Positions 1-64,000 of a DNA stretch of 64,000 nucleotides are shown in pieces; positions within the stretch are counted from its first letter, which is position 1; the number at the start of each line of letters is the position of its first letter. Below the pieces are notes generated by a model that searched no databases, was not told where the DNA came from, and was given only the letters and a program-made list of their open reading frames with translations. Source of the stretch: Branchiostoma lanceolatum (lineage: Eukaryota; Chordata; Leptocardii; Amphioxiformes; Branchiostomatidae); the NCBI RefSeq assembly GCF_035083965.1, contig NC_089726.1, positions 5,001-69,000 on the forward strand, read 5' to 3'. Position numbers and translations under genes: made by a program.

Positions 1-3000
1 TAACCCTAACCCTAACCCTAACCCTAACCCTAACCCTAACCCTAACCCTAACCCTAACCCTAACCCTAACCCTAACCCTAACCCTAACCCTAACCCTAAC
101 CCTAACCCTAACCCTAACCCTAACCCTAACCCTAACCCTAACCCTAACCCTAACCCTAACCCTAACCCTAACCCTAACCCTAACCCTAACCCTAACCCTA
201 ACCCTAACCCTAACCCTAACCCTAACCCTAACCCTAACCCTAACCCTAACCCTAACCCTAACCCTAACCCTAACCCTAACCCTAACCCTAACCCTAACCC
301 TAACCCTAACCCTAACCCTAACCCTAACCCTAACCCTAACCCTAACCCTAACCCTAACCCTAACCCTAACCCTAACCCTAACCCTAACCCTAACCCTAAC
401 CCTAACCCTAACCCTAACCCTAACCCTAACCCTAACCCTAACCCTAACCCTAACCCTAACCCTAACCCTAACCCTAACCCTAACCCTAACCCTAACCCTA
501 ACCCTAACCCTAACCCTAACCCTAACCCTAACCCTAACCCTAACCCTAACCCTAACCCTAACCCTAACCCTAACCCTAACCCTAACCCTAACCCTAACCC
601 TAACCCTAACCCTAACCCTAACCCTAACCCTAACCCTAACCCTAACCCTAACCCTAACCCTAACCCTAACCCTAACCCTAACCCTAACCCTAACCCTAAC
701 CCTAACCCTAACCCTAACCCTAACCCTAACCCTAACCCTAACCCTAACCCTAACCCTAACCCTAACCCTAACCCTAACCCTAACCCTAACCCTAACCCTA
801 ACCCTAACCCTAACCCTAACCCTAACCCTAACCCTAACCCTAACCCTAACCCTAACCCTAACCCTAACCCTAACCCTAACCCTAACCCTAACCCTAACCC
901 TAACCCTAACCCTAACCCTAACCCTAACCCTAACCCTAACCCTAACCCTAACCCTAACCCTAACCCTAACCCTAACCCTAACCCTAACCCTAACCCTAAC
1001 CCTAACCCTAACCCTAACCCTAACCCTAACCCTAACCCTAACCCTAACCCTAACCCTAACCCTAACCCTAACCCTAACCCTAACCCTAACCCTAACCCTA
1101 ACCCTAACCCTAACCCTAACCCTAACCCTAACCCTAACCCTAACCCTAACCCTAACCCTAACCCTAACCCTAACCCTAACCCTAACCCTAACCCTAACCC
1201 TAACCCTAACCCTAACCCTAACCCTAACCCTAACCCTAACCCTAACCCTAACCCTAACCCTAACCCTAACCCTAACCCTAACCCTAACCCTAACCCTAAC
1301 CCTAACCCTAACCCTAACCCTAACCCTAACCCTAACCCTAACCCTAACCCTAACCCTAACCCTAACCCTAACCCTAACCCTAACCCTAACCCTAACCCTA
1401 ACCCTAACCCTAACCCTAACCCTAACCCTAACCCTAACCCTAACCCTAACCCTAACCCTAACCCTAACCCTAACCCTAACCCTAACCCTAACCCTAACCC
1501 TAACCCTAACCCTAACCCTAACCCTAACCCTAACCCTAACCCTAACCCTAACCCTAACCCTAACCCTAACCCTAACCCTAACCCTAACCCTAACCCTAAC
1601 CCTAACCCTAACCCTAACCCTAACCCTAACCCTAACCCTAACCCTAACCCTAACCCTAACCCTAACCCTAACCCTAACCCTAACCCTAACCCTAACCCTA
1701 ACCCTAACCCTAACCCTAACCCTAACCCTAACCCTAACCCTAACCCTAACCCTAACCCTAACCCTAACCCTAACCCTAACCCTAACCCTAACCCTAACCC
1801 TAACCCTAACCCTAACCCTAACCCTAACCCTAACCCTAACCCTAACCCTAACCCTAACCCTAACCCTAACCCTAACCCTAACCCTAACCCTAACCCTAAC
1901 CCTAACCCTAACCCTAACCCTAACCCTAACCCTAACCCTAACCCTAACCCTAACCCTAACCCTAACCCTAACCCTAACCCTAACCCTAACCCTAACCCTA
2001 ACCCTAACCCTAACCCTAACCCTAACCCTAACCCTAACCCTAACCCTAACCCTAACCCTAACCCTAACCCTAACCCTAACCCTAACCCTAACCCTAACCC
2101 TAACCCTAACCCTAACCCTAACCCTAACCCTAACCCTAACCCTAACCCTAACCCTAACCCTAACCCTAACCCTAACCCTAACCCTAACCCTAACCCTAAC
2201 CCTAACCCTAACCCTAACCCTAACCCTAACCCTAACCCTAACCCTAACCCTAACCCTAACCCTAACCCTAACCCTAACCCTAACCCTAACCCTAACCCTA
2301 ACCCTAACCCTAACCCTAACCCTAACCCTAACCCTAACCCTAACCCTAACCCTAACCCTAACCCTAACCCTAACCCTAACCCTAACCCTAACCCTAACCC
2401 TAACCCTAACCCTAACCCTAACCCTAACCCTAACCCTAACCCTAACCCTAACCCTAACCCTAACCCTAACCCTAACCCTAACCCTAACCCTAACCCTAAC
2501 CCTAACCCTAACCCTAACCCTAACCCTAACCCTAACCCTAACCCTAACCCTAACCCTAACCCTAACCCTAACCCTAACCCTAACCCTAACCCTAACCCTA
2601 ACCCTAACCCTAACCCTAACCCTAACCCTAACCCTAACCCTAACCCTAACCCTAACCCTAACCCTAACCCTAACCCTAACCCTAACCCTAACCCTAACCC
2701 TAACCCTAACCCTAACCCTAACCCTAACCCTAACCCTAACCCTAACCCTAACCCTAACCCTAACCCTAACCCTAACCCTAACCCTAACCCTAACCCTAAC
2801 CCTAACCCTAACCCTAACCCTAACCCTAACCCTAACCCTAACCCTAACCCTAACCCTAACCCTAACCCTAACCCTAACCCTAACCCTAACCCTAACCCTA
2901 ACCCTAACCCTAACCCTAACCCTAACCCTAACCCTAACCCTAACCCTAACCCTAACCCTAACCCTAACCCTAACCCTAACCCTAACCCTAACCCTAACCC

Positions 3001-3137
3001 TAACCCTAACCCTAACCCTAACCCTAACCCTAACCCTAACCCTAACCCTAACCCTAACCCTAACCCTAACCCTAACCCTAACCCTAACCCTAACCCTAAC
3101 CCTAACCCTAACCCTAACCCTAACCCTAACCCTAACC

Positions 3138-3159
<22 letters not shown>
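1..3159. repeat. Telomere, (CCCTAA)n
   Basis: About 526 uninterrupted copies of TAACCC begin at base 1, with the first deviation at 3160. The C-rich strand reading 5' to 3' into the window is the orientation expected at a left chromosome end, with the TTAGGG strand ending at the tip. TTAGGG is the telomere type of vertebrates and many other deuterostomes. The lack of any variant over 3 kb points to telomerase-maintained terminal repeat rather than an old internal block. Confidence 0.98.
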
Positions 3160-3169
<10 letters not shown>

Positions 3170-3515
3170 CTAACCCCTAACCCCTAACCCCTAACCCCTA
3201 ACCCCTAACCCCTAACCCTAACCCCTAACCCTAACCCTAACCCTAACCCTAACCCTAACCCTAACCCTAACCCTAACCCTAACCCTAACCCTAACCCTTG
3301 ACCCTAACCCTTGACCCTTGACCCCTGACCCCCTGACCCCCTGACCCCCTGACCCCCTGACCCCCTGACCCCCTGACCCCCTGACCCCCTGACCCCCTGA
3401 CCCCCTGACCCCCTGACCCCCTGACCCCCTGACCCCCTGACCCCTAACCCCCTGACCCCCTAACCCCCTAACCCCTAACCCCTAACCCATAACCCATAAC
3501 CCATAACCCAACGAC
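3160..3515. repeat. Proximal degenerate telomere-variant repeats
   Basis: The perfect telomere passes into blocks of variants: CCCCTAA (about 3165-3235), a short return to canonical CCCTAA (about 3236-3297), TTGACCC, then about 15 copies of CCCCCTGA (about 3325-3440), and finally CCCTAA/CCATAAC forms. Each variant is locally homogenised, as is usual at the boundary between telomere and subtelomere. Confidence 0.9.
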
Positions 3516-4568
3516 CATAAGACAGTTCAAAAATATGCCAAAACTGTCATCTTCTGTGTTATGGACGGAGCTGCAGACACGCACAACTAACACGAACCCC
3601 GAAACCAGAACACGAGACAGCTTCTTTTCTTAAGACGGCCCTTGTGCACTCTGGCGCCCTTTGGAATGTCTGGTCTCCCCTCCAGACAAGCAACCATAAT
3701 CGAAGCAAGATGTATACTCAGTGCAGCTCGTTTCATAACACAACAGGATAACAACAGTTTGGGTTTTTTACAACTCCCTTAACTTTAATTTGTGATAACT
3801 GTTATGATACATGTCGTACGCAATGTCTACTGTTACTTACGGTTCCTTGTCCTCTTACGGACTCATAGATATCCTGTCGTTGTTCACCGTGCGTTGTTTG
3901 CCTATCACACCGTGATCCCTCTGCCGGATGTGTCATCTATCAGTGAGTTTATGCCACTGGCGTTAAATCCAGCTTCTTCCAACACTACGAGTGGGATGTG
4001 GGATCTCATCAGAGGAAACAAATCCACGCCTTGCCAGCATTCTCGTTTGTCCCTGACGGACTCGAACTAGATCTTTCTGGTTCTCTTACGTGCTCAGCGG
4101 GCATAACCAAGTCGATCTTAGTGATCTCATATCAAGGTACAAGTACGCTGCTCAGAGCTCGTGCCACAAGAGAAGCGTATTAAGTCGCATAAAGCGGGAA
4201 CATGTAGCGTAATCGTACCGCACTTGATCCACATTTAACTCCCAAACTCTTGCAATTGACATGACGTTTTGCCGTTGAACTCGAGGGGTGTATCCAAGCT
4301 GTAGCCGATATATCCCTGCCCCCTCCCCCTTTCCATACATAACCTATGGAAAGGACATTTGAGCGTTATGGTATTCCCATGAGGGTCTAACCTCAAAACT
4401 ATCTCTAACCCGAACCCTAATTCATTAGATGATATTACAATTCAAGGTTATATGTCACTCGGCACATTTTAATAAGGAAGGTACAATGTCCCGGGGTGAG
4501 TAACGTGAGCGCCTAACAAGAACCAGATGCAACAAAAGATATTTTGCTGACACCACATTTTCCCACAT
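3516..4568. other. Subtelomeric unique sequence, no gene recognised
   Basis: Non-repetitive DNA with only short open frames that look like nothing known. No splice-linked coding pattern, tRNA or rRNA was seen. Confidence 0.5.
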
Positions 4569-5000
4569 TTGAAAATAAGTTGGGCAGACATGTACATGTC
4601 GGAAATGTTGGCGGCCGAACCATTTTCGGGCATTACGCAAATCCAAGAATGTGCAGGGAGTCCAGGCCATCAACTTTTTGTTAATTTCTACATCGAGACT
4701 CTATGCAAGAAGCACGTTGTAGGTGACAGGGCTTTTGTTGACCTCTACATTACCGGGATGAAGGACAGCCCCAGGTGCAAGTTAGACAGCGGAGCATGTC
4801 AATGTTCTACCGGAGAAGAGTTGTAGGGCGAGGCAGAAACACTCAAGCCGACCGGCAAGGTTGAATAGTTACGACAACACACGGCTAGACGTGCTGGGAG
4901 AGTGGTCGCTTCTTGTTCAACAGAGGCCATGGCAAAGGGTAGCACAGACCTATTCCACTGCAACAGGCAGGACTTCGTGCTTGTAGGAGACTTCAACAAG
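4569..5000 (+). pseudogene. Ty3/gypsy-like retropepsin remnant
   Basis: The forward frame from 4569 encodes a segment ending in a retropepsin-like active-site motif, KLDSGAC. After a one-base frame change near 4800 the homologous frame continues as NVLP, followed by LNSYDNTRLDVLGEWSLLV. The order LDSGA, NVLP and then a TRLxVLG flap region is typical of Ty3/gypsy retrotransposon proteases. No reverse transcriptase, integrase or LTR was found nearby, so this is a short broken fragment. The assignment rests on remembered family motifs. Confidence 0.55.
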
Positions 5001-5370
5001 CTACATCGTACAAGGTCAGCAGACGTAATAGTTGTAACATGTGGTGCTAGTTAGCAACATTAACATATAGACTATCGTATTTCTGGAGGTTACATTCTAT
5101 CTTAAAACTTGAGGGACTTTATCCTTTTTCCGGACTTCATTAATGAACTAATTAACTTATCAATTTAATAATTAATTAAGAACACAAAGATAGACGAGAC
5201 ACATTTTGAAGAAAAAACACAATTACCACGAAGGCAAAGCACAAGGTAGGCAATTACCCTGTAGGGTAAGAAAAACTCGAAATCACTACGCATGTGATCA
5301 GTCCAAACCGTAGTGATAAGGTCGATATCCTTCCGCCTCTAACCCTAAACCACTTTAAAATGTCCATTAT
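5001..5370. other. AT-rich spacer, nothing recognised
   Basis: AT-rich sequence, including runs of AATTAATTAA near 5170, between the protease remnant and the interstitial telomeric block. No coding or structured signal was seen. Confidence 0.5.
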
Positions 5371-6283
5371 TCCTTGTACCTAACCCTAACCCTAACCCTA
5401 ACCCTAACCCTAACCCTAACCCTAACCCTAACCCTAACCCTAACCCTAACCATTCTTCAAACGGGCCAAACTTGGGCTCATTCAAAAGGTCTTTTGGCCA
5501 GGAGTTTGAAACTGAAAACGGATTTCAAATATCGTGCTTTGTTATCGAGTTATGAGACTTTCAAAGTTAACCCTAACCCTAACCCTAGGTGGTAATCCTA
5601 ACCCTAACCCTAACCATTCTTCAAACGGGCCAAACTTGGGCTCATTCAAAAGGTCTTTTGGCCAGGAGTTTGAAACTGAAAACGGATTTCAAATATCGTG
5701 CTTTGTTATCGAGTTATGAGACTTTCAAAGTTAACCCTAACCCTAACCCTAGGTGGTAATCCTAACCCTAACCCTAACCCTAACCATTCTTCAAACTTGC
5801 CAAACTTGGGCTCATTCAAAAGGTCTTTTGGCCAGGAGTTTGAAACTGAAAACGGATTTCAAATATCGTGCTTTGATATCGATTTATGAGACTTTCAAAG
5901 TTAACCCTACCCTAACCCTAGGTGGTAATCCTAACCCTAACCCTAACCCTAACCATTCTTCAAACGGGCCAAACTTGGGCTCATTCAAAAGGTCTTTTGG
6001 CCAGGAGTTTGAAACTGAAAACGGATTTCAAATATCGTGCTTTGCTATCGAGTTATGAGACTTTCAAAGTTAACCCTAACCCTAACCCTAGGTAGTAATC
6101 CTAACCCTAACCATTCTTCAAACGGGCCAAACTTGGGCTCATTCAAAAGGTCGTTTGGCCCGGAGTTTGAAACTGAAAACGGATTTCAAATATCGTGCTT
6201 TGTTATCGAGTTATGAGACTTTCAAAGTTAACCCTAACCCTAACCCTAGGTGGTAATCCTAACCCTAACCCTAACCCTAACCA
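5371..6283. repeat. Subtelomeric ~165-bp tandem repeat with interstitial telomere motifs
   Basis: Five copies of a unit start at about 5451, 5615, 5785, 5954 and 6112. Each has a roughly 120-bp non-telomeric body (CATTCTTCAAACGGGCC ... GAGACTTTCAAAGTT), then three CCCTAA motifs, CCTAGGTGGTAAT, and two to four more CCCTAA motifs. The first unit is preceded by about 13 CCCTAA motifs. Spacing varies (158-170 bp) mainly through the number of telomere motifs, which suggests slippage or telomere-seeded expansion. Confidence 0.9.
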
Positions 6284-7600
6284 TAGGTCGTCAATCTATT
6301 GAAAGTCTGTTTGGATTGCACATACTTTCTGTACGATGGCAGCTTCTATCAACAGATACATGGGGCAGCTATGGGTTCATCTTTGTCCCCCATAGTATGC
6401 AACTTGTACATGGAACACTTAGAACAACTTGCCATATCTACAGCTCCGCACCCCCCCCCCCCCCCCCCCTCTGGTGGTTCCGGTACGTCGACGACACCCA
6501 CACCAAACTCAAGAAAGCCCATGCACAGGAATTCATTGACCATCTCAACTCTCTGGACCCCGACATCAAATTCACATCGGAGAAAGAACAAGACAGAACC
6601 CTCCCCTTCCTCGACACTCTCACCACGATCCAAGACGATGGTTCACTACGTCTGAGCATCTACCAGAAACCCACTCACACAGACCAATACCTCAACTTCA
6701 GATCCAACCATCCTCTGGAACACAAATTTGGGGTCGTGAAGACGTTACTCCACAGAGCTGACACGATCATAACGGATCCACACCGTCACGACAGAGAGAC
6801 AGAGAAGCAACACATCAAACAGGCACTGAAGGACTGCGGGTACCCTAAGTGGGCCATAGACAAGGCGACCGCACCAAAGCCCCCTCAACAGAACAACAGG
6901 AACCCGGGAACAAGAGAGAGGGACAAAGGACGCATCACCCTTCCGTACATCAAGACCGTCTCAGAACCCCTACGCAGAATATTTGCTTCACACGGGATCT
7001 CCACCTGCTTCAAGCCTACCAACACACTGCGACAGCTTCTCGTGGCGCCGAAGGACAAAACCCCAAGAGAAGAGAAGTGCGGCGTAGTGTACCACATTCC
7101 GTGTCAGGGAACCACTTGACAAGGGACTTGTGAAGAATTCTACATCGGTGAGACAGCACGCTCGTTGAGAACCAGATTTCTTGAACACAAACGCCCCAGG
7201 TCGCATTCGTCTGAAGTCTCTCAACACATCCACATTGAATCTCCGGGCCATACCGTCTCGCTGGCCAAAGTCAGAATACTGGACACTGAGCAGGACTACT
7301 TTATGAGAGGTATAAAGGGGGCCATATACATCAGGGCACTCCAGCCGTCACTCAACAGAGACAGTGGGCGTTATAAACTTCCTGGCACGTTTGACCAATT
7401 GCTGACGTCACGTATCCGCAACGACACGTGTCAATAGAGTCACGTGTCTGTAACTCTCGCGAGTTTACGCTCGGCAGTGATTGGTCATTATTGATCATGA
7501 AGAAGGCGACAGTGGTCTTCGAAAATTCGATCCGTGAATACCTTAGTGTTAGAAGAAAGTTTAGCATTGTATTATAATTACATATGATGTTATACATGTA
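6284..7600 (+). pseudogene. 5'-truncated Penelope-like element: reverse transcriptase plus GIY-YIG endonuclease
   Basis: The forward frames encode the 3' part of a Penelope-like retroelement. Visible in order are the RT palm segment HGAAMGSSLSPIVCNLYMEH (6358-6417), the catalytic WFRYVDD (about 6474-6494), a FLDTLT segment, a thumb segment with PTHTDQYL, and a GIY-YIG domain (GVVYHIPC, then FYIGETARSLRTRFLEHK, ending near 7436). The frame shifts at a run of C (about 6450-6468) between the two palm motifs, and a TGA at 7117 interrupts the GIY-YIG region, so the copy is dead. Its 5' end abuts CCCTAA repeats directly. The 3' tail (7437 to about 7600) is non-coding. RT coupled to GIY-YIG is specific to this class. 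Confidence 0.88.
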
Positions 7601-8726
7601 GGTATACTAGTGTGGTTAAGCAAGAAAACCTAAGAAATATCATTGTTTTTAAAAAAATCAGTGATTTTTTTATAAAATGCCCTTCAGAAACCCGTCGCCA
7701 TGGCAACAAGAAAAATGGCAAAGTTATACTTTTATCATAATATTGTTGCCAACCAAATTTTAGGAAAAGTCACCAAGTTTGGTAGTCCTAGCATATGTCG
7801 TTCGGCAGTTATACAATGTCAAAGTTGGCGCGGGCACTTTTAGCCCCCCCCCCAGTCTGGATAGGGTTAAGGTAAAACTGCACACCTAGACCGTTTACGA
7901 ATGTTTACAAAAAAAACAGCCATTTAAGGTACTTCTCCACTCGCAATTAACGTTAGTTAACATAAAATCGCCATTTTTCCGATAATGGTTGATTGAAATC
8001 AATCTGGCAGAACAATAAACCATCCTTTTTTCTGTTATTCTGCCAGTATCATGTATTACCTTTGCACTAATGCTAGATATGTTAGATTTTCTCTCTCGTG
8101 GTGCTGACACCATAATATTTCAACTTGAAACTACCGTCCGCCGCACGCAGAATGACAGTGCTCTTGGACAGGTGCGAACATTATTTCGGGTGAGAAGATT
8201 CGTCATTAATATATGCCGCTAATTAGCTTTTATACAGCAGCTGTTGTGCCCATCTTGACTTGAAGAGAGTGCCAAGGTCAAATAAACGTGACCAAAGAAA
8301 AATAAGACGGCAAAACGGTTGTACCACACACATCAGGCCTTCGGTATCATCCCCTTTGTTGAGTCGGTAGAACGTCACTCAAAGTCGACATCCAGCGTCA
8401 TGGCAACGTGTACATTATTCATGGTAAGTTAACTGGATGCCGTAGTAATGGTAATACTACTATGCCCATGTGTTCCTTGTTGTGTTAGGAGCAAACTTTG
8501 AGGAAAATATCGTCCTCAGTCCACTTTCACACACAACATTTAGACAAAAAAGTGTTCCTCACAACCTTTGTCGTCTGTTTGACAACAGGATTCTGGGTAA
8601 TAATATGGCCGTGGGAAAATACACGTGCCGTAGGTTGTAGCAAGAAAGAGGAGTTTTGATGATTGATCACACTTAGCATCCGGTTGCAGGTTAGCAAAAG
8701 AGATTGTAATAAGTTGTCTTGTAAAT
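7601..8726. other. Intergenic spacer, no gene recognised
   Basis: Low-complexity and AT-rich sequence with a C run near 7843. No coding pattern was found. The part nearest 8726 may include decayed 3' sequence of the minus-strand LINE, but I could not follow a protein there. Confidence 0.4.
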
Positions 8727-9269
8727 AATTGTGTTTAGCAGGAAGCGGATGTGACATTTGTCTTATAAACTTCGCCATTAGACAAAGGAAATTCAGCATT
8801 TAGGGTAATACTAAGCGGAAAGTGGTCAGATAAGACAATGTCATGTAAAACCTCAATATTGAATGAAAGACCTTTATTGTGCATTAGAGATATTCTTATG
8901 GGCAGTATCACTGGCTAAGCAGTTATCAAGCCAGGAAGTTGTACCATGAACATCACTAAGATATGTATAAGTGTCATGAGGTAGAAGTTCAACGTCAGAG
9001 ATGTGCAGACCTGATTCCTCACAAAATTCCCTAACTAAGGTACCAAATCTATTCGTAGGTGAAACATTGAAATCCCCAAGTATCACAGAGGCATACATGT
9101 TACAATCATTGATAACAGCATCTATCTTACCAAGTTTTTCAAGAAACACATCAGTATTTGCAGGTGAATCACATGGCATATAAACACAAACAACCAATAG
9201 CTGGCTCTCACCTGATACAACCTTGATCGCTAGTCCAAAGTTATTGGGGTCCGGAGGGACGAGCGCCAT
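8727..9269 (-). pseudogene. LINE ORF2 fragment: APE-type endonuclease domain
   Basis: The minus strand encodes an endonuclease/exonuclease/phosphatase fold: VVCVYMPCDSP, the ILGDFN motif, TYTYLSDVHGTTSWLDNCLAS, and, after a one-base frame change near 8877, the C-terminal SDHFPLSITL. The GDFN and SDH motifs are catalytic landmarks of APE-type non-LTR retrotransposon endonucleases. The N-terminal part of the domain and all of the reverse transcriptase are missing, so this is an internally deleted, 3'-truncated copy. It lies directly downstream of the matching ORF1 remnant, as expected for one element. The clade (CR1, L2 or a relative) cannot be fixed from these parts. Confidence 0.8.
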
Positions 9270-9289
9270 GGAAGCGTCTCACCAGTACA

Positions 9290-9530
9290 CCACTAGGCCA
9301 GCAAGACGGGGCTAACACTTCCGGCAGAGCGTCACTCACCAGTACACCACTAGGCCAGCAAGACGGGGCTAACACTTCCGGCAGAGCGTCACTCTCCACC
9401 GTCTCACCAGTACACCACTAGGCCAGCAAGACGGGGCTAACACTTCCGGCAGAGCGTCACTCACCAGTACACCACTAGGCCAGCAAGACGGGGCTAACAC
9501 TTCCGGCAAGGCGTCACTCTCCACCGTAAC
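9290..9530. repeat. Minisatellite inside the LINE ORF1 end (4 copies)
   Basis: Four copies of a 60- to 77-bp unit encode, on the minus strand, SDALPEVLAPSCWPSGVLV, the C-terminal part of ORF1. Two copies contain an extra CTCTCCACCGT block. The repeat expanded a coding segment of the element just where it joins the endonuclease remnant. Confidence 0.85.
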
Positions 9531-10445
9531 ACGAAAAGAGGAGTAAGAGTCGTACTTTGTCTGGAGTCTCGTACAGGAAATCACGCACTTTTGTGACACA
9601 GTTTTGCTCAAGTACTGCTCTACATCCTTGCACTGGGTGTGGGGCTCCAAACGGGTCACGAAGATCTCGGCAGGCCTCACCCTTACCGCGGATAAAGTTG
9701 ATGTCTTAGCTGTTCCTACCACCGTCCTGGGTCTAGGCTATCTCTTTTGAACCAATTGGAAGCCATCGGACCCAGGCTCACTGGAACCTCCCAACGCAGA
9801 GCCCCGACGTGATGTACGCAAGGAGTGCCTGCTGGGCTCCTCTCGTACCTGTTTGTGGCTAGCGTCGGCAAGCAGAGATTTCGGAACGGTGGCAAGCCCA
9901 CCATCCTGAACTTCAACGCTTATGGGTTCAGCAGCCGGGGGGACCCTCCTTACTTGAGGCGAACTTCTCAGCGGATCCGACGCAGCTTCAGCATATGTAG
10001 CCTTCCTAGGAGGCGGCGCTGGGTCAGCACGGTTCTTCAGATCGGCGATCTCTCGTCTAAGGGACGCAAGTTCATCATGCAACTTCGCGGAGTCGATAGA
10101 GACATCGCGAATGCCCTTCATCTCTTGTCGCATGATTCTCAGTTCTTGTAGGCAGACAGTAATGTCAACATGCTCAAAGTCAATGGCTGGAAGATGCAAT
10201 GTGGCAGACACAAAAATAGGTACTGACGGAGGGTCCGTGGAGTGCAGGACGCGGAGTATATCCGTCATGTTGGTTGCAGATTTATTCGTACCCTGTCGCT
10301 TGATTTGGCGCTCTGACGGCTTGCACACCTCAAACAAAAGCTTCTTAGCTGCCTCTATATCCTCATCTGAGTATGTTTCCAAGCACAGCTTGGAGACCAC
10401 TTCAGTAGGTAAACAGTCCATTTTGTTCACTACAAAACATAGCAA
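9369..10445 (-). pseudogene. LINE ORF1 remnant (coiled-coil nucleic-acid-binding protein)
   Basis: Read from 10445 downward, the frame begins MLCFVVNKMDCLPTEVV and continues through a predicted helical region, LRREIADLKNRAD, with heptad-like spacing. A basic and proline-rich linker follows, then a stop at 9738-9740. A second frame resumes at about 9735 with FVTRLEPHTQCKDVEQYL and TKYDSYSSFRVTV and ends in WPSGVLVRRW. This layout fits ORF1 of CR1/L2-like non-LTR elements in marine invertebrates. At least one frameshift and an internal tandem expansion make it non-functional. Confidence 0.7.
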
Positions 10446-10491
10446 ATCATTAATGATGACGTCGTTCGGAGGTGGAGAGTCACAGAGCCTG

Positions 10492-10697
10492 GAAGGAAAA
10501 CGTTTGTCCGTACAGCCTTGACAGAGAATTAGATCCCCTTGGCGGGAAAACGTTTGTCCGTACAGCCTTGACAGAGAATTAGATCCCCTTGGCGGGAAAA
10601 CGTTTGTCCGTACAGCCTTGACAGAGAATTAGATCCCCTTGGCGGGAAAACGTTTGTCCGTACAGCCTTGACAGAGAATTAGATCCCCTTGGCGGGT
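10492..10697. repeat. Four perfect 50-bp tandem repeats at the LINE 5' end
   Basis: CGTTTGTCCGTACAGCC recurs at 10501, 10551, 10601 and 10651 in an exact 50-bp period. The array sits just upstream, on the minus strand, of the LINE ORF1, so it may be the monomer-like 5' untranslated region of that element. The near-perfect identity suggests recent expansion. Confidence 0.85.
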
Positions 10698-12190
10698 CTC
10701 AGCCCCGGAGCTCCGACAATCCTCACATGCAGGCATACTTGTCAATGCAAAAAGTCACTGTAGGCCAGGAGTGGGTACTTATCTTTGTAACCGTTAACTT
10801 GTAGGCAAGGATGGTACACTTTGATGTGGATTTTCAGCCGATTCATGTCAGATGTAGCAGCAGGAAAATCAAAGAGCGGCCATCTTGCATCAGATTCATA
10901 TGCTAATCTCCATATGAACGCATGGTTATCGAAGCTTTTCAGCCAGTGTTCTGAATACGTTAGTCTATCCGGTTTGCATTGCTGGCGTTATAACTGATTT
11001 TGCATCTAGCACATATCCCTAAAATATACCATTTCTAAAAATAGCGAATTTAAATACCCCGCGAATTTATGTTAACCAACGTTAGGCCACAGCAAGTAAT
11101 TTTTATGGATGACATCAGCGCGCTCATTAATTTTCGCCTGATTTCAAAATAAAAAACAAGAAATTTCATTGCCCTCCGACGGTGGTCAACATGCCAAAAA
11201 TTGGCAAATATGTCGTAAACGTTGACAGTTTAAGGTGTTTCATTGCATATGAATACCCAGTGTAGTTCCTGCCCATGATGGTATGACAAGCTGTTTTCTG
11301 CGTTTGTTCTAGTTAATTGAGCTGTTTACACGTGCACATCTTCAAGAACAGTTTAATGTTGACAGTCTAAGGTGTTTCGATTCATTGCATATGAATACCC
11401 AGTGTAGTTCCTGCCCATGATGGTATAATAACAAGCTGTTTTCTGCATTTGTTCTGGCAAGGACATTGTATGAATAATGGGAGGGGGGGTCTAGTTGATT
11501 GAGCTGTATACACAAGGTGTTTCATCGCATATGAATTCCCAGTATAGTTGCTTCAGATGATGGTACAACAAGCTCTTTTCTGCATTTGTTGTAGTTAGTC
11601 TATTGAGATGTATACACATCTACAAGGACATGTTTACATTAAATCAAAGAGGTTTTATATCATATGTGAAACCCCATTGGTTGAATACAGGAATAAAAGA
11701 CCTGTTGGTCATGATATCATATTCCGTCGCCTCAATTCTTGTTTAACAAGACTTATGATATCAAAATTTGAAAATATAGGAGTCTTGTTTTTTGGGGCCC
11801 GCCTTGTTTTTTTTTCGCCCTATCTCTTTAATTTTGGAGTCTGCGGAGGATGTCATCCATAAAATTTACTTGCTGTGGCCTTATAGCAGTTTTGAAAAAC
11901 TTGATAAGTGCGGCAATATATATGGAACATTATCACCGTGGTAAATGTGTCTGGGTTGATCTCACTTTATGTAACGTAGAAACCAACGTGGGACCACCTA
12001 ACTCCCGAACCCCCTAACTCCCGAACCCCTTAACCGGTACCCTAACCTTACCCTAAAATACGAACACCCTAAAACACGAACACCCTAACTCCCGAACCCC
12101 TTAACCGGTACCCTAACCCAAACTGAACATTATTATCAGCAATACCGGCTTTATTGCACCAAAGTACTTAGTGTGTCAGTGCGCAGTCTC
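10698..12190. other. Intergenic DNA with a three-copy degenerate repeat
   Basis: No coding signal. About 11218-11640 holds three diverged copies of a unit of roughly 140 bp (landmarks: AAGGTGTTTCATTGCATATG and TTTTCTGCATTTGTT). About 11996-12120 holds short repeats of AACTCCCGAACCCC and CCTTAACCGGTACCCTAACC, which look like decayed telomeric sequence. Confidence 0.6.
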
Positions 12191-12539
12191 CTACACTACC
12201 AAAAATGCCATTTCTTGTATTCTAGTTTTTTCTTACATACAGAAAAATATTACTTCATGCAAGCAAATTTTTCTGTATTCAAGAAAATGGTTTTGTCCAC
12301 GAATTAAGCAATTTTTTACTTACTGAACTTTTTCTTGTAGTAAGAAAATCTTTCTTATAAAAATGACCTTGGTTACTGCCGGAAAGTAATTCTTGCAGTA
12401 AGATTTTTTTTCTATTTATATTCTTGATTCAGACACATAGATCTGAGGTTCTTATACTAAGAATTAATTTCTCACTTAAAGGCTGGTATTCTGGACCAAA
12501 ACTTTACTGCCTAGAAATGGTTTCTTACTGCTAGCTTTT

Positions 12540-14545
12540 ATGTTCTTTCAAAAAGAATGCATAAGACCAAAATTCTTGATAGCAAGAACTAATTTCTTAT
12601 TTCTAAGATTTAGGTTCTTACACCAAGACTTCTTTTCTTATCTCAAGACCAAAATTCTTACTGCCAAGAAAGGTTTTCTTCCCTTTAAGTTTTATGTTCT
12701 TATAGCAAGAATACATTTCTCTTCTAAAGATCTAAAACTGCTTTCTTATTTTCAAGATTTAGGTCCTTACACTAAGAATATTTTCCTCACTTCAAGACCA
12801 AACATGCTTATTGCTGAGAAATGTTTTCTTACATCAAGAATCCTTTTCTCGCTTCAGGGGCAAAAATTATTATCGTCTAGAAATACTTTAGAGCTGATCT
12901 TCTTATACAAAGAATATTTTTCTTACCTCAAGAACATAATTCTTGCTGCCTAGAAAATGCTTTCTTACTTCTAAGATTGATCTTCTTACAATAAGCACAC
13001 TTTTCTTACATCAAGAGTAAAGATTGTTTATTGCCAAGAAATGTTTTCTTACTTCTAAGGTTAATATTCTTACATCAAGAGCACAATTCTTGCTACCAAG
13101 AAATGTTTGCTTACTTCTAAGATTAATCTTCTTACAACAAGAATACTTTTCTTATATCAAGAGCCCAATTCTTGCTACCAAGAAATGTATTCTTACTTCT
13201 AAGATTAATCTTCTTACTCCAAGAATACTTTTCTTATATCAAGAGCAGAATTCTTGCTACCAAGAAATGTTTGCTTACTTCTAAGATTGATCTTCTTACA
13301 ACAAGAATACTTTTCTTATATCAAGAGCACAATTCTTGCTGCCAAGAATTTTTTTCTTACTTATAAGATTAATATTCTTACACCAAGAATACTTTTCTTA
13401 CATCAAGAGCAGAATTCTTGCTGTCAATAAATGTTTGCTTACTTCTAAGATTGATCTTCTTACAACAAGAATACTTTTCTTATATCAAGAGCACAATTCT
13501 TGCTGCCAAGAATTTTTTTCTTACTTATAAGATTAATATTCTTACACCAAGAATACTTTTCTTACATCAAGAGCAGAATTCTTGCTGTCAAGAAATGTTT
13601 GCTTACTTCTAAGATTGATCTTCTTACAACAAGAATACTTTTCTTATATCAAGAGCCCAATTCTTGCTGCCAAGAAATGTATTCTTACTTCTAAGATTAA
13701 TCTTCTTACTCCAAGAATACTTTTCTTATATCAAGAGCAGAATTCTTGCTACCAAGAAATGTTTGCTTACTTCTAAGATTGATCTTCTTACAACAAGAAT
13801 ACTTTTCTTATATCAAGAGCACAATTCTTGCTACCAAGAAATGTATTCTTACTTCTAAGATTAATCTTCTTACTCCAAGAATACTTTTCTTATATCAAGA
13901 GCAGAATTCTTGCTACCAAGAAATGTTTGCTTACTTCTAAGATTGATCTTCTTACAACAAGAATACTTTTCTTATATCAAGAGCACAATTCTTGCTGCCA
14001 AGAATTTTTTTCTTACTTATAAGATTAATATTCTTACACCAAGAATACTTTTCTTACATCAAGAGCAGAATTCTTGCTGTCAATAAATGTTTGCTTACTT
14101 CTAAGATTGATCTTCTTACAACAAGAATACTTTTCTTATATCAAGAGCACAATTCTTGCTGCCAAGAATTTTTTTCTTACTTATAAGATTAATATTCTTA
14201 CACCAAGAATACTTTTCTTACATCAAGAGCAGAATTCTTGCTGTCAAGAAATGTTTGCTTACTTCTAAGATTAATCTTCTTACAACAAGAATACTTTTCT
14301 TATATCAAGAGCACAATTCTTGCTGCCAAGAATTTTTTTCTTACTTCTAAGATTAATATTCTTACACCAAGAATACTTTTCTTACACCAAGAGCACAATT
14401 CTTGCTGTCAAGAAATGTTTGCTTACTTCTAAGATTAATCTTCTTACAACAAGAATACTTATCTTACTTCAAGAACACAATTCTTGCTACCTAGAAATGT
14501 TTTCTTACTTGTAAGACTGATGTTCTTACAAGAAGAATCTCACTC
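12540..14545. repeat. 82-bp AT-rich satellite, about 24 copies
   Basis: Units of the type TTCTTGCTACCAAGAAATG ... TTTTCTTATATCAAGAG recur every 82 bp. Within each unit a roughly 20-bp sub-period alternates TTCTTR with AAGAA, so the DNA is full of short dyads. Copies come in a small number of alternating variants, and blocks of several units are themselves repeated (13250-13530 resembles 13910-14190), giving a higher-order structure. The unit length is not a multiple of three, so the 64-codon open frames starting every 82 bp are artefacts. Confidence 0.95.
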
Positions 14546-14559
14546 CAAGAGTTACAGTT

Positions 14560-15570
14560 AAAATGACATGTTGATGGCTTAATATTTCTGTAAATTGTGG
14601 ACTATGGTATAAAGAAATGTCATTGACAAAGCTTTACAGTGTATTTTTTCAAAAGTAATAGGTATAATTATATACATAATATACAATTTTGTTGTACAAA
14701 TACCAAAACTAATTTTGATACAAAGCCTACTGAAACTGAAAGAACATAAAGATTACAAACTGCTATGTAATTAACATGCTATATGATTTATCACATATGA
14801 TATATTTCATAATACATGTATATAATTCTTTATCGTCTTGGACGGTGGTATAGAGCAGCCTCATCAGACTTGTCAGTGTTAACAGATGATCATCTTCGAT
14901 TATGGAAACCAAACCCTTCAAGCCCATTTCTGTTGACAGTGGCATTCCCATTGGCATTCAAATGATCTTCCAACATCTGGGGGAAAAAATGAAGACTATG
15001 TCATTAATTTTTACTTTCTGAGTTGAGCTAACTAACTTCCAGCTTCTAGATGTGAAAGTTCCAATTGAAATGATTTCTTCACAAAACACATCATATGTTT
15101 TATCATTCTTTAACTTATCCTTATATATGTTTTCCAGAAACAATACGTTTAAAATAGTCCACCCCTCAGTGGTGGAATGTATGATCTTCCAATGTATGCG
15201 GATCGCTTTTTGATTAAAATCTATTAATTCGTCGGCCAAAAAGATGTTTCGAGTTGGACCCAAAGAGGCTATACTTATCATTATCTCTAATGCTTGATGC
15301 TTTTGATGATTAAACCATCCTGGGGCCCTTTAACTTCCTTTTTTTTAATATAATAAATAAAGTTGAGCTGATTTTCATACAGTCGGGTGGGGAGGGGGGC
15401 ACTTACCTTTTCCATACTGCTATCCAGTGTTTCCGTGCAAAATTTGGCATCTGCTGCAGGCTCAGACCATGATCCCCATCTTGTATAAAAAAAAATTATG
15501 TTCTCTTGTACCTGGGTTTTGACTTTGAAACCGACTTGAGTCTTCAATTAATACAAAATAGAACTAGAAG
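14560..15570 (-). other. Unique core of the TIR element with possible decayed coding segments
   Basis: The minus strand has three successive short open stretches (15547-15287, 15281-14958, 14957-14763), separated by sequence resembling splice sites (for example TTTTTCCCCCAG before 14975). The middle one, containing FLADELIDFNQKAIRIHWKII, has ordinary amino-acid composition. I recognise no family. This could be a captured host exon cluster or a decayed transposase. Two CCAAT boxes in opposite orientation (about 15645 and 15687) lie upstream of it on the minus strand, compatible with a promoter. Confidence 0.3.
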
Positions 15571-16721
15571 TTAACAGCGCTTGAAGGCATGAACTTCTCA
15601 GAGCTTTGGCCCTGCTGTCAACTGCCTGTAGCATTTGAATACACCAATCAGGAGTTAGGAAATGATCACATGGCAAGTGTTGCCATTGGTCAAAATTTTA
15701 TGCAGATATTTGCTAGAACAATCAAGATTTTTAAAGAAAATTTAACTTGGCTTCTATTTCCTGCAATAGCCTCATCTTAGCCAGGAAACAACCATTATAT
15801 TATACGAGTTCAAATAAAAATTTCAAAGTATTTCTTGTATTTCTTAAAGTATTATTATCAAGAAAAACAAGAATTTCCTTCCTCAAAGTTTCTTGATACG
15901 AAAAACAAGAACATTCAAGAATATAATTCTAGTTATGACTCGAACTTTGTCTTCTAGTTTAAATATCTTGAAAATTCTTGTTTTTCTAAGCAGGATACCT
16001 CAAGAAAGGCAAGAAGAAAATTCTTCTATTTTCTTAAACATCCCAAGAAAAACAAGACTTTCTTTCTCAAAGTTTCTGGATACAAAAATCAATAACATTC
16101 AAGAACATTATTCTAGTTATGACTCGAACTTTGTCATGTAGTTTAAATATCTTGAAAATTCTTGTTTTTCTAAGCAGGATACCTCAAGAAAGGCAAGAAG
16201 AAAATTCTTCTATTTTCTTAGATATCCCAAGAAAAACAGCAATTTCTTTCTCAAGGTTTCTTGATACGAAAATAAAGAACACTCAAGAATAAAATTCTAG
16301 TTGTTACTTGTTTTCATAATTTTGAATTCTTGTTTTTTCTTACTACCAGATAAAGAAGATAGGGGAGAGAAAAATTCTTGTATTTTCTTATACATGGCAA
16401 GAAATAGATTCTCCATACAAGAAAAACAAGAACTTTTAACTTGAATTTCTAGAAAATTCTTATGAGAGAAAGTCCTTTATAGAAATTATTTCTTTATTTA
16501 AGAAAAATAAGAAAATGTTTCTTGTTGTGAGAATTTACAAGACAAGATTCTTGGAATGGTCTCTTGTGCTTTTCTTATTTATTCTTATCATTTTCATGGA
16601 AGTTCTTCATTCAAGAAAATTTGTCCACGAATTAAGTAAAAACAAGAAAACTAGAAAAAACAAGAAAAATCATTTTTGGTAGTGTAGCAGGTTTCTTCAG
16701 TAACGGGTGCGTTTCTTTGTA

Positions 16722-16764
16722 TGTCTGTGTGTGTGTTCGTGTGTGTGTGTGTGTGTGTGTGTGT

Positions 16765-16799
<35 letters not shown>

Positions 16800-16850
16800 T
16801 CTGTGTGTGTGTTTGTGCGTCTGTCTGTTTGTGTGTCTGTGTAGCCTGAA
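16722..16850. repeat. (GT)n microsatellite
   Basis: An imperfect TG/GT dinucleotide run of about 120 bp, interrupted by TTCG and TCTC, just outside the right end of the TIR element. Confidence 0.95.
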
Positions 16851-17770
16851 CCAAACACACTGCAGCAAAAAAGACAAAGTATAGACTGAGGTACTTTTAG
16901 ACAAATTATTTCATTGGCTTCCTCATTACATCAATCCTCCCTACCACATATAAAAGGAAAGTTGAATCTTACAGGCAATGTCTTTCTTGGAAGGAATGAG
17001 CAGCTGCAGAACATCTGCTTCACTTTTGGCCCTGAATCCTACGTGTTTTATACATATGATTATTGTTCACTACATGTAGCTGTGCCCCACATGTTTAATA
17101 CATATGATTATTGTTAACTACATGTAGCTGTGCCCCACATGGGCTTTGCCAAACTCATTCTGCTTGTGGTAGTGAAGCTAAGGGGCCTTGCTGAGGTACC
17201 ATAATATTTCTTAAATACCTCCATTGTCCTTGTCATAGGAACCAGCTCAGCTCAAGTACAATATTTAGGCATGCATAGATATACCCATGCAACATATTTA
17301 CTGCACAGCCCAAACCACTAGTGCTCATTTGCGATCTTTGGAAAATCTCTTTTACTATGATTACAGAGGGTGGGAAGGGCTGCTTGGGAATAGGAGGGGG
17401 GGGGGGTGGTGCACATCATCAAGGCTGGGGTTACAATGCCCTGCATAACTCGTGTGGGGAGACCCCAGTGTTTGAAATGGTTTCCTCGAAGGAAATGTTG
17501 AATATCATCCACTGTTGCAACTGTACTGGTTCTGATTGGAGTCAACAACAGCAAGATTCAAGAATGGCCATATCCCAGTTTTAGGTAGGTAGGTAGTCGA
17601 CGTGCTTACGTGCAACGTGTAAGGGTTTTAGAGTACCCTTCCCCACGATGAAGGTCCTCCAGCTCAATGCTACCTCCCCGTCCACCCCCTACCCTTGGCC
17701 ACCCCTTCCCCCATCCCCACGCCCTCCCCCCTCTCCACCCCCCTCCCCCCTCTCCACCCCCCTCCCCCCA
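16851..17770. other. Spacer downstream of the DSTYK stop codon
   Basis: This contains a short direct duplication (ATACATATGATTATTGTT near 17050 and 17100), a G run at 17395, and a C-rich pyrimidine block at 17670-17770 next to the stop codon. It should hold the 3' untranslated region of the minus-strand kinase gene. The only poly(A)-like hexamer I noticed on that strand is ATTAAA near 17095, which is weak. No other gene was recognised. Confidence 0.4.
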
Positions 17771-20700
17771 CTAAGATCCGGGGATGGTTCCTGCTGAAGG
17801 GGCTTCATGACGACTCGTGAACCTGTCCATGATTCTCCTCAGCTGTGGTTGGACGTTGCCTAGCAATGGGCGTGCGGTCGGCTCCCTTGCCCAGCAGGCT
17901 GCCATCAGCGCCCAACACTCGTCATCAAACTGGGGCAGCCTTTCCGGACGGGCACCTACATATAAACAATAACAAACAAACAATACAGGTAAATAACATT
18001 GATACAGGTAGATAACATTGATACAGGTAAATAACATTGATACAGGTAAATAACATTGATACAGGTAAATAACATTGATACGGGTAAATAACATTGATAC
18101 AGGTAAATAACATTGATACAGGTAGATAACATTGATACAGGTAAATAACATTGATACAGGTAAATAACATTGATACGGGTAAATAACATCGACTTCAGAC
18201 TCGTCAACAAACTCAGGGAGCTGTTCTGCAGTCAACAATACAGGAGTATAAAAAATTATCATAAACACCGACCCTGATGCAACATGTACAGGTGAACAAA
18301 CAGTGACCTATCCCCTTAGCACTTGGGTACCGACAAGACAGATATCCTGACACGAGAATCAACCCTCACTCCAGCACTTTCCTTTTCCTACATCATAACA
18401 TTGAATCAACCCTCACTCCAGCACTTTCTTTCCCTGTCCTACATCATAACATTGAACCTGGACCGGTTGCTCAAGTGTTTCTGACGGAGTTCCAGAGATG
18501 GCCCTTACCTTTTCTGATGGAGTTCCAGAGATGGCCCTTACCTTTTCTGATGGAGTTCCAGAGATGGTCCTTACCTTTTCTGATGGAGTTCCAGAGATGG
18601 TCCTTACCTTTTCTGACAGAGTTCCAGAGATGGTCCTTACCTTTTCTGATGGAGTTCCAGAGATGGTCCTTACCTTTTCTGACGGAGTTCCAGAGATGGT
18701 CCTTACCTTTTCTGATGGAGTTCCAGAGATGGTCCTTACCTTTTCTGACGGAGTTCCAGAGGTGGTCCTTACCTTTTCTGATGGAGTTCCAGAGATGGTC
18801 CTTACCTTTTCTGACGGAGATCCATAGATGGCCCTTACCTTTTCTGATGGAGTTCCAGAGATGGCCCTTACCTTTTCTGATGGAGTTCCAGAGATGGTCC
18901 TTACCTTTTCTGATGGAGTTCCAAAAATGGCCCTTACCTTTTCTGACGGAGTTCCAGAGATGGCCCTTACCTTTTCGGACGGAGTTCCAGAGATGGTCCT
19001 TACCTTTTCTGACGGAGTTCAAGAGATGGTCCTTACCTTTTCTGACGGAGTTCCAGAGATGGTCCTTACCTTTTCTGACGGAGTTCCAGAGATGGTCCTT
19101 ACCTTTTCTGACGGAGTTCCAGAGATGGTCCTTACCTTTTCTGACGGAGTTCCAGAGATGGCCCTTACCTTTTCGGACGGAGTTCCAGAGATGGTCCTTA
19201 CCTTTTCTGACGGAGTTCCAGAGATGGTCCTTACCTTTTCTGACGGAGTTCCAGAGATGGTCCTTACCTTTTCGGACAGAGTTCCAGAGATGGTCCTTGC
19301 TGGCGCACTGCTCGAACACGTGCGGCAGTCGGACCGTTCCCGCGCAGACGTACCAGAACAGGATGCCGAACGCGTACACGTCCACGCTGCTGTCGTACTT
19401 CCCCGTGAACAGCTCCGGCGCCATGTGGATCGGAGTTCCCACGATGCTCCCGCTCATCATGGCTTCCGGCTTGCAGAACCCCAGGTCCGTAATCTTCCCG
19501 CGATTCTTCTTATCCAGCTGCAAAATAACAGAACAGTCTCACCCCAACAGTCTCATCCAACAGTCTCATCCAACAGTCTCATCCAACAGTCTCATCCCAA
19601 CAGTCTCATCCCAACAGCCTCATCCCAACAGTCGCATCCAAACAGTCTCATCCAACAGTCTCATCCCAACAGTCTCATCCAACAGTCTCATCCAACAGTC
19701 TCATCCAACAGTCTCATCCCAACAGCCTTATCCAACAGTCTCATCCCAACAGTCTCATCCAACAGTCTCATCCAACAGCCTCATCCAACAGTCTCATCCC
19801 AACAGTCTCATCCCAACAGCCTCATCCCAACAGTCGCATCCAAACAGTCTCATCCAACAGTCTCATCCCAACAGTCTCATCCAACAGTCTCATCCCAACA
19901 GCCTCATCCAACAGTCTCATCCAACAGTCTCACCCAACAGTCTCATCCCAACAGCCTCATCCCAACAGTCGCATCCAAACAGTCTCATCCAACAGTCTCA
20001 TCCCAACAGTCTCATCCCAACAGTCTCATCCAACAGTCTCATCCAACAGTCTCATCCAACAGTCTCATCCCAACAGCCTCATCCAACAGTCTCATCCCAA
20101 CAGTCTCATCCCAACAGTCTCATCCAACAGTCTCATCCCAACAGCCTCATCCAACAGCCTCATCCCAACAGTCTCATCCCAACAGCCTCATCACAACAGT
20201 CTCATCCAACAGTCTCATCCAACAGCCTCATCCAACAGTCTCATCCAACAGCCTCATCCAACAGTCTCATCCAACAGTCTCATCCAACAGTCTCATCCAA
20301 CAGTCTCATCCAACAGTCTCATCCCAACAGTCTCATCCAACAGTCTCATCCAACAGTCTCATCCAACAGTCTCATCCAACAGTCTCATCCAACAGTCTCA
20401 TCCAACAGTCTCATCCAACAGTCTCATCCCAACAGCCTCATCCAACAGTCTCATCCAACAGTCTCATCCAACAGTCTCATCCAACAGTCTCATCCAACAG
20501 TCTCATCCAACAGTCTCATCCAACAGTCTCATCCCAACAGCCTTATCCAACAGTCTCATCCAACAGCCTCATCCCAACAGTCTCATCCAACAGTCTCATC
20601 CAACAGTCTCATCCCAACAGTCTCATCCCAACAGTCTCATCCAACAGTCTCATCCAACAGTCTCATCCCAACAGTCTCATCCAACAGTCTCATCCAACAG

Positions 20701-23700
20701 TCTCATCCAACAGTCTCATCCAACAGTCTCATCCAACAGTCTCATCCAACAGTCTCATCCCAACAGCCTCATCCAACAGTCTCATCCAACAGTCTCATCC
20801 AACAGTCTCATCCAACAGTCTCATCCAACAGTCTCATCCAACAGTCTCATCCAACAGTCTCATCCCAACAGCCTTATCCAACAGTCTCATCCAACAGCCT
20901 CATCCCAACAATCTCATCCAACAGTCTCATCCAACAGTCTCATCCCAACAGTCTCATCCAACAGTCTCATCCAACAGTCTCATCCCAACAGTCTCATCCC
21001 AACAGTCTCATCCCAACAGTCTCATCCAACAGTCTCATCCAACAGTCTCATCCCAACAGTCTCACCCCAACAGTCTCATCCCAACAGCCTCATCCAACAG
21101 TCTCATCCCAACAGTCTCATCCAACAGTCTCATCCCAACAGTCTCATCCCAACAGTCGCATCCAACAGTCGCATCCCAACAGTCTCATCCCAACAGTCGC
21201 ATCCAACAGTCTCACCCCAACAGTCTCATCCAACAGTCTCATCCCAACAGTCTCATCCAACAGTCTCATCCCAACAGCCTCATCCAACAGTCTCATCCAA
21301 CAGTCTCATCCCAACAGTCTCATCCAACAGTCTCTTCCCAACAGTCTCATCCCAACAGTCTCATCCAACAGTCTCATCCAACAGTCTCATCCCAACAGTC
21401 TCATCCAACAGTCTCATCCCAACAGCCTCATCCAACAGTCTCATCCAACAGTCTCATCCCAACAGTCTCATCCAACAGTCTCATCCCAACAGTCTCATCC
21501 AACAGTCGTATCCAACAGTCGCATCCAACAGTCTCTTCCCCATGTAAGAACCCCCCCCCCATGTGTCACAACCCCTGGATGTACCAGACCCCCCCTGTAC
21601 CAGACCCCCCGTCCCAGACCCCCCTGTACCATCTACTCCCTGTCCCAGACCCCCCTCTATCAGACCCCCCTGTCCCAGACCCCCCTGTACCAACCAGCAC
21701 GTTCTTCAGCTTGATGTCCCTGTGCACCAGCCCCTGGCTGTACCAGACCCCCTGTCCCAGACCCCCCCCTGTCCCAGACCCCCCCCCCCCCTGTCCCAGA
21801 CCCCCTGTCCCAGACCCCCTGTCCCAGACCCCCCCTGTCCCAGACCCCCTGTACCCACCAGCACGTTCTTCAGCTTGATGTCCCTGTGCACCAGCCCCTG
21901 GCTGTACCAGACCCCCTGTACCAGACCCCCCTGTACCAGACCCCCCCTGTCCACAACCCCCCATGTACCAGACCCCTCCGTCCCAGACCCCCTGTACCCA
22001 CCAGCACGTTCTTCAGCTTGATGTCCCTGTGCACCAGCCCCTGGCTGTACCAGACCCCCTGTCCCAGACCCCCCCTGTACCAGACCCCCCCTGTCCCAGA
22101 CCCCCCTGTACCCACCAGCACGTTCTTCAGCTTGATGTCCCTGTGCACCAGCCCCTGGCTGTGCAGGTAGCGCATCCCCTCCACCACGTCCAGCGCCACC
22201 TGCAGCCGGCTCACCGCGTCAAGCCCGGCCTTGATGGCGGCGTAGAGGTCGCGCTGAAGCCTGTCCATCACCAGCAGCACGGCCGGGCTGCAGCCCCCGC
22301 CATAGCTGTGGTCGATCACCGAGCCTCGCAGCATCACGATCCTCTCGTGCTCAGGGATGGACCTGCAACACGTCAACAAAATGTCATCAGCAAAACCCTA
22401 ACCCTTACCCTAACGCTCACAGCATCACGATCCTCTCGCTAACACTAACGCTAACGCTTACACTAACAGTAACACTAACCCTTACGCTAACGCTAACACT
22501 AGCACTCCCAGCATCACGATCCTCTCGTGCTGAGGGATAGACCTGACACATGTCAACAGGACATGCCGTCAGCCTATGGGAACATGCCGTCAGCCTATGG
22601 GAACATGCCGTCAGCCTATGGGAACATGCCGTCAGCCTATGGGACAGCATTTAGGGGTCAATTACAGAGCAAAGCATGGCAAAGGTAACAAATTTTTACT
22701 AGAGTTTGGAAATGCACATTTTTTGTTCTCCTTGGAAAGCTGGACCTTTAGGCAGGTTTTTTTTTCTGGGGAAAATTTGCAAGGGGGGCAGATTGGTTGG
22801 TGTGAAGGGGTGTTTTGCCCTTGCACATTTGGAGTTTTAGACACATTTCAGTTAGGTGGGGCATTCTAAAGCTTCCTGAGGGGGAAAATAACCTTGTGCA
22901 CCATGAATGGGAACTCCAATATGAGACCTCGTGTGGTGAAACTCCAATATGAGACGTACCTTGTGTAGTGGAATTCCAGTGCCAGGTCGTTCCAGTGCTT
23001 CTCGTCTGGAGGCACAACAGATTTCACCGCGAGGGACGAGCGGCCAGACCAGCTGTCACACGCATACACCACCCCATACTGGCCGCGTCCGATCTCCCGC
23101 CCGAGCTGTGGCATTCCTGATAAACAAACAAACAAACAAGCTGTCACAGGCATACACAACCCTGTACTGGCCTCTCCCGATCTCCCTACTGAGCTGTGGC
23201 ATTCCTGATAAACAAACAAACAAACAAGCTGTCACAGGCATACACAACCCTGTACTAGCCGCGTCCGATCTCCTTACCGAGCTGTGGCATTCCTGATAAA
23301 CAAACAAACAAACAAGCTGTCACAGGCATACACCACCCCATACTGGCCGCGTCCGATCTCCCGCCCGAGCTGTGGCATTCCTGATCAACAAACAAACAAA
23401 CAAACAAGCTGTCACAGGCATACACAACCCTGTACTGGCCGCGTCCGATCTCCCTACTGAGCTGTGGCATTCCTGATAAACAAACAAACAAACAAGCTGT
23501 CACAGGCATACACCACCCCATACTGGCCGCGTCCGATCTCCCGCCAGAGCTGTGGCATTCCTGATCAACAAACAAACAAACAAACAAGCTGTCACAGGCA
23601 TACACAACCCCATACTGGCCGCGTCCGATCTCCCGCCCGAGCTGTGGCATTCCTGATAAACAAACAAACAAACAAGCTGTCACAGGCATACACCACCCCA

Positions 23701-26700
23701 TACTGGCCGCGTCCGATCTCCCTACCGAGCTGTGGCATTCCTGATAAACAAACAAACAAACAAACAAGCTGTCACAGGCATACACCACCCCATACTGGCC
23801 GCGTCCGATCTCCCGCCCGAGCTGTGGCATTCCTGATAAACAAACAAACAAACAAACAAGCTGTCACAGGCATACACCACCCCATACTGGCCTCTCCTGA
23901 TCTCCCTACCGAGCTGTGGCATTCCTGATAAACAAACAAACAAACAAACTGTCACAGGCATACACAACCCCATACTGGCCGCGTCCGATCTCCCTACCGA
24001 GCTGCGGCATTCCTGATAAACAAACAAACAAACAAGCAAGCTGTCACAGGCATACACCACCCCATACTGGCCGCGTCCGATCTCCCTACCGAGCTGTGGC
24101 ATTCCTGATAAACAAACAAACAAACAAGCAAGCTGTCACAGGCATACACAACCCTGAACTGGCCTCTCCCGATCTCCCTACAGAGCTGTGGCATTCCTGA
24201 TAAACAAACAAACAAACAAACTGTCACAGGCATACACCACCCCATACTGGCCGCGTCCGATCTCCCTACCGAGCTGTGGCATTCCTGATAAACAAACAAA
24301 CAAACAAACAAGCTGTCACAGGCATACACAACCCTGTACTGGCCTCTCCCGATCTCCCTACCGAGCTGTGGCATTCCTGATAAACAAACAAACAAACAAG
24401 CTGTCACAGGCATACACAACCCCATACTGGCCGCGTCCGATCTCCCTACCGAGCTGTGGCATTCCTGATAAACAAACAAACAAACAAACAAGCTGTCACA
24501 GGCATACACAACCCCATACTGGCCTCTCCCGATCTCCCTACCGAGCTGTGGCATTCCTGATAAACAAACAAACAAACAAGCTGTCACAGGCATACACAAC
24601 CCTGTACTGGCCTCTCCCGATCTCCCTACTGAGCTGTGGCATTCCTGATAAACAAACAAACAAACAAGCTGTCACAGGCATACACAACCCTGTACTGGCC
24701 GCGTCCGATCTCCCTACCGAGCTGTGGCATTCCTGATAAACAAACAAACAAACAAGCAAGCTGTCACAGGCATACACAACCCCATACTGGCCGCGTCCGA
24801 TCTCCCTACCGAGCTGTGGCATTCCTGATAAACAAACAAACAAACAAGCTGTCACAGGCATACACCACCCCATACTGGCCGCGTCCGATCTCCCTACCGA
24901 GCTGCGGCATTCCTGATAAACAAACAAACAAACAAGCTGTCACAGGCATACACAACCCCATACTGGCCGCGTCCGATCTCCCTACCGAGCTGTGGCATTC
25001 CTGATAAACAAACAAACAAACAAGCTGTCACAGGCATACACCACCCCATACTGGCCGCGTCCGATCTCCCTACCGAGCTGCGGCATTCCTGATAAACAAA
25101 CAAACAAACAAGCTGTCACAGGCATACACAACCCCATACTGGCCGCGTCCGATCTCCCTACCGAGCTGTGGCATTCCTGATAAACAAACAAACAAACAAG
25201 CTGTCACAGGCATACACCACCCCATACTGGCCGCGTCCGATCTCCCTACCGAGCTGTGGCATTCCTGATAAACAAACAAACAAACAAGCAAGCTGTCACA
25301 GGCATACACAACCCCATACTGGCCGCGTCCGATCTCCCGCCTGAGCTGTGGCATTCCTGATCAACAAATAAACTGTCACACGCATACACATGTAAACCAC
25401 CCCGTACTGCCGACAGCCGATCTCCCTGCTGATAAACAAACGAGGTGGGCCAGTGAGCATGTAATAAGTAAGTAAGTGTAAAGCCCTACCATAAGTGTAA
25501 AGCCCTACTGCAAGTGTAAAGCCCTACCATCATAAAGTGTAAAGCCCTACTGTAAGTGTAAAGCCCTACTGTAAGTGTAAAGCCCTACCGTGAGTGAAAA
25601 GCCCTACCGTGAATGCAAAGCCCTACCGTAAGTGTAAATGTAATGCCCTACCGTAAGTGTTTTATTTTTTTATTGATTGGTTTGGCATGTTGCCAGGGTT
25701 CCCAACTAGCCAGAGGCTATTACTAAGGGTGAACCCAGGTGTGATAATCTCCAAGTGTGAGAGTGTGATAATCTCCAAGTGTGAGAGAGTGATAATCTCC
25801 TAGTGTGAGAGAGTGATAATCTCCTAGTGTGAGAGTGTGATAATCTCCTAGTGTGAGAGTGTGATAATCTCCTAGTGTGAGAGAGTGATAATCTCCTAGT
25901 GTGAGAGTGAGATAATCTCCTAGTGTGAGAGAATGATAATCTCCTAGTGTGAGAGTGTGATAATCTCCTAGTGTGAGAGTGAGATAATCTCCTAGTGTGA
26001 GAGAATGATAATCTCCTAGTGTGAGAGTGTGATAATCTCCTAGTGTGAGAGAATGATAATCTCCTAGTGTGAGAGTGAGATAATCTCCTAGTGTGAGAGA
26101 ATGATAATCTCCTAGTGTGAGAGTGTGATAATCTCCTAGTGTGAGAGTGTGATAATCTCCTAGTGTGAGAGAGTGATAATCTCCTAGTGTGAGAGTGAGA
26201 TAATCTCCTAGTGTGAGAGAATGATAATCTCCTAGTGTGAGAGAGTGATAATCTCCAAGTGTGAGAGAGTGATAATCTCCTAGTGTGAGAGAGTGATAAT
26301 CTCCTAGTGTGAGAGTGTGATAATCTCCTAGTGTGAGAGTGTGATAATCTCCTAGTGTGAGAGTGTGATAATCTCCTAGTGTGAGAGAGTGATAATCTCC
26401 TAGTGTGAGAGTGTGATAATCTCCTAGTGTGAGAGTGTGATAATCTCCTAGTGTGAGAGAATGATAATCTCCTAGTGTGAGAGAATGATAATCTCCTAGT
26501 GTGAGAGTGTGATAATCTCCTAGTGTGAGAGTGTGATAATCTGCTAGTGTGAGAGTGTGATAATCTCCTAGTGTGAGAGTGTGATAATCTCCTAGTGTGA
26601 GAGAGTGATAATCTCCTAGTGTGAGAGTGTGATAATCTCCTAGTGTGAGAGTGTGATAATCTCCTAGTGTGAGAGAATGATAATCTCCTAGTGTGAGAGT

Positions 26701-29700
26701 GTGATAATCTCCTAGTGTGAGAGAGTGATAATCTCCTAGTGTGAGAGAGTGATAATCTCCTAGTGTGAGAGTGTGATAATCTCCTAGTGTGAGAGTGTGA
26801 TAATCTCCTAGTGTGAGAGTGTGATAATCTCCTAGTGTGAGAGAATGATAATCTCCTAGTGTGAGAGTGTGATAATCTCCTAGTGTGAGAGAGTGATAAT
26901 CTCCTAGTGTGAGAGAATGATAATCTCCTAGTGTGAGAGTGTGATAATCTCCTAGTGTGAGAGAGTGATAATCTCCTAGTGTGAGAGAGTGATAATCTCC
27001 TAGTGTGAGAGTGTGATAATCTCCTAGTGTGAGAGTGTGATAATCTCCTAGTGTGAGAGTGTGATAATCTCCTAGTGTGAGAGTGTGATAATCTCCTAGT
27101 GTGAGAGAATGATAATCTCCTAGTGTGAGAGTGTGATAATCTCCTAGTGTGAGAGAGTGATAATCTCCTAGTGTGAGAGAGTGATAATCTCCTAGTGTGA
27201 GAGTGTGATAATCTCCTAGTGTGAGAGTGTGATAATCTCCTAGTGTGAGAGTGTGATAATCTCCTAGTGTGAGAGTGTGATAATCTCCTAGTGTGAGAGA
27301 ATGATAATCTCCTAGTGTGAGAGTGTGATAATCTCCTAGTGTGAGAGAGTGATAATCTCCTAGTGTGAGAGAGTGATAATCTCCTAGTGTGAGAGTGTGA
27401 TAATCTCCTAGTGTGAGAGAGTGATAATCTCCTAGTGTGAGAGTGTGATAAAGCCTTACCGTGCAGAATGACGTCCCGTAGAGACGTGCTCTCCAGCGCC
27501 AGGTGGGCCAGCGTCGGGGCGTAAACTTTCCTCAGCTTCATGCGCTGCTCCTCGGTCCGCTCCAGCCGGCCGCAGTGCTGCACTTCCAGCTGCTTCAGCG
27601 AGGAGGTGAAGGCTTCATGGGAGTTACACAGCCGGTCCTGGGACAAACAAAGAATATGTAGTTACAGGCGGTCCTAGGACAAACAAACAAACAAATAAAC
27701 AATGGTCATGGAACAAACAAATAAACAAATTAACAACATGGAACTACACAGTCGGTCCTACGACAAACAAACAAAGAATATGTAGTGACACACTCAGACA
27801 GTCCTGGGACAAACAAACAAACAAACAAACAACACAAGTACACAGCCGGTCCGATTTACGGCAAGATCCTTTGACCCCTGACTTTGAACTGAGGAAAATG
27901 TCACCCCTGACCTTGAACTGAGCACACATGCTCCGTGCCAGGCGAGATTCACTCAGACTGCCGAGCATGTCCGATGCAACCTTCTTCTTCCAGTCAGCAT
28001 CAACCCTTTTGGGCGCGTTCCACGGCAGAGCTTGCACCAGCTGGGAAACAAACAGACATAACCTGGCATTAGTAGGGACACGATCAAGCAAACAGTCATA
28101 ACATGGCACTTGCTGGGAAACAAACAGGCATAACATGGCACCAGCTGGGAAACAAACAGTCATAACATATAACATGGCACCAGCTGGGAAATAAACAGTC
28201 ATAACCTGGCATTAGTAGGGACACGATCAAACAGTCAATCATAACATGGCACCAGCTGGGAAACAGTCATAACATGGCACCAGCTGGGAAACAAACAGGC
28301 ATAACCTGGCATTAGTAGGGACACGATCAAACAGTCAATCATAACATGGCACCAGCTGGGAAACAAACAGTCAATCATAACATGGCACCAGCTGGGAAAC
28401 AAACAGTCATAACATGGCACCAGCTGGGAAACAAACAATCATAACCTGGCATTAGTAGGGACACGATCAAACAGTCAATCATAACATGGCACCAGCTGGG
28501 AAACAAACAGGCATAACCTGGCACCAGCTGGGAAACAAACAGTCATAACCTGGCATTAGTAGGGACACGATCAAACAGTCAATCATAACATGGCACCAGC
28601 TGGGAAACAAACAGTCAATCATAACATGGCACCAGCTGGGAAACAAACAGTCATAACATGGTACCAGCTGGGAAACAAACAGTCATAACATGGCACCAGC
28701 TGGGAAACAAACAGGCATTACATATAACATGGCACCAGCTGGGAAACAAACAATCAAATAAACAGTCATGGCGAGGGAAAAAACCACATGACACTACTCT
28801 GCAGGTCAGAGGTTAGAGTTCAGAGGTTCCCACCTGTTTCATTTTCTCCCAGAGAACCCGCAACAGCGAGGCGCTTTTGTGCACGGTGACCTCCACCTGG
28901 TACGCAGCGTTCAGCACCTGGGAACAAACAAACAAACAGTCATGACACAAGCAAAAATGGTACAAAGCGTTTCTGTACCAGTCCTGTACATATGCATGGA
29001 TGTACATGCTTGTCTGATTGTTCCTTTAATTTATACCTGCTTTAGATGAACAATAAGCTTGTCTGATTGTTCCTTTAATTTGTACCTGCTTTAGATGAAC
29101 AATAAGCTTGTCGATTGTTCCTTTAATTTGTACCTGCTTTAGATGAACAATAAGCTTGTCTGATTGTTCCTTTAATTTGTACCTGCTTTAGATGAACAAT
29201 AAGCTTGTCTGATTGTTCCTTTAATTTGTACCTGCTTTAGATGAACATTAAGCTTGTCTGATTGTTCCTTTAATTTGTACCTGCTTTAGATGAACAATAA
29301 GCTTGTCTGATTGTTCCTTTAATTTGTACCTGCTTTAGATGAACAATAAGCTTGTCTGATTGTTCCTTTAATTTGTACCTGCTTTAGATGAACAATAAGC
29401 TTGTCTGATTGTTCCTTTAATTTGTACCTGCTTTAGATTAACAATAAGCTTGTCTGATTGTTCCTTTAATTTGTACCTGCTTTAGATTAACAATAAGCTT
29501 GTCTGATTGTTCCTTAATTTTGTACCTGCTTAAGATGCTTGTCTGATTGTTCCTTTAATTTGTACCTGCTTTAGATGAACAATAAGCTTGTCTGATTGTT
29601 CCTTTAATTTGTACCTGCTTTAGATGAACAATAAGCTTGTCTGATTGTTCCTTTAATTTGTACCTGCTTTAGATGAACAATAAGCTTGTCTGATTGTTCC

Positions 29701-32700
29701 TTTAATTTATACCTGCTTTAGATGAACAATAAGCTTGTCTGATTGTTCCTTTAATTTATACCTGCTTAAGATGAACATTAAGCTTGTCTGATTGTTCCTT
29801 AATTTTGTACCTGCTTAAGATGCTTGTCTGATTGTTCCTTTAATTTGTACCTGCTTAAGATGAACACTTGCAACACAGTCCTCCACATCCCCCCCGTCCT
29901 TCTCTAGACTCTGGATACATCTGGCCAAGGTGCCGACGAAACTCTCTCTCAGACAGTCTACAGAGCCAATCAGCTGCCCTGTAACATACAACACAGAACC
30001 AATCAGCTGCCCTGTAACCAATCATCTACCCTGTAACATACAACACAGAACCAATCAGCTGCCCTGTAACCAATCAGCTGCCCTGTAACATACAACACAG
30101 AACCAATCAGCTGCCCTGTAACCAATCATCTGCCCTGTAACATACAACACAGAACCAATCAGCTGCCCTGTAACATTCATGTACAACAACAGCACTTGCA
30201 TACCTGCCACAGCTGTGTTGAGCTTGTTCAGCACCAGGTCCTGGATCTGCGATGTGTTTGTTTGTTTGTTTGTATGTTTGTTTGTTTGTGCGTACCTGCC
30301 ACAGCTGTGTTGAGCTTGTTCAGCACCAGGTCCTGGATCTGCGATGTGTTTGTTTGTTTGTTTGTTTGTTTGTTTGTGCGTACCTGCCACAGCTGTGTTG
30401 AGCTTGTTCAGCACCAGGTCCTGGATCTGCGATGTGTTTGTTTGTTTGTTTGTTTGTTTGTTTGTTTGTGCATACCTGCCACAGCTGTGTTGAGCTTGTT
30501 CAGCACCAGGTCCTGGATCTGAGATGTGTTTGTTTGTTTGTTTGTTTGTTTGTTTGTGCGTACCTGCACAGCTGTGTTGAGCTTGTTCAGCACCAGGTCC
30601 TGGATCTGCGATGTGCTTGTGTGTTTGTTTGTTTGTTTGTTTGTTTGTTTGTTTGCGCGTACCTGCCACAGCTGTGTTGAGCTTGTTCAGCACCAGGTCC
30701 TGGATCTGCGATGTGTTTGTTTGTTTGTTTGTTTGTTTGTTTGTTTGTTTGTGCGTACCTGCACAGCTGTGTTGAGCTTGTTCAGCACCAGGTCCTGGAT
30801 CTGCGATGTGTTTGTTTGTTTGTTTGTCTGTTTGTTTGTTTGTTTGTGCGTACCTGCCACAGCTGTGTTGAGCTTGTTCAGCACCAGGTCCTGGATCTGC
30901 GATGTGTTTGTTTGTTTGTTTGTTTGTTTGTTTGTTTGTGCGTACCTGCCACAGCTGTGTTGAGCTTGTTCAGCACCAGGTCCTGGATCTGCGATGTGTT
31001 TGTTTGTTTGTTTGTTTGTTTGTGCGTACCTGCACAGCTGTGTTGAGCTTGTTCAGCACCAGGTCCTGGATCTGCGATGTGTTTGTTTGTTTGTTTGTTT
31101 GTTTGTTTGTTTGTGCATACCTGCCACAGCTGTGTTGAGCTTGTTCAGCACCAGGTCCTGGATCTGCGATGTGTTTGTTTGTTTGTTTGTTTGTTTGTGC
31201 GTACCTGCCACAGCTGTGTTGAGCTTGTTCAGCACCAGGTCCTGGATCTGAGATGTGTTTGTTTGTTTGTTTGTTTGTTTGTTTGTTTGTGCGTACCTGC
31301 CACAGCTGTGTTGAGCTTGTTCAGCACCAGGTCCTGGATCTGCGATGTGTTTGTTTGTTTGTTTGTTTGTTTGTTTGTTTGTGCGTACCTGCCACAGCTG
31401 TGTTGAGCTTGTTCAGCACCAGGTCCTGGATCTGCGATGTGTTTGTTTGTTTGTTTGTTTGTTTGTTTGTTTGTGCGTACCTGCCACAGCTGTGTTGAGC
31501 TTGTTCAGCACCAGGTCCTGGATCTGCGATGTGTTTGTTTGTTTGTTTGTTTGTTTGTTTGTGCGTACCTGCCACAGCTGTGTTGAGCTTGTTCAGCACC
31601 AGGTCCTGGATCTGAGATGTGTTTGTTTGTTTGTTTGTTTGTTTGTTTGTTTGTGCGTACCTGCACAGCTGTGTTGAGCTTGTTCAGCACCAGGTCCTGG
31701 ATCTGCGATGTGTTTGTTTGTTTGTTTGTTTGTTTGTTTGTGCATACCTGCCACAGCTGTGTTGAGCTTGTTCAGCACCAGGTCCTGGATCTGCGATGTG
31801 TTTGTTTGTTTGTTTGTTTGTTTGTTTGTTTGTTTGTGCGTACCTGCCACAGCTGTGTTGAGCTTGTTTAGCACCAGGTCCTGGATCTGCGATGTGCAGC
31901 TCCGCAGCTGTTTGGAGTCCAGCAGTTCTCCAGAGTCTGTCAGGTCCACCCCTGGATGGGACAGGCAATCCATCAGGAAAAGGTCAATCCACAACTTCTG
32001 CAGTCAATATAGCACATACACACACACACTGTGACACACACACCAGTGGTAGAAATACTTTGCAACATTGCTGTAATTCTTTATTCTCTCACTCTATCTT
32101 TGATTATCACTAGCAAAGTTTTTAAGAGGAATGACATGCACACTCTTTTTGCCGGCATTAGAGCTCCCCCCCCCCCCCCCTCCTTATATATATGTCGCCG
32201 TTATAGGAAGCCTGCACAGGAGGCTATGACACAGCCACGGCCCACAGAAAACATGACGAAAACCGAGAAAAAGTTTAAAATTCAAAATAAAATGCCCTTA
32301 CGCAAATCTTGGCCTCTGTGTAGTTTTTTGTATAAAACTGAAACATTGATATCGATTTCAAACATCGGACTTTCGGGGAGACTCCAGATACGGCCCGGCG
32401 ATGTTAGTTTTTCACGTGGGTGCCCCCTCCCCACTGTGTCGGCACAGGAGAAAATGTTCCGCCTTTTCCCCACAAGGCGGTGCTCAATATCTATCCGGGT
32501 AGTTCTCAACTTCATCGCTGCCATCTGGACTTCAAGCACCACGGGCTAATGTAGTGACCACCGTTTCGTTCCTTCTGTCATCGTGCCCATGCCCCGAGTT
32601 TGAGCTCTGAAGATGTTTACGCTACAAACATCCGGGAATTGTTTTCCCGACTTTTGCCGACCCCGAGATCGTGACCGCGGAGATTAGCGAGGGTTGATGA

Positions 32701-35316
32701 AAATGCACGAATTTGACATTTTCTCACATGATTCGTCCCCGAAGTTATCACGGAAAGTGTCGAAACCCCCCGAAAAAATGACCTCAAGTAGCACCAGGCA
32801 GTCGATATGCACCGAAACGCCACCATCTTGCGCGGTGCTGTGGACTTCAGTTTATTTATAGCGCCGCTACTTTACTTAGTACTAGTAAGTCTATATAATC
32901 TCCTGAATTGAGAGCCATTGATTCCTGACTCTGATTTTTTTCTTCTGCAAAATTGCAGATTGTTTAATTTTTCTTCTGCAATCTTGAAAATCTTTATGCA
33001 ATTTGCAGATTGCAGAGGGGTATTTCGAACGCTGCACACTGTGACACACACACTGACACACACTGTGACACACACACTGTGACACACACACTGACACACA
33101 CTGTGACACACACACGTTGTGACACACAGACACACACCTATGAAGGAGTAACTTGCAGCATCGGCCAGGAGTTCTTCGCGGATGTTCGTGACCGTTTCCC
33201 TGATGAGGTTCTTTATCTCGTCCTGTTTCCTGTCGGAGATGGCGACCAGGCTGTCGTAGAGCTCGCGTTCCCGCGCCCGTGCGTACTCGATGCGGCGGGG
33301 GGTGATCATGATGTCTCGCGCCATGTCGAAGGCGGATGCGATGAAGAGCTGCAGACAGCGGGTGTGAGCGGAGTAGAGCACGCAGGCGGCGCGCACCAGG
33401 TGGGTCTGCAGAACCCCGCGCACAAACAGCAGCAGGCTGGGGAACTGCTCAAACTTCTCCACCAGCCGCGACGGGGGCAGGCGCCGCGACGATGGCGTGC
33501 CGGGCAGCCCCGAGTGCCTGTTCGATGGTGGTGCTGTGTTGGACGACCCGGAGTGCCTGTTAGATGGCTGTGCTGTGTTGGACGACCCGGAGTGCCTGTT
33601 AGATGGCTGTGCTGTGTTGGACGACCCTGAGTGCCTGTTTGATGGCAGGACCTGGAAACCCATCCCAGAAAGCTGCTGCAGCAGGGTGGGTTCTGCTGTC
33701 GTCTGTTCTCTTTCACAATCTCTGGTCCTGATAAAGAAAATGGGGGTTTCGGGAAAACCGGCTCTGATGTCCGCCAGTTCCTGAACGTCCTGATCCGAGA
33801 GCCGTTCGTGGTTCACTGCGTATAGAACTACGGGCAACACGTCTTCTGTGCACTTGGAGAAAACCTGTTTCGTGTTGAGTCCCAGGATGTTTGAGGGCGA
33901 CACGACGACCTCTGCACCGTCCTTCAGCAGGCTGTGGTTCAGAACGACCTCCACCACGGCCGAGGCCAGCGCGACGTCGGTGCGATGTTCCCCGTGCAGC
34001 TCAAGGTCCGCCCGCGGGACGGTCGTCCAGTCCTGCTCATAGGCAGCCAGCGAGTCCACAAGCTCAAAACTGTCCGGCAGGGTCAGCCGCAGGGTCCGAC
34101 TGGGGCCGAACTTGAACCTGAGCATGCGCCAGCTGGGGCTGACCTCCGACCCCTGCAGCGTGGGCAGCACCGCCTCCCCAAACAGCTCGTTAACAACCGA
34201 GGCTTTCGCGTAACACGATTGGCCCAGGATAACGAGGCACGGTGGCCGCGTGATCACCGACTGGATGTAGTCCTCTTCTTCCCGCCAGGAGTGTTGCAAG
34301 TCTGCAGACAAATAAACAAGTAAATAGATAAACAAATCAACAAAACACTGCAGCTATGTAGGACTTATAATTTTTATCTATTTATTTATCAATGTACTGT
34401 ACTACAGTAACTATATCTATTTTCACTTGAAAGTTCATCTGATTTGGTAGAAGTCATTCCGAATCAAAGTTAAACTGTAATTGACAACACAACAAATTGG
34501 ACCCAAATTTTTGACTGATCAGCTACAGTCTTTCTCAAGGAATGAGCAATCCACTGCTTCTGTGACATCACGTTTATATGCATTTAGGACATCATGTGAC
34601 TCGGTAAGTAGTGGACGGGGGGCGCCATAGACTTCCTGCAAAATATGATCCACTACTTACTGAGTCACGTGTCCTATCTGTATAACCTGACGTCACAGAA
34701 GCAGTGGATTGCTAATTCTTTGACAAAGACTGTAGCTGATAAATTTGGGTTAAGTCCAATTCGTTGTGTTGGCAATTACAGTTAAGCTTTGATTCAGACT
34801 GTATTTATTTATTCATCAATCTACTACTTGAATACTTGGATACTGCTACTACTTCTTGAGTCAGTCAGTTATTGTGTGTGACACGCCGGAACAAGTGGGG
34901 GCAACACCCGTCCTGGGCTGAAAGGTCGCCTTAGTTTTGACAGGACCCCCCCCCCCCCCTCGGGAAAGAACCGAGCTATTAAACAACAGGAACCGAGCTG
35001 ACACACAGCTAGTGAGGCTGCCTCTGTCCGTGCTGAGGGGACCGTACGCGGAAAGTCCCTAGGAGCAGCATGATAGCTCGGAGCTGGAGTGAATGTTATT
35101 TGAACGTTAGTTAATGTTCATGACAACATAACTTCTGTTGCGTCATGCCCAGCGGCGTGCGCTAACGTCGGTCTGTAGCCACTCACCGCCGTCCCAGAAG
35201 CCCCCGCACCGCTCCACGTCGCCGAACGCGCTCCTCGTGTCCTTCAGCGTGTGCCGAAGTTGTCGGGAATATTTACAAAACTTCGACAACTCGTAAGCTA
35301 AAGGACTTCCCGCCAT
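17771..35316 (-). CDS. DSTYK: Dual serine/threonine and tyrosine protein kinase, 11 coding exons
   Basis: Exons in order: 35316-35187, 34301-33138, 31951-31844, 29978-29851, 28917-28834, 28040-27912, 27637-27460, 23116-22960, 22362-22116, 19517-19268, 17955-17771. All junctions are GT-AG with consistent phase and sum to 919 codons plus stop, close to the roughly 929 of human DSTYK. The start is [14 protein letters not shown], in an AAGATGGCGG context. The N-terminal half includes a P-loop-like GQSCYAKAS (about 70-78) and helical segments ([30 protein letters not shown]). The kinase domain spans about 645-900: glycine loop GRGQYG (650-655), Lys672, HRDIKLKN (D768, N773), DLG (786-788) in place of DFG, as I recall for the human protein, and APE (808-810). 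The family acts in cell-death and growth-factor signalling. For exons with repeated splice sites I chose the copy contiguous with the exon body that keeps the conserved protein; actual site use is unknown. Confidence 0.93.
17985..18190. repeat. 19-bp array near the DSTYK last-exon acceptor
   Basis: About ten copies of ATAACATTGATACAGGTAA lie in the last intron, some 30 bp upstream (in transcript sense) of the final exon. On the gene's strand each reads TACCTGTATCAATGTTATT. The unit holds no exon sequence. Confidence 0.95.
18478..19267. repeat. 33-bp array repeating the DSTYK exon 10 end and its 5' splice site (~24 copies)
   Basis: On the minus strand each unit is the last 27-28 bases of exon 10 (encoding [10 protein letters not shown] plus G) followed by GTAAGGACC, so each copy carries a good donor site. 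At 33 bp the unit keeps the reading frame: reading through adds [11 protein letters not shown] per copy until a TGA at 18471. Variants are mostly synonymous-looking transitions plus SVRKG/SIRKG changes. Confidence 0.97.
19530..21545. repeat. 2-kb 13/14-bp minisatellite, (CAACAGTCTCATCC)n
   Basis: About 150 copies of CAACAGTCTCATCC or its one-base-shorter form, with GCCTCATCC and GTCGCATCC variants, fill most of DSTYK intron 9 up to about 15 bp from the exon 10 acceptor. The mixture of 13- and 14-bp units leaves long open frames on the plus strand that are not genes. Longer blocks recur within it (around 20200-20580 and 20640-20930), which implies higher-order duplication. Confidence 0.96.
21546..22115. 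repeat. Repeated DSTYK exon 9 end (catalytic loop) plus donor, in C-rich DNA
   Basis: Three extra copies of the last roughly 50 bases of exon 9 lie downstream in transcript sense, near 22030-21985, 21905-21855 and 21745-21690. They encode [14 protein letters not shown] and carry the following GTGGGTACAGG donor. They are spaced by runs of GGGACAGGGGGTCT-type repeats. The duplicated exon piece contains the catalytic HRD motif. Confidence 0.93.
22379..22650. repeat. Partial copies of the DSTYK exon 9 start, with CTAACN and 21-bp repeats
   Basis: Two further copies of the exon 9 start (minus-strand CGAGAGGATCGTGATGCTG) lie near 22420 and 22510, the second with an imperfect acceptor. They are separated by CTAACG/CTAACC/CTTACG repeats resembling decayed telomeric motifs. 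About 22560-22650 holds four copies of AACATGCCGTCAGCCTATGGG. Confidence 0.85.
23117..25440. repeat. ~90-bp array repeating the DSTYK exon 8 acceptor and exon start (~25 copies)
   Basis: On the minus strand each unit has a T-rich tract (TTTGTTTGTTTGTTTATCAG), then the first 60-odd bases of exon 8 encoding [20 protein letters not shown], including the ATP-binding glycine loop. Length differences come from the number of TTTG motifs. Exon body copies alternate between GCGTCCGATC and TCTCCCGATC types. Each copy has a plausible 3' splice site but no exon end. Confidence 0.96.
25445..25665. repeat. AGTGTAAAGCCCTAC array
   Basis: About ten imperfect copies of a 15- to 19-bp unit in DSTYK intron 7. 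On the gene strand it reads GTAGGGCTTTACACT, which resembles the sequence just after the exon 7 donor (GTAAGGCTTTATCACAC). Confidence 0.9.
25735..27452. repeat. 24-bp minisatellite after the DSTYK exon 7 donor (~70 copies)
   Basis: Units of GTGATAATCTCCTAGTGTGAGA begin within about 10 bp of the exon 7 donor and run for 1.7 kb. The three common variants differ at GTGTGA/GAGTGA/GAATGA. The 8-codon period leaves an unbroken minus-strand frame of RRLSHSHT units that continues from exon 7 read-through. It contains no exon bases. Confidence 0.96.
27638..27855. repeat. Degenerate copies of the DSTYK exon 7 acceptor
   Basis: About five imperfect copies of the exon 7 start (minus-strand GGACCGGCTGTGTA) preceded by GTTTGTTTGTCCCA. 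They are more diverged than in the other arrays and suggest an old, dying array. Confidence 0.8.
28041..28765. repeat. ~32-bp array repeating the DSTYK exon 6 acceptor (~15 copies)
   Basis: On the minus strand units read GTTTGTTTCCCAG then CTGGTGCCATGTTATGACT, that is, an acceptor plus the first 6-8 exon bases, interspersed with a second type containing CTACTAATGCCAGG. Every unit of the main type has a pyrimidine tract and CAG. Confidence 0.93.
29010..29850. repeat. ~49-bp array repeating the DSTYK exon 4 donor (~17 copies)
   Basis: On the minus strand units contain GTTCATCTAAAGCAG followed by GTACAAATTAAAGG; the first 15 bases match the exon 4 end (HLKQ codons). Most copies read AAAGCAG where the exon has TAAGCAG, and a few retain the exon-like form. 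Confidence 0.95.
29979..30182. repeat. Copies of the DSTYK exon 4 acceptor (~7 copies)
   Basis: On the minus strand TGTTACAG then GGCAGCTGATTGG, the acceptor and first 13 bases of exon 4, recurs with spacers of 20 to 40 bp. Exon 4 therefore has arrays on both sides. Confidence 0.92.
30185..31843. repeat. ~90-bp array repeating the DSTYK exon 3 end and donor (18 extra copies)
   Basis: On the minus strand each unit holds about 53 bases of exon 3 (encoding [15 protein letters not shown]), the donor GTACGCAC, and a (CAAA)n spacer whose copy number sets the unit length. Several copies lack one C (GTGCAGGTACG). The (CAAA)n spacer is purine-rich, so although CGCAG precedes each exon piece, it is a poor acceptor. 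Confidence 0.97.
32040..33020. other. DSTYK intron 2 unique region with a CpG-rich stretch
   Basis: About 32380-32860 is GC- and CpG-rich and includes GCAAGATGGTGGCG on the minus strand near 32830, resembling a promoter or first exon. No homologous protein was recognised. It may be an inserted transposon or a relict first exon of another gene. About 32940-33015 repeats TTCTGCAA/TTGCAGATTG. Confidence 0.35.
33030..33137. repeat. CACACTGTGACA repeat at the DSTYK exon 2 donor
   Basis: CA-rich repeats of CACACTGTGACACACA begin immediately after the exon 2 donor (minus-strand GTGTGTGTC), again with no gap from the splice site. Confidence 0.9.
33497..33650. repeat. Coding 39-bp minisatellite in DSTYK exon 2
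   Basis: Four in-frame copies of a 13-residue unit ([13 protein letters not shown]) on the minus strand, the last ones altered to [11 protein letters not shown]. The unit lies in the linker between the N-terminal domain and [14 protein letters not shown], a position that probably tolerates length change. Confidence 0.95.
34456..34800. mobile_element. Fold-back (palindromic) element in DSTYK intron 1
   Basis: A long imperfect inverted repeat. The left arm, from GAATCAAAGTTAAACTG to GTAAGTAGTGGA (about 34457-34613), pairs with the right arm, from TCCACTACTTAC to CTTTGATTC (about 34650-34799), around a loop of about 36 bp. Arm identity looks like 80-85 percent by eye. This is typical of a MITE or fold-back transposon. 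I could not fix the ends or a target duplication. Confidence 0.8.
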
Positions 35317-35747
35317 CTTGGCTCACAGTCTGGAGTAAAGCTAGCAGCACCTTCGACCATACCCTATTCGCTGTGTCGTCTGCAGTAACGTCAACACCCG
35401 ATTCGGCACTTGTGTACTCGCCGAATCGTTTTAAGTAACAAAAGCAGCTAGTTCGGTCATAGTCTATTCGCGGCTGCAGATCCGTTGACCTCCACTGGAC
35501 GATATTTACAAACATTTCAGTAGTGTACCCTCTCAACATCGATGGTATTACTCACTTTGTGGTCCTGTGTAAATCCCCAAATACAATATATTGACCTCTG
35601 ATATCATGGAACATCGGTGTGAGACAGCACATGCATGTTACGAATCGTCCGCCACCGACTTGCCTGCTAGTTCCTGGTCCAGAAAAAGCTGTACACGCGA
35701 GATGCGCTACTAAGACGGACGTGTGTGTGTGCAGCTAGATAGCGGCC
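35317..35747. promoter_or_regulatory. Shared divergent promoter of DSTYK and POP1
   Basis: Only 431 bp separate the two start codons, so both promoters and 5' untranslated regions must lie here unless upstream non-coding exons exist. The DSTYK start lies in AAGATGGCGG, which matches the YY1-type element often seen at start sites of TATA-less promoters. No TATA box was evident. The segment has no minisatellite, unlike the transcribed parts of both genes. Confidence 0.65.
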
Positions 35748-38700
35748 ATGTCTTCACCTTACAAGGACGAGACGCCAGGATCGCTGCCGGGCATAGGACA
35801 GGTCAGTCTAACAGTCTAACAAGAGTCTTGTTGTTAGCTGCCCCCTCCCCCTCAGGACAGGTCAGTGTTGTTGTTAGCTGCCTCCTCCCCCCCTCAGGAC
35901 AGGTCAGTGTTGTTGTTAGCTGCCCCCCCCCTCAGGACAGGTCAGTGTTGTTGTTAGCTGCCTCCCCCCCCCCTCAGGACAGGTCAGTGTTGTTGTTAGC
36001 TGCCTCCCCCCTCAGGACAGGTCAGTGTTGTTGTTAGCTGCCTCCCCCCCCCCCCCTCAGGACAGGTCAGTGTTGTTGTTAGCTGCCTCCCCCCCTCCCC
36101 CCCTCAGGACAGGTCAGTGTTGTTGTTAGCTGCCTCCCCCCCCCCCCCTCAGGACAGGTCAGTGTTGTTGTTAGCTGCCTCCTCCCCCCCTCAGGACAGG
36201 TCAGTGTTGTTGTTAGCTGCCTCCTCCCCCCCTCAGGACAGGTCAGTGTTGTTGTTAGCTGCCTCCCCCCCCCTCAGGACAGGTCAGTCTTGTTGTTAGC
36301 TCCCCCCCCCCCCTCAGGACAGGTCAGTCTTGTTGTTAGCTGCCCCCCCCCCCCCCTCAGGACAGGTCATGATCAGTCTTGTTGTTAGCTGCCCCCCCCC
36401 CCCCAGGACAGGTCAGTGTTGTTGTTAGCTGCCCCCCCCCCCAGGACAGGTCAGTGTTGTTGTTAGCTGCCCCCCCCCCCAGGACAGGTCAGTCTTGTTG
36501 TTAGCTGCCCCCCCCCCCCAGGACAGGTCAGTGTTGTTGTTAGCTGCCCCCCCCCCCCAGGACAGGTCAGTGTTGTTGTTAGCTGCCCCCCCCCCCTCAG
36601 GACAGGTCAGTCTTGTTGTTAGCCATCTCATCCATTGCTGCAACCTTGCACATGGTCAAGCCAAGTATAGTCAACACAAGTATCCAATAGACCGATCCCA
36701 AAGCCACGCCCCCTGTTCGATTTTGAACACCTCCGTCACAAAAACAGGGTTTGACAGACCAAACATGGCCGCCGCGGCTAGCTTGAAAATAATGCCACTG
36801 ACTTCGGTTTAGCTTTTGTGGCCCTGAAACCCTTTCAGAGCGGGCCAAATAAGAATGCTATGTCTTCTTTGTTGAAGGCTGCATCCACCGGGTAGAGTTG
36901 TTTAAGGAGGGAGTAGGTGTAGTTGCGGTGAGAGCGTAATGTTTTCGGTCAATGTTACTAGTAATGCGGTATGCATCTACATCTACATAGTTGTTGCCCC
37001 CAAATAACCCCTTCAGGGGCATAGTAGGGGGGGAGTTGAGGTCCCGGGCTAAGGCGCATAGCTTTCCCTTGTCCGTGGGCATCAGCGCCCAGTTTCTGAC
37101 AAGCAGGCGATGCACGTGTAAAACAGGGTTCATATATCTGTGACAGGGTTCCCACTGTATTGACTGCATGCATACCAGCTGCATGGTATTTAGTAACTAA
37201 GAATTAAAATGCATCCTTTTACTTCCCTGTTCACTTTCAAGTTAACCAGTTTCACACACCAGTAACTGAAGATACAAAACTCTGCGCTAGCAGACTTTGT
37301 AGTAGTCAGCATGTGGTACAAGCTTCCTCTATCTCCTTGAGTGCCTGATCTATTTTCTTTTTGAATTCGTTTTTGTTCTGAGCATGAATTCAACCAATAC
37401 AGTGGAAAACCTGTCCCAGATATACGTTCCCTGCTTTACATGTGCCATTTCTGCCCCGCCAACGCTGTTTTTGACGGAGGTGGGCTGAATAGAACAGGGG
37501 GTTCTTTGGGTCTTCTATTCGTTCGATATGATGTTCGACAGGATCGGTCTATTGTGTCATTCAGGTTCTGAGGAGGCCGATTCTGAACCTTGACCTTTAT
37601 CTCCCAGCAGGCTGTGGGTCGTGGGCTCTCCAGACGGCAGAAGTTCAGGCGGAAACATGTCGGTCCACCTGTCCCCTCACCTGTCCCCTCACCTGCAGCT
37701 GCAAAACCTGGCACAGGTGCAACACCTGGTGTGACCATGGCACCGAGAGGTTTGTATCCTACACATACTTCATAAGAACATGTTCAGTACAGGTTTGTTT
37801 GCACAGGTTTGACTGTGATAACTGATCGATCAATCATTCGCGAGCATCAGGAACTGGTGGGATACTTTATTTGCACATAACACATTATTTGCACAGGACT
37901 GACTGTGATGCAGTTTATGGAGGCCCGAGCCGTGGAGCTGAATAGTCTGCTACATTCGGCGCAGCAGACGCACGGCCCGCGGCACACTCTGCAGTCGCTG
38001 CCCCGACACATGCGCCGGCGAGCAGTCAGCCACAACCCCAAACGGCTGCCGCGCAGGCTACGGGATGTCGGCACCAGAAAGGTGTGTAGTCCCTGTTGAA
38101 CCCTAACCTTTAACCTTCACCCCGAACCTGTTACCTATACCCCTCACATGCGCCGGCCAGACGGCTGCCAAACAGGCTACTACAGGAGGTCATCAGAAAG
38201 GTGTGTAGTCACTGTTGAACCCTAATCTTTAACCTTCACCCCTCAACCTGTAACCTATACCCCTCAGCCATAACCCCTAACGCCTGCCGTGCAGTCTGTG
38301 GGAGGTCGTCACTAAAAAGGTGTGTAGTCATTGTTAACCCCTAACCTTTAACCTATACCGCTCAGTCACAACCCCAAACGACCTCCTCACAGACCCTGGA
38401 GGTCAGCACCAGTGCCGCATCTCTCAGCCTCAGTTTACTTTAGACGCTGCTGTGTTGAGCCGCTTCCTATGTGTCTTTGTGTTGGCGAGGTTGTTAATTC
38501 ATGCATTGGTTCGGCTGTGTTAGATATACGGCCAGCGCTGGAGATATGTTTGTTTGTAATGAGTTGTTTGTTTCTTTGTTGTTGTTTGCAGATGTTGCAG
38601 AACCTGCAGCCTGGCCAGCAGCTAGAGAAGTCGCGCCGACCCAGGAAGTTTTACCGGCGGCGGGCGGCAAACCGACAGGAGAGCTTCAACCAGCGGCAGA

Positions 38701-41700
38701 ACCACGTCAGCTGGCTGCACACACACGTCTGGCACGCCAAGCGCTTCCACATGGTCAACAGGTGCGTTACCTGTACACACACGTCTGGCACGCCAAGCGC
38801 TTCCACATGGTCAACAGGTGCGTTACCTGCACACACACGTCTGGCACGCCAAGCGCTTCCACATGGTCAACAGGTGCGTTACCTGTACACACACGTCTGG
38901 CACGCCAAGCGCTTCCACATGGTCAACAGGTGCGTTACCTGCACACACACGTCTGGCACGCCAAGCGCTTCCACATGGTCAACAGGTGCGTTACCTGTAC
39001 ACACACGTCTGGCACGCCAAGCGCTTCCACATGGTCAACAGGTGCGTTACCTGCACACACACGTCTGGCACGCCAAGCGCTTCCACATGGTCAACAGGTG
39101 CGTTACCTGCACACACACGTCTGGCACGCCAAGCGCTTCCACATGGTCAACAGGTGCGTTACCTGCACACACACGTCTGGCACGCCAAGCGCTTCCACAT
39201 GGTCAACAGGTGCGTTACCTGCACACACACGTCTGGCACGCCAAGCGCTTCCACATGGTCAACAGGTGCGTTACCTGCACACGCACGTCTGGCACGCCAA
39301 GCGCTTCCACATGGTCAACAGGTGCGTTACCTGCACACACACGTCTGGCACGCCAAGCGCTTCCACATGGTCAACAGGTGCGTTACCTGCACACACACGT
39401 CTGGCACGCCAAGCGCTTCCACATGGTCAACAGGTGCGTTACCTGCACACACACGTCTGGCACGCCAAGCGCTTCCACATGGTCAACAGGTGCGTTACCT
39501 GCACACACACGTCTGGCACGCCAAGCGCTTCCACATGGTCAACAGGTGCGTTACCTGTACACACACGTCTGGCACGCCAAGCGCTTCCACATGGTCAACA
39601 GGTGCGTTACATGCACACACACGTCTGGCACGCCAAGCGCTTCCACATGGTCAACAGGTGCGTTACCTGTACACACATGTCTGGCACGCCAAGCGCTTCC
39701 ACATGGTCAACAGGTGCGTTACATGCACACACACGTCTGGCACGCCAAGCGCTTCCACATGGTCAACAGGTGCGTTACCTGCACACACACGTCTGGCACG
39801 CCAAGCGCTTCCATATGGTCAACAGGTGCGTTACCTGTACACACACGTCTGGCACGCCAAGCGCTTCCACATGGTCAACAGGTGCGTTACATGCACACAC
39901 ACGTCTGGCACGCCAAGCGCTTCCACATGGTCAACAGGTGCGTTACCTGTACACACACGTCTGGCACGCCAAGCGCTTCCACATGGTCAACAGGTGCGTT
40001 ACATGCACACACACGTCTGGCACGCCAAGCGCTTCCACATGGTCAACAGGTGCGTTACATGCACACACACGTCTGGCACGCCAAGCGCTTCCACATGGTC
40101 AACAGGTGCGTTACCTGCACACACACGTCTGGCACGCCAAGTGCTTCCACATGGTCAACAGGTGCGTTACCTGGACACACACGTCTGGCACGCCAAGCGC
40201 TTCCACATGGTCAACAGGTGCGTTACCTGTACACACACATCTGGCACGCCAAGCGCTTCCACATGGTCAACAGGTGCGTTACCTGTACACACACGTCTGG
40301 CACGCCAAGCGCTTCCACATGGTCAACAGGTGCGTTACATGCACACACACGTCTGGCACGCCAAGCGCTTCCACATGGTCAACAGGTGCGTTACATGCAC
40401 ACACACGTCTGGCACGCCAAGCGCTTCCATATGGTCAACAGGTGCGTTACCTGCACACACACGTCTGGCACACCAAGCGCTTCCACATGGTCAACAGGTG
40501 CGTTACCTGCACACACACGTCTGGCACGCCAAGCGCTTCCACATGGTCAACAGGTGCGTTACCTGCACACACACGTCTGGCACGCCAAGCGCTTCCACAT
40601 GGTCAACAGGTGCGTTACCTGCACACACACGTCTGGCACGCCAAGCGCTTCCACATGATCAACAGGTGCGTTACCTGCACACACACGTCTGGCACGCCAA
40701 GCGCTTCCACATGGTCAACAGGTGCGTTACCTGCACACACACGTCTGGCACACCAAGCGCTTCCACATGGTCAACAGGTGCACCTGCACACACACGTCTG
40801 GCACGCCAAGCGCTTCCACATGGTCAACAGGTGCGTTACCTGTCCCCAGGTGTTACCTGCAGTACTCAGGTGCATTACCTGCACACACAAGTCTAGCACG
40901 CCAAGCGCTTCCACATGGTCAACAGGTGCGTTACCTGTCCCCAGGTGTTACCTGCAGTACTCAGGTGCATTACCTGCACACACACGTCTGGCACGCCAAG
41001 CGCTTCCACATGGTCAACAGGTGCGTTACCTGCACACACACGTCTGGCACGCCAAGCGCTTCCACATGGTCAACAGGTGCGTTACCTGCACACACACGTC
41101 TGGCACGCCAAGCGCTTCCACATGGTCAACAGGTGCGTTACCTGCACACACACGTCTGGCACGCCAAGCGCTTCCACATGATCAACAGGTGCGTTACCTG
41201 CACACACACGTCTGGCACGCCAAGCGCTTCCACATGGTCAACAGGTGCGTTACCTGCACACACACGTCTGGCACGCCAAGTGCTTCCACATGGTCAACAG
41301 GTGCGTTACCTGGACACACACGTCTGGCACGCCAAGCGCTTCCACATGGTCAACAGGTGCGTTACCTGTACACACACATCTGGCACGCCAAGCGCTTCCA
41401 CATGGTCAACAGGTGCGTTACCTGTACACACACGTCTGGCACGCCAAGCGCTTCCACATGGTCAACAGGTGCGTTACATGCACACACACGTCTGGCACGC
41501 CAAGCGCTTCCACATGGTCAACAGGTGCGTTACCTGCACACACACGTCTGGCACGCCAAGCGCTTCCACATGGTCAACAGGTGCGTTACCTGCACACACA
41601 CGTCTGGCACGCCAAGCGCTTCCACATGGTCAACAGGTGCGTTACCTGCACACACACGTCTGGCACGCCAAGCGCTTCCACATGGTCAACAGGTGCGTTA

Positions 41701-44700
41701 CCTGTCCCCAGGTGGTACCTGCAGTACTCAGGTGCATTACCTGTCCCCGGGTGGTACCCGTCCGCATGAAAGTTGTGTGAGTGATTTTTTGAATAAATTG
41801 AATGCTCTGAAATGGTGCTTGTGTCTGGTCTACTTCATGGTATCACACCTGTGTTCCAGCTGGGGTTACCGACTTCCAGACCATCCATGTGACAAGAGTG
41901 TGCGGGCAGCCTACAGGGCCATGTGCCACCACTGTCTTATACAGGTGTGTTTACTGTCTTATACAGGTGTGTATACTTCGATGAAGATTAGACATCCAGG
42001 TAATAAGATACGCCAAAAGCAGTTACTCAAACAACTGGATATGATTTTGGAAACGGTCAGACGTTTCAAGTAGCATCCACTACTTTTCGTCAGTGACTGT
42101 GAGCAAGATCAGTCAAACAGCAGGTTTATAACTACGAACTATGAATTGATATGCAAATAAAGAGAAGACAAATTTTTAGATAGTCCAATAGAAAGCAAAA
42201 TAGACAACTCAAGACAAGGTTGAAGTAAAAGGGGACAATAGCTCCTATTGTTTCAATATAGGAGCTAAAGCTGGTTTCCCCCTTTCTTAGACACCAAAAC
42301 CATCATAGAGAAGGATGGTCGCCTTCGGTTCGAAGTATACAGGAGGCCGACCCACACTGATCAGTATCTAGCCTTTGATTCTCACCACCCTTTGGAACAC
42401 AAACTGGCAGTTATAAAACTCTCTTTCATCGGGCAGAACCGAGGCAGAATGGACTGGTCTGTACCACTGTCTAATAGGGTCCACTAGGACTGTACCACTT
42501 TCTGATGGGGTCCACATGAAGTGTAACATCATGAACAGATTTTGTCATCACAAACTGTGATTTTTGTGTTTCTCAGGAGGTGTCATATTACAGCTGTGAC
42601 TTTTGTGTTTTTTAGGACATCTCATATTACGGCTGTATCGAGCTGACTGGTTCCCAGGGCAACATCCTACGTTTGTTACAACACTTTACTCCCCAAGACA
42701 CAGGTAACTCCTTAGTTATCACTCCCCAAGACACAGGTAACTCCTTAGTTATCACTCCCCAAGACACAGGTAACTCATTAGTTATCACTCCCCAAGACAC
42801 AGGTAACTCCTTAGTTATCACTCCCCAAGACACAGGTAACTCATTAGTTATCACTCCCCAAGACACAGGTAACTCCTTAGTTATCACTCCCCAAGACACA
42901 GGTAACTCCTTAGTTATCACTCCCCAAGACACAGGTAACTCCTTAGTTATCACTCCCCAAGACACAGGTAACTCCTTAGTTATCACTCCCCAAGACACAG
43001 GTAACTCCTTAGTTATCACTCCCCAAGACACGGGTAACTCCTTAGTTATCACTCCCTAAGACACGGGTAACTCATTAGTTATCACTCCCCAAGACACAGG
43101 TAACTCCTTAGTTATCACTCCCCAAGACACAGGTAACTCATTAGTTATCACTCCCCAAGACACAGGTAACTCCTTAGTTATCACTCCCCAAGACACAGGT
43201 AACTCCTTAGTTATCACTCCCCAAGACACAGGTAACTCCTTAGTTATCACTCCCCAAGACACAGGTAACTCCTTAGTTATCACTCCCCAAGACACGGGTA
43301 ACTCCTTAGTTATCACTCCCTAAGACACGGGTAACTCCTTAGTTATCACTCCCCAAGACACAGGAAACTCCTTAGTTATCACTCCCCAAGACACAGGTAA
43401 CTCCTTAGTTATCACTCCCCAAGACACAGGTAACTCCTTAGTTATCACTCCCCAAGACACGGGTAACTCCTTAGTTATCACTCCCCAAGACACAGGTAAC
43501 TCCTTAGTTATCACTCCCCAAGACACAGGTAACTCCTTAGTTATCACTCCCCAAGACACGGGTAACTCCTTAGTTATCACTCCCCAAGACACAGGTAACT
43601 CCTTAGTTATCACTCCCCAAGACACAGGTAACTCCTTAGTTATCACTCCCCAAGACACGGGTAACTCCTTAGTTATCACTCCCCAAGACACAGGTAACTC
43701 CTTAGTTATCACTCCCCAAGACACAGGTAACTCCTTAGTTATCACTCCCCAAGACACAGGTAACTCCTTAGTTATCACTCCCCAAGACACAGGTAACTCC
43801 TTAGTTATCACTCCCCAAGACACAGGTAACTCCTTAGTTATCACTCCCCAAGACACGGGTAACTCCTTAGTTATCACTCCCCAAGACACAGGTAACTCCA
43901 TAGTTATCACTCCCCAAGACACAGGTAACTCCTTAGTTATCACTCCCCAAGACACAGGTAACTCCTTAGTTATCACTCCCCAAGACACAGGTAACTCCTT
44001 AGTTATCACTCCCCAAGACGAAGGTAACTCCTTAGTTATCACTCCCCAAGACAAAGGTAACTCCTTAGTTATCACTCCCCAAGACACAGGTAACTCCTTA
44101 GTTATCACTCCCCAAGACACAGGTAACTCCTTAGTTATCACTCCCCAAGACACGGGTAACTCCTTAGTTATCACTCCCCAAGACACAGGTAACTCCTTAG
44201 TTATCACTCCCCAAGACACAGGTAACTTCTTAGTTATCACTCCCCAGGACACAGGTAACTCCTTAGTTATCACTCCCCAAGACACAGGTAACTCCTTAGT
44301 TATCACTCCCCAAGACACAGGTAACTCCTTAGTTATCACTCCCCAAGACACAGGTAACTTCTTAGTTATCACTCCCCAGGACACAGGTAACTTCTTAGTT
44401 ATCACTCCCCAAGACACAGGTAACTCCTTAGTTATCACTCCCCATGACACAGGTAACTTCTTAGTTATCACTCCCCATGACACAGGTAACTTCTTAGTTA
44501 TCACTCCCCATGACACAGGTAACTCCTTAGTTATCACTCCCCATGACACAGGTAACTTCTTAGTTATCACTCCCCATGACACAGGTAACTTCTTAGTTAT
44601 CACTCCCCATGACACAGGTAACTTCTTAGTTATCACTCCCCAAGACACAGGTAACTCCTTAGTTATCACTCCCCAAGACACGGGTAACTCCTTAGTTATC

Positions 44701-47700
44701 ACTCCCCAAGACACAGGTAACTCCTTAGTTATCACTCCCCAAGACACAGGTAACTCCTTAGTTATCACTCCCCAAGACACAGGTAACTCCTTAGTTATCA
44801 CTCCCCAAGACACAGGTAACTCCTTAGTTATCACTCCCCAAGACACAGGTAACTCCTTAGTTATCACTCCCCAAGACACGGGTAACTCCTTAGTTATCAC
44901 TCCCCAAGACACAGGTAACTCCATAGTTATCACTCCCCAAGACACAGGTAACTCCTTAGTTATCACTCCCCAAGACACAGGTAACTCCTTAGTTATCACT
45001 CCCCAAGACACAGGTAACTCCTTAGTTATCACTCCCCAAGACAAAGGTAACTCCTTAGTTATCACTCCCCAAGACAAAGGTAACTCCTTAGTTATCACTC
45101 CCCAAGACACAGGTAACTCCTTAGTTATCACTCCCCAAGACACAGGTAACTCCTTAGTTATCACTCCCCAAGACACGGGTAACTCCTTAGTTATCACTCC
45201 CCAAGACACAGGTAACTCCTTAGTTATCACTCCCCAAGACACAGGTAACTCCTTAGTTATCACTTCCCAGGACACAGGTAACTCATTAGTTATCACTCCC
45301 CAAGACACAGGTAACTTCTTAGTTATCACTCCCCAAGACACAGGTAACTCCTTAGTTATCACTCCCCAAGACACAGGTAACTCATTAGTTATCACTCCCC
45401 AAGACACAGGTAACTCCTTAGTTATCACTCCCCAAGACACAGGTAACTCCTTAGTTATCACTCCCCAAGACACAGGTAACTCCTTAGTTATCACTCCCCA
45501 AGACACAGGTAACTCCTTAGTTATCACTCCCCAAGACACAGGTAACTCCTTAGTTATCACTCCCCAAGACACAGGTAACTCATTAGTTATCACTCCCCAA
45601 GATACAGGTAACTCCTTAGTTATCACTCCCCAAGACACAGGTAACTCCTTAGTTATCACTCCCCAAGACACAGGTAACTCCTTAGTTATCACTCCCCAAG
45701 ACACAGGTAACTTCTTAGTTATCACTCCCCAGGACACAGGTAACTTCTTAGTTATCACTCCCCAAGACACAGGTAACTCCTTAGTTATCACTCCCCAAGA
45801 CACAGGTAACGTCTTAGTTATCACTCCCCAAGACACAGGTAACTTCTTAGTTATCACTCCCCAGGACACAGGTAACTCCTTAGTTATCACTCCCCAAGAC
45901 ACAGGTAACTTCTTAGTTATCACTCCCCAGGACACAGGTAACTCCTTAGTTATCACTTCCCAGGACACGGGTAACTCATTAGTTATCACTTCCCAGGACA
46001 CAGGTAACTCCTTAGTTATCACTCCCCAAGACACAGGTAACTCCTTAGTTATCACTCCCCAAGACACGGGTAACTCCCTAGACGGCACCCACAAGGCTGT
46101 ATACAGGGGTTTGTAGTTAAGCTGTGAGGTGTGTTTCTAATCAATCATGGATAGATGAGATATAATGAGTATAACTAAGTGTGTTTCATGTTCTCAGGTG
46201 GCTTTGGCTCTTTGAGCTCCTCAGAAGGAAGGGTGGAAGGAACAGCAACGCTCTACCGCCGGGACTGCTACCCCCACTGTGCACTGGGCCCAGTTACTTA
46301 CGTGTTCAGGACTGGTGAGTACTGCTGGTTACTTACATGTACAGGGCTCTGACTGGTGAGTACTGCTGGTTACTTACATGTTCAGGGCTCTGACTGGTGA
46401 GTACTGCTGGTTACTTACATGTTCAGGGCTCTGACTGGTGAGTACTGCCGGTTACTTACATGTTCAGGGCTCTGACTGGTGAGTACTGCTGGTTACTTAC
46501 ATGTTCATGGCTCTGACTGGTGAGTACTGCTGGTTACTTACATGTTCAGGGCTCTGACTGGTGAGTACTGCCGGTTACTTACATGTTCAGGGCTCTGACT
46601 GGTGAGTACTGCTGGTTACTTACATGTTCATGGCTCTGACTGGTGAGTACTGCTGGTTACTTACATGTTCAGGGCTCTGACTGGTGAGTACTGCTGGTTA
46701 CTTACATGTACAGGGCTCTGACTGGTGAGTACTGCTGGTTACTTATAGTGGTGCGGATCGGTCCGGCCGGACCGGTTCCGGACTTGTAAAACGTTTCGGT
46801 CCGAGTCCAAAAAAACCGAAACGCTGAGAACCGGTTTTTGGACTTGTCAAAATAATTAGCACTTATGTACATATGTACATCCTCTGTTTGATCCTTAACT
46901 CTCTAAACCCTTCAATAAATCACGAAGTTTGCGATAGAAAAGACGCAAACATTTGTTGTTGGCTTCTGATATGGCCGCTATGGCCGCTATTGCCGAAATC
47001 AGGAAGTCTCACAACTCCTCGCGAGATCTGGGTGACGTCAAGGGAACCTAGCGATGTGATTGGCTTAGCCATGTCATGCGTTGGGGGACTTCCCCAAATG
47101 GGCCCAGTGGCGGCCATGTTTGACCTGAGATAGAGAGAAGAAGCTTTGTTTTGCGGCCTTTGCCTGCAGCCCGGGAACATTGCGTGTCACAGGGTACAGG
47201 TCAGGTAAACACAATGCCGGCAGTATGTGAGAAAAATGATCCGGTGTGCCGGGGGCGTCAAAATATATTGCAAGGCTCTTGAGACGCCACCAGAGACAAC
47301 CCGACATGTAGGTCACCACGCTGATTAGAGAGCATACTAGTACTTTTGTTCTGAATATACACGTTGTTCTGACTGCAGACGTGTTTTTGTGTGAATCTTT
47401 CCCTAGTTTAGAGAATTTAGGGGGATTAACAATGGTAACAGCATCAGTCACATAATGTGACGGCAATGTTTGGTGCCGGACCGGACCTTACAAGTCCGGA
47501 CCTGAACCGAAACCTCTGGACTCGAGTCCGGACCGGAACCTGAACGTGGGTTTCGATCCGCACCACTAGTTACTTACATGTTCAGGGCTCTGACTGGTGA
47601 GTACTGCTAGTTACTTACATGTAGAGGGCTCTGACTGGTGAGTACTGCTGGTTACTTACATGTACAGGGCTCTGACTGGTGAGTACTGCTGGTTACTTAC

Positions 47701-50700
47701 ATGTTCAGGACTGGTGAGTACTGCTGGTTACTTACATGTTCAGGGCTCTGACTGGTGAGTACTGCTGGTTACTTACATGTACAGGGCTCTGACTGGTGAG
47801 TACTGCTGGTTACTTACATGTTCAGGACTGGTGAGTACTGCTGGTTACTTACATGTTCAGGGCTCTGACTGGTGAGTACTGCTGGTTACTTACATGTTCA
47901 GGACTGGTGAGTACTGCTGGTTACTTACATGTTCAGGACTGGTGAGTACTGCTGGTTACTTACATGTTCAGGGCTCTGACTGGTGAGTACTGCTGGTTAC
48001 TTACATGTACAGGGCTCTGACTGGTGAGTACTGCTGGTTACTTACGTGTTCAGGACTGGTGAGTACTGCTGGTTACTTACATGTTCAGGGCTCTGACCGG
48101 TGAGTACTGCTGGTTACTTACATGTTCAGGGCTCTGACTGGTGAGTACTGCTGGTTACTTACATGTACAGGGCTCTGACTGGTGAGTACTGCTGGTTACT
48201 TACATGTTCAGGACTGGTGAGTACTGCTGGTTACTTACATGTTCAGGGCTCTGACTGGTGAGTACTGCTGGTTACTTACGTGTTCAGGGCTCTGACTGGT
48301 GAGTACTGCTGGTTACTTACATGTTCAGGTCTGGTGAGTACTGCTGGTTACTTACATGTTCAGGACTGGTGAGTACTGCTGGTTACTTACGTGTTCAGGA
48401 CTGGTGAGTACTGCTGGTTACTTACGTGTTCAGGGCTCTGACTGGTGAGTACTGCTGGTTACTTACATGTTCAGGTCTGGTGAGTACTGCTGGTTACTTA
48501 CATGTTCAGGACTGGTGAGTACTGCTGGTTACTTACATGTTCAGGACTGGTGAGTACTGCCGGTTACTTACATGTTCAGGGCTCTGACTGGTGAGTACTG
48601 CTGGTTACTTACATGTTCAGGACTGGTGAGTACTGCTGGTTACTTACATGTTCAGGACTGGTGAGTACTGCTGGTTACTTACATGTTCAGGACTGGTGAG
48701 TACTGCTGGTTACTTACGTGTTCAGGACTGGTGAGTACTGCTGGTTACTTACATGTTCAGGACTGGTGAGTACTGCCGGTTACTTACATGTTCAGGGCTC
48801 TGACCGGTGAGTACTGCTGGTTACTTACATGTACAGGGCTCTGACTGGTGAGTACTGCTGGTTACTTACATGTTCAGGACTGGTGAGTACTGCTGGTTAC
48901 TTACATGTTCAGGGCTCTGACTGGTGAGTACTGCTGGTTACTTACATGTTCAGGACTGGTGAGTACTGCTGGTTACTTACGTGTTCAGGGCTCTGACTGG
49001 TGAGTACTGCCGGTTACTTACATGTTCAGGGCTCTGACCGGTGAGTACTGCTGGTTACTTACATGTACAGGGCTCTGACTGGTGAGTACTGCTGGTTACT
49101 TACATGTTCAGGACTGGTGAGTACAGCTGGTTACTTACATGTTCAGGGCTCTGACTGGTGAGTACTGCTGGTTACTTACATGTTCAGGACTGGTGAGTAC
49201 TGCTGGTTACTTACATGTACAGGGCTCTGACTGGTGAGTACTGCTGGTTACTTACATGTTCAGGGCTCTGACTGGTGAGTACTGCTGGTTACTTACGTGT
49301 TCAGGGCTCTGACTGGTGAGTACTGCTGGTTACTTACATGTTCAGGACTGGTGAGTACTGCCGGTTACTTACATGTTCAGGGCTCTGACTGGTGAGTACT
49401 GCTGGTTACTTACATGTTCAGGGCTCTGACTGGTGAGTACTGCTGGTTACTTACATGTTCAGGGCTCTGACTGGTGAGTACTGCTGGTTACTTACATGTT
49501 CAGGGCTCTGACTGGTGAGTACTGCCGGTTACTTACTTACAATTTAGAATAAGCTTGTTACGTACCTGTTGAGATATGTACATAGAATTAGACATGGTCA
49601 CTCTCATCAAAATTCCATGTCTGTTTTCAGAAAACAGTCAGGATCATTCTACTGCATCTTCCCGCCAGCTGTGGCTGTGGACCCACCCAGCCATCACCCA
49701 GGACGTTCTACAGGAGCTACAGCAGGTGGGTAAGGGGGGTCGGCAGGGGGGGAGCCCGGGAGGGCATGGGGTAAGCCAGGACCCACCCAGTCTGCACCCA
49801 GGACGTTCTACAGGAGCTCCAGCAGGTGGGTAAGGGGGGTCGGCAGGGGGGGAGCCCGGGAGGGCATGGGGTAAGCCAGGACCCACCCAGTCTGCACCCA
49901 GGACGTTCTACGGGAGCTCCAGCAGGTGGGTAAGGGGGGTCGGCAGGGGGGGAGCCCGGGAGGGCATGGGGTAAGCCAGGACCCACCCAGCCATCACCCA
50001 GGACGTTCTACGGGAGCTCCAGCAGGTGGGTAAGGGGGGTCGGCAGGGGGGGAGGGCATGGGGTAAGCCAGGACCCACCCAGTCTGCACCCAGGACATTC
50101 TACAGGAGCTACAGCAGGTGGGAAAGGGGGGTCGGCAGGGGGGAGGGCAGCGTTCCCGCCAGGCATACCTCAGTGCGTCAGGGGGGGAGGGCATGGAGTA
50201 GGGCAGGGGTAAAGAGGGTAGGGCAGGGGTAAAGGGGGGTCGGTAGGGGTAGAGCAGCACCCACCCAGGCTGCACATAGGACATTCTACAGGAGCTCCAG
50301 CAGGTGTGTATGGGGGGTCGGCAGGGGATAGGGCTTGGGGGCGAGGGCAGGACCCACCCAGATGCTCCCAGTGTTTGTGCTCCATACAGGTGTCTCACAC
50401 AAGTGTTTTTGTTCTAAAGAGGTGTCTCACACAAGTGTTTGTGTTCTATACAGGTGTCTCACAACAGTGTTTGTGTTCTATGCAGATGTCTCACACCGGT
50501 GTTTGTGTCCAGTCCATTGGCCATGAGCTGGTGAGGTTTCGGCTGACTGGACAGCTTGCTGCAGCTACCCTGGAGGCTGCCCTGAATCTCCCCCCCTTAC
50601 AGAATGGTGAACTCTCACGGTTCTCCGTTATTAGAAGTGTCATCTTATTTCCTGCTACCCCATGTGCTAAATCTGTCGATGTGTGTTGTCATGGCAACCT

Positions 50701-53700
50701 GAAAACAGACATGTTTGAAATGGAACAGTAAAATCATGCATGTAACTTCAATTTTCTATGTATTGTATATTTTGCAAGTTTTGTTTATTTTGTATTTTGG
50801 GTTTTATGTGATGTAAGTTTTGTGTGTTAATTTAGAGACAGTGCAACCAGGACAAGTGCTCTCCCTGACTGTGGTGGATCCTCGACTCAACATGCCCAGC
50901 AAGAGAACTAAAGTCACTCCACTCACAGCAGCAGGTAAGGTCACTCCGGAGAACTAAAGTCACTCCACTCACAGCAGCAGGTAAGGTCACTCCGGAGAAC
51001 TAAAGTCACGCCACTCACAACAGCAGGTAAGGTCACTCCGGAGAACTTAAGTCCCCCCACTCACAGCAGCAGGTAAGGTCACTCCGGAGAACTAAAGTCA
51101 CTCCACTCACAACAGCAGGTAAGGTCACTCCGGAGAACTAAAGTCACTGCACTAACAGCAGCAGGTAAGGTCACTCCGGAGAACTAAAGTCACTCCACTC
51201 ACAACAGCAGGTAAGGTCACTCCGGAGAACTAAAGTCACTCCACTCACAACAGCAGGTAAGGTCACTCCGGAGAACTAAAGTCACTGCACTAACAGCAGC
51301 AGGTAAGGTCACTCCGGAGAACTAAAGTCACTCCACTCACAACAGCAGGTAAGGTCACTCCGGAGAACTAAAGTCACTCCACTCACAACAGCAGGTAAGG
51401 TCACTCCGGAGAACTAAAGTCACTCCACTCACAACAGCAGGTAAGGTCACTCCGGAGAACTAGAGTCACTCCACTCACAACAGCAGGTAAGGTCACTCCG
51501 GAGAACTAAAGTCACTCCACTCACAACAGCAGGTAAGGTCACTCCGGAGAACTAAAGTAGTAGAGTTACATGTGTATGTGAGTAATGTTCTGTATGATAC
51601 TCTGTGTGTCCCCAGCTGACCCAGTAGAGTTACATGTGTATGTGAGTAATGTTCTGTATGATACTCTGTGTGTCCCCAGCTGACCCAGTAGAGTTACATG
51701 TGTATGTGAGTAATGTTCTGTATGATACTCTGTGTGTCCCCAGCTGACCCAGTAGAGTTACATGTGTATGTGAGTAATGTTCTGTATGATACTCTGTGTC
51801 CCCAGCTGACCCAGTAGAGTTACATGTGTATGTAAGTAATGTTCTGTATGATACTCTGTGTGTCCCCAGCTGACCCAGTAGAGTTACATGTGTATGTGAG
51901 TAATGTTCTGTATGATACTCTGTGTGTCCCCAGCTGACCCAGTAGAGTTACATGTGTATGTGAGTAATGTTCTGTATGATACTCTGTGTCCCCAGCTGAC
52001 CCAGTAGAGTAACATGTGTATGTGAGTAATGTTCTGTATGATACTCTGTGTCCCCAGCTGACCCAGTAGAGTTACATGTGTATGTGAGTAATGGTCTGTA
52101 TGATACTCTGTGTCCCCAGCTGACCCAGTAGAGTTACATGTGTATGTGAGTAATGTTCTGTATGATACTCTGTGTCCCCAGCTGACCCAGCAGAGTTACA
52201 TGTGTATGTGAGTAATGTTCTGTATGATACTCTGTGTGTCCCCAGCTGACCCAGTAGAGTTACATGTGTATGTGAGTAATGTTCTGTATGATACTCTGTG
52301 TGTCCCCAGCTGACCCAGTAGAGTTACATGTGTGTGTGAGTAATGTTCTGTATGATACTCTGTGTGTCCCCAGCTGACCCAGTAGAGTTACATGTGTGTG
52401 TGAGTAATGTTCTGTATGATACTCTGTGTGTCCCCAGCTGACCCAGTAGAGTTACATGTGTGTGTGAGTAATGTTCTGTATGATACTCTGTGTCCCCAGC
52501 TGACCCAGTAGAGTTACATGTGTGTGTGAGTAATGTTCTGTATGATACTCTGTGTGTCCCCAGCTGACCCAGTAGAGTTACATGTGTATGTGAGTAATGT
52601 TCTGTATGATACTCTGTGTCCCCAGCTGACCCAGTAGAGTAACATGTGTATGTGAGTAATGTTCTGTATGATACTCTGTGTGTCCCCAGCTGACCACGTA
52701 GAGTTACATGTGTATGTGAGTAATGGTCTGTATGATACTCTGTGTGTCCCCAGCTGACCCAGTAGAGTTACATGTGTATGTGAGTAATGTTCTGTATGAT
52801 ACTCTGTGTCCCCAGCTGACCCAGTAGAGTTACATGACTGTGTATGTGAGTAATGTTCTGTATGATACTCTGTGTCCCCAGCTGACCCAGTAGAGTTACA
52901 TGACTGTGTATGTGAGTAATGTTCTGTATGATACTCTGTGTCCCCAGCTGACCCAGTAGAGTTACATGTGTATGTGAGTAATGTTCTGTATGATACTCTG
53001 TGTCCCCAGCTGACCCAGCAGAGTTACATGTGTATGTGAGTAATGTTCTGTATGATACTCTGTGTGTCCCCAGCTGACCCAGTAGAGTTACATGTGTATG
53101 TGAGTAATGTTCTGTATGATACTCTGTGTCCCCAGCTGACCCAGCAGAGTTACATGTGTATGTGAGTAATGTTCTGTATGATACTCTGTGTGTCCCCAGC
53201 TGACCCAGTAGAGTTACATGTGTATGTAAGTAATGTTCTGTATGATACTCTGTGTGTCCCCAGCTGACCCAGTAGAGTTACATGTGTATGTGAGTAATGT
53301 TCTGTATGATACTCTGTGTCCCCAGCTGACCCAGTAGAGTTACATGTGTATGTGAGTAATGTTCTGTATGATACTCTGTGTGTCCCCAGCTGACCCAGTA
53401 GAGTTACATGTGTATGTGAGTAATGTTCTTTATGATACTCTGTGTGTCCCCAGCTGACCCAGTAGAGTTACATGTGTATGTGAGTAATGTTCTGTATGAT
53501 ACTCTGTGTCCCCAGCTGACCCAGTAGAGTTACATGTGTATGTGAGTAATGTTCTGTATGATACTCTGTGTGTCCCCAGCTGACCCAGTAGAGTTACATG
53601 TGTATGTGAGTAATGTTCTGTATGATACTCTGTGTGTCCCCAGCTGACCCAGTAGAGTTACATGTGTATGTGAGTAATGTTCTGTATGATACTCTGTGTG

Positions 53701-56700
53701 TCCCCAGCTGACCCAGTAGAGTTACATGTGTATGTGAGTAATGTTCTGTATGATACTCTGTGTGTCCCCAGCTGACCCAGTAGAGTTACATGTGTATGTG
53801 AGTAATGTTCTGTAATACTCTGTGTCCCCAGCTGACCCAGTAGAGTTGGAGTGTGATGCGGTACTCTGGGATGCAGACAAGAGAAAAATGCTCCAAACTC
53901 CACCAGGGCAGAACAACAGGTAACGTAACATGACCAATTATCGTCCAATTCATTCGAAACGTATTTATCTTAAAACTGTGCTGACAGAGCCAAATGTTAA
54001 ACCCATGGGCAGAAATATTCAGCACTTCTAACAAGAAAATGCATGGTCTGCAAGTTTTTCTCTGCCTGTTTAACGCCATGCGAGCATGTATTAATACTGG
54101 GGTATATGATGTAGAATTGTGCTAGGCTTACCCATTATCGTCCGCTTCAGTCTTTTCCCTTCTAGCGCTATGCTTGAAGAACATAGACCGGAAAAAATGC
54201 ACAGTAACTGTCCAAAGTAATCTACAGACAAATGATAGTAAAGTCACTGTTTGTCCCGCCGCATGCTTGATGTGATGGAAGAGAACAATGTTGTGTAGTG
54301 AATTTCACCGACATCAGCGGCACGTGGTGTTCACGTGATAAACGCATGGCCATGATGTTATGCCATGCCAAAATGTACCATCAGAGCGGGGGTCGTTAGG
54401 TTTTATCGAACCTTCCTAAAACTGGTAAGAGTTTCAAACCTCGAATCACCATGGATAGTCTGAATATCAAAGAAAGGTTTAACGTCAGCTACTTTTAAAA
54501 GATACTAGCTATCATGTAAGTTTGAAAAACATGATGAAGTACGCGGTGTCAAATTACATATGAAATACGTCATGCATGACGCTTCCGTGCAACTTGTTGT
54601 TACTGGTTCAGGAGTTTATTCTGTTATGTCGCTGGACGTAAACCTTTTTCATTGTTTTCTATAAAAGAAAGAGATGGCTAAGGATCTTATGACATCCTTT
54701 TTTGCTCATTAGAACAGGCTTTGGCATAATACACCTCGACATGTGGACATGACCCACACTGCACGATAACAGGTCCTGCACGATAATTGGTCCTGCACGA
54801 TAACAGGTCCTGCACGATAATTGGTCCTGCACGATAACTGGTCCTGCACGATAACTGGTCCTGCACGATAACTGGTCCTGCACGATAACTGGTCCTGCAC
54901 GATAACAGGTCCTGCACGATAACTGGTCTTGCACGATAATTGGTCCTGCACGATAACTGGTCCTGCACGATAACTGGTCCTGCACGATAATTGGTCCTGC
55001 ACGATAACTGGTCCTGCACGATAACTGGTCCTGCACGATAACAGGTCCTGCACGATAATTGGTCCTGCACGATAACTGGTCCTGCACGATAACTGGTCCT
55101 GCACGATAATTGGTCCTGCACGATAACAGGTCCTGCACGATAATTGGTCCTGCACGATAACTGGTCCTGCACGATAACTGGTCCTGCACGATAACTGGTC
55201 CTGCACAATAACTGGTCCTGCACAATAACTGGTCTTGCACGATAACTGGTCTTGCACGATAACAGGTCCTGCACGATAATTGGTCTTGCACGATAATTAG
55301 TCCCGCACGTTAACTGGTCCTGCACGATAATTGGTCATGCTACTTTAACAACATCAGCTTCTCTTCAGGTTGGGATTAACTGTTGCACTTGATAGAAACA
55401 AACGACAGGTCCTTCTCTTGGCTTATTTATTTTCCAATGTATTGTTGATAAAGGGGGGCTGAGGTACGTACGGGGGGCTGAGGTACGTACAGGGGGGCTG
55501 AGGTATGTACAGGGGGCTGAGGTATGTACAGGGGGCTGAGGTATGTACAGGGGGCTGAGGTATGTACAGGGGGGCTGAGGTACGTACAGGGGGGCTGAGG
55601 TATGTACAGGGGGCTGAGGTATGTACAGGGGTCAAGTATTGGGGAGTCTATGTTAAGCAGTTCTAACATGTTTAACTGTCAATTCCTCACAATAACTGGT
55701 CCTGCACAATAACTGGTCTTGCACGATAACTGGTCTTGCACGATAACAGGTCCTGCACGATAATTGGTCTTGCACGATAATTAGTCCCGCACGTTAACTG
55801 GTCCTGCACGATAATTGGTCATGCTACTTTAACAACATCAGCTTCTCTTCAGGTTGGGATTAACTGTTGCACTTGATAGAAACAAACGACAGGTCCTTCT
55901 CTTGGCTTATTTATTTTCCAATGTATTGTTGATAAAATTGTAACATTGTGCACCTTTTGCATCGTTTAACTATTGTTTACAGCAATGTTGTGCATCACTG
56001 TTGTTATGTGGCACTTTGGGTGCCTTTGTTGTGTTGATGTTTGTCCCTGTTTCCTGCCCATCTCCAGGAGTGGTGAGGAAGATACAGATGTTGCGGGAGA
56101 TGATGGATCTGTTGCCGGGGACAACAGACGTGTTCCCATCTTACTGGTGCATCAGCAGGGGCGCACGGCTCAGTGGGGGGTCACACCTGCCTCCGCCCTA
56201 GGGATGGGCTGGGACGTCATCCTGCCCGCAGGCTGGGCCATGGTCTTCTGGCTGGGTCTCCAGTACAGGGGGGCCCGCGCAGGGGGGCTGAGGTACGTAC
56301 AGGGGGCCTGCACAGGGGGGCTGAGGTACGTACAGGGGGGCCCGTGCAGGGGGGCTGAGGTACATACAGGGGGGGCCGCTCAGGGGGGCTGAGGTACATA
56401 CAGGGGGGGCCGCTCAGGCGGGCTGAGGTACGTACAGGGGGGCTGAGGTATGTACGGGGGGGGGGGGGGGGGGGGGGGCTGAGGTAGTTACGGGGGGGGG
56501 GGGGCTAATGTACATACGGGGGCTGAGGTACGTACAGGGGGCTGAGGTACGTACAGGGTGGCTGAGGTACGTACGGGGGGGCCGAGGTATGTAGGGGGGG
56601 GGGGCTGAGGTATGTAGGGGGGGGCTAAGGTACGTACGGGGGGCTGAGGTACGTACGGGGGGCTGAGGTATGTACAGGGGGGCTGAGGTACGTACAGGGG

Positions 56701-58409
56701 GGCTGAGGTATGTACAGGGGGGCTGAGGTACGTACAGGGGGGCTGAGGTATGTACAGGGGGGCTGAGGTACGTACGGGGGGCTGAGGTACGTACGGGGGG
56801 CTGAGGTATGTACAGGGGGCTGAGGTATGTACAGGGGGCTGAGGTACGTACAGGGGGCTGAGGTATGTACAGGGGGGCTGAGGTACGTACAGGGGGCTGA
56901 GGTATGTACAGGGGGCTGAGGTACGTACAGGGGGCTGAGGTATGTACAGGGGGGCTGAGGTATGTACAGGGGGCTGAGGTATGTACAGGGGTCAAGTATT
57001 GGGGAGTCTATGTTAAGCAGTTCTAACATGTTTAACTGTCAATTCCTCACTCAATCTGTTAAAAATGACGGTTGTTACTCCAGCTGGTGAAAGTGAAAGT
57101 TGGTGAAAGTGAAAGTTGTTCCTCCTTTCCCAGAGAAATGCGGCGGCTGCAGCTGGAAACCGGCCAGCTGGTTTTCCCTGACGACTTCCCGGATACGGAA
57201 GCGTACCGAACACTGCACCAGGAACAGGCAGCGCGGCGGAGAGAGCAGCATGACAGGTTAGTACCCCCCCCACTATCCCCCCCACTATCCCCCCCACTAT
57301 CCCCCCCCTCTATCCTCCCCCCCTCACTGAACACTGCACCAGGAACAGGCAGCGCGGCGGAGAGAGCAGCATGACAGGTTAGTACCCCCCCCACTATCCC
57401 CCCCCCTCTATCCTCCCCCCCCCCCCTCCTCACCGAACACTGCACCAGGAACAGGCAGCGCGGCGGAGAGAGCAGCATGACAGGTTAGTACCCCCCCCAC
57501 TATCCCCCCCTCTATCCTCCCCTCCCCCCCTCTCTGCTAAACCTGTCCTGTCCACATGTCCTGCTCCAATTTCTAATGACGTCAGATGCAATGCTGGTGA
57601 AGATCAATATGGATTCCACTACGACATGTAGGTAACTATAAAAGCCTGTGGTTAACACAATGCTGTTGTCCTGATGTCGCTCCATTTTTCACTACATGTA
57701 GGTAACTATAAAAGCCTGTGGTTAACACAATGCTGTTGTCCGGATGTCGCTCCATTGCAGGTACCCACCAGGGAAAAGGCCCAACTTCGCCAAACTGGGG
57801 ACTGCTGCACCCTTTCACTGCCCCTGGGACCGGCTGGTGGAAGGGTGGGCACAGCTTGCAGGCACTCCATCCACAGGACAGCCTCGCGGAACACAGCTCG
57901 CAGGCACTCCATCCCCAGGACAGCCCCGGGGTCTCTGCGTTGCCAGGGACAGGAGGATACGGCAGCAGCTGTCTCAGCTGTGTCGTCATGCCGACCAGCA
58001 GCTAGGTCGTCATGCCGACCGTCCAGAGCTGGTCCCTGTTCTCTCCCACCTGGTGGCCGTCCGCCTAAGAATGGTCTCGCGGGGGACGCCTGTTGCCATG
58101 GCGATGATCTGTGCCCCCTCGGAGGAAGATGTTGCTGGGGGCGTGGCGAGCAGCCCTGTGGAGCCTGCGCACCCGGAGGGGATGATAAGCGACGACTGCG
58201 ACGTTGTCAGACATTGTTCCCGGCTAACGCTGGGGTACGTTACAGCAGGGGCGAACAGCCTGGCCGCAGGTCAGGGGTCGGGGGTGGGGCTGTGTGTGGT
58301 GCAGGGTCTGCTGTCTGCTCTGCAGGTGCAGCAGCAGGGGCAGGCTGTGGTGCTGGTGCGCAACCCCAACTCTGCACAGTACCGCTTTGCACATGTCACT
58401 GTTCTGTAA
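35748..58409 (+). CDS. POP1: Ribonuclease P/MRP protein subunit POP1, 14 coding exons
   Basis: Exons: 35748-35801, 37611-37749, 37897-38081, 38592-38761, 41860-41944, 42616-42703, 46198-46314, 49631-49725, 50486-50606, 50836-50934, 53832-53919, 56068-56292, 57134-57256, 57761-58409. Every junction is GT-AG with matching phase, giving 745 codons plus stop. This is shorter than human POP1 (about 1,024), mainly because the internal and C-terminal linkers are short. Conserved segments in order: LPRHMRRRAVSHN (99-111), HVWHAKRFHMVN (171-182), WGYRLPDHP, DISYYGCIEL, GPVTYVFR, SRQLWLWTHP, LVRFRLTGQL, LSLTVVDPRLNMP, GWDVILPAGW (461-470), YRGARAGGL, KRPNFAKLGTAAPFHCPW, and the C-terminal NSAQYRFAHVTVL. 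POP1 is the large scaffold protein of nuclear RNase P and RNase MRP, acting in tRNA 5'-end and rRNA processing. Repeated splice sites lie at most exon edges; I used the copy that preserves the conserved protein. Confidence 0.93.
35802..36628. repeat. ~40-bp array repeating the POP1 exon 1 end and donor (~20 copies)
   Basis: Units read TCAGGACAG then GTCAGTGTTGTTGTTAGCTG followed by a run of C of variable length. The first exon ends GGACAG|GTCAGT, so each unit repeats 6 exon bases plus the donor. The C tract changes from CCTCC-type toward pure C runs along the array. Confidence 0.95.
36629..37610. other. POP1 intron 1 unique region
   Basis: Unique sequence with no convincing coding potential. 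The composition shifts near 36880 and 37400 suggest old transposon pieces, but I recognised no termini. Confidence 0.35.
37795..37825. repeat. Degenerate copy of the POP1 exon 3 acceptor
   Basis: TTTGCACAGGTTTGACTGTGAT resembles the true exon 3 start TTTGCACAG|GACTGACTGTGAT about 92 bp downstream. It looks like a single decayed duplicate of an acceptor. Confidence 0.6.
38082..38420. repeat. Decayed copies of the POP1 exon 3 end and donor (2-3 copies)
   Basis: Sequences resembling the exon 3 end (CGGCTGCC...CAGGCTAC, GTCATCAGAAAG) with the donor GTGTGTAGTC recur near 38160-38210 and 38285-38325. A partial third copy near 38365 lacks the donor. They are separated by CCTAACCTTTAACC-type telomere-like DNA. 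Identity is much lower than in the other arrays, so this is an old array. Confidence 0.8.
38762..41765. repeat. 56-bp array repeating the POP1 exon 4 end and donor (~53 copies)
   Basis: Each unit repeats about 45 bases of exon 4 (encoding THVWHAKRFHMVN) plus the donor GTGCGTTACCTG. The period is 56 bp (exon copies start at 38727, 38783 and so on), so the frame shifts each copy and all three plus-strand frames stay open for about 3 kb. Copies are nearly identical; variants are mainly GTAC/GCAC/ATGC after the donor. Near 40849, 40936 and 41704 the pattern is broken by TGTCCCCAGGTG...TGCAGTACTCAGGTGCATTACC inserts. Confidence 0.97.
41945..41985. repeat. One extra copy of the POP1 exon 5 end and donor
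   Basis: CTGTCTTATACAG|GTGTGTTTA is followed 24 bp later by CTGTCTTATACAGGTGTGTATA, a minimal two-copy version of the same pattern. Confidence 0.85.
42239..42268. other. Short perfect hairpin in POP1 intron 5
   Basis: AGCTCCTAT and ATAGGAGCT form a 9-bp perfect stem around a loop of about 9 bases, just upstream of the Penelope-like fragment. Confidence 0.6.
42284..42440 (+). pseudogene. Penelope-like reverse transcriptase fragment in POP1 intron 5
   Basis: From 42284 the frame reads FLDTKTIIEKDGRL, then VYRRPTHTDQYLAFDSHHP, then LEHKLAVIK. This matches the segment that follows the YVDD motif in the subtelomeric Penelope-like copy (FLDTLTTIQDDGSL ... KPTHTDQYLNFRSNHP). The fragment is about 50 codons long and truncated on both sides. 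It lies in the sense orientation within the intron. Confidence 0.85.
42704..46085. repeat. 33-bp array repeating the POP1 exon 6 end and donor (~102 copies)
   Basis: Each unit is GTAACTCCTTAGTTATC followed by ACTCCCCAAGACACAG, the last 16 exon bases. The unit is 11 codons and keeps the exon's frame: read-through adds GNSLVITPQDT per copy until a TAA near 43058. Variant copies (GACAAAGG, GACGAAGG, CATGACAC, TTCTTAG) appear in blocks that recur about 1 kb apart, indicating large internal duplications as well as single-unit changes. Confidence 0.97.
46315..49545. repeat. 34/41-bp array repeating the POP1 exon 7 end and donor (~65 copies)
   Basis: Units read GTGAGTACTGCTGG then TTACTTACATGTTCAGG then either ACTG or GCTCTGACTG, so two length classes (34 and 41 bp) are interleaved. 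The exon end is TTACTTACGTGTTCAGGACTG followed by GTGAGT, so about 21 exon bases and a consensus donor are repeated. A transposon interrupts the array at 46746-47568. Confidence 0.97.
46746..47568. mobile_element. hAT-like non-autonomous transposon with 8-bp target duplication
   Basis: The 823-bp insertion begins TAGTGGTGCGGATCG and ends with its exact inverse (CGATCCGCACCACTA), with imperfect similarity further in (TCCGGACC-rich). It is flanked by GTTACTTA on both sides (46738-46745 and 47569-47576), an 8-bp duplication of array sequence. An 8-bp duplication with short termini of this form is characteristic of hAT elements. No transposase is encoded. The interior contains a full TGACGTCA and an inverted CCAAT box. 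Confidence 0.92.
49726..50310. repeat. ~100-bp array repeating the POP1 exon 8 end and donor (5-6 copies)
   Basis: Copies of CACCCAGGACGTTCTACAGG...CAGCAG with the donor GTGGGTAAGG recur about every 100 bp, separated by G-rich sequence. Extra copies read CTCCAGCAG where the exon has CTACAGCAG. The last copies are more diverged. Confidence 0.94.
50380..50485. repeat. Copies of the POP1 exon 9 acceptor (3 extra copies)
   Basis: TGTTCTATACAGGTGTCTCACAC-type segments precede the true TGTTCTATGCAG|ATGTCTCACACC. The extra copies have GTG directly after CAG where the exon has ATG. Confidence 0.92.
50935..51560. repeat. 46-bp array repeating the POP1 exon 10 end and donor (~13 copies)
   Basis: Units read GTAAGGTCACTCCGGAG then AACTAAAGTCACTCCACTC then ACAACAGCAG. 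The last 29 bases repeat the exon end and each copy carries the strong donor GTAAGG. Confidence 0.97.
51561..53831. repeat. ~64-bp array repeating the POP1 exon 11 acceptor and exon start (~35 copies)
   Basis: Each unit has CTCTGTGTGTCCCCAG, then CTGACCCAGTAGAGTT (the first 16 bases of exon 11), then ACATGTGTATGTGAGTAATG. Units therefore contain both a good acceptor and, about 26 bases on, a consensus donor GTGAGT. Length classes differ by a GT dinucleotide (TGTGTCCCC or TGTGTGTCCCC). Confidence 0.97.
53920..54760. other. POP1 intron 11 unique region
   Basis: Non-repetitive intron DNA without recognisable genes or transposon ends. Confidence 0.4.
54762..55335. repeat. 17-bp CTGCACGATAACTGGTC array (~33 copies)
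   Basis: Copies of TCCTGCACGATAACTGG, with AACAGG and AATTGG variants, fill 570 bp of POP1 intron 11. No exon bases are included. The end of this array is duplicated downstream at 55691-55830. Confidence 0.96.
55207..55936. repeat. Rearranged duplication of exon 12-flanking DNA
   Basis: 55207-55452 and 55691-55936 are matching 246-bp segments (end of the 17-bp array plus a unique stretch to TTGTTGATAAA). Between them, 55453-55690 copies the exon 12 donor array and the adjoining unique DNA that ends CAATTCCTCAC at 57050. The order is A-B-C-D followed by A-B-exon 12-C-D: a tandem duplication whose upstream copy lacks exon 12. The junction shares CAC microhomology. Confidence 0.88.
56293..56992. 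repeat. ~20-bp array repeating the POP1 exon 12 end and donor (~35 copies)
   Basis: Units of GGGGGGCTGAG then GTACGTACA or GTATGTACA repeat the last 11 exon bases and the donor. G runs vary from 5 to more than 20. Early units (56293-56420) also include GGCCCGTGCAGG, matching further exon sequence (encoding GARAGGLR). Confidence 0.95.
57257..57500. repeat. Copies of the POP1 exon 13 end and donor (2 extra copies)
   Basis: About 47 bases of exon 13 (from ACACTGCACCAGGAACAGG to CATGACAG) plus the donor GTTAGTACC are repeated twice, separated by CCCCCCACTATCC tracts. Confidence 0.95.
57625..57760. repeat. Duplicated intron segment before the POP1 exon 14 acceptor
   Basis: Two copies of GTAGGTAACTATAAAAGCC ... 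GATGTCGCTCCATT. The upstream copy ends TTTTTCACTA and lacks the CAG; the downstream copy ends TTGCAG at the true acceptor. Confidence 0.9.
57846..57935. repeat. Coding tandem duplication in POP1 exon 14
   Basis: Two in-frame copies of a 14-residue unit (QLAGTPSTGQPRGT / QLAGTPSPGQPRGL) in the linker after the CPW motif. Confidence 0.9.
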
Positions 58410-58797
58410 CACAACTCTGCACAGTACCGCTTTGCATATGTAACGGTTCTGTAACACAACTCTGCACAGTACCGCTTCGCACATGTCACTGTTCTGTAAC
58501 ACAACTCTGCACAGTACCGCTTTGCATATGTAACGGTTCTGTAACACAACTCTGCACAGTACCGCTTTGCACATGTCACTGTTCTGTAATATACTGTTCT
58601 ATAATACACACATAACGGTTCTGTAATACACACATAACGGTTCTCTGATACACACAAAACTGTTCTGTAATACACACATAACTGTTCTGTAATACACACA
58701 TAACGGTTCTGTAATACACACAACTGTTCTGTAACACACACAAAACTGTTCTGTAATACATACATAGCTGTTCTGTAATACACACATAGCTGTTCTG
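58368..58797. repeat. Repeats of the POP1 3' coding end including the stop codon
   Basis: A 45-bp unit starting AACTCTGCACAGTACCGC and ending CTGTTCTGTAACAC (the last 14 codons and TAA of POP1) occurs five times from the authentic end to about 58590. Alternate copies read CATATGTAACGG. The array then shortens into ACACATAACGGTTCTGTAAT-type repeats of about 20 bp. These lie in the 3' untranslated region. Confidence 0.95.
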
Positions 58798-60597
58798 TAA
58801 AGCCCCTATTACACATAGCCGAACATGGCCTCCCGACTTTCCCCCGACCATGGTTAGGAGTGATTCGGGAGCTAGGTCGGCTGAGTCGGCTGGTGTTTGT
58901 CTGAGTCGGCTTGTGTTCCGAATGTTTTAGAAATTTTAAAACGTTCGGCTCTGGACGGAGGGTCTGGAATGAGTTGGCTGGTGTTCGGCGCGGTCGGCTT
59001 ATTAGTGTTCGGGAGTAAGTCAGAAGTAAAATCGGAACCTTAATCACGCCAGAACCGCTGCTGACCTACTCCCAACTAGTTTCAAACCTACACATGACTA
59101 ACCCCAAGGCCTAGACAAATCTCTGTTTACTCATTTCCAACGAAGTGACTACTATCAGAACGTGGGCGAATCCCACACGACCAAATACAAAGAATCGGTT
59201 CTGGATTAGTCAGGAGAGATTCGGCAGTCTGCGGCTAGAGGTCGGGATGGTTGGGAGTAGGTTAGACGGCATTCGGGGCCCAGTTGGGAGTAATTCATTT
59301 ACTGGTTAGGAGATGGTTGGGACATGTTCGGCGCCAAACATAGGCGTGGCCTAAAACTGGTCAGACTGCTCCCGAACTTCCGCCGACCTGGTTCGGCTAG
59401 TAGTCGGGAGCCATGTTCGGCTATGTGTAACCGGGGTTTTAGTTGGCTAGTAGTCGGGAGCCATGTTCGGCTATGTGTAACCGGGGCTTTAGTCGGCTAG
59501 TAGTCGGGAGCCATGTTCGGCTATGTGTAACCGGGGCTTTAGTTGGCTCGTAGTCGGGAGCCATGTTCGGCTATGTGTAACCGGGGCTTTAGTTGGCTCG
59601 TAGTCGGGAGCCATGTTCGGCTATGTGTAACCGGGGCTTTAGATGGCTCGTAGTCGGGAGCCATGTTCGGCTATGTGTAACCGGGGTTTTAGTTGGCTAG
59701 TAGTCGGGAGCCATGTTCGGCTATGTGTAACCGGGGCTTTAGTTGGCTCGTAGTCGGGAGCCATGTTCGGCTATGTGTAACCGGGGCTTTAGTTGGCTCG
59801 TAGTCGGGAGCCATGTTCGGCTATGTGTAACCGGGGCTTTAGATGGCTCGTAGTCGGGAGCCATGTTCGGCTATGTGTAACCGGCGCTTTAGTTGGCTAG
59901 TAGTCGGGAGCCATGTTCGGCTATGTGTAACCGGGGCTTTAGTTGGCTAGTAGTCGGGAGCCATGTTCGGCTATGTGTAACCGGGGTTTTAGATGGCTAG
60001 TAGTCGGGAGCCATGTTCGGCTATATGTAACCGGGGCTTTAGATGGCTAGTAGTCGGGAGCCATGTTCGGCTATGTGTAACCGGGGCTTTAGTTGGCTAG
60101 TAGTCGGGAGCCATGTTCGGCTATGTGTAACCGGGGCTTTAGTTGGCTAGTAGTCGGGAGCCATGTTCGGCTATGTGTAACCGGGGTTTTAGATGGCTAG
60201 TAGTTGGGAGCCATGTTCGGCTATGTGTAACCGGGGCTTTAGTTGGCTCGTAGTCGGGAGCCATGTTAGGCTATGTGTAACCGGGGCTTTAGTTGGCTAG
60301 TAGTCGGGAGCCATGTTCGGCTATGTGTAATCGGGGCTTTAGTTGGCTCGTAGTCGGGAGCCATGTTCGGCTATGTGTAACCGGGGCTTTAGTTGGCTAG
60401 TAGTCAGGAGCCATGTTCGGCTATGTGTAACGGGGGCTTTAGTCGGCTAGTAGTCGGGAGCCATGTTCGGCTATGTGTAACCGGGGCTTTAGTTGGCTAG
60501 TAGTCGGGAGCCATGTTCGGCTATGTGTAACCGGGGCTTTAGTTGGCTCGTAGTCGGGAGCCATGTTCGGCTATGTGTAATCGGGCTTAACAGTACT
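58798..60597. mobile_element. MITE whose right terminal repeat is expanded into a 60-bp satellite
   Basis: TAAAGCCCCTATTACACATA at 58798 begins a roughly 40-bp inverted terminal repeat. Its partner is GTCGGGAGCCATGTTCGGC...GTGTAACCGGGGTTTT near 59402-59440. The 570-bp interior has many TCGGCTGG/TCGGGAG motifs. From 59440 to 60597 the right terminus is repeated in tandem about 19 times with a 60-bp period, mostly differing at GGCTAG/GGCTCG and AGTTGG/AGATGG. Confidence 0.85.
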
Positions 60598-61150
60598 GCT
60601 CTGCACATACACTCAACCTTTTTGCGACACTGCCTTTTCGCGACACTGTACCGACAAATCAATTCTTATCAAGTCAAAATGCTTGTAGTTGACCCCCTCT
60701 TGTTTTAATTTTACGCTAACTTTGATTGAGTAACCCAACATCTTTATGTAAGTCCAGGGGTTTCACAAACATAGTCATTGAAACACTACTTAGCGTTACT
60801 TATTGTCTGGAAGCACTTGTTTTGCTCAACTGAATAAAGGAGAACATGAATTGATCCATTACACTTGCTGGTGTTGGATGTGTCGATCGATCTTGAACTG
60901 AAGGAGAACGTTTATTTTAGTACATATCTGCAGCTGATTGCCTCCTTCAGGATGCAGATGACCAGCATCTGGTTAGATGGTCGCGATAATCTCAATGTTT
61001 ACATCCAACTGCTGTCAGATAGTTTCACATGTCAGCAGTGCTGAGACTGTTGGACATGTCGACTGCACATATCATGCCGCATGTCCCGTACATACTGTAC
61101 GCCCCACTGGGTCTGTCTAGTATCAGTAATAACCACCCCGGATGGCTTGT
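60598..61150. other. Unique spacer with a possible poly(A) signal
   Basis: Non-repetitive DNA. AATAAA at 60833-60838 on the plus strand is the best visible candidate for the POP1 poly(A) signal, which would give a 3' untranslated region of about 2.4 kb including the satellite. No other gene was recognised. Confidence 0.4.
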
Positions 61151-61154
61151 TTTG

Positions 61155-64000
61155 CTGCACAGCGAGTCTGTATAATAACCACAGCGAGTCTGCATAATAA
61201 CCGCAGCGAGTCTGTATAATAACCACAGCGAGTCTGTATAATAACCACAGCGAGTCTGCATAATAACCACAGCGAGTCTGCATAATAACCACAGCGAGTC
61301 TGCATAATAACCACAGCGAGTCTGCATAATAACCACAGCGAGTCTGCATAATAACCACAGCGAGTCTGCATAATAACCACAGCGAGTCTGCATAATAACC
61401 ACAGCGAGTCTGCATAATAACCACATAGAGTCTGCATAATACCCACAGCGAGTCTGCATAATAACCACAGCGAGTCTGTATAATAACCACAGCGAGTCTG
61501 TATAATAACAACATAGAGTCTGCATAATAACCACAGCGAGTCTGCATAATACCCACAGCGAGTCTGCATAATAACCACAGCGAGTCTACATAATAACCAC
61601 AGCGAGTCTGCATAATAACCACAGCGAGTCTGTATAATAACAACATAGAGTCTGCATAATAACCACAGCGAGTCTGCATAATAACCACAGCGAGTCTGCA
61701 TAATAACTACATAGAGTCTGCATAATAACCACAGCGAGTCTGCATAATAACTACATAGAGTCTGCATAATAACTACATAGAGTTTGCATAATAACCACAG
61801 CGAGTCTGCATAATAACCACAGCGAGTCTGCATAATAACCACAGCGAGTCTGCATAATAACCACATAGAGTCTGCATAATAACCACAGCGAGTCTGCATA
61901 ATAACCACAGCGAGTCTGCATAATAACCACAGCGAGTCTGCATAATAACCGCAGCGAGTCTGCATAATAACCGCGGCGAGTCTGCATAATAACCACATAG
62001 AGTCTGCATAATAACCTCAGCGAGTCTGTATAATAACCGCGGCGAGTCTGTATAATAACCACAGCGAGTCTGCATAATAACCACAGAGAGTCTGCATAAT
62101 AACCGCGGCGAGTCTGCATAATAACCACAGAGAGTCTGCATAATAACCGCGGCGAGTCTGCATAATAACCACAGCGAGTCTGCATAATAACCACAGCGAG
62201 TCTGCATAATAACCACAGCGAGTCTGCATAATAACCACAGAGAGTCTGCATAATAACCACAGAGAGTCTGCATAATAACCACAGCGAGTCTGCATAATAA
62301 CCACAGCGAGTCTGCATAATAACCACAGAGAGTCTGCATAATAACCACAGCGAGTCTGCATAATAACCACAGCGAGTCTGCATAATAACCGCGGCAAGTC
62401 TGCATAATAACCACAGCGAGTCTGCATAATAACCACAGCGAGTCTGCATAATAACCACAGCGAGTCTGCATAATAACCACAGCGAGTCTGCATAATAACC
62501 ACAGCGAGTCTGCATAATAACCACAGCGAGTCTGCATAATAACCACAGCGAGTCTGCATAATAACCACAGCGAGTCTGTATAATAACCACATAGAGTCTG
62601 CATAATAACCACAGCGAGTCTGCATAATAACCACAGCGAGTCTGTATAATAACCACATAGAGTCTGCATAATAACCACGGCGAGTCTGCATAATAACCAC
62701 AGCGAGTCTGCATAATAACCACAGCGAGTCTGCATAATAACTACATAGAGTCTGCATAATAACCGCAGCGAGTCTGCATAATAACCACAGCGAGTCTGCA
62801 TAATAACCACAGCGAGTCTGCATAATACCCACAGCGAGTCTGCATAATAACCACAGCGAGTCTGCATAATAACCGCAGTGAGTCTGCATAATAACCACAG
62901 CGAGTCTGCATAATAACCACAGCGAGTCTGCATAATAACCACAGCGAGTCTGTATAATAACCACAGCGAGTCTGCATAATAACCACAGCGAGTCTGCATA
63001 ATAACCACAGCGAGTCTGCATAATAACTACATAGAGTCTGCATAATAACCACAGCGAGTCTGCATAATAACCACAGCGAGTCTGCATAATAACCGCAGCG
63101 AGTCTGTATAATAACCACAGCGAGTCTGCATAATAACCACAGCGAGTCTGCATAATAACCACATAGAGTCTGCATAATAACCACAGCGAGTCTGCATAAT
63201 AACCACAGCGAGTCTGCATAATAACCACAGCGAGTCTGCATAATAACCACAGCGAGTCTGCATAATAACCACATAGAGTCTGCATAATAACCACAGCGAG
63301 TCTGCATAATAACCACATAGAGTCTGTATAATAACCACAGCGAGTCTGCATAATAACCACAGCGAGTCTGCATAATAACCACAGCGAGTCTGCATAATAA
63401 CCACAGCGAGTCTGCATAATAACCACAGCGAGTCAGTATAATAACCACAGCGAGTCTGCATAATAACCACAGCGAGTCTGCATAATAACCGCAGCGAGTC
63501 TGTATAATACCCACAGCGAGTCTGCATAATAACCACAGCGAGTCTGCATAATAACCACAGCGAGTCTGCATAATAACCACAGCGAGTCTGCATAATAACC
63601 ACAGCGAGTCTGCATAATAACCGCAGCGAGTCTGTATAATAACCACAGCGAGTCTGCATAATAACCACAGCGAGTCTGCATAATAACCACAGCGAGTCTG
63701 TATAATAACCACAGCGAGTCTGCATAATAACCACAGCGAGTCTGTATAATACCCACAGCGAGTCTGCATAATAACCACAGCGAGTCTGCATAATAACCAC
63801 AGAGAGTCTGCATAATAACCGCGGCGAGTCTGCATAATAACCACAGAGAGTCTGCATAATAACCACAGCGAGTCTGCATAATAACCACAGCGAGTCTGCA
63901 TAATAACCACAGCGAGTCTGCATAATAACCACAGCGAGTCTGCATAATAACCACAGCGAGTCTGCATAATAACCACAGCGAGTCTGCATAATAACCACAG
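61155..64000. repeat. 22-bp satellite running off the right edge (~129 copies)
   Basis: ATAATAACCACAGCGAGTCTGC recurs with a strict 22-bp period from about 61160 to the last base. Variants include ACATAGAGTCTGC, CAGAGAGTC, CCGCGGCGAG and GTCTGTATAA. The unit has no stop codon on the minus strand, so three overlapping 22-residue-period frames stay open there without being genes. The end of the array lies outside the window. Confidence 0.97.

What the first reader, a model, noticed from the sequence alone, without database searches (positions are those of the whole stretch)
17955..58590. Nearly every intron of two genes carries a minisatellite that copies the exon edge and its splice site
At most exon borders of DSTYK and POP1 a tandem array starts exactly at the splice site. 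For most of them the unit includes 6 to about 60 exon bases plus an intact GT donor or AG acceptor. Unit sizes are unrelated between introns (20, 33, 34/41, 46, 49, 56, 64, 90, 100 bp), so each array arose independently from its own border, not by spread of one repeat. That points to a process that recognises or damages exon-intron borders. I recall that 'mirage' minisatellites of this kind were reported for amphioxus Adh (unchecked); the density here may be new.
Basis: partly seen in the sequence, partly recalled or inferred. Interest (0 to 1): 0.92.

Follow-up and report, generated by a model that had tools for sequence, protein, structure and literature searches.

The report
Amphioxus exon edges copied through introns
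In two neighbouring genes near a chromosome end of a lancelet, most introns carry tandem copies of the adjoining exon edge and its splice site; this is a dense case of the already described lancelet "mirage" repeats, and most or all of the pattern can be explained by frequent tandem duplication in short introns with harmful copies weeded out.

Summary
I rebuilt complete open reading frames for POP1 (14 exons, 746 aa) and DSTYK (11 exons, 915 aa), all introns GT-AG, 97-99% identical to Branchiostoma lanceolatum proteins. At 25 of 46 exon borders (16 of 23 donors, 9 of 23 acceptors), in 19 of 23 introns, the intron holds a better copy of its own border than the other 22 introns do. The kind is known: amphioxus "mirage" minisatellites; a 2026 paper describes similar anatomy in chicken as "sequence stuttering". 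A process that recognises exon borders is not established. The splice site sits at a random place in the unit; other arrays lie inside exons in whole codons and across the POP1 stop codon. Excess over random placement depends on assumptions: 20 of 37 arrays against 7.7 expected, or 16 against 17.4 under strict scoring with 100-bp introns. Best reading: pervasive tandem duplication in short introns, filtered by protein function. Possibly new: at 3 of 4 coding differences from another B. lanceolatum gene model that lie in copied exon edges, the other allele is present among the array copies, hinting at exchange.

The parts
35748..58409 (+). POP1, 14 coding exons, complete ORF of 746 aa
   Evidence: 97% identical to B. 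lanceolatum POP1 (P0001); Pfam POP1_N, POPLD, POP1_C (on a 675-aa partial model)
17771..35316 (-). DSTYK, 11 coding exons, complete ORF of 915 aa
   Evidence: 98.6% identical to B. lanceolatum DSTYK (P0122) over 782 aa; Pfam Pkinase (on a 503-aa partial model)
18478..19298 (-). 33-bp donor array, DSTYK intron 10, 31 exon bases per unit, 24 junctions; coding frame open through the array (ORF 18471-19538)
21572..22162 (-). ~114-bp donor array, DSTYK intron 9, 47 exon bases, 4 junctions; also seen in another B. lanceolatum gene model with different copy phase
23051..25373 (-). 88-bp acceptor array, DSTYK intron 7, 66 exon bases (kinase P-loop), 26 junctions
28089..28756 (-). ~32-bp acceptor array, DSTYK intron 5, 7 exon bases, 15 junctions
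29008..29866 (-). 49-bp donor array, DSTYK intron 4, 16 exon bases, 18 junctions
29966..30174 (-). 52-bp acceptor array, DSTYK intron 3, 13 exon bases, 8 junctions
30197..31896 (-). 92-bp donor array, DSTYK intron 3, 53 exon bases plus (CAAA)n, 19 junctions
35824..36623 (+). 42-bp donor array, POP1 intron 1, 7 exon bases, 20 junctions
38026..38354 (+). 119-bp donor array, POP1 intron 3, 56 exon bases, 3 junctions
38715..41704 (+). 56-bp donor array, POP1 intron 4, 47 exon bases, 52 junctions
41931..41977 (+). 22-bp two-copy donor repeat, POP1 intron 5, 14 exon bases
42555..42636 (+). 39-bp two-copy acceptor repeat, POP1 intron 5, 21 exon bases
42688..46081 (+). 33-bp donor array, POP1 intron 6, 16 exon bases, 103 junctions; coding frame open except for stops ending at 43059 and 43323
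46310..49536 (+). 41/35-bp donor array, POP1 intron 7, about 27 exon bases, 62 junctions in two parts split by an 823-bp insertion; long and short unit forms match the exon edges of two B. lanceolatum alleles
49679..50143 (+). 100-bp donor array, POP1 intron 8, 47 exon bases, 5 junctions
50370..50508 (+). 32-bp acceptor array, POP1 intron 8, 23 exon bases, 4 junctions
50903..51558 (+). 46-bp donor array, POP1 intron 10, 32 exon bases, 14 junctions
51559..53847 (+). 64-bp acceptor array, POP1 intron 10, 16 exon bases, 36 junctions; abuts the donor array, so the intron is all array
56263..56991 (+). 34- and 20-bp donor array, POP1 intron 12, 13 or more exon bases, 31 junctions
57277..57532 (+). 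106-bp donor array, POP1 intron 13, about 52 exon bases, 3 junctions
58367..58589 (+). 45-bp array across the POP1 stop codon: each unit repeats the last codons plus TAA; not a splice site
33508..33646 (-). 39-bp in-frame coding array inside DSTYK exon 2
57975..58020 (+). 24-bp in-frame coding repeat inside POP1 exon 14 (a 42-bp in-frame two-copy repeat lies just upstream)

Best explanation
These are amphioxus 'mirage' minisatellites. Tandem duplication is very frequent in this part of the genome and starts at arbitrary places. Most introns were probably short: with each array collapsed to one unit, 17 of 23 have 110 to 356 bases left. A 20-120 bp seed then often straddles an exon border by chance. 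A straddling duplication is tolerated because the outermost splice site still bounds the same exon; seeds inside exons survive only in whole codons or across the stop. Arrays then grow and shrink by ordinary repeat turnover. Shown here: anatomy, local origin, random phase of the splice site, whole-codon periods in exons. Inferred: the seeding mechanism, splicing from the outermost site, purifying selection.
For: Own-intron copies at 25 of 46 borders with a near-chance exon-internal control of 9 of 81. Exon share of the unit evenly spread (KS p 0.55, 20 arrays). The four TRF arrays that lie in exon sequence or across the stop have periods 39, 12, 24 and 45/90; a 14-residue coding repeat in POP1 exon 14 has 2 copies in B. 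lanceolatum, 1 in B. belcheri and 8 in B. floridae. Collapsed intron lengths. The random-placement null gives 17.4 of 37 against 16 observed under strict scoring with 100-bp introns. No consistent age gradient from the exon outward in 11 arrays. Published amphioxus cases involve both border types, with AG/GT in many units and RT-PCR suggesting regular splicing (PMC3087553, passages).
Against: With present-day collapsed introns and inclusive scoring, border arrays exceed the null: 20 of 37 against 7.7 (P 1e-7; 9.1 expected, P 9e-6, if 4 overlapping bases suffice), arrays of 300 bp or more 15 of 18 against 5.6; strict scoring with uncapped introns still gives 16 against 9.1 (P 0.0035) and 12 of 18 large arrays against 6.4 (P 0.002). 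Large arrays are border-anchored more often than small ones (15 of 18 against 5 of 19, Fisher P 0.0008). Border units are longer than intronic units (median 47.5 against 19), which placement explains only in part. Outermost-site splicing was not measured.
Confidence: 0.62

Rival explanations
1. A border-directed process: something tied to transcription, splicing or the exon-intron composition step breaks or re-copies DNA at exon edges, or exon-anchored arrays expand more readily.
For: Excess of border arrays under inclusive scoring, most of it in arrays of 300 bp or more (15 of 18 against 5.6; smaller arrays 5 of 19 against 2.1, P 0.03); a lean to donors (16 of 23 against 9 of 23, Fisher p 0.07; 12 of 15 large border arrays, p 0.035). 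[quoted passage not shown]
Against: Random phase of the splice site in the unit; arrays across the stop codon and inside exons; excess vanishes under strict scoring with 100-bp introns (16 against 17.4); no consistent gradient of copy divergence from the exon. The chicken figure would follow from any straddling seed.
Confidence: 0.22
2. The arrays are kept for a use, such as decoy splice sites or in-frame protein variation by alternative donor choice.
For: 449 of 450 recognised junctions keep GT or AG (recognition itself allowed at most 2 mismatches, and up to 20 of the 450 are the authentic sites); the coding frame stays open through the 33-bp array of DSTYK intron 10 (ORF 18471-19538).
Against: GT/AG columns are not significantly more conserved than others (rotation p 0.10, 9 arrays); 15 of 20 border units are not multiples of three; the 33-bp array of POP1 intron 6 has two in-frame stops; the B. 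lanceolatum POP1 gene model joins all exons with a single two-residue gap against mine, though gene models are predictions and two DSTYK models (P0122, P0190) do read into an intron.
Confidence: 0.06
3. Assembly artefact: arrays created or inflated by misassembly.
For: Array length in long-read assemblies can be wrong; the window is one sequence only.
Against: Copies carry their own variants; another B. lanceolatum gene model (P0122) reads through three copies, the authentic one included, of the DSTYK exon-9 edge in another phase than the window; amphioxus mirages in other genes were supported by trace reads or re-sequencing (PMC3087553, PMC3902484, passages).
Confidence: 0.03

Closest known systems
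Amphioxus 'mirage' minisatellites (Adh3, globins BflGb6 and BflGb9, troponin C, PGBD5)
   Same: [quoted passage not shown] the Adh paper of 2002 was not held).
   Different: Here 19 of 23 introns of two adjacent genes carry border copies and one array has about 103 junctions; the passages that I read describe one or a few repeats per gene.
Avian 'sequence stuttering' / exon stuttering on chicken dot chromosomes (PMC12954441; section 7 part 1 and section 9 read, passages elsewhere)
   Same: Introns filled with local repeats, lateral exon parts with the splice site copied through the neighbouring intron, blocks of tens to hundreds of bases, intraspecies length variation.
   Different: 190 of 236 chicken introns lie on dot chromosomes and the authors link it to GC-rich genes; units here have GC 0.33 to 0.60 (11 arrays). 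The held text has no 'mirage', 'minisatellite', 'lancelet' or 'cephalochordate'.
Ordinary coding and intronic minisatellites
   Same: Tandem turnover; in-frame coding units with species-variable copy number also occur here.
   Different: Do not include splice sites.

Membership tests
amphioxus mirage minisatellite | Tandem units span an exon-intron border | tested here: met
   25 of 46 borders
amphioxus mirage minisatellite | Both 5' and 3' borders affected | tested here: met
   16 of 23 donors, 9 of 23 acceptors
amphioxus mirage minisatellite | Splice signals present in many units | tested here: met
   449 of 450 recognised junctions, authentic ones included
amphioxus mirage minisatellite | Host is a cephalochordate | tested here: met
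   97-99% protein identity to B. lanceolatum
amphioxus mirage minisatellite | Length instability between haplotypes | tested here: inconclusive
   One array differs in copy phase from another gene model; no second DNA sequence
amphioxus mirage minisatellite | Normal mRNA splicing despite the copies | not testable with these tools
   Complete ORFs use the outermost sites, but no RNA data
avian-type sequence stuttering | Repetitive introns with exon-edge copies | tested here: met
avian-type sequence stuttering | GC-rich setting (an association in the paper rather than a definition) | tested here: not met
   Window GC 0.32 to 0.60 per 2 kb; units GC 0.33 to 0.60
avian-type sequence stuttering | Extensive intraspecies intron length variation | not tested
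   No population data

The most novel reading that the evidence does not exclude
Border arrays are in two-way sequence exchange with the living exon edge, so the intron stores alternative versions of the coding edge and feeds coding polymorphism; and amphioxus mirages and bird stuttering are one chordate process that acts wherever tandem duplication is fast and introns are short. Evidence: of 4 coding differences between the window and the other B. lanceolatum POP1 model that lie inside copied exon edges, 3 have the other allele among this haplotype's array copies: D122E (1 of 1 copies), A384T (9 of 13) and the RT/RALT two-residue indel (both unit forms present, 20 exact short and 18 exact long in the larger part); E520D does not (0 of 2). 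Retained ancestral states or recurrent small deletions could give the same picture.
Probability: 0.3. Interest if true: 0.75.

Novelty: new member of a known kind. Interest (0 to 1): 0.5.

Why it matters
The two genes are a natural test of splice-site choice: up to about 100 near-identical donors follow one exon, yet my reading frames are intact with the outermost one. They also link a phenomenon reported in lancelets since the early 2000s with one described as novel in birds in 2026, and supply a quantitative null (seed length against intron length, with a coding filter) that any claim of a border-specific process must beat. If exon edges and arrays exchange sequence, introns would be a direct source of coding variation.

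Tried and rejected
Own-genome search: none held. Original Adh mirage paper: not held; I used passages of later papers. Rfam and tRNA scans of the window: nothing at the thresholds used (ARAGORN ran with the bacterial code). Two further amphioxus papers were looked at by passages and gave nothing on border repeats (PMC2632668, PMC2206037). Suspected frameshift in POP1 exon 12: rejected, the frame agrees with P0001. Growth of arrays outward from the exon: Spearman coefficients differ in sign between arrays (0.45 for DSTYK intron 10, -0.53 for DSTYK intron 4, -0.69 for POP1 intron 12). Selection on copied GT/AG: rotation p 0.10; an earlier cell-wise test (p 0.003) ignored relatedness of copies and included two misaligned units of the POP1 intron-1 array, which I dropped. 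Exon-derived columns look more variable than intron-derived ones (31 of 293 against 7 of 209 columns; rotation p 0.02), unexplained. Placement test: the 37 arrays come from 39 TRF clusters touching introns after merging two split pairs. Sixteen overlap an exon by TRF extent; four more (starting at 21572, 28089, 35824, 57277) were counted as border arrays through the border test because TRF clipped their ends. Inclusive runs required 7 (also 4) overlapping bases, strict runs 4. In one search the exon share of the POP1 intron-7 unit was entered as 11 and corrected to 27. In one search five of ten listed DSTYK differences (776-780) are the read-through tail of P0122, and ten codons of DSTYK intron 10 had no counterpart; both sets were left out.
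Full report
What it is. The window begins with 3.3 kb of TAACCC telomere repeat. Two genes lie head to head: DSTYK on the minus strand (17771-35316) and POP1 on the plus strand (35748-58409). I joined exons at GT-AG borders and obtained complete reading frames of 915 and 746 codons. POP1 is 97% identical to B. lanceolatum POP1 (P0001) over its whole length, and DSTYK 98.6% identical to B. lanceolatum DSTYK (P0122) over 782 residues; B. belcheri POP1 is 75% identical over the full length and B. floridae POP1 71% over the first 592 residues. The window is therefore very probably B. lanceolatum.

Is the pattern there? TRF arrays cover 76-77% of intron bases, 15-16% of exon bases, 79% of the 3' side (58620-64000), 25% of 3332-17600 and none of the 431 bases between the two coding regions. 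For each of 46 borders I aligned exon edge and intron edge, anchored at GT or AG, with every such dinucleotide of its own intron and of the 22 other introns. The own intron won at 27 of 46 borders, 2.0 being expected; 25 of these had an exon-side score of at least 7 (16 donors, 9 acceptors), in 19 of 23 introns. The misses are POP1 introns 9 and 11 and DSTYK introns 1 and 2. The same test at exon-internal positions gave 9 of 81, about 7 being expected; the three high scores (45.5, 67.5, 25.5) come from DSTYK exons 3 and 8, whose border units reach 53 and 66 bases into the exon. Origin is local: the one strong foreign match of a border is POP1 intron 12 in intron 11 (score 28.5), where a patch of the intron-12 array sits between two copies of a segment identical over 249 bases.

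Anatomy. Border units run from 20 to 119 bp with 7 to 66 exon bases. The exon share of the unit is spread evenly between 0.17 and 0.94 (KS p 0.55, 20 arrays), so the splice site is not where units begin. In 21 array pieces I found 450 non-overlapping junctions with at most 2 mismatches over 11 to 13 bases, up to 20 of them the authentic sites; 449 keep the dinucleotide. POP1 intron 10 is made of a donor array that abuts an acceptor array.

Not only splice sites. A 45-bp array repeats the last codons and the stop of POP1. The three TRF arrays inside exons have periods that are multiples of three: 39 bp in DSTYK exon 2, 12 bp in POP1 exon 2, 24 bp in POP1 exon 14. POP1 exon 14 also has a 14-residue repeat with 2 copies in B. 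lanceolatum, 1 in B. belcheri and 8 in B. floridae. This is what a general duplication process with a coding filter predicts.

Is the border favoured? With each array collapsed to one unit, I asked how often a seed of that length, placed at random so that it touches the intron, would straddle a border. Inclusive scoring: 20 of 37 arrays against 7.7 expected (P 1e-7), most of the excess in arrays of 300 bp or more (15 of 18 against 5.6; smaller arrays 5 of 19 against 2.1, P 0.03); with introns capped at 100 bp, 14.6 expected (P 0.02), large arrays 9.1 (P 0.0005). Strict scoring by TRF extent alone: 16 of 37 against 9.1 (P 0.0035) and 12 of 18 large arrays against 6.4 (P 0.002), but with 100-bp introns 17.4 (P 0.77) and 10.3 (P 0.25). 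The window was also picked because of this pattern. So a border preference is possible but not shown.

Exchange with the exon? At the end of POP1 exon 7 the window reads VFRT and P0001 has VFRALT. The array holds both forms: beyond the insertion 20 units have the exact short form and 18 the exact long form (plus 13 close variants, 11 long and 2 short); the ten units on the exon side of the insertion are all long. D122E and A384T show the same: the other allele is found in the array (1 of 1 and 9 of 13 copies); E520D does not (0 of 2). Fourteen further POP1 substitutions lie outside copied codons. Among 207 copied codons that agree between the alleles, 26 have a different residue in two or more copies.

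Evidence from another sequence. The B. lanceolatum DSTYK gene model P0122 ends in a read-through of the intron-9 array and shows three copies of the exon edge, the authentic one included, in three frames; the window has them in another order. That argues against an artefact of this assembly and for length variation.

Known or new. Tandem repeats across exon-intron borders in amphioxus were named 'mirages' at Adh3 and reported for globins, troponin C and PGBD5, with data suggesting regular splicing (PMC3087553 and PMC3902484, passages). A 2026 paper describes similar anatomy in chicken as a novel phenomenon, 'sequence stuttering', with exon copies in 236 introns of 115 genes (PMC12954441, section 7 part 1 and section 9 read, passages elsewhere); its held text lacks the words mirage, minisatellite and lancelet. 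Search listings for minisatellite with amphioxus, lancelet or intron gain, for tandem repeats with amphioxus introns (20 of 45 listed) and for 'sequence stuttering' showed no genome-wide survey of mirages in the held library; most subscription papers are missing from it. I file the finding as a dense new member of a known kind.

Noticed in passing
window 46746-47568: An 823-bp insertion inside the POP1 intron-7 array has inverted ends (TAGTGGTGCGGATCG) and appears flanked by an 8-base target duplication (GTTACTTA), like a hAT-type non-autonomous element (type recalled, not searched).
   Followed up: partly
window 6250-7437, + strand: Open frames that look like a Penelope-like reverse transcriptase and a GIY-YIG-like end lie beside interstitial TAACCC repeats near the telomere; Pfam gave no match, so the identification is recalled from motifs. 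A similar-looking stretch lies in POP1 intron 5 near 42300.
   Followed up: partly
window 8877-9278, - strand: Weak match to an endonuclease-reverse transcriptase domain (PF14529, E 7e-5, below its cut-off), probably a LINE remnant.
   Followed up: partly
window 55204-55452 and 55688-55936: Two copies identical over 249 bases in POP1 intron 11 flank a patch of the intron-12 array: a recent duplicative rearrangement.
   Followed up: partly
window 30197-31896 and 23051-25373: Two DSTYK border units carry a (CAAA)n or (TTTG)n stretch next to the splice site; several DSTYK introns have TTTG repeats just before the acceptor.
   Followed up: no
window 59395-60585 and 61158-64000: Large arrays of 50-bp and 22-bp units 3' of POP1; no gene was sought there.
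   Followed up: no
window 3161-3520: The telomere array degenerates into CCCCTGAC and related variant repeats before unique sequence.
   Followed up: no
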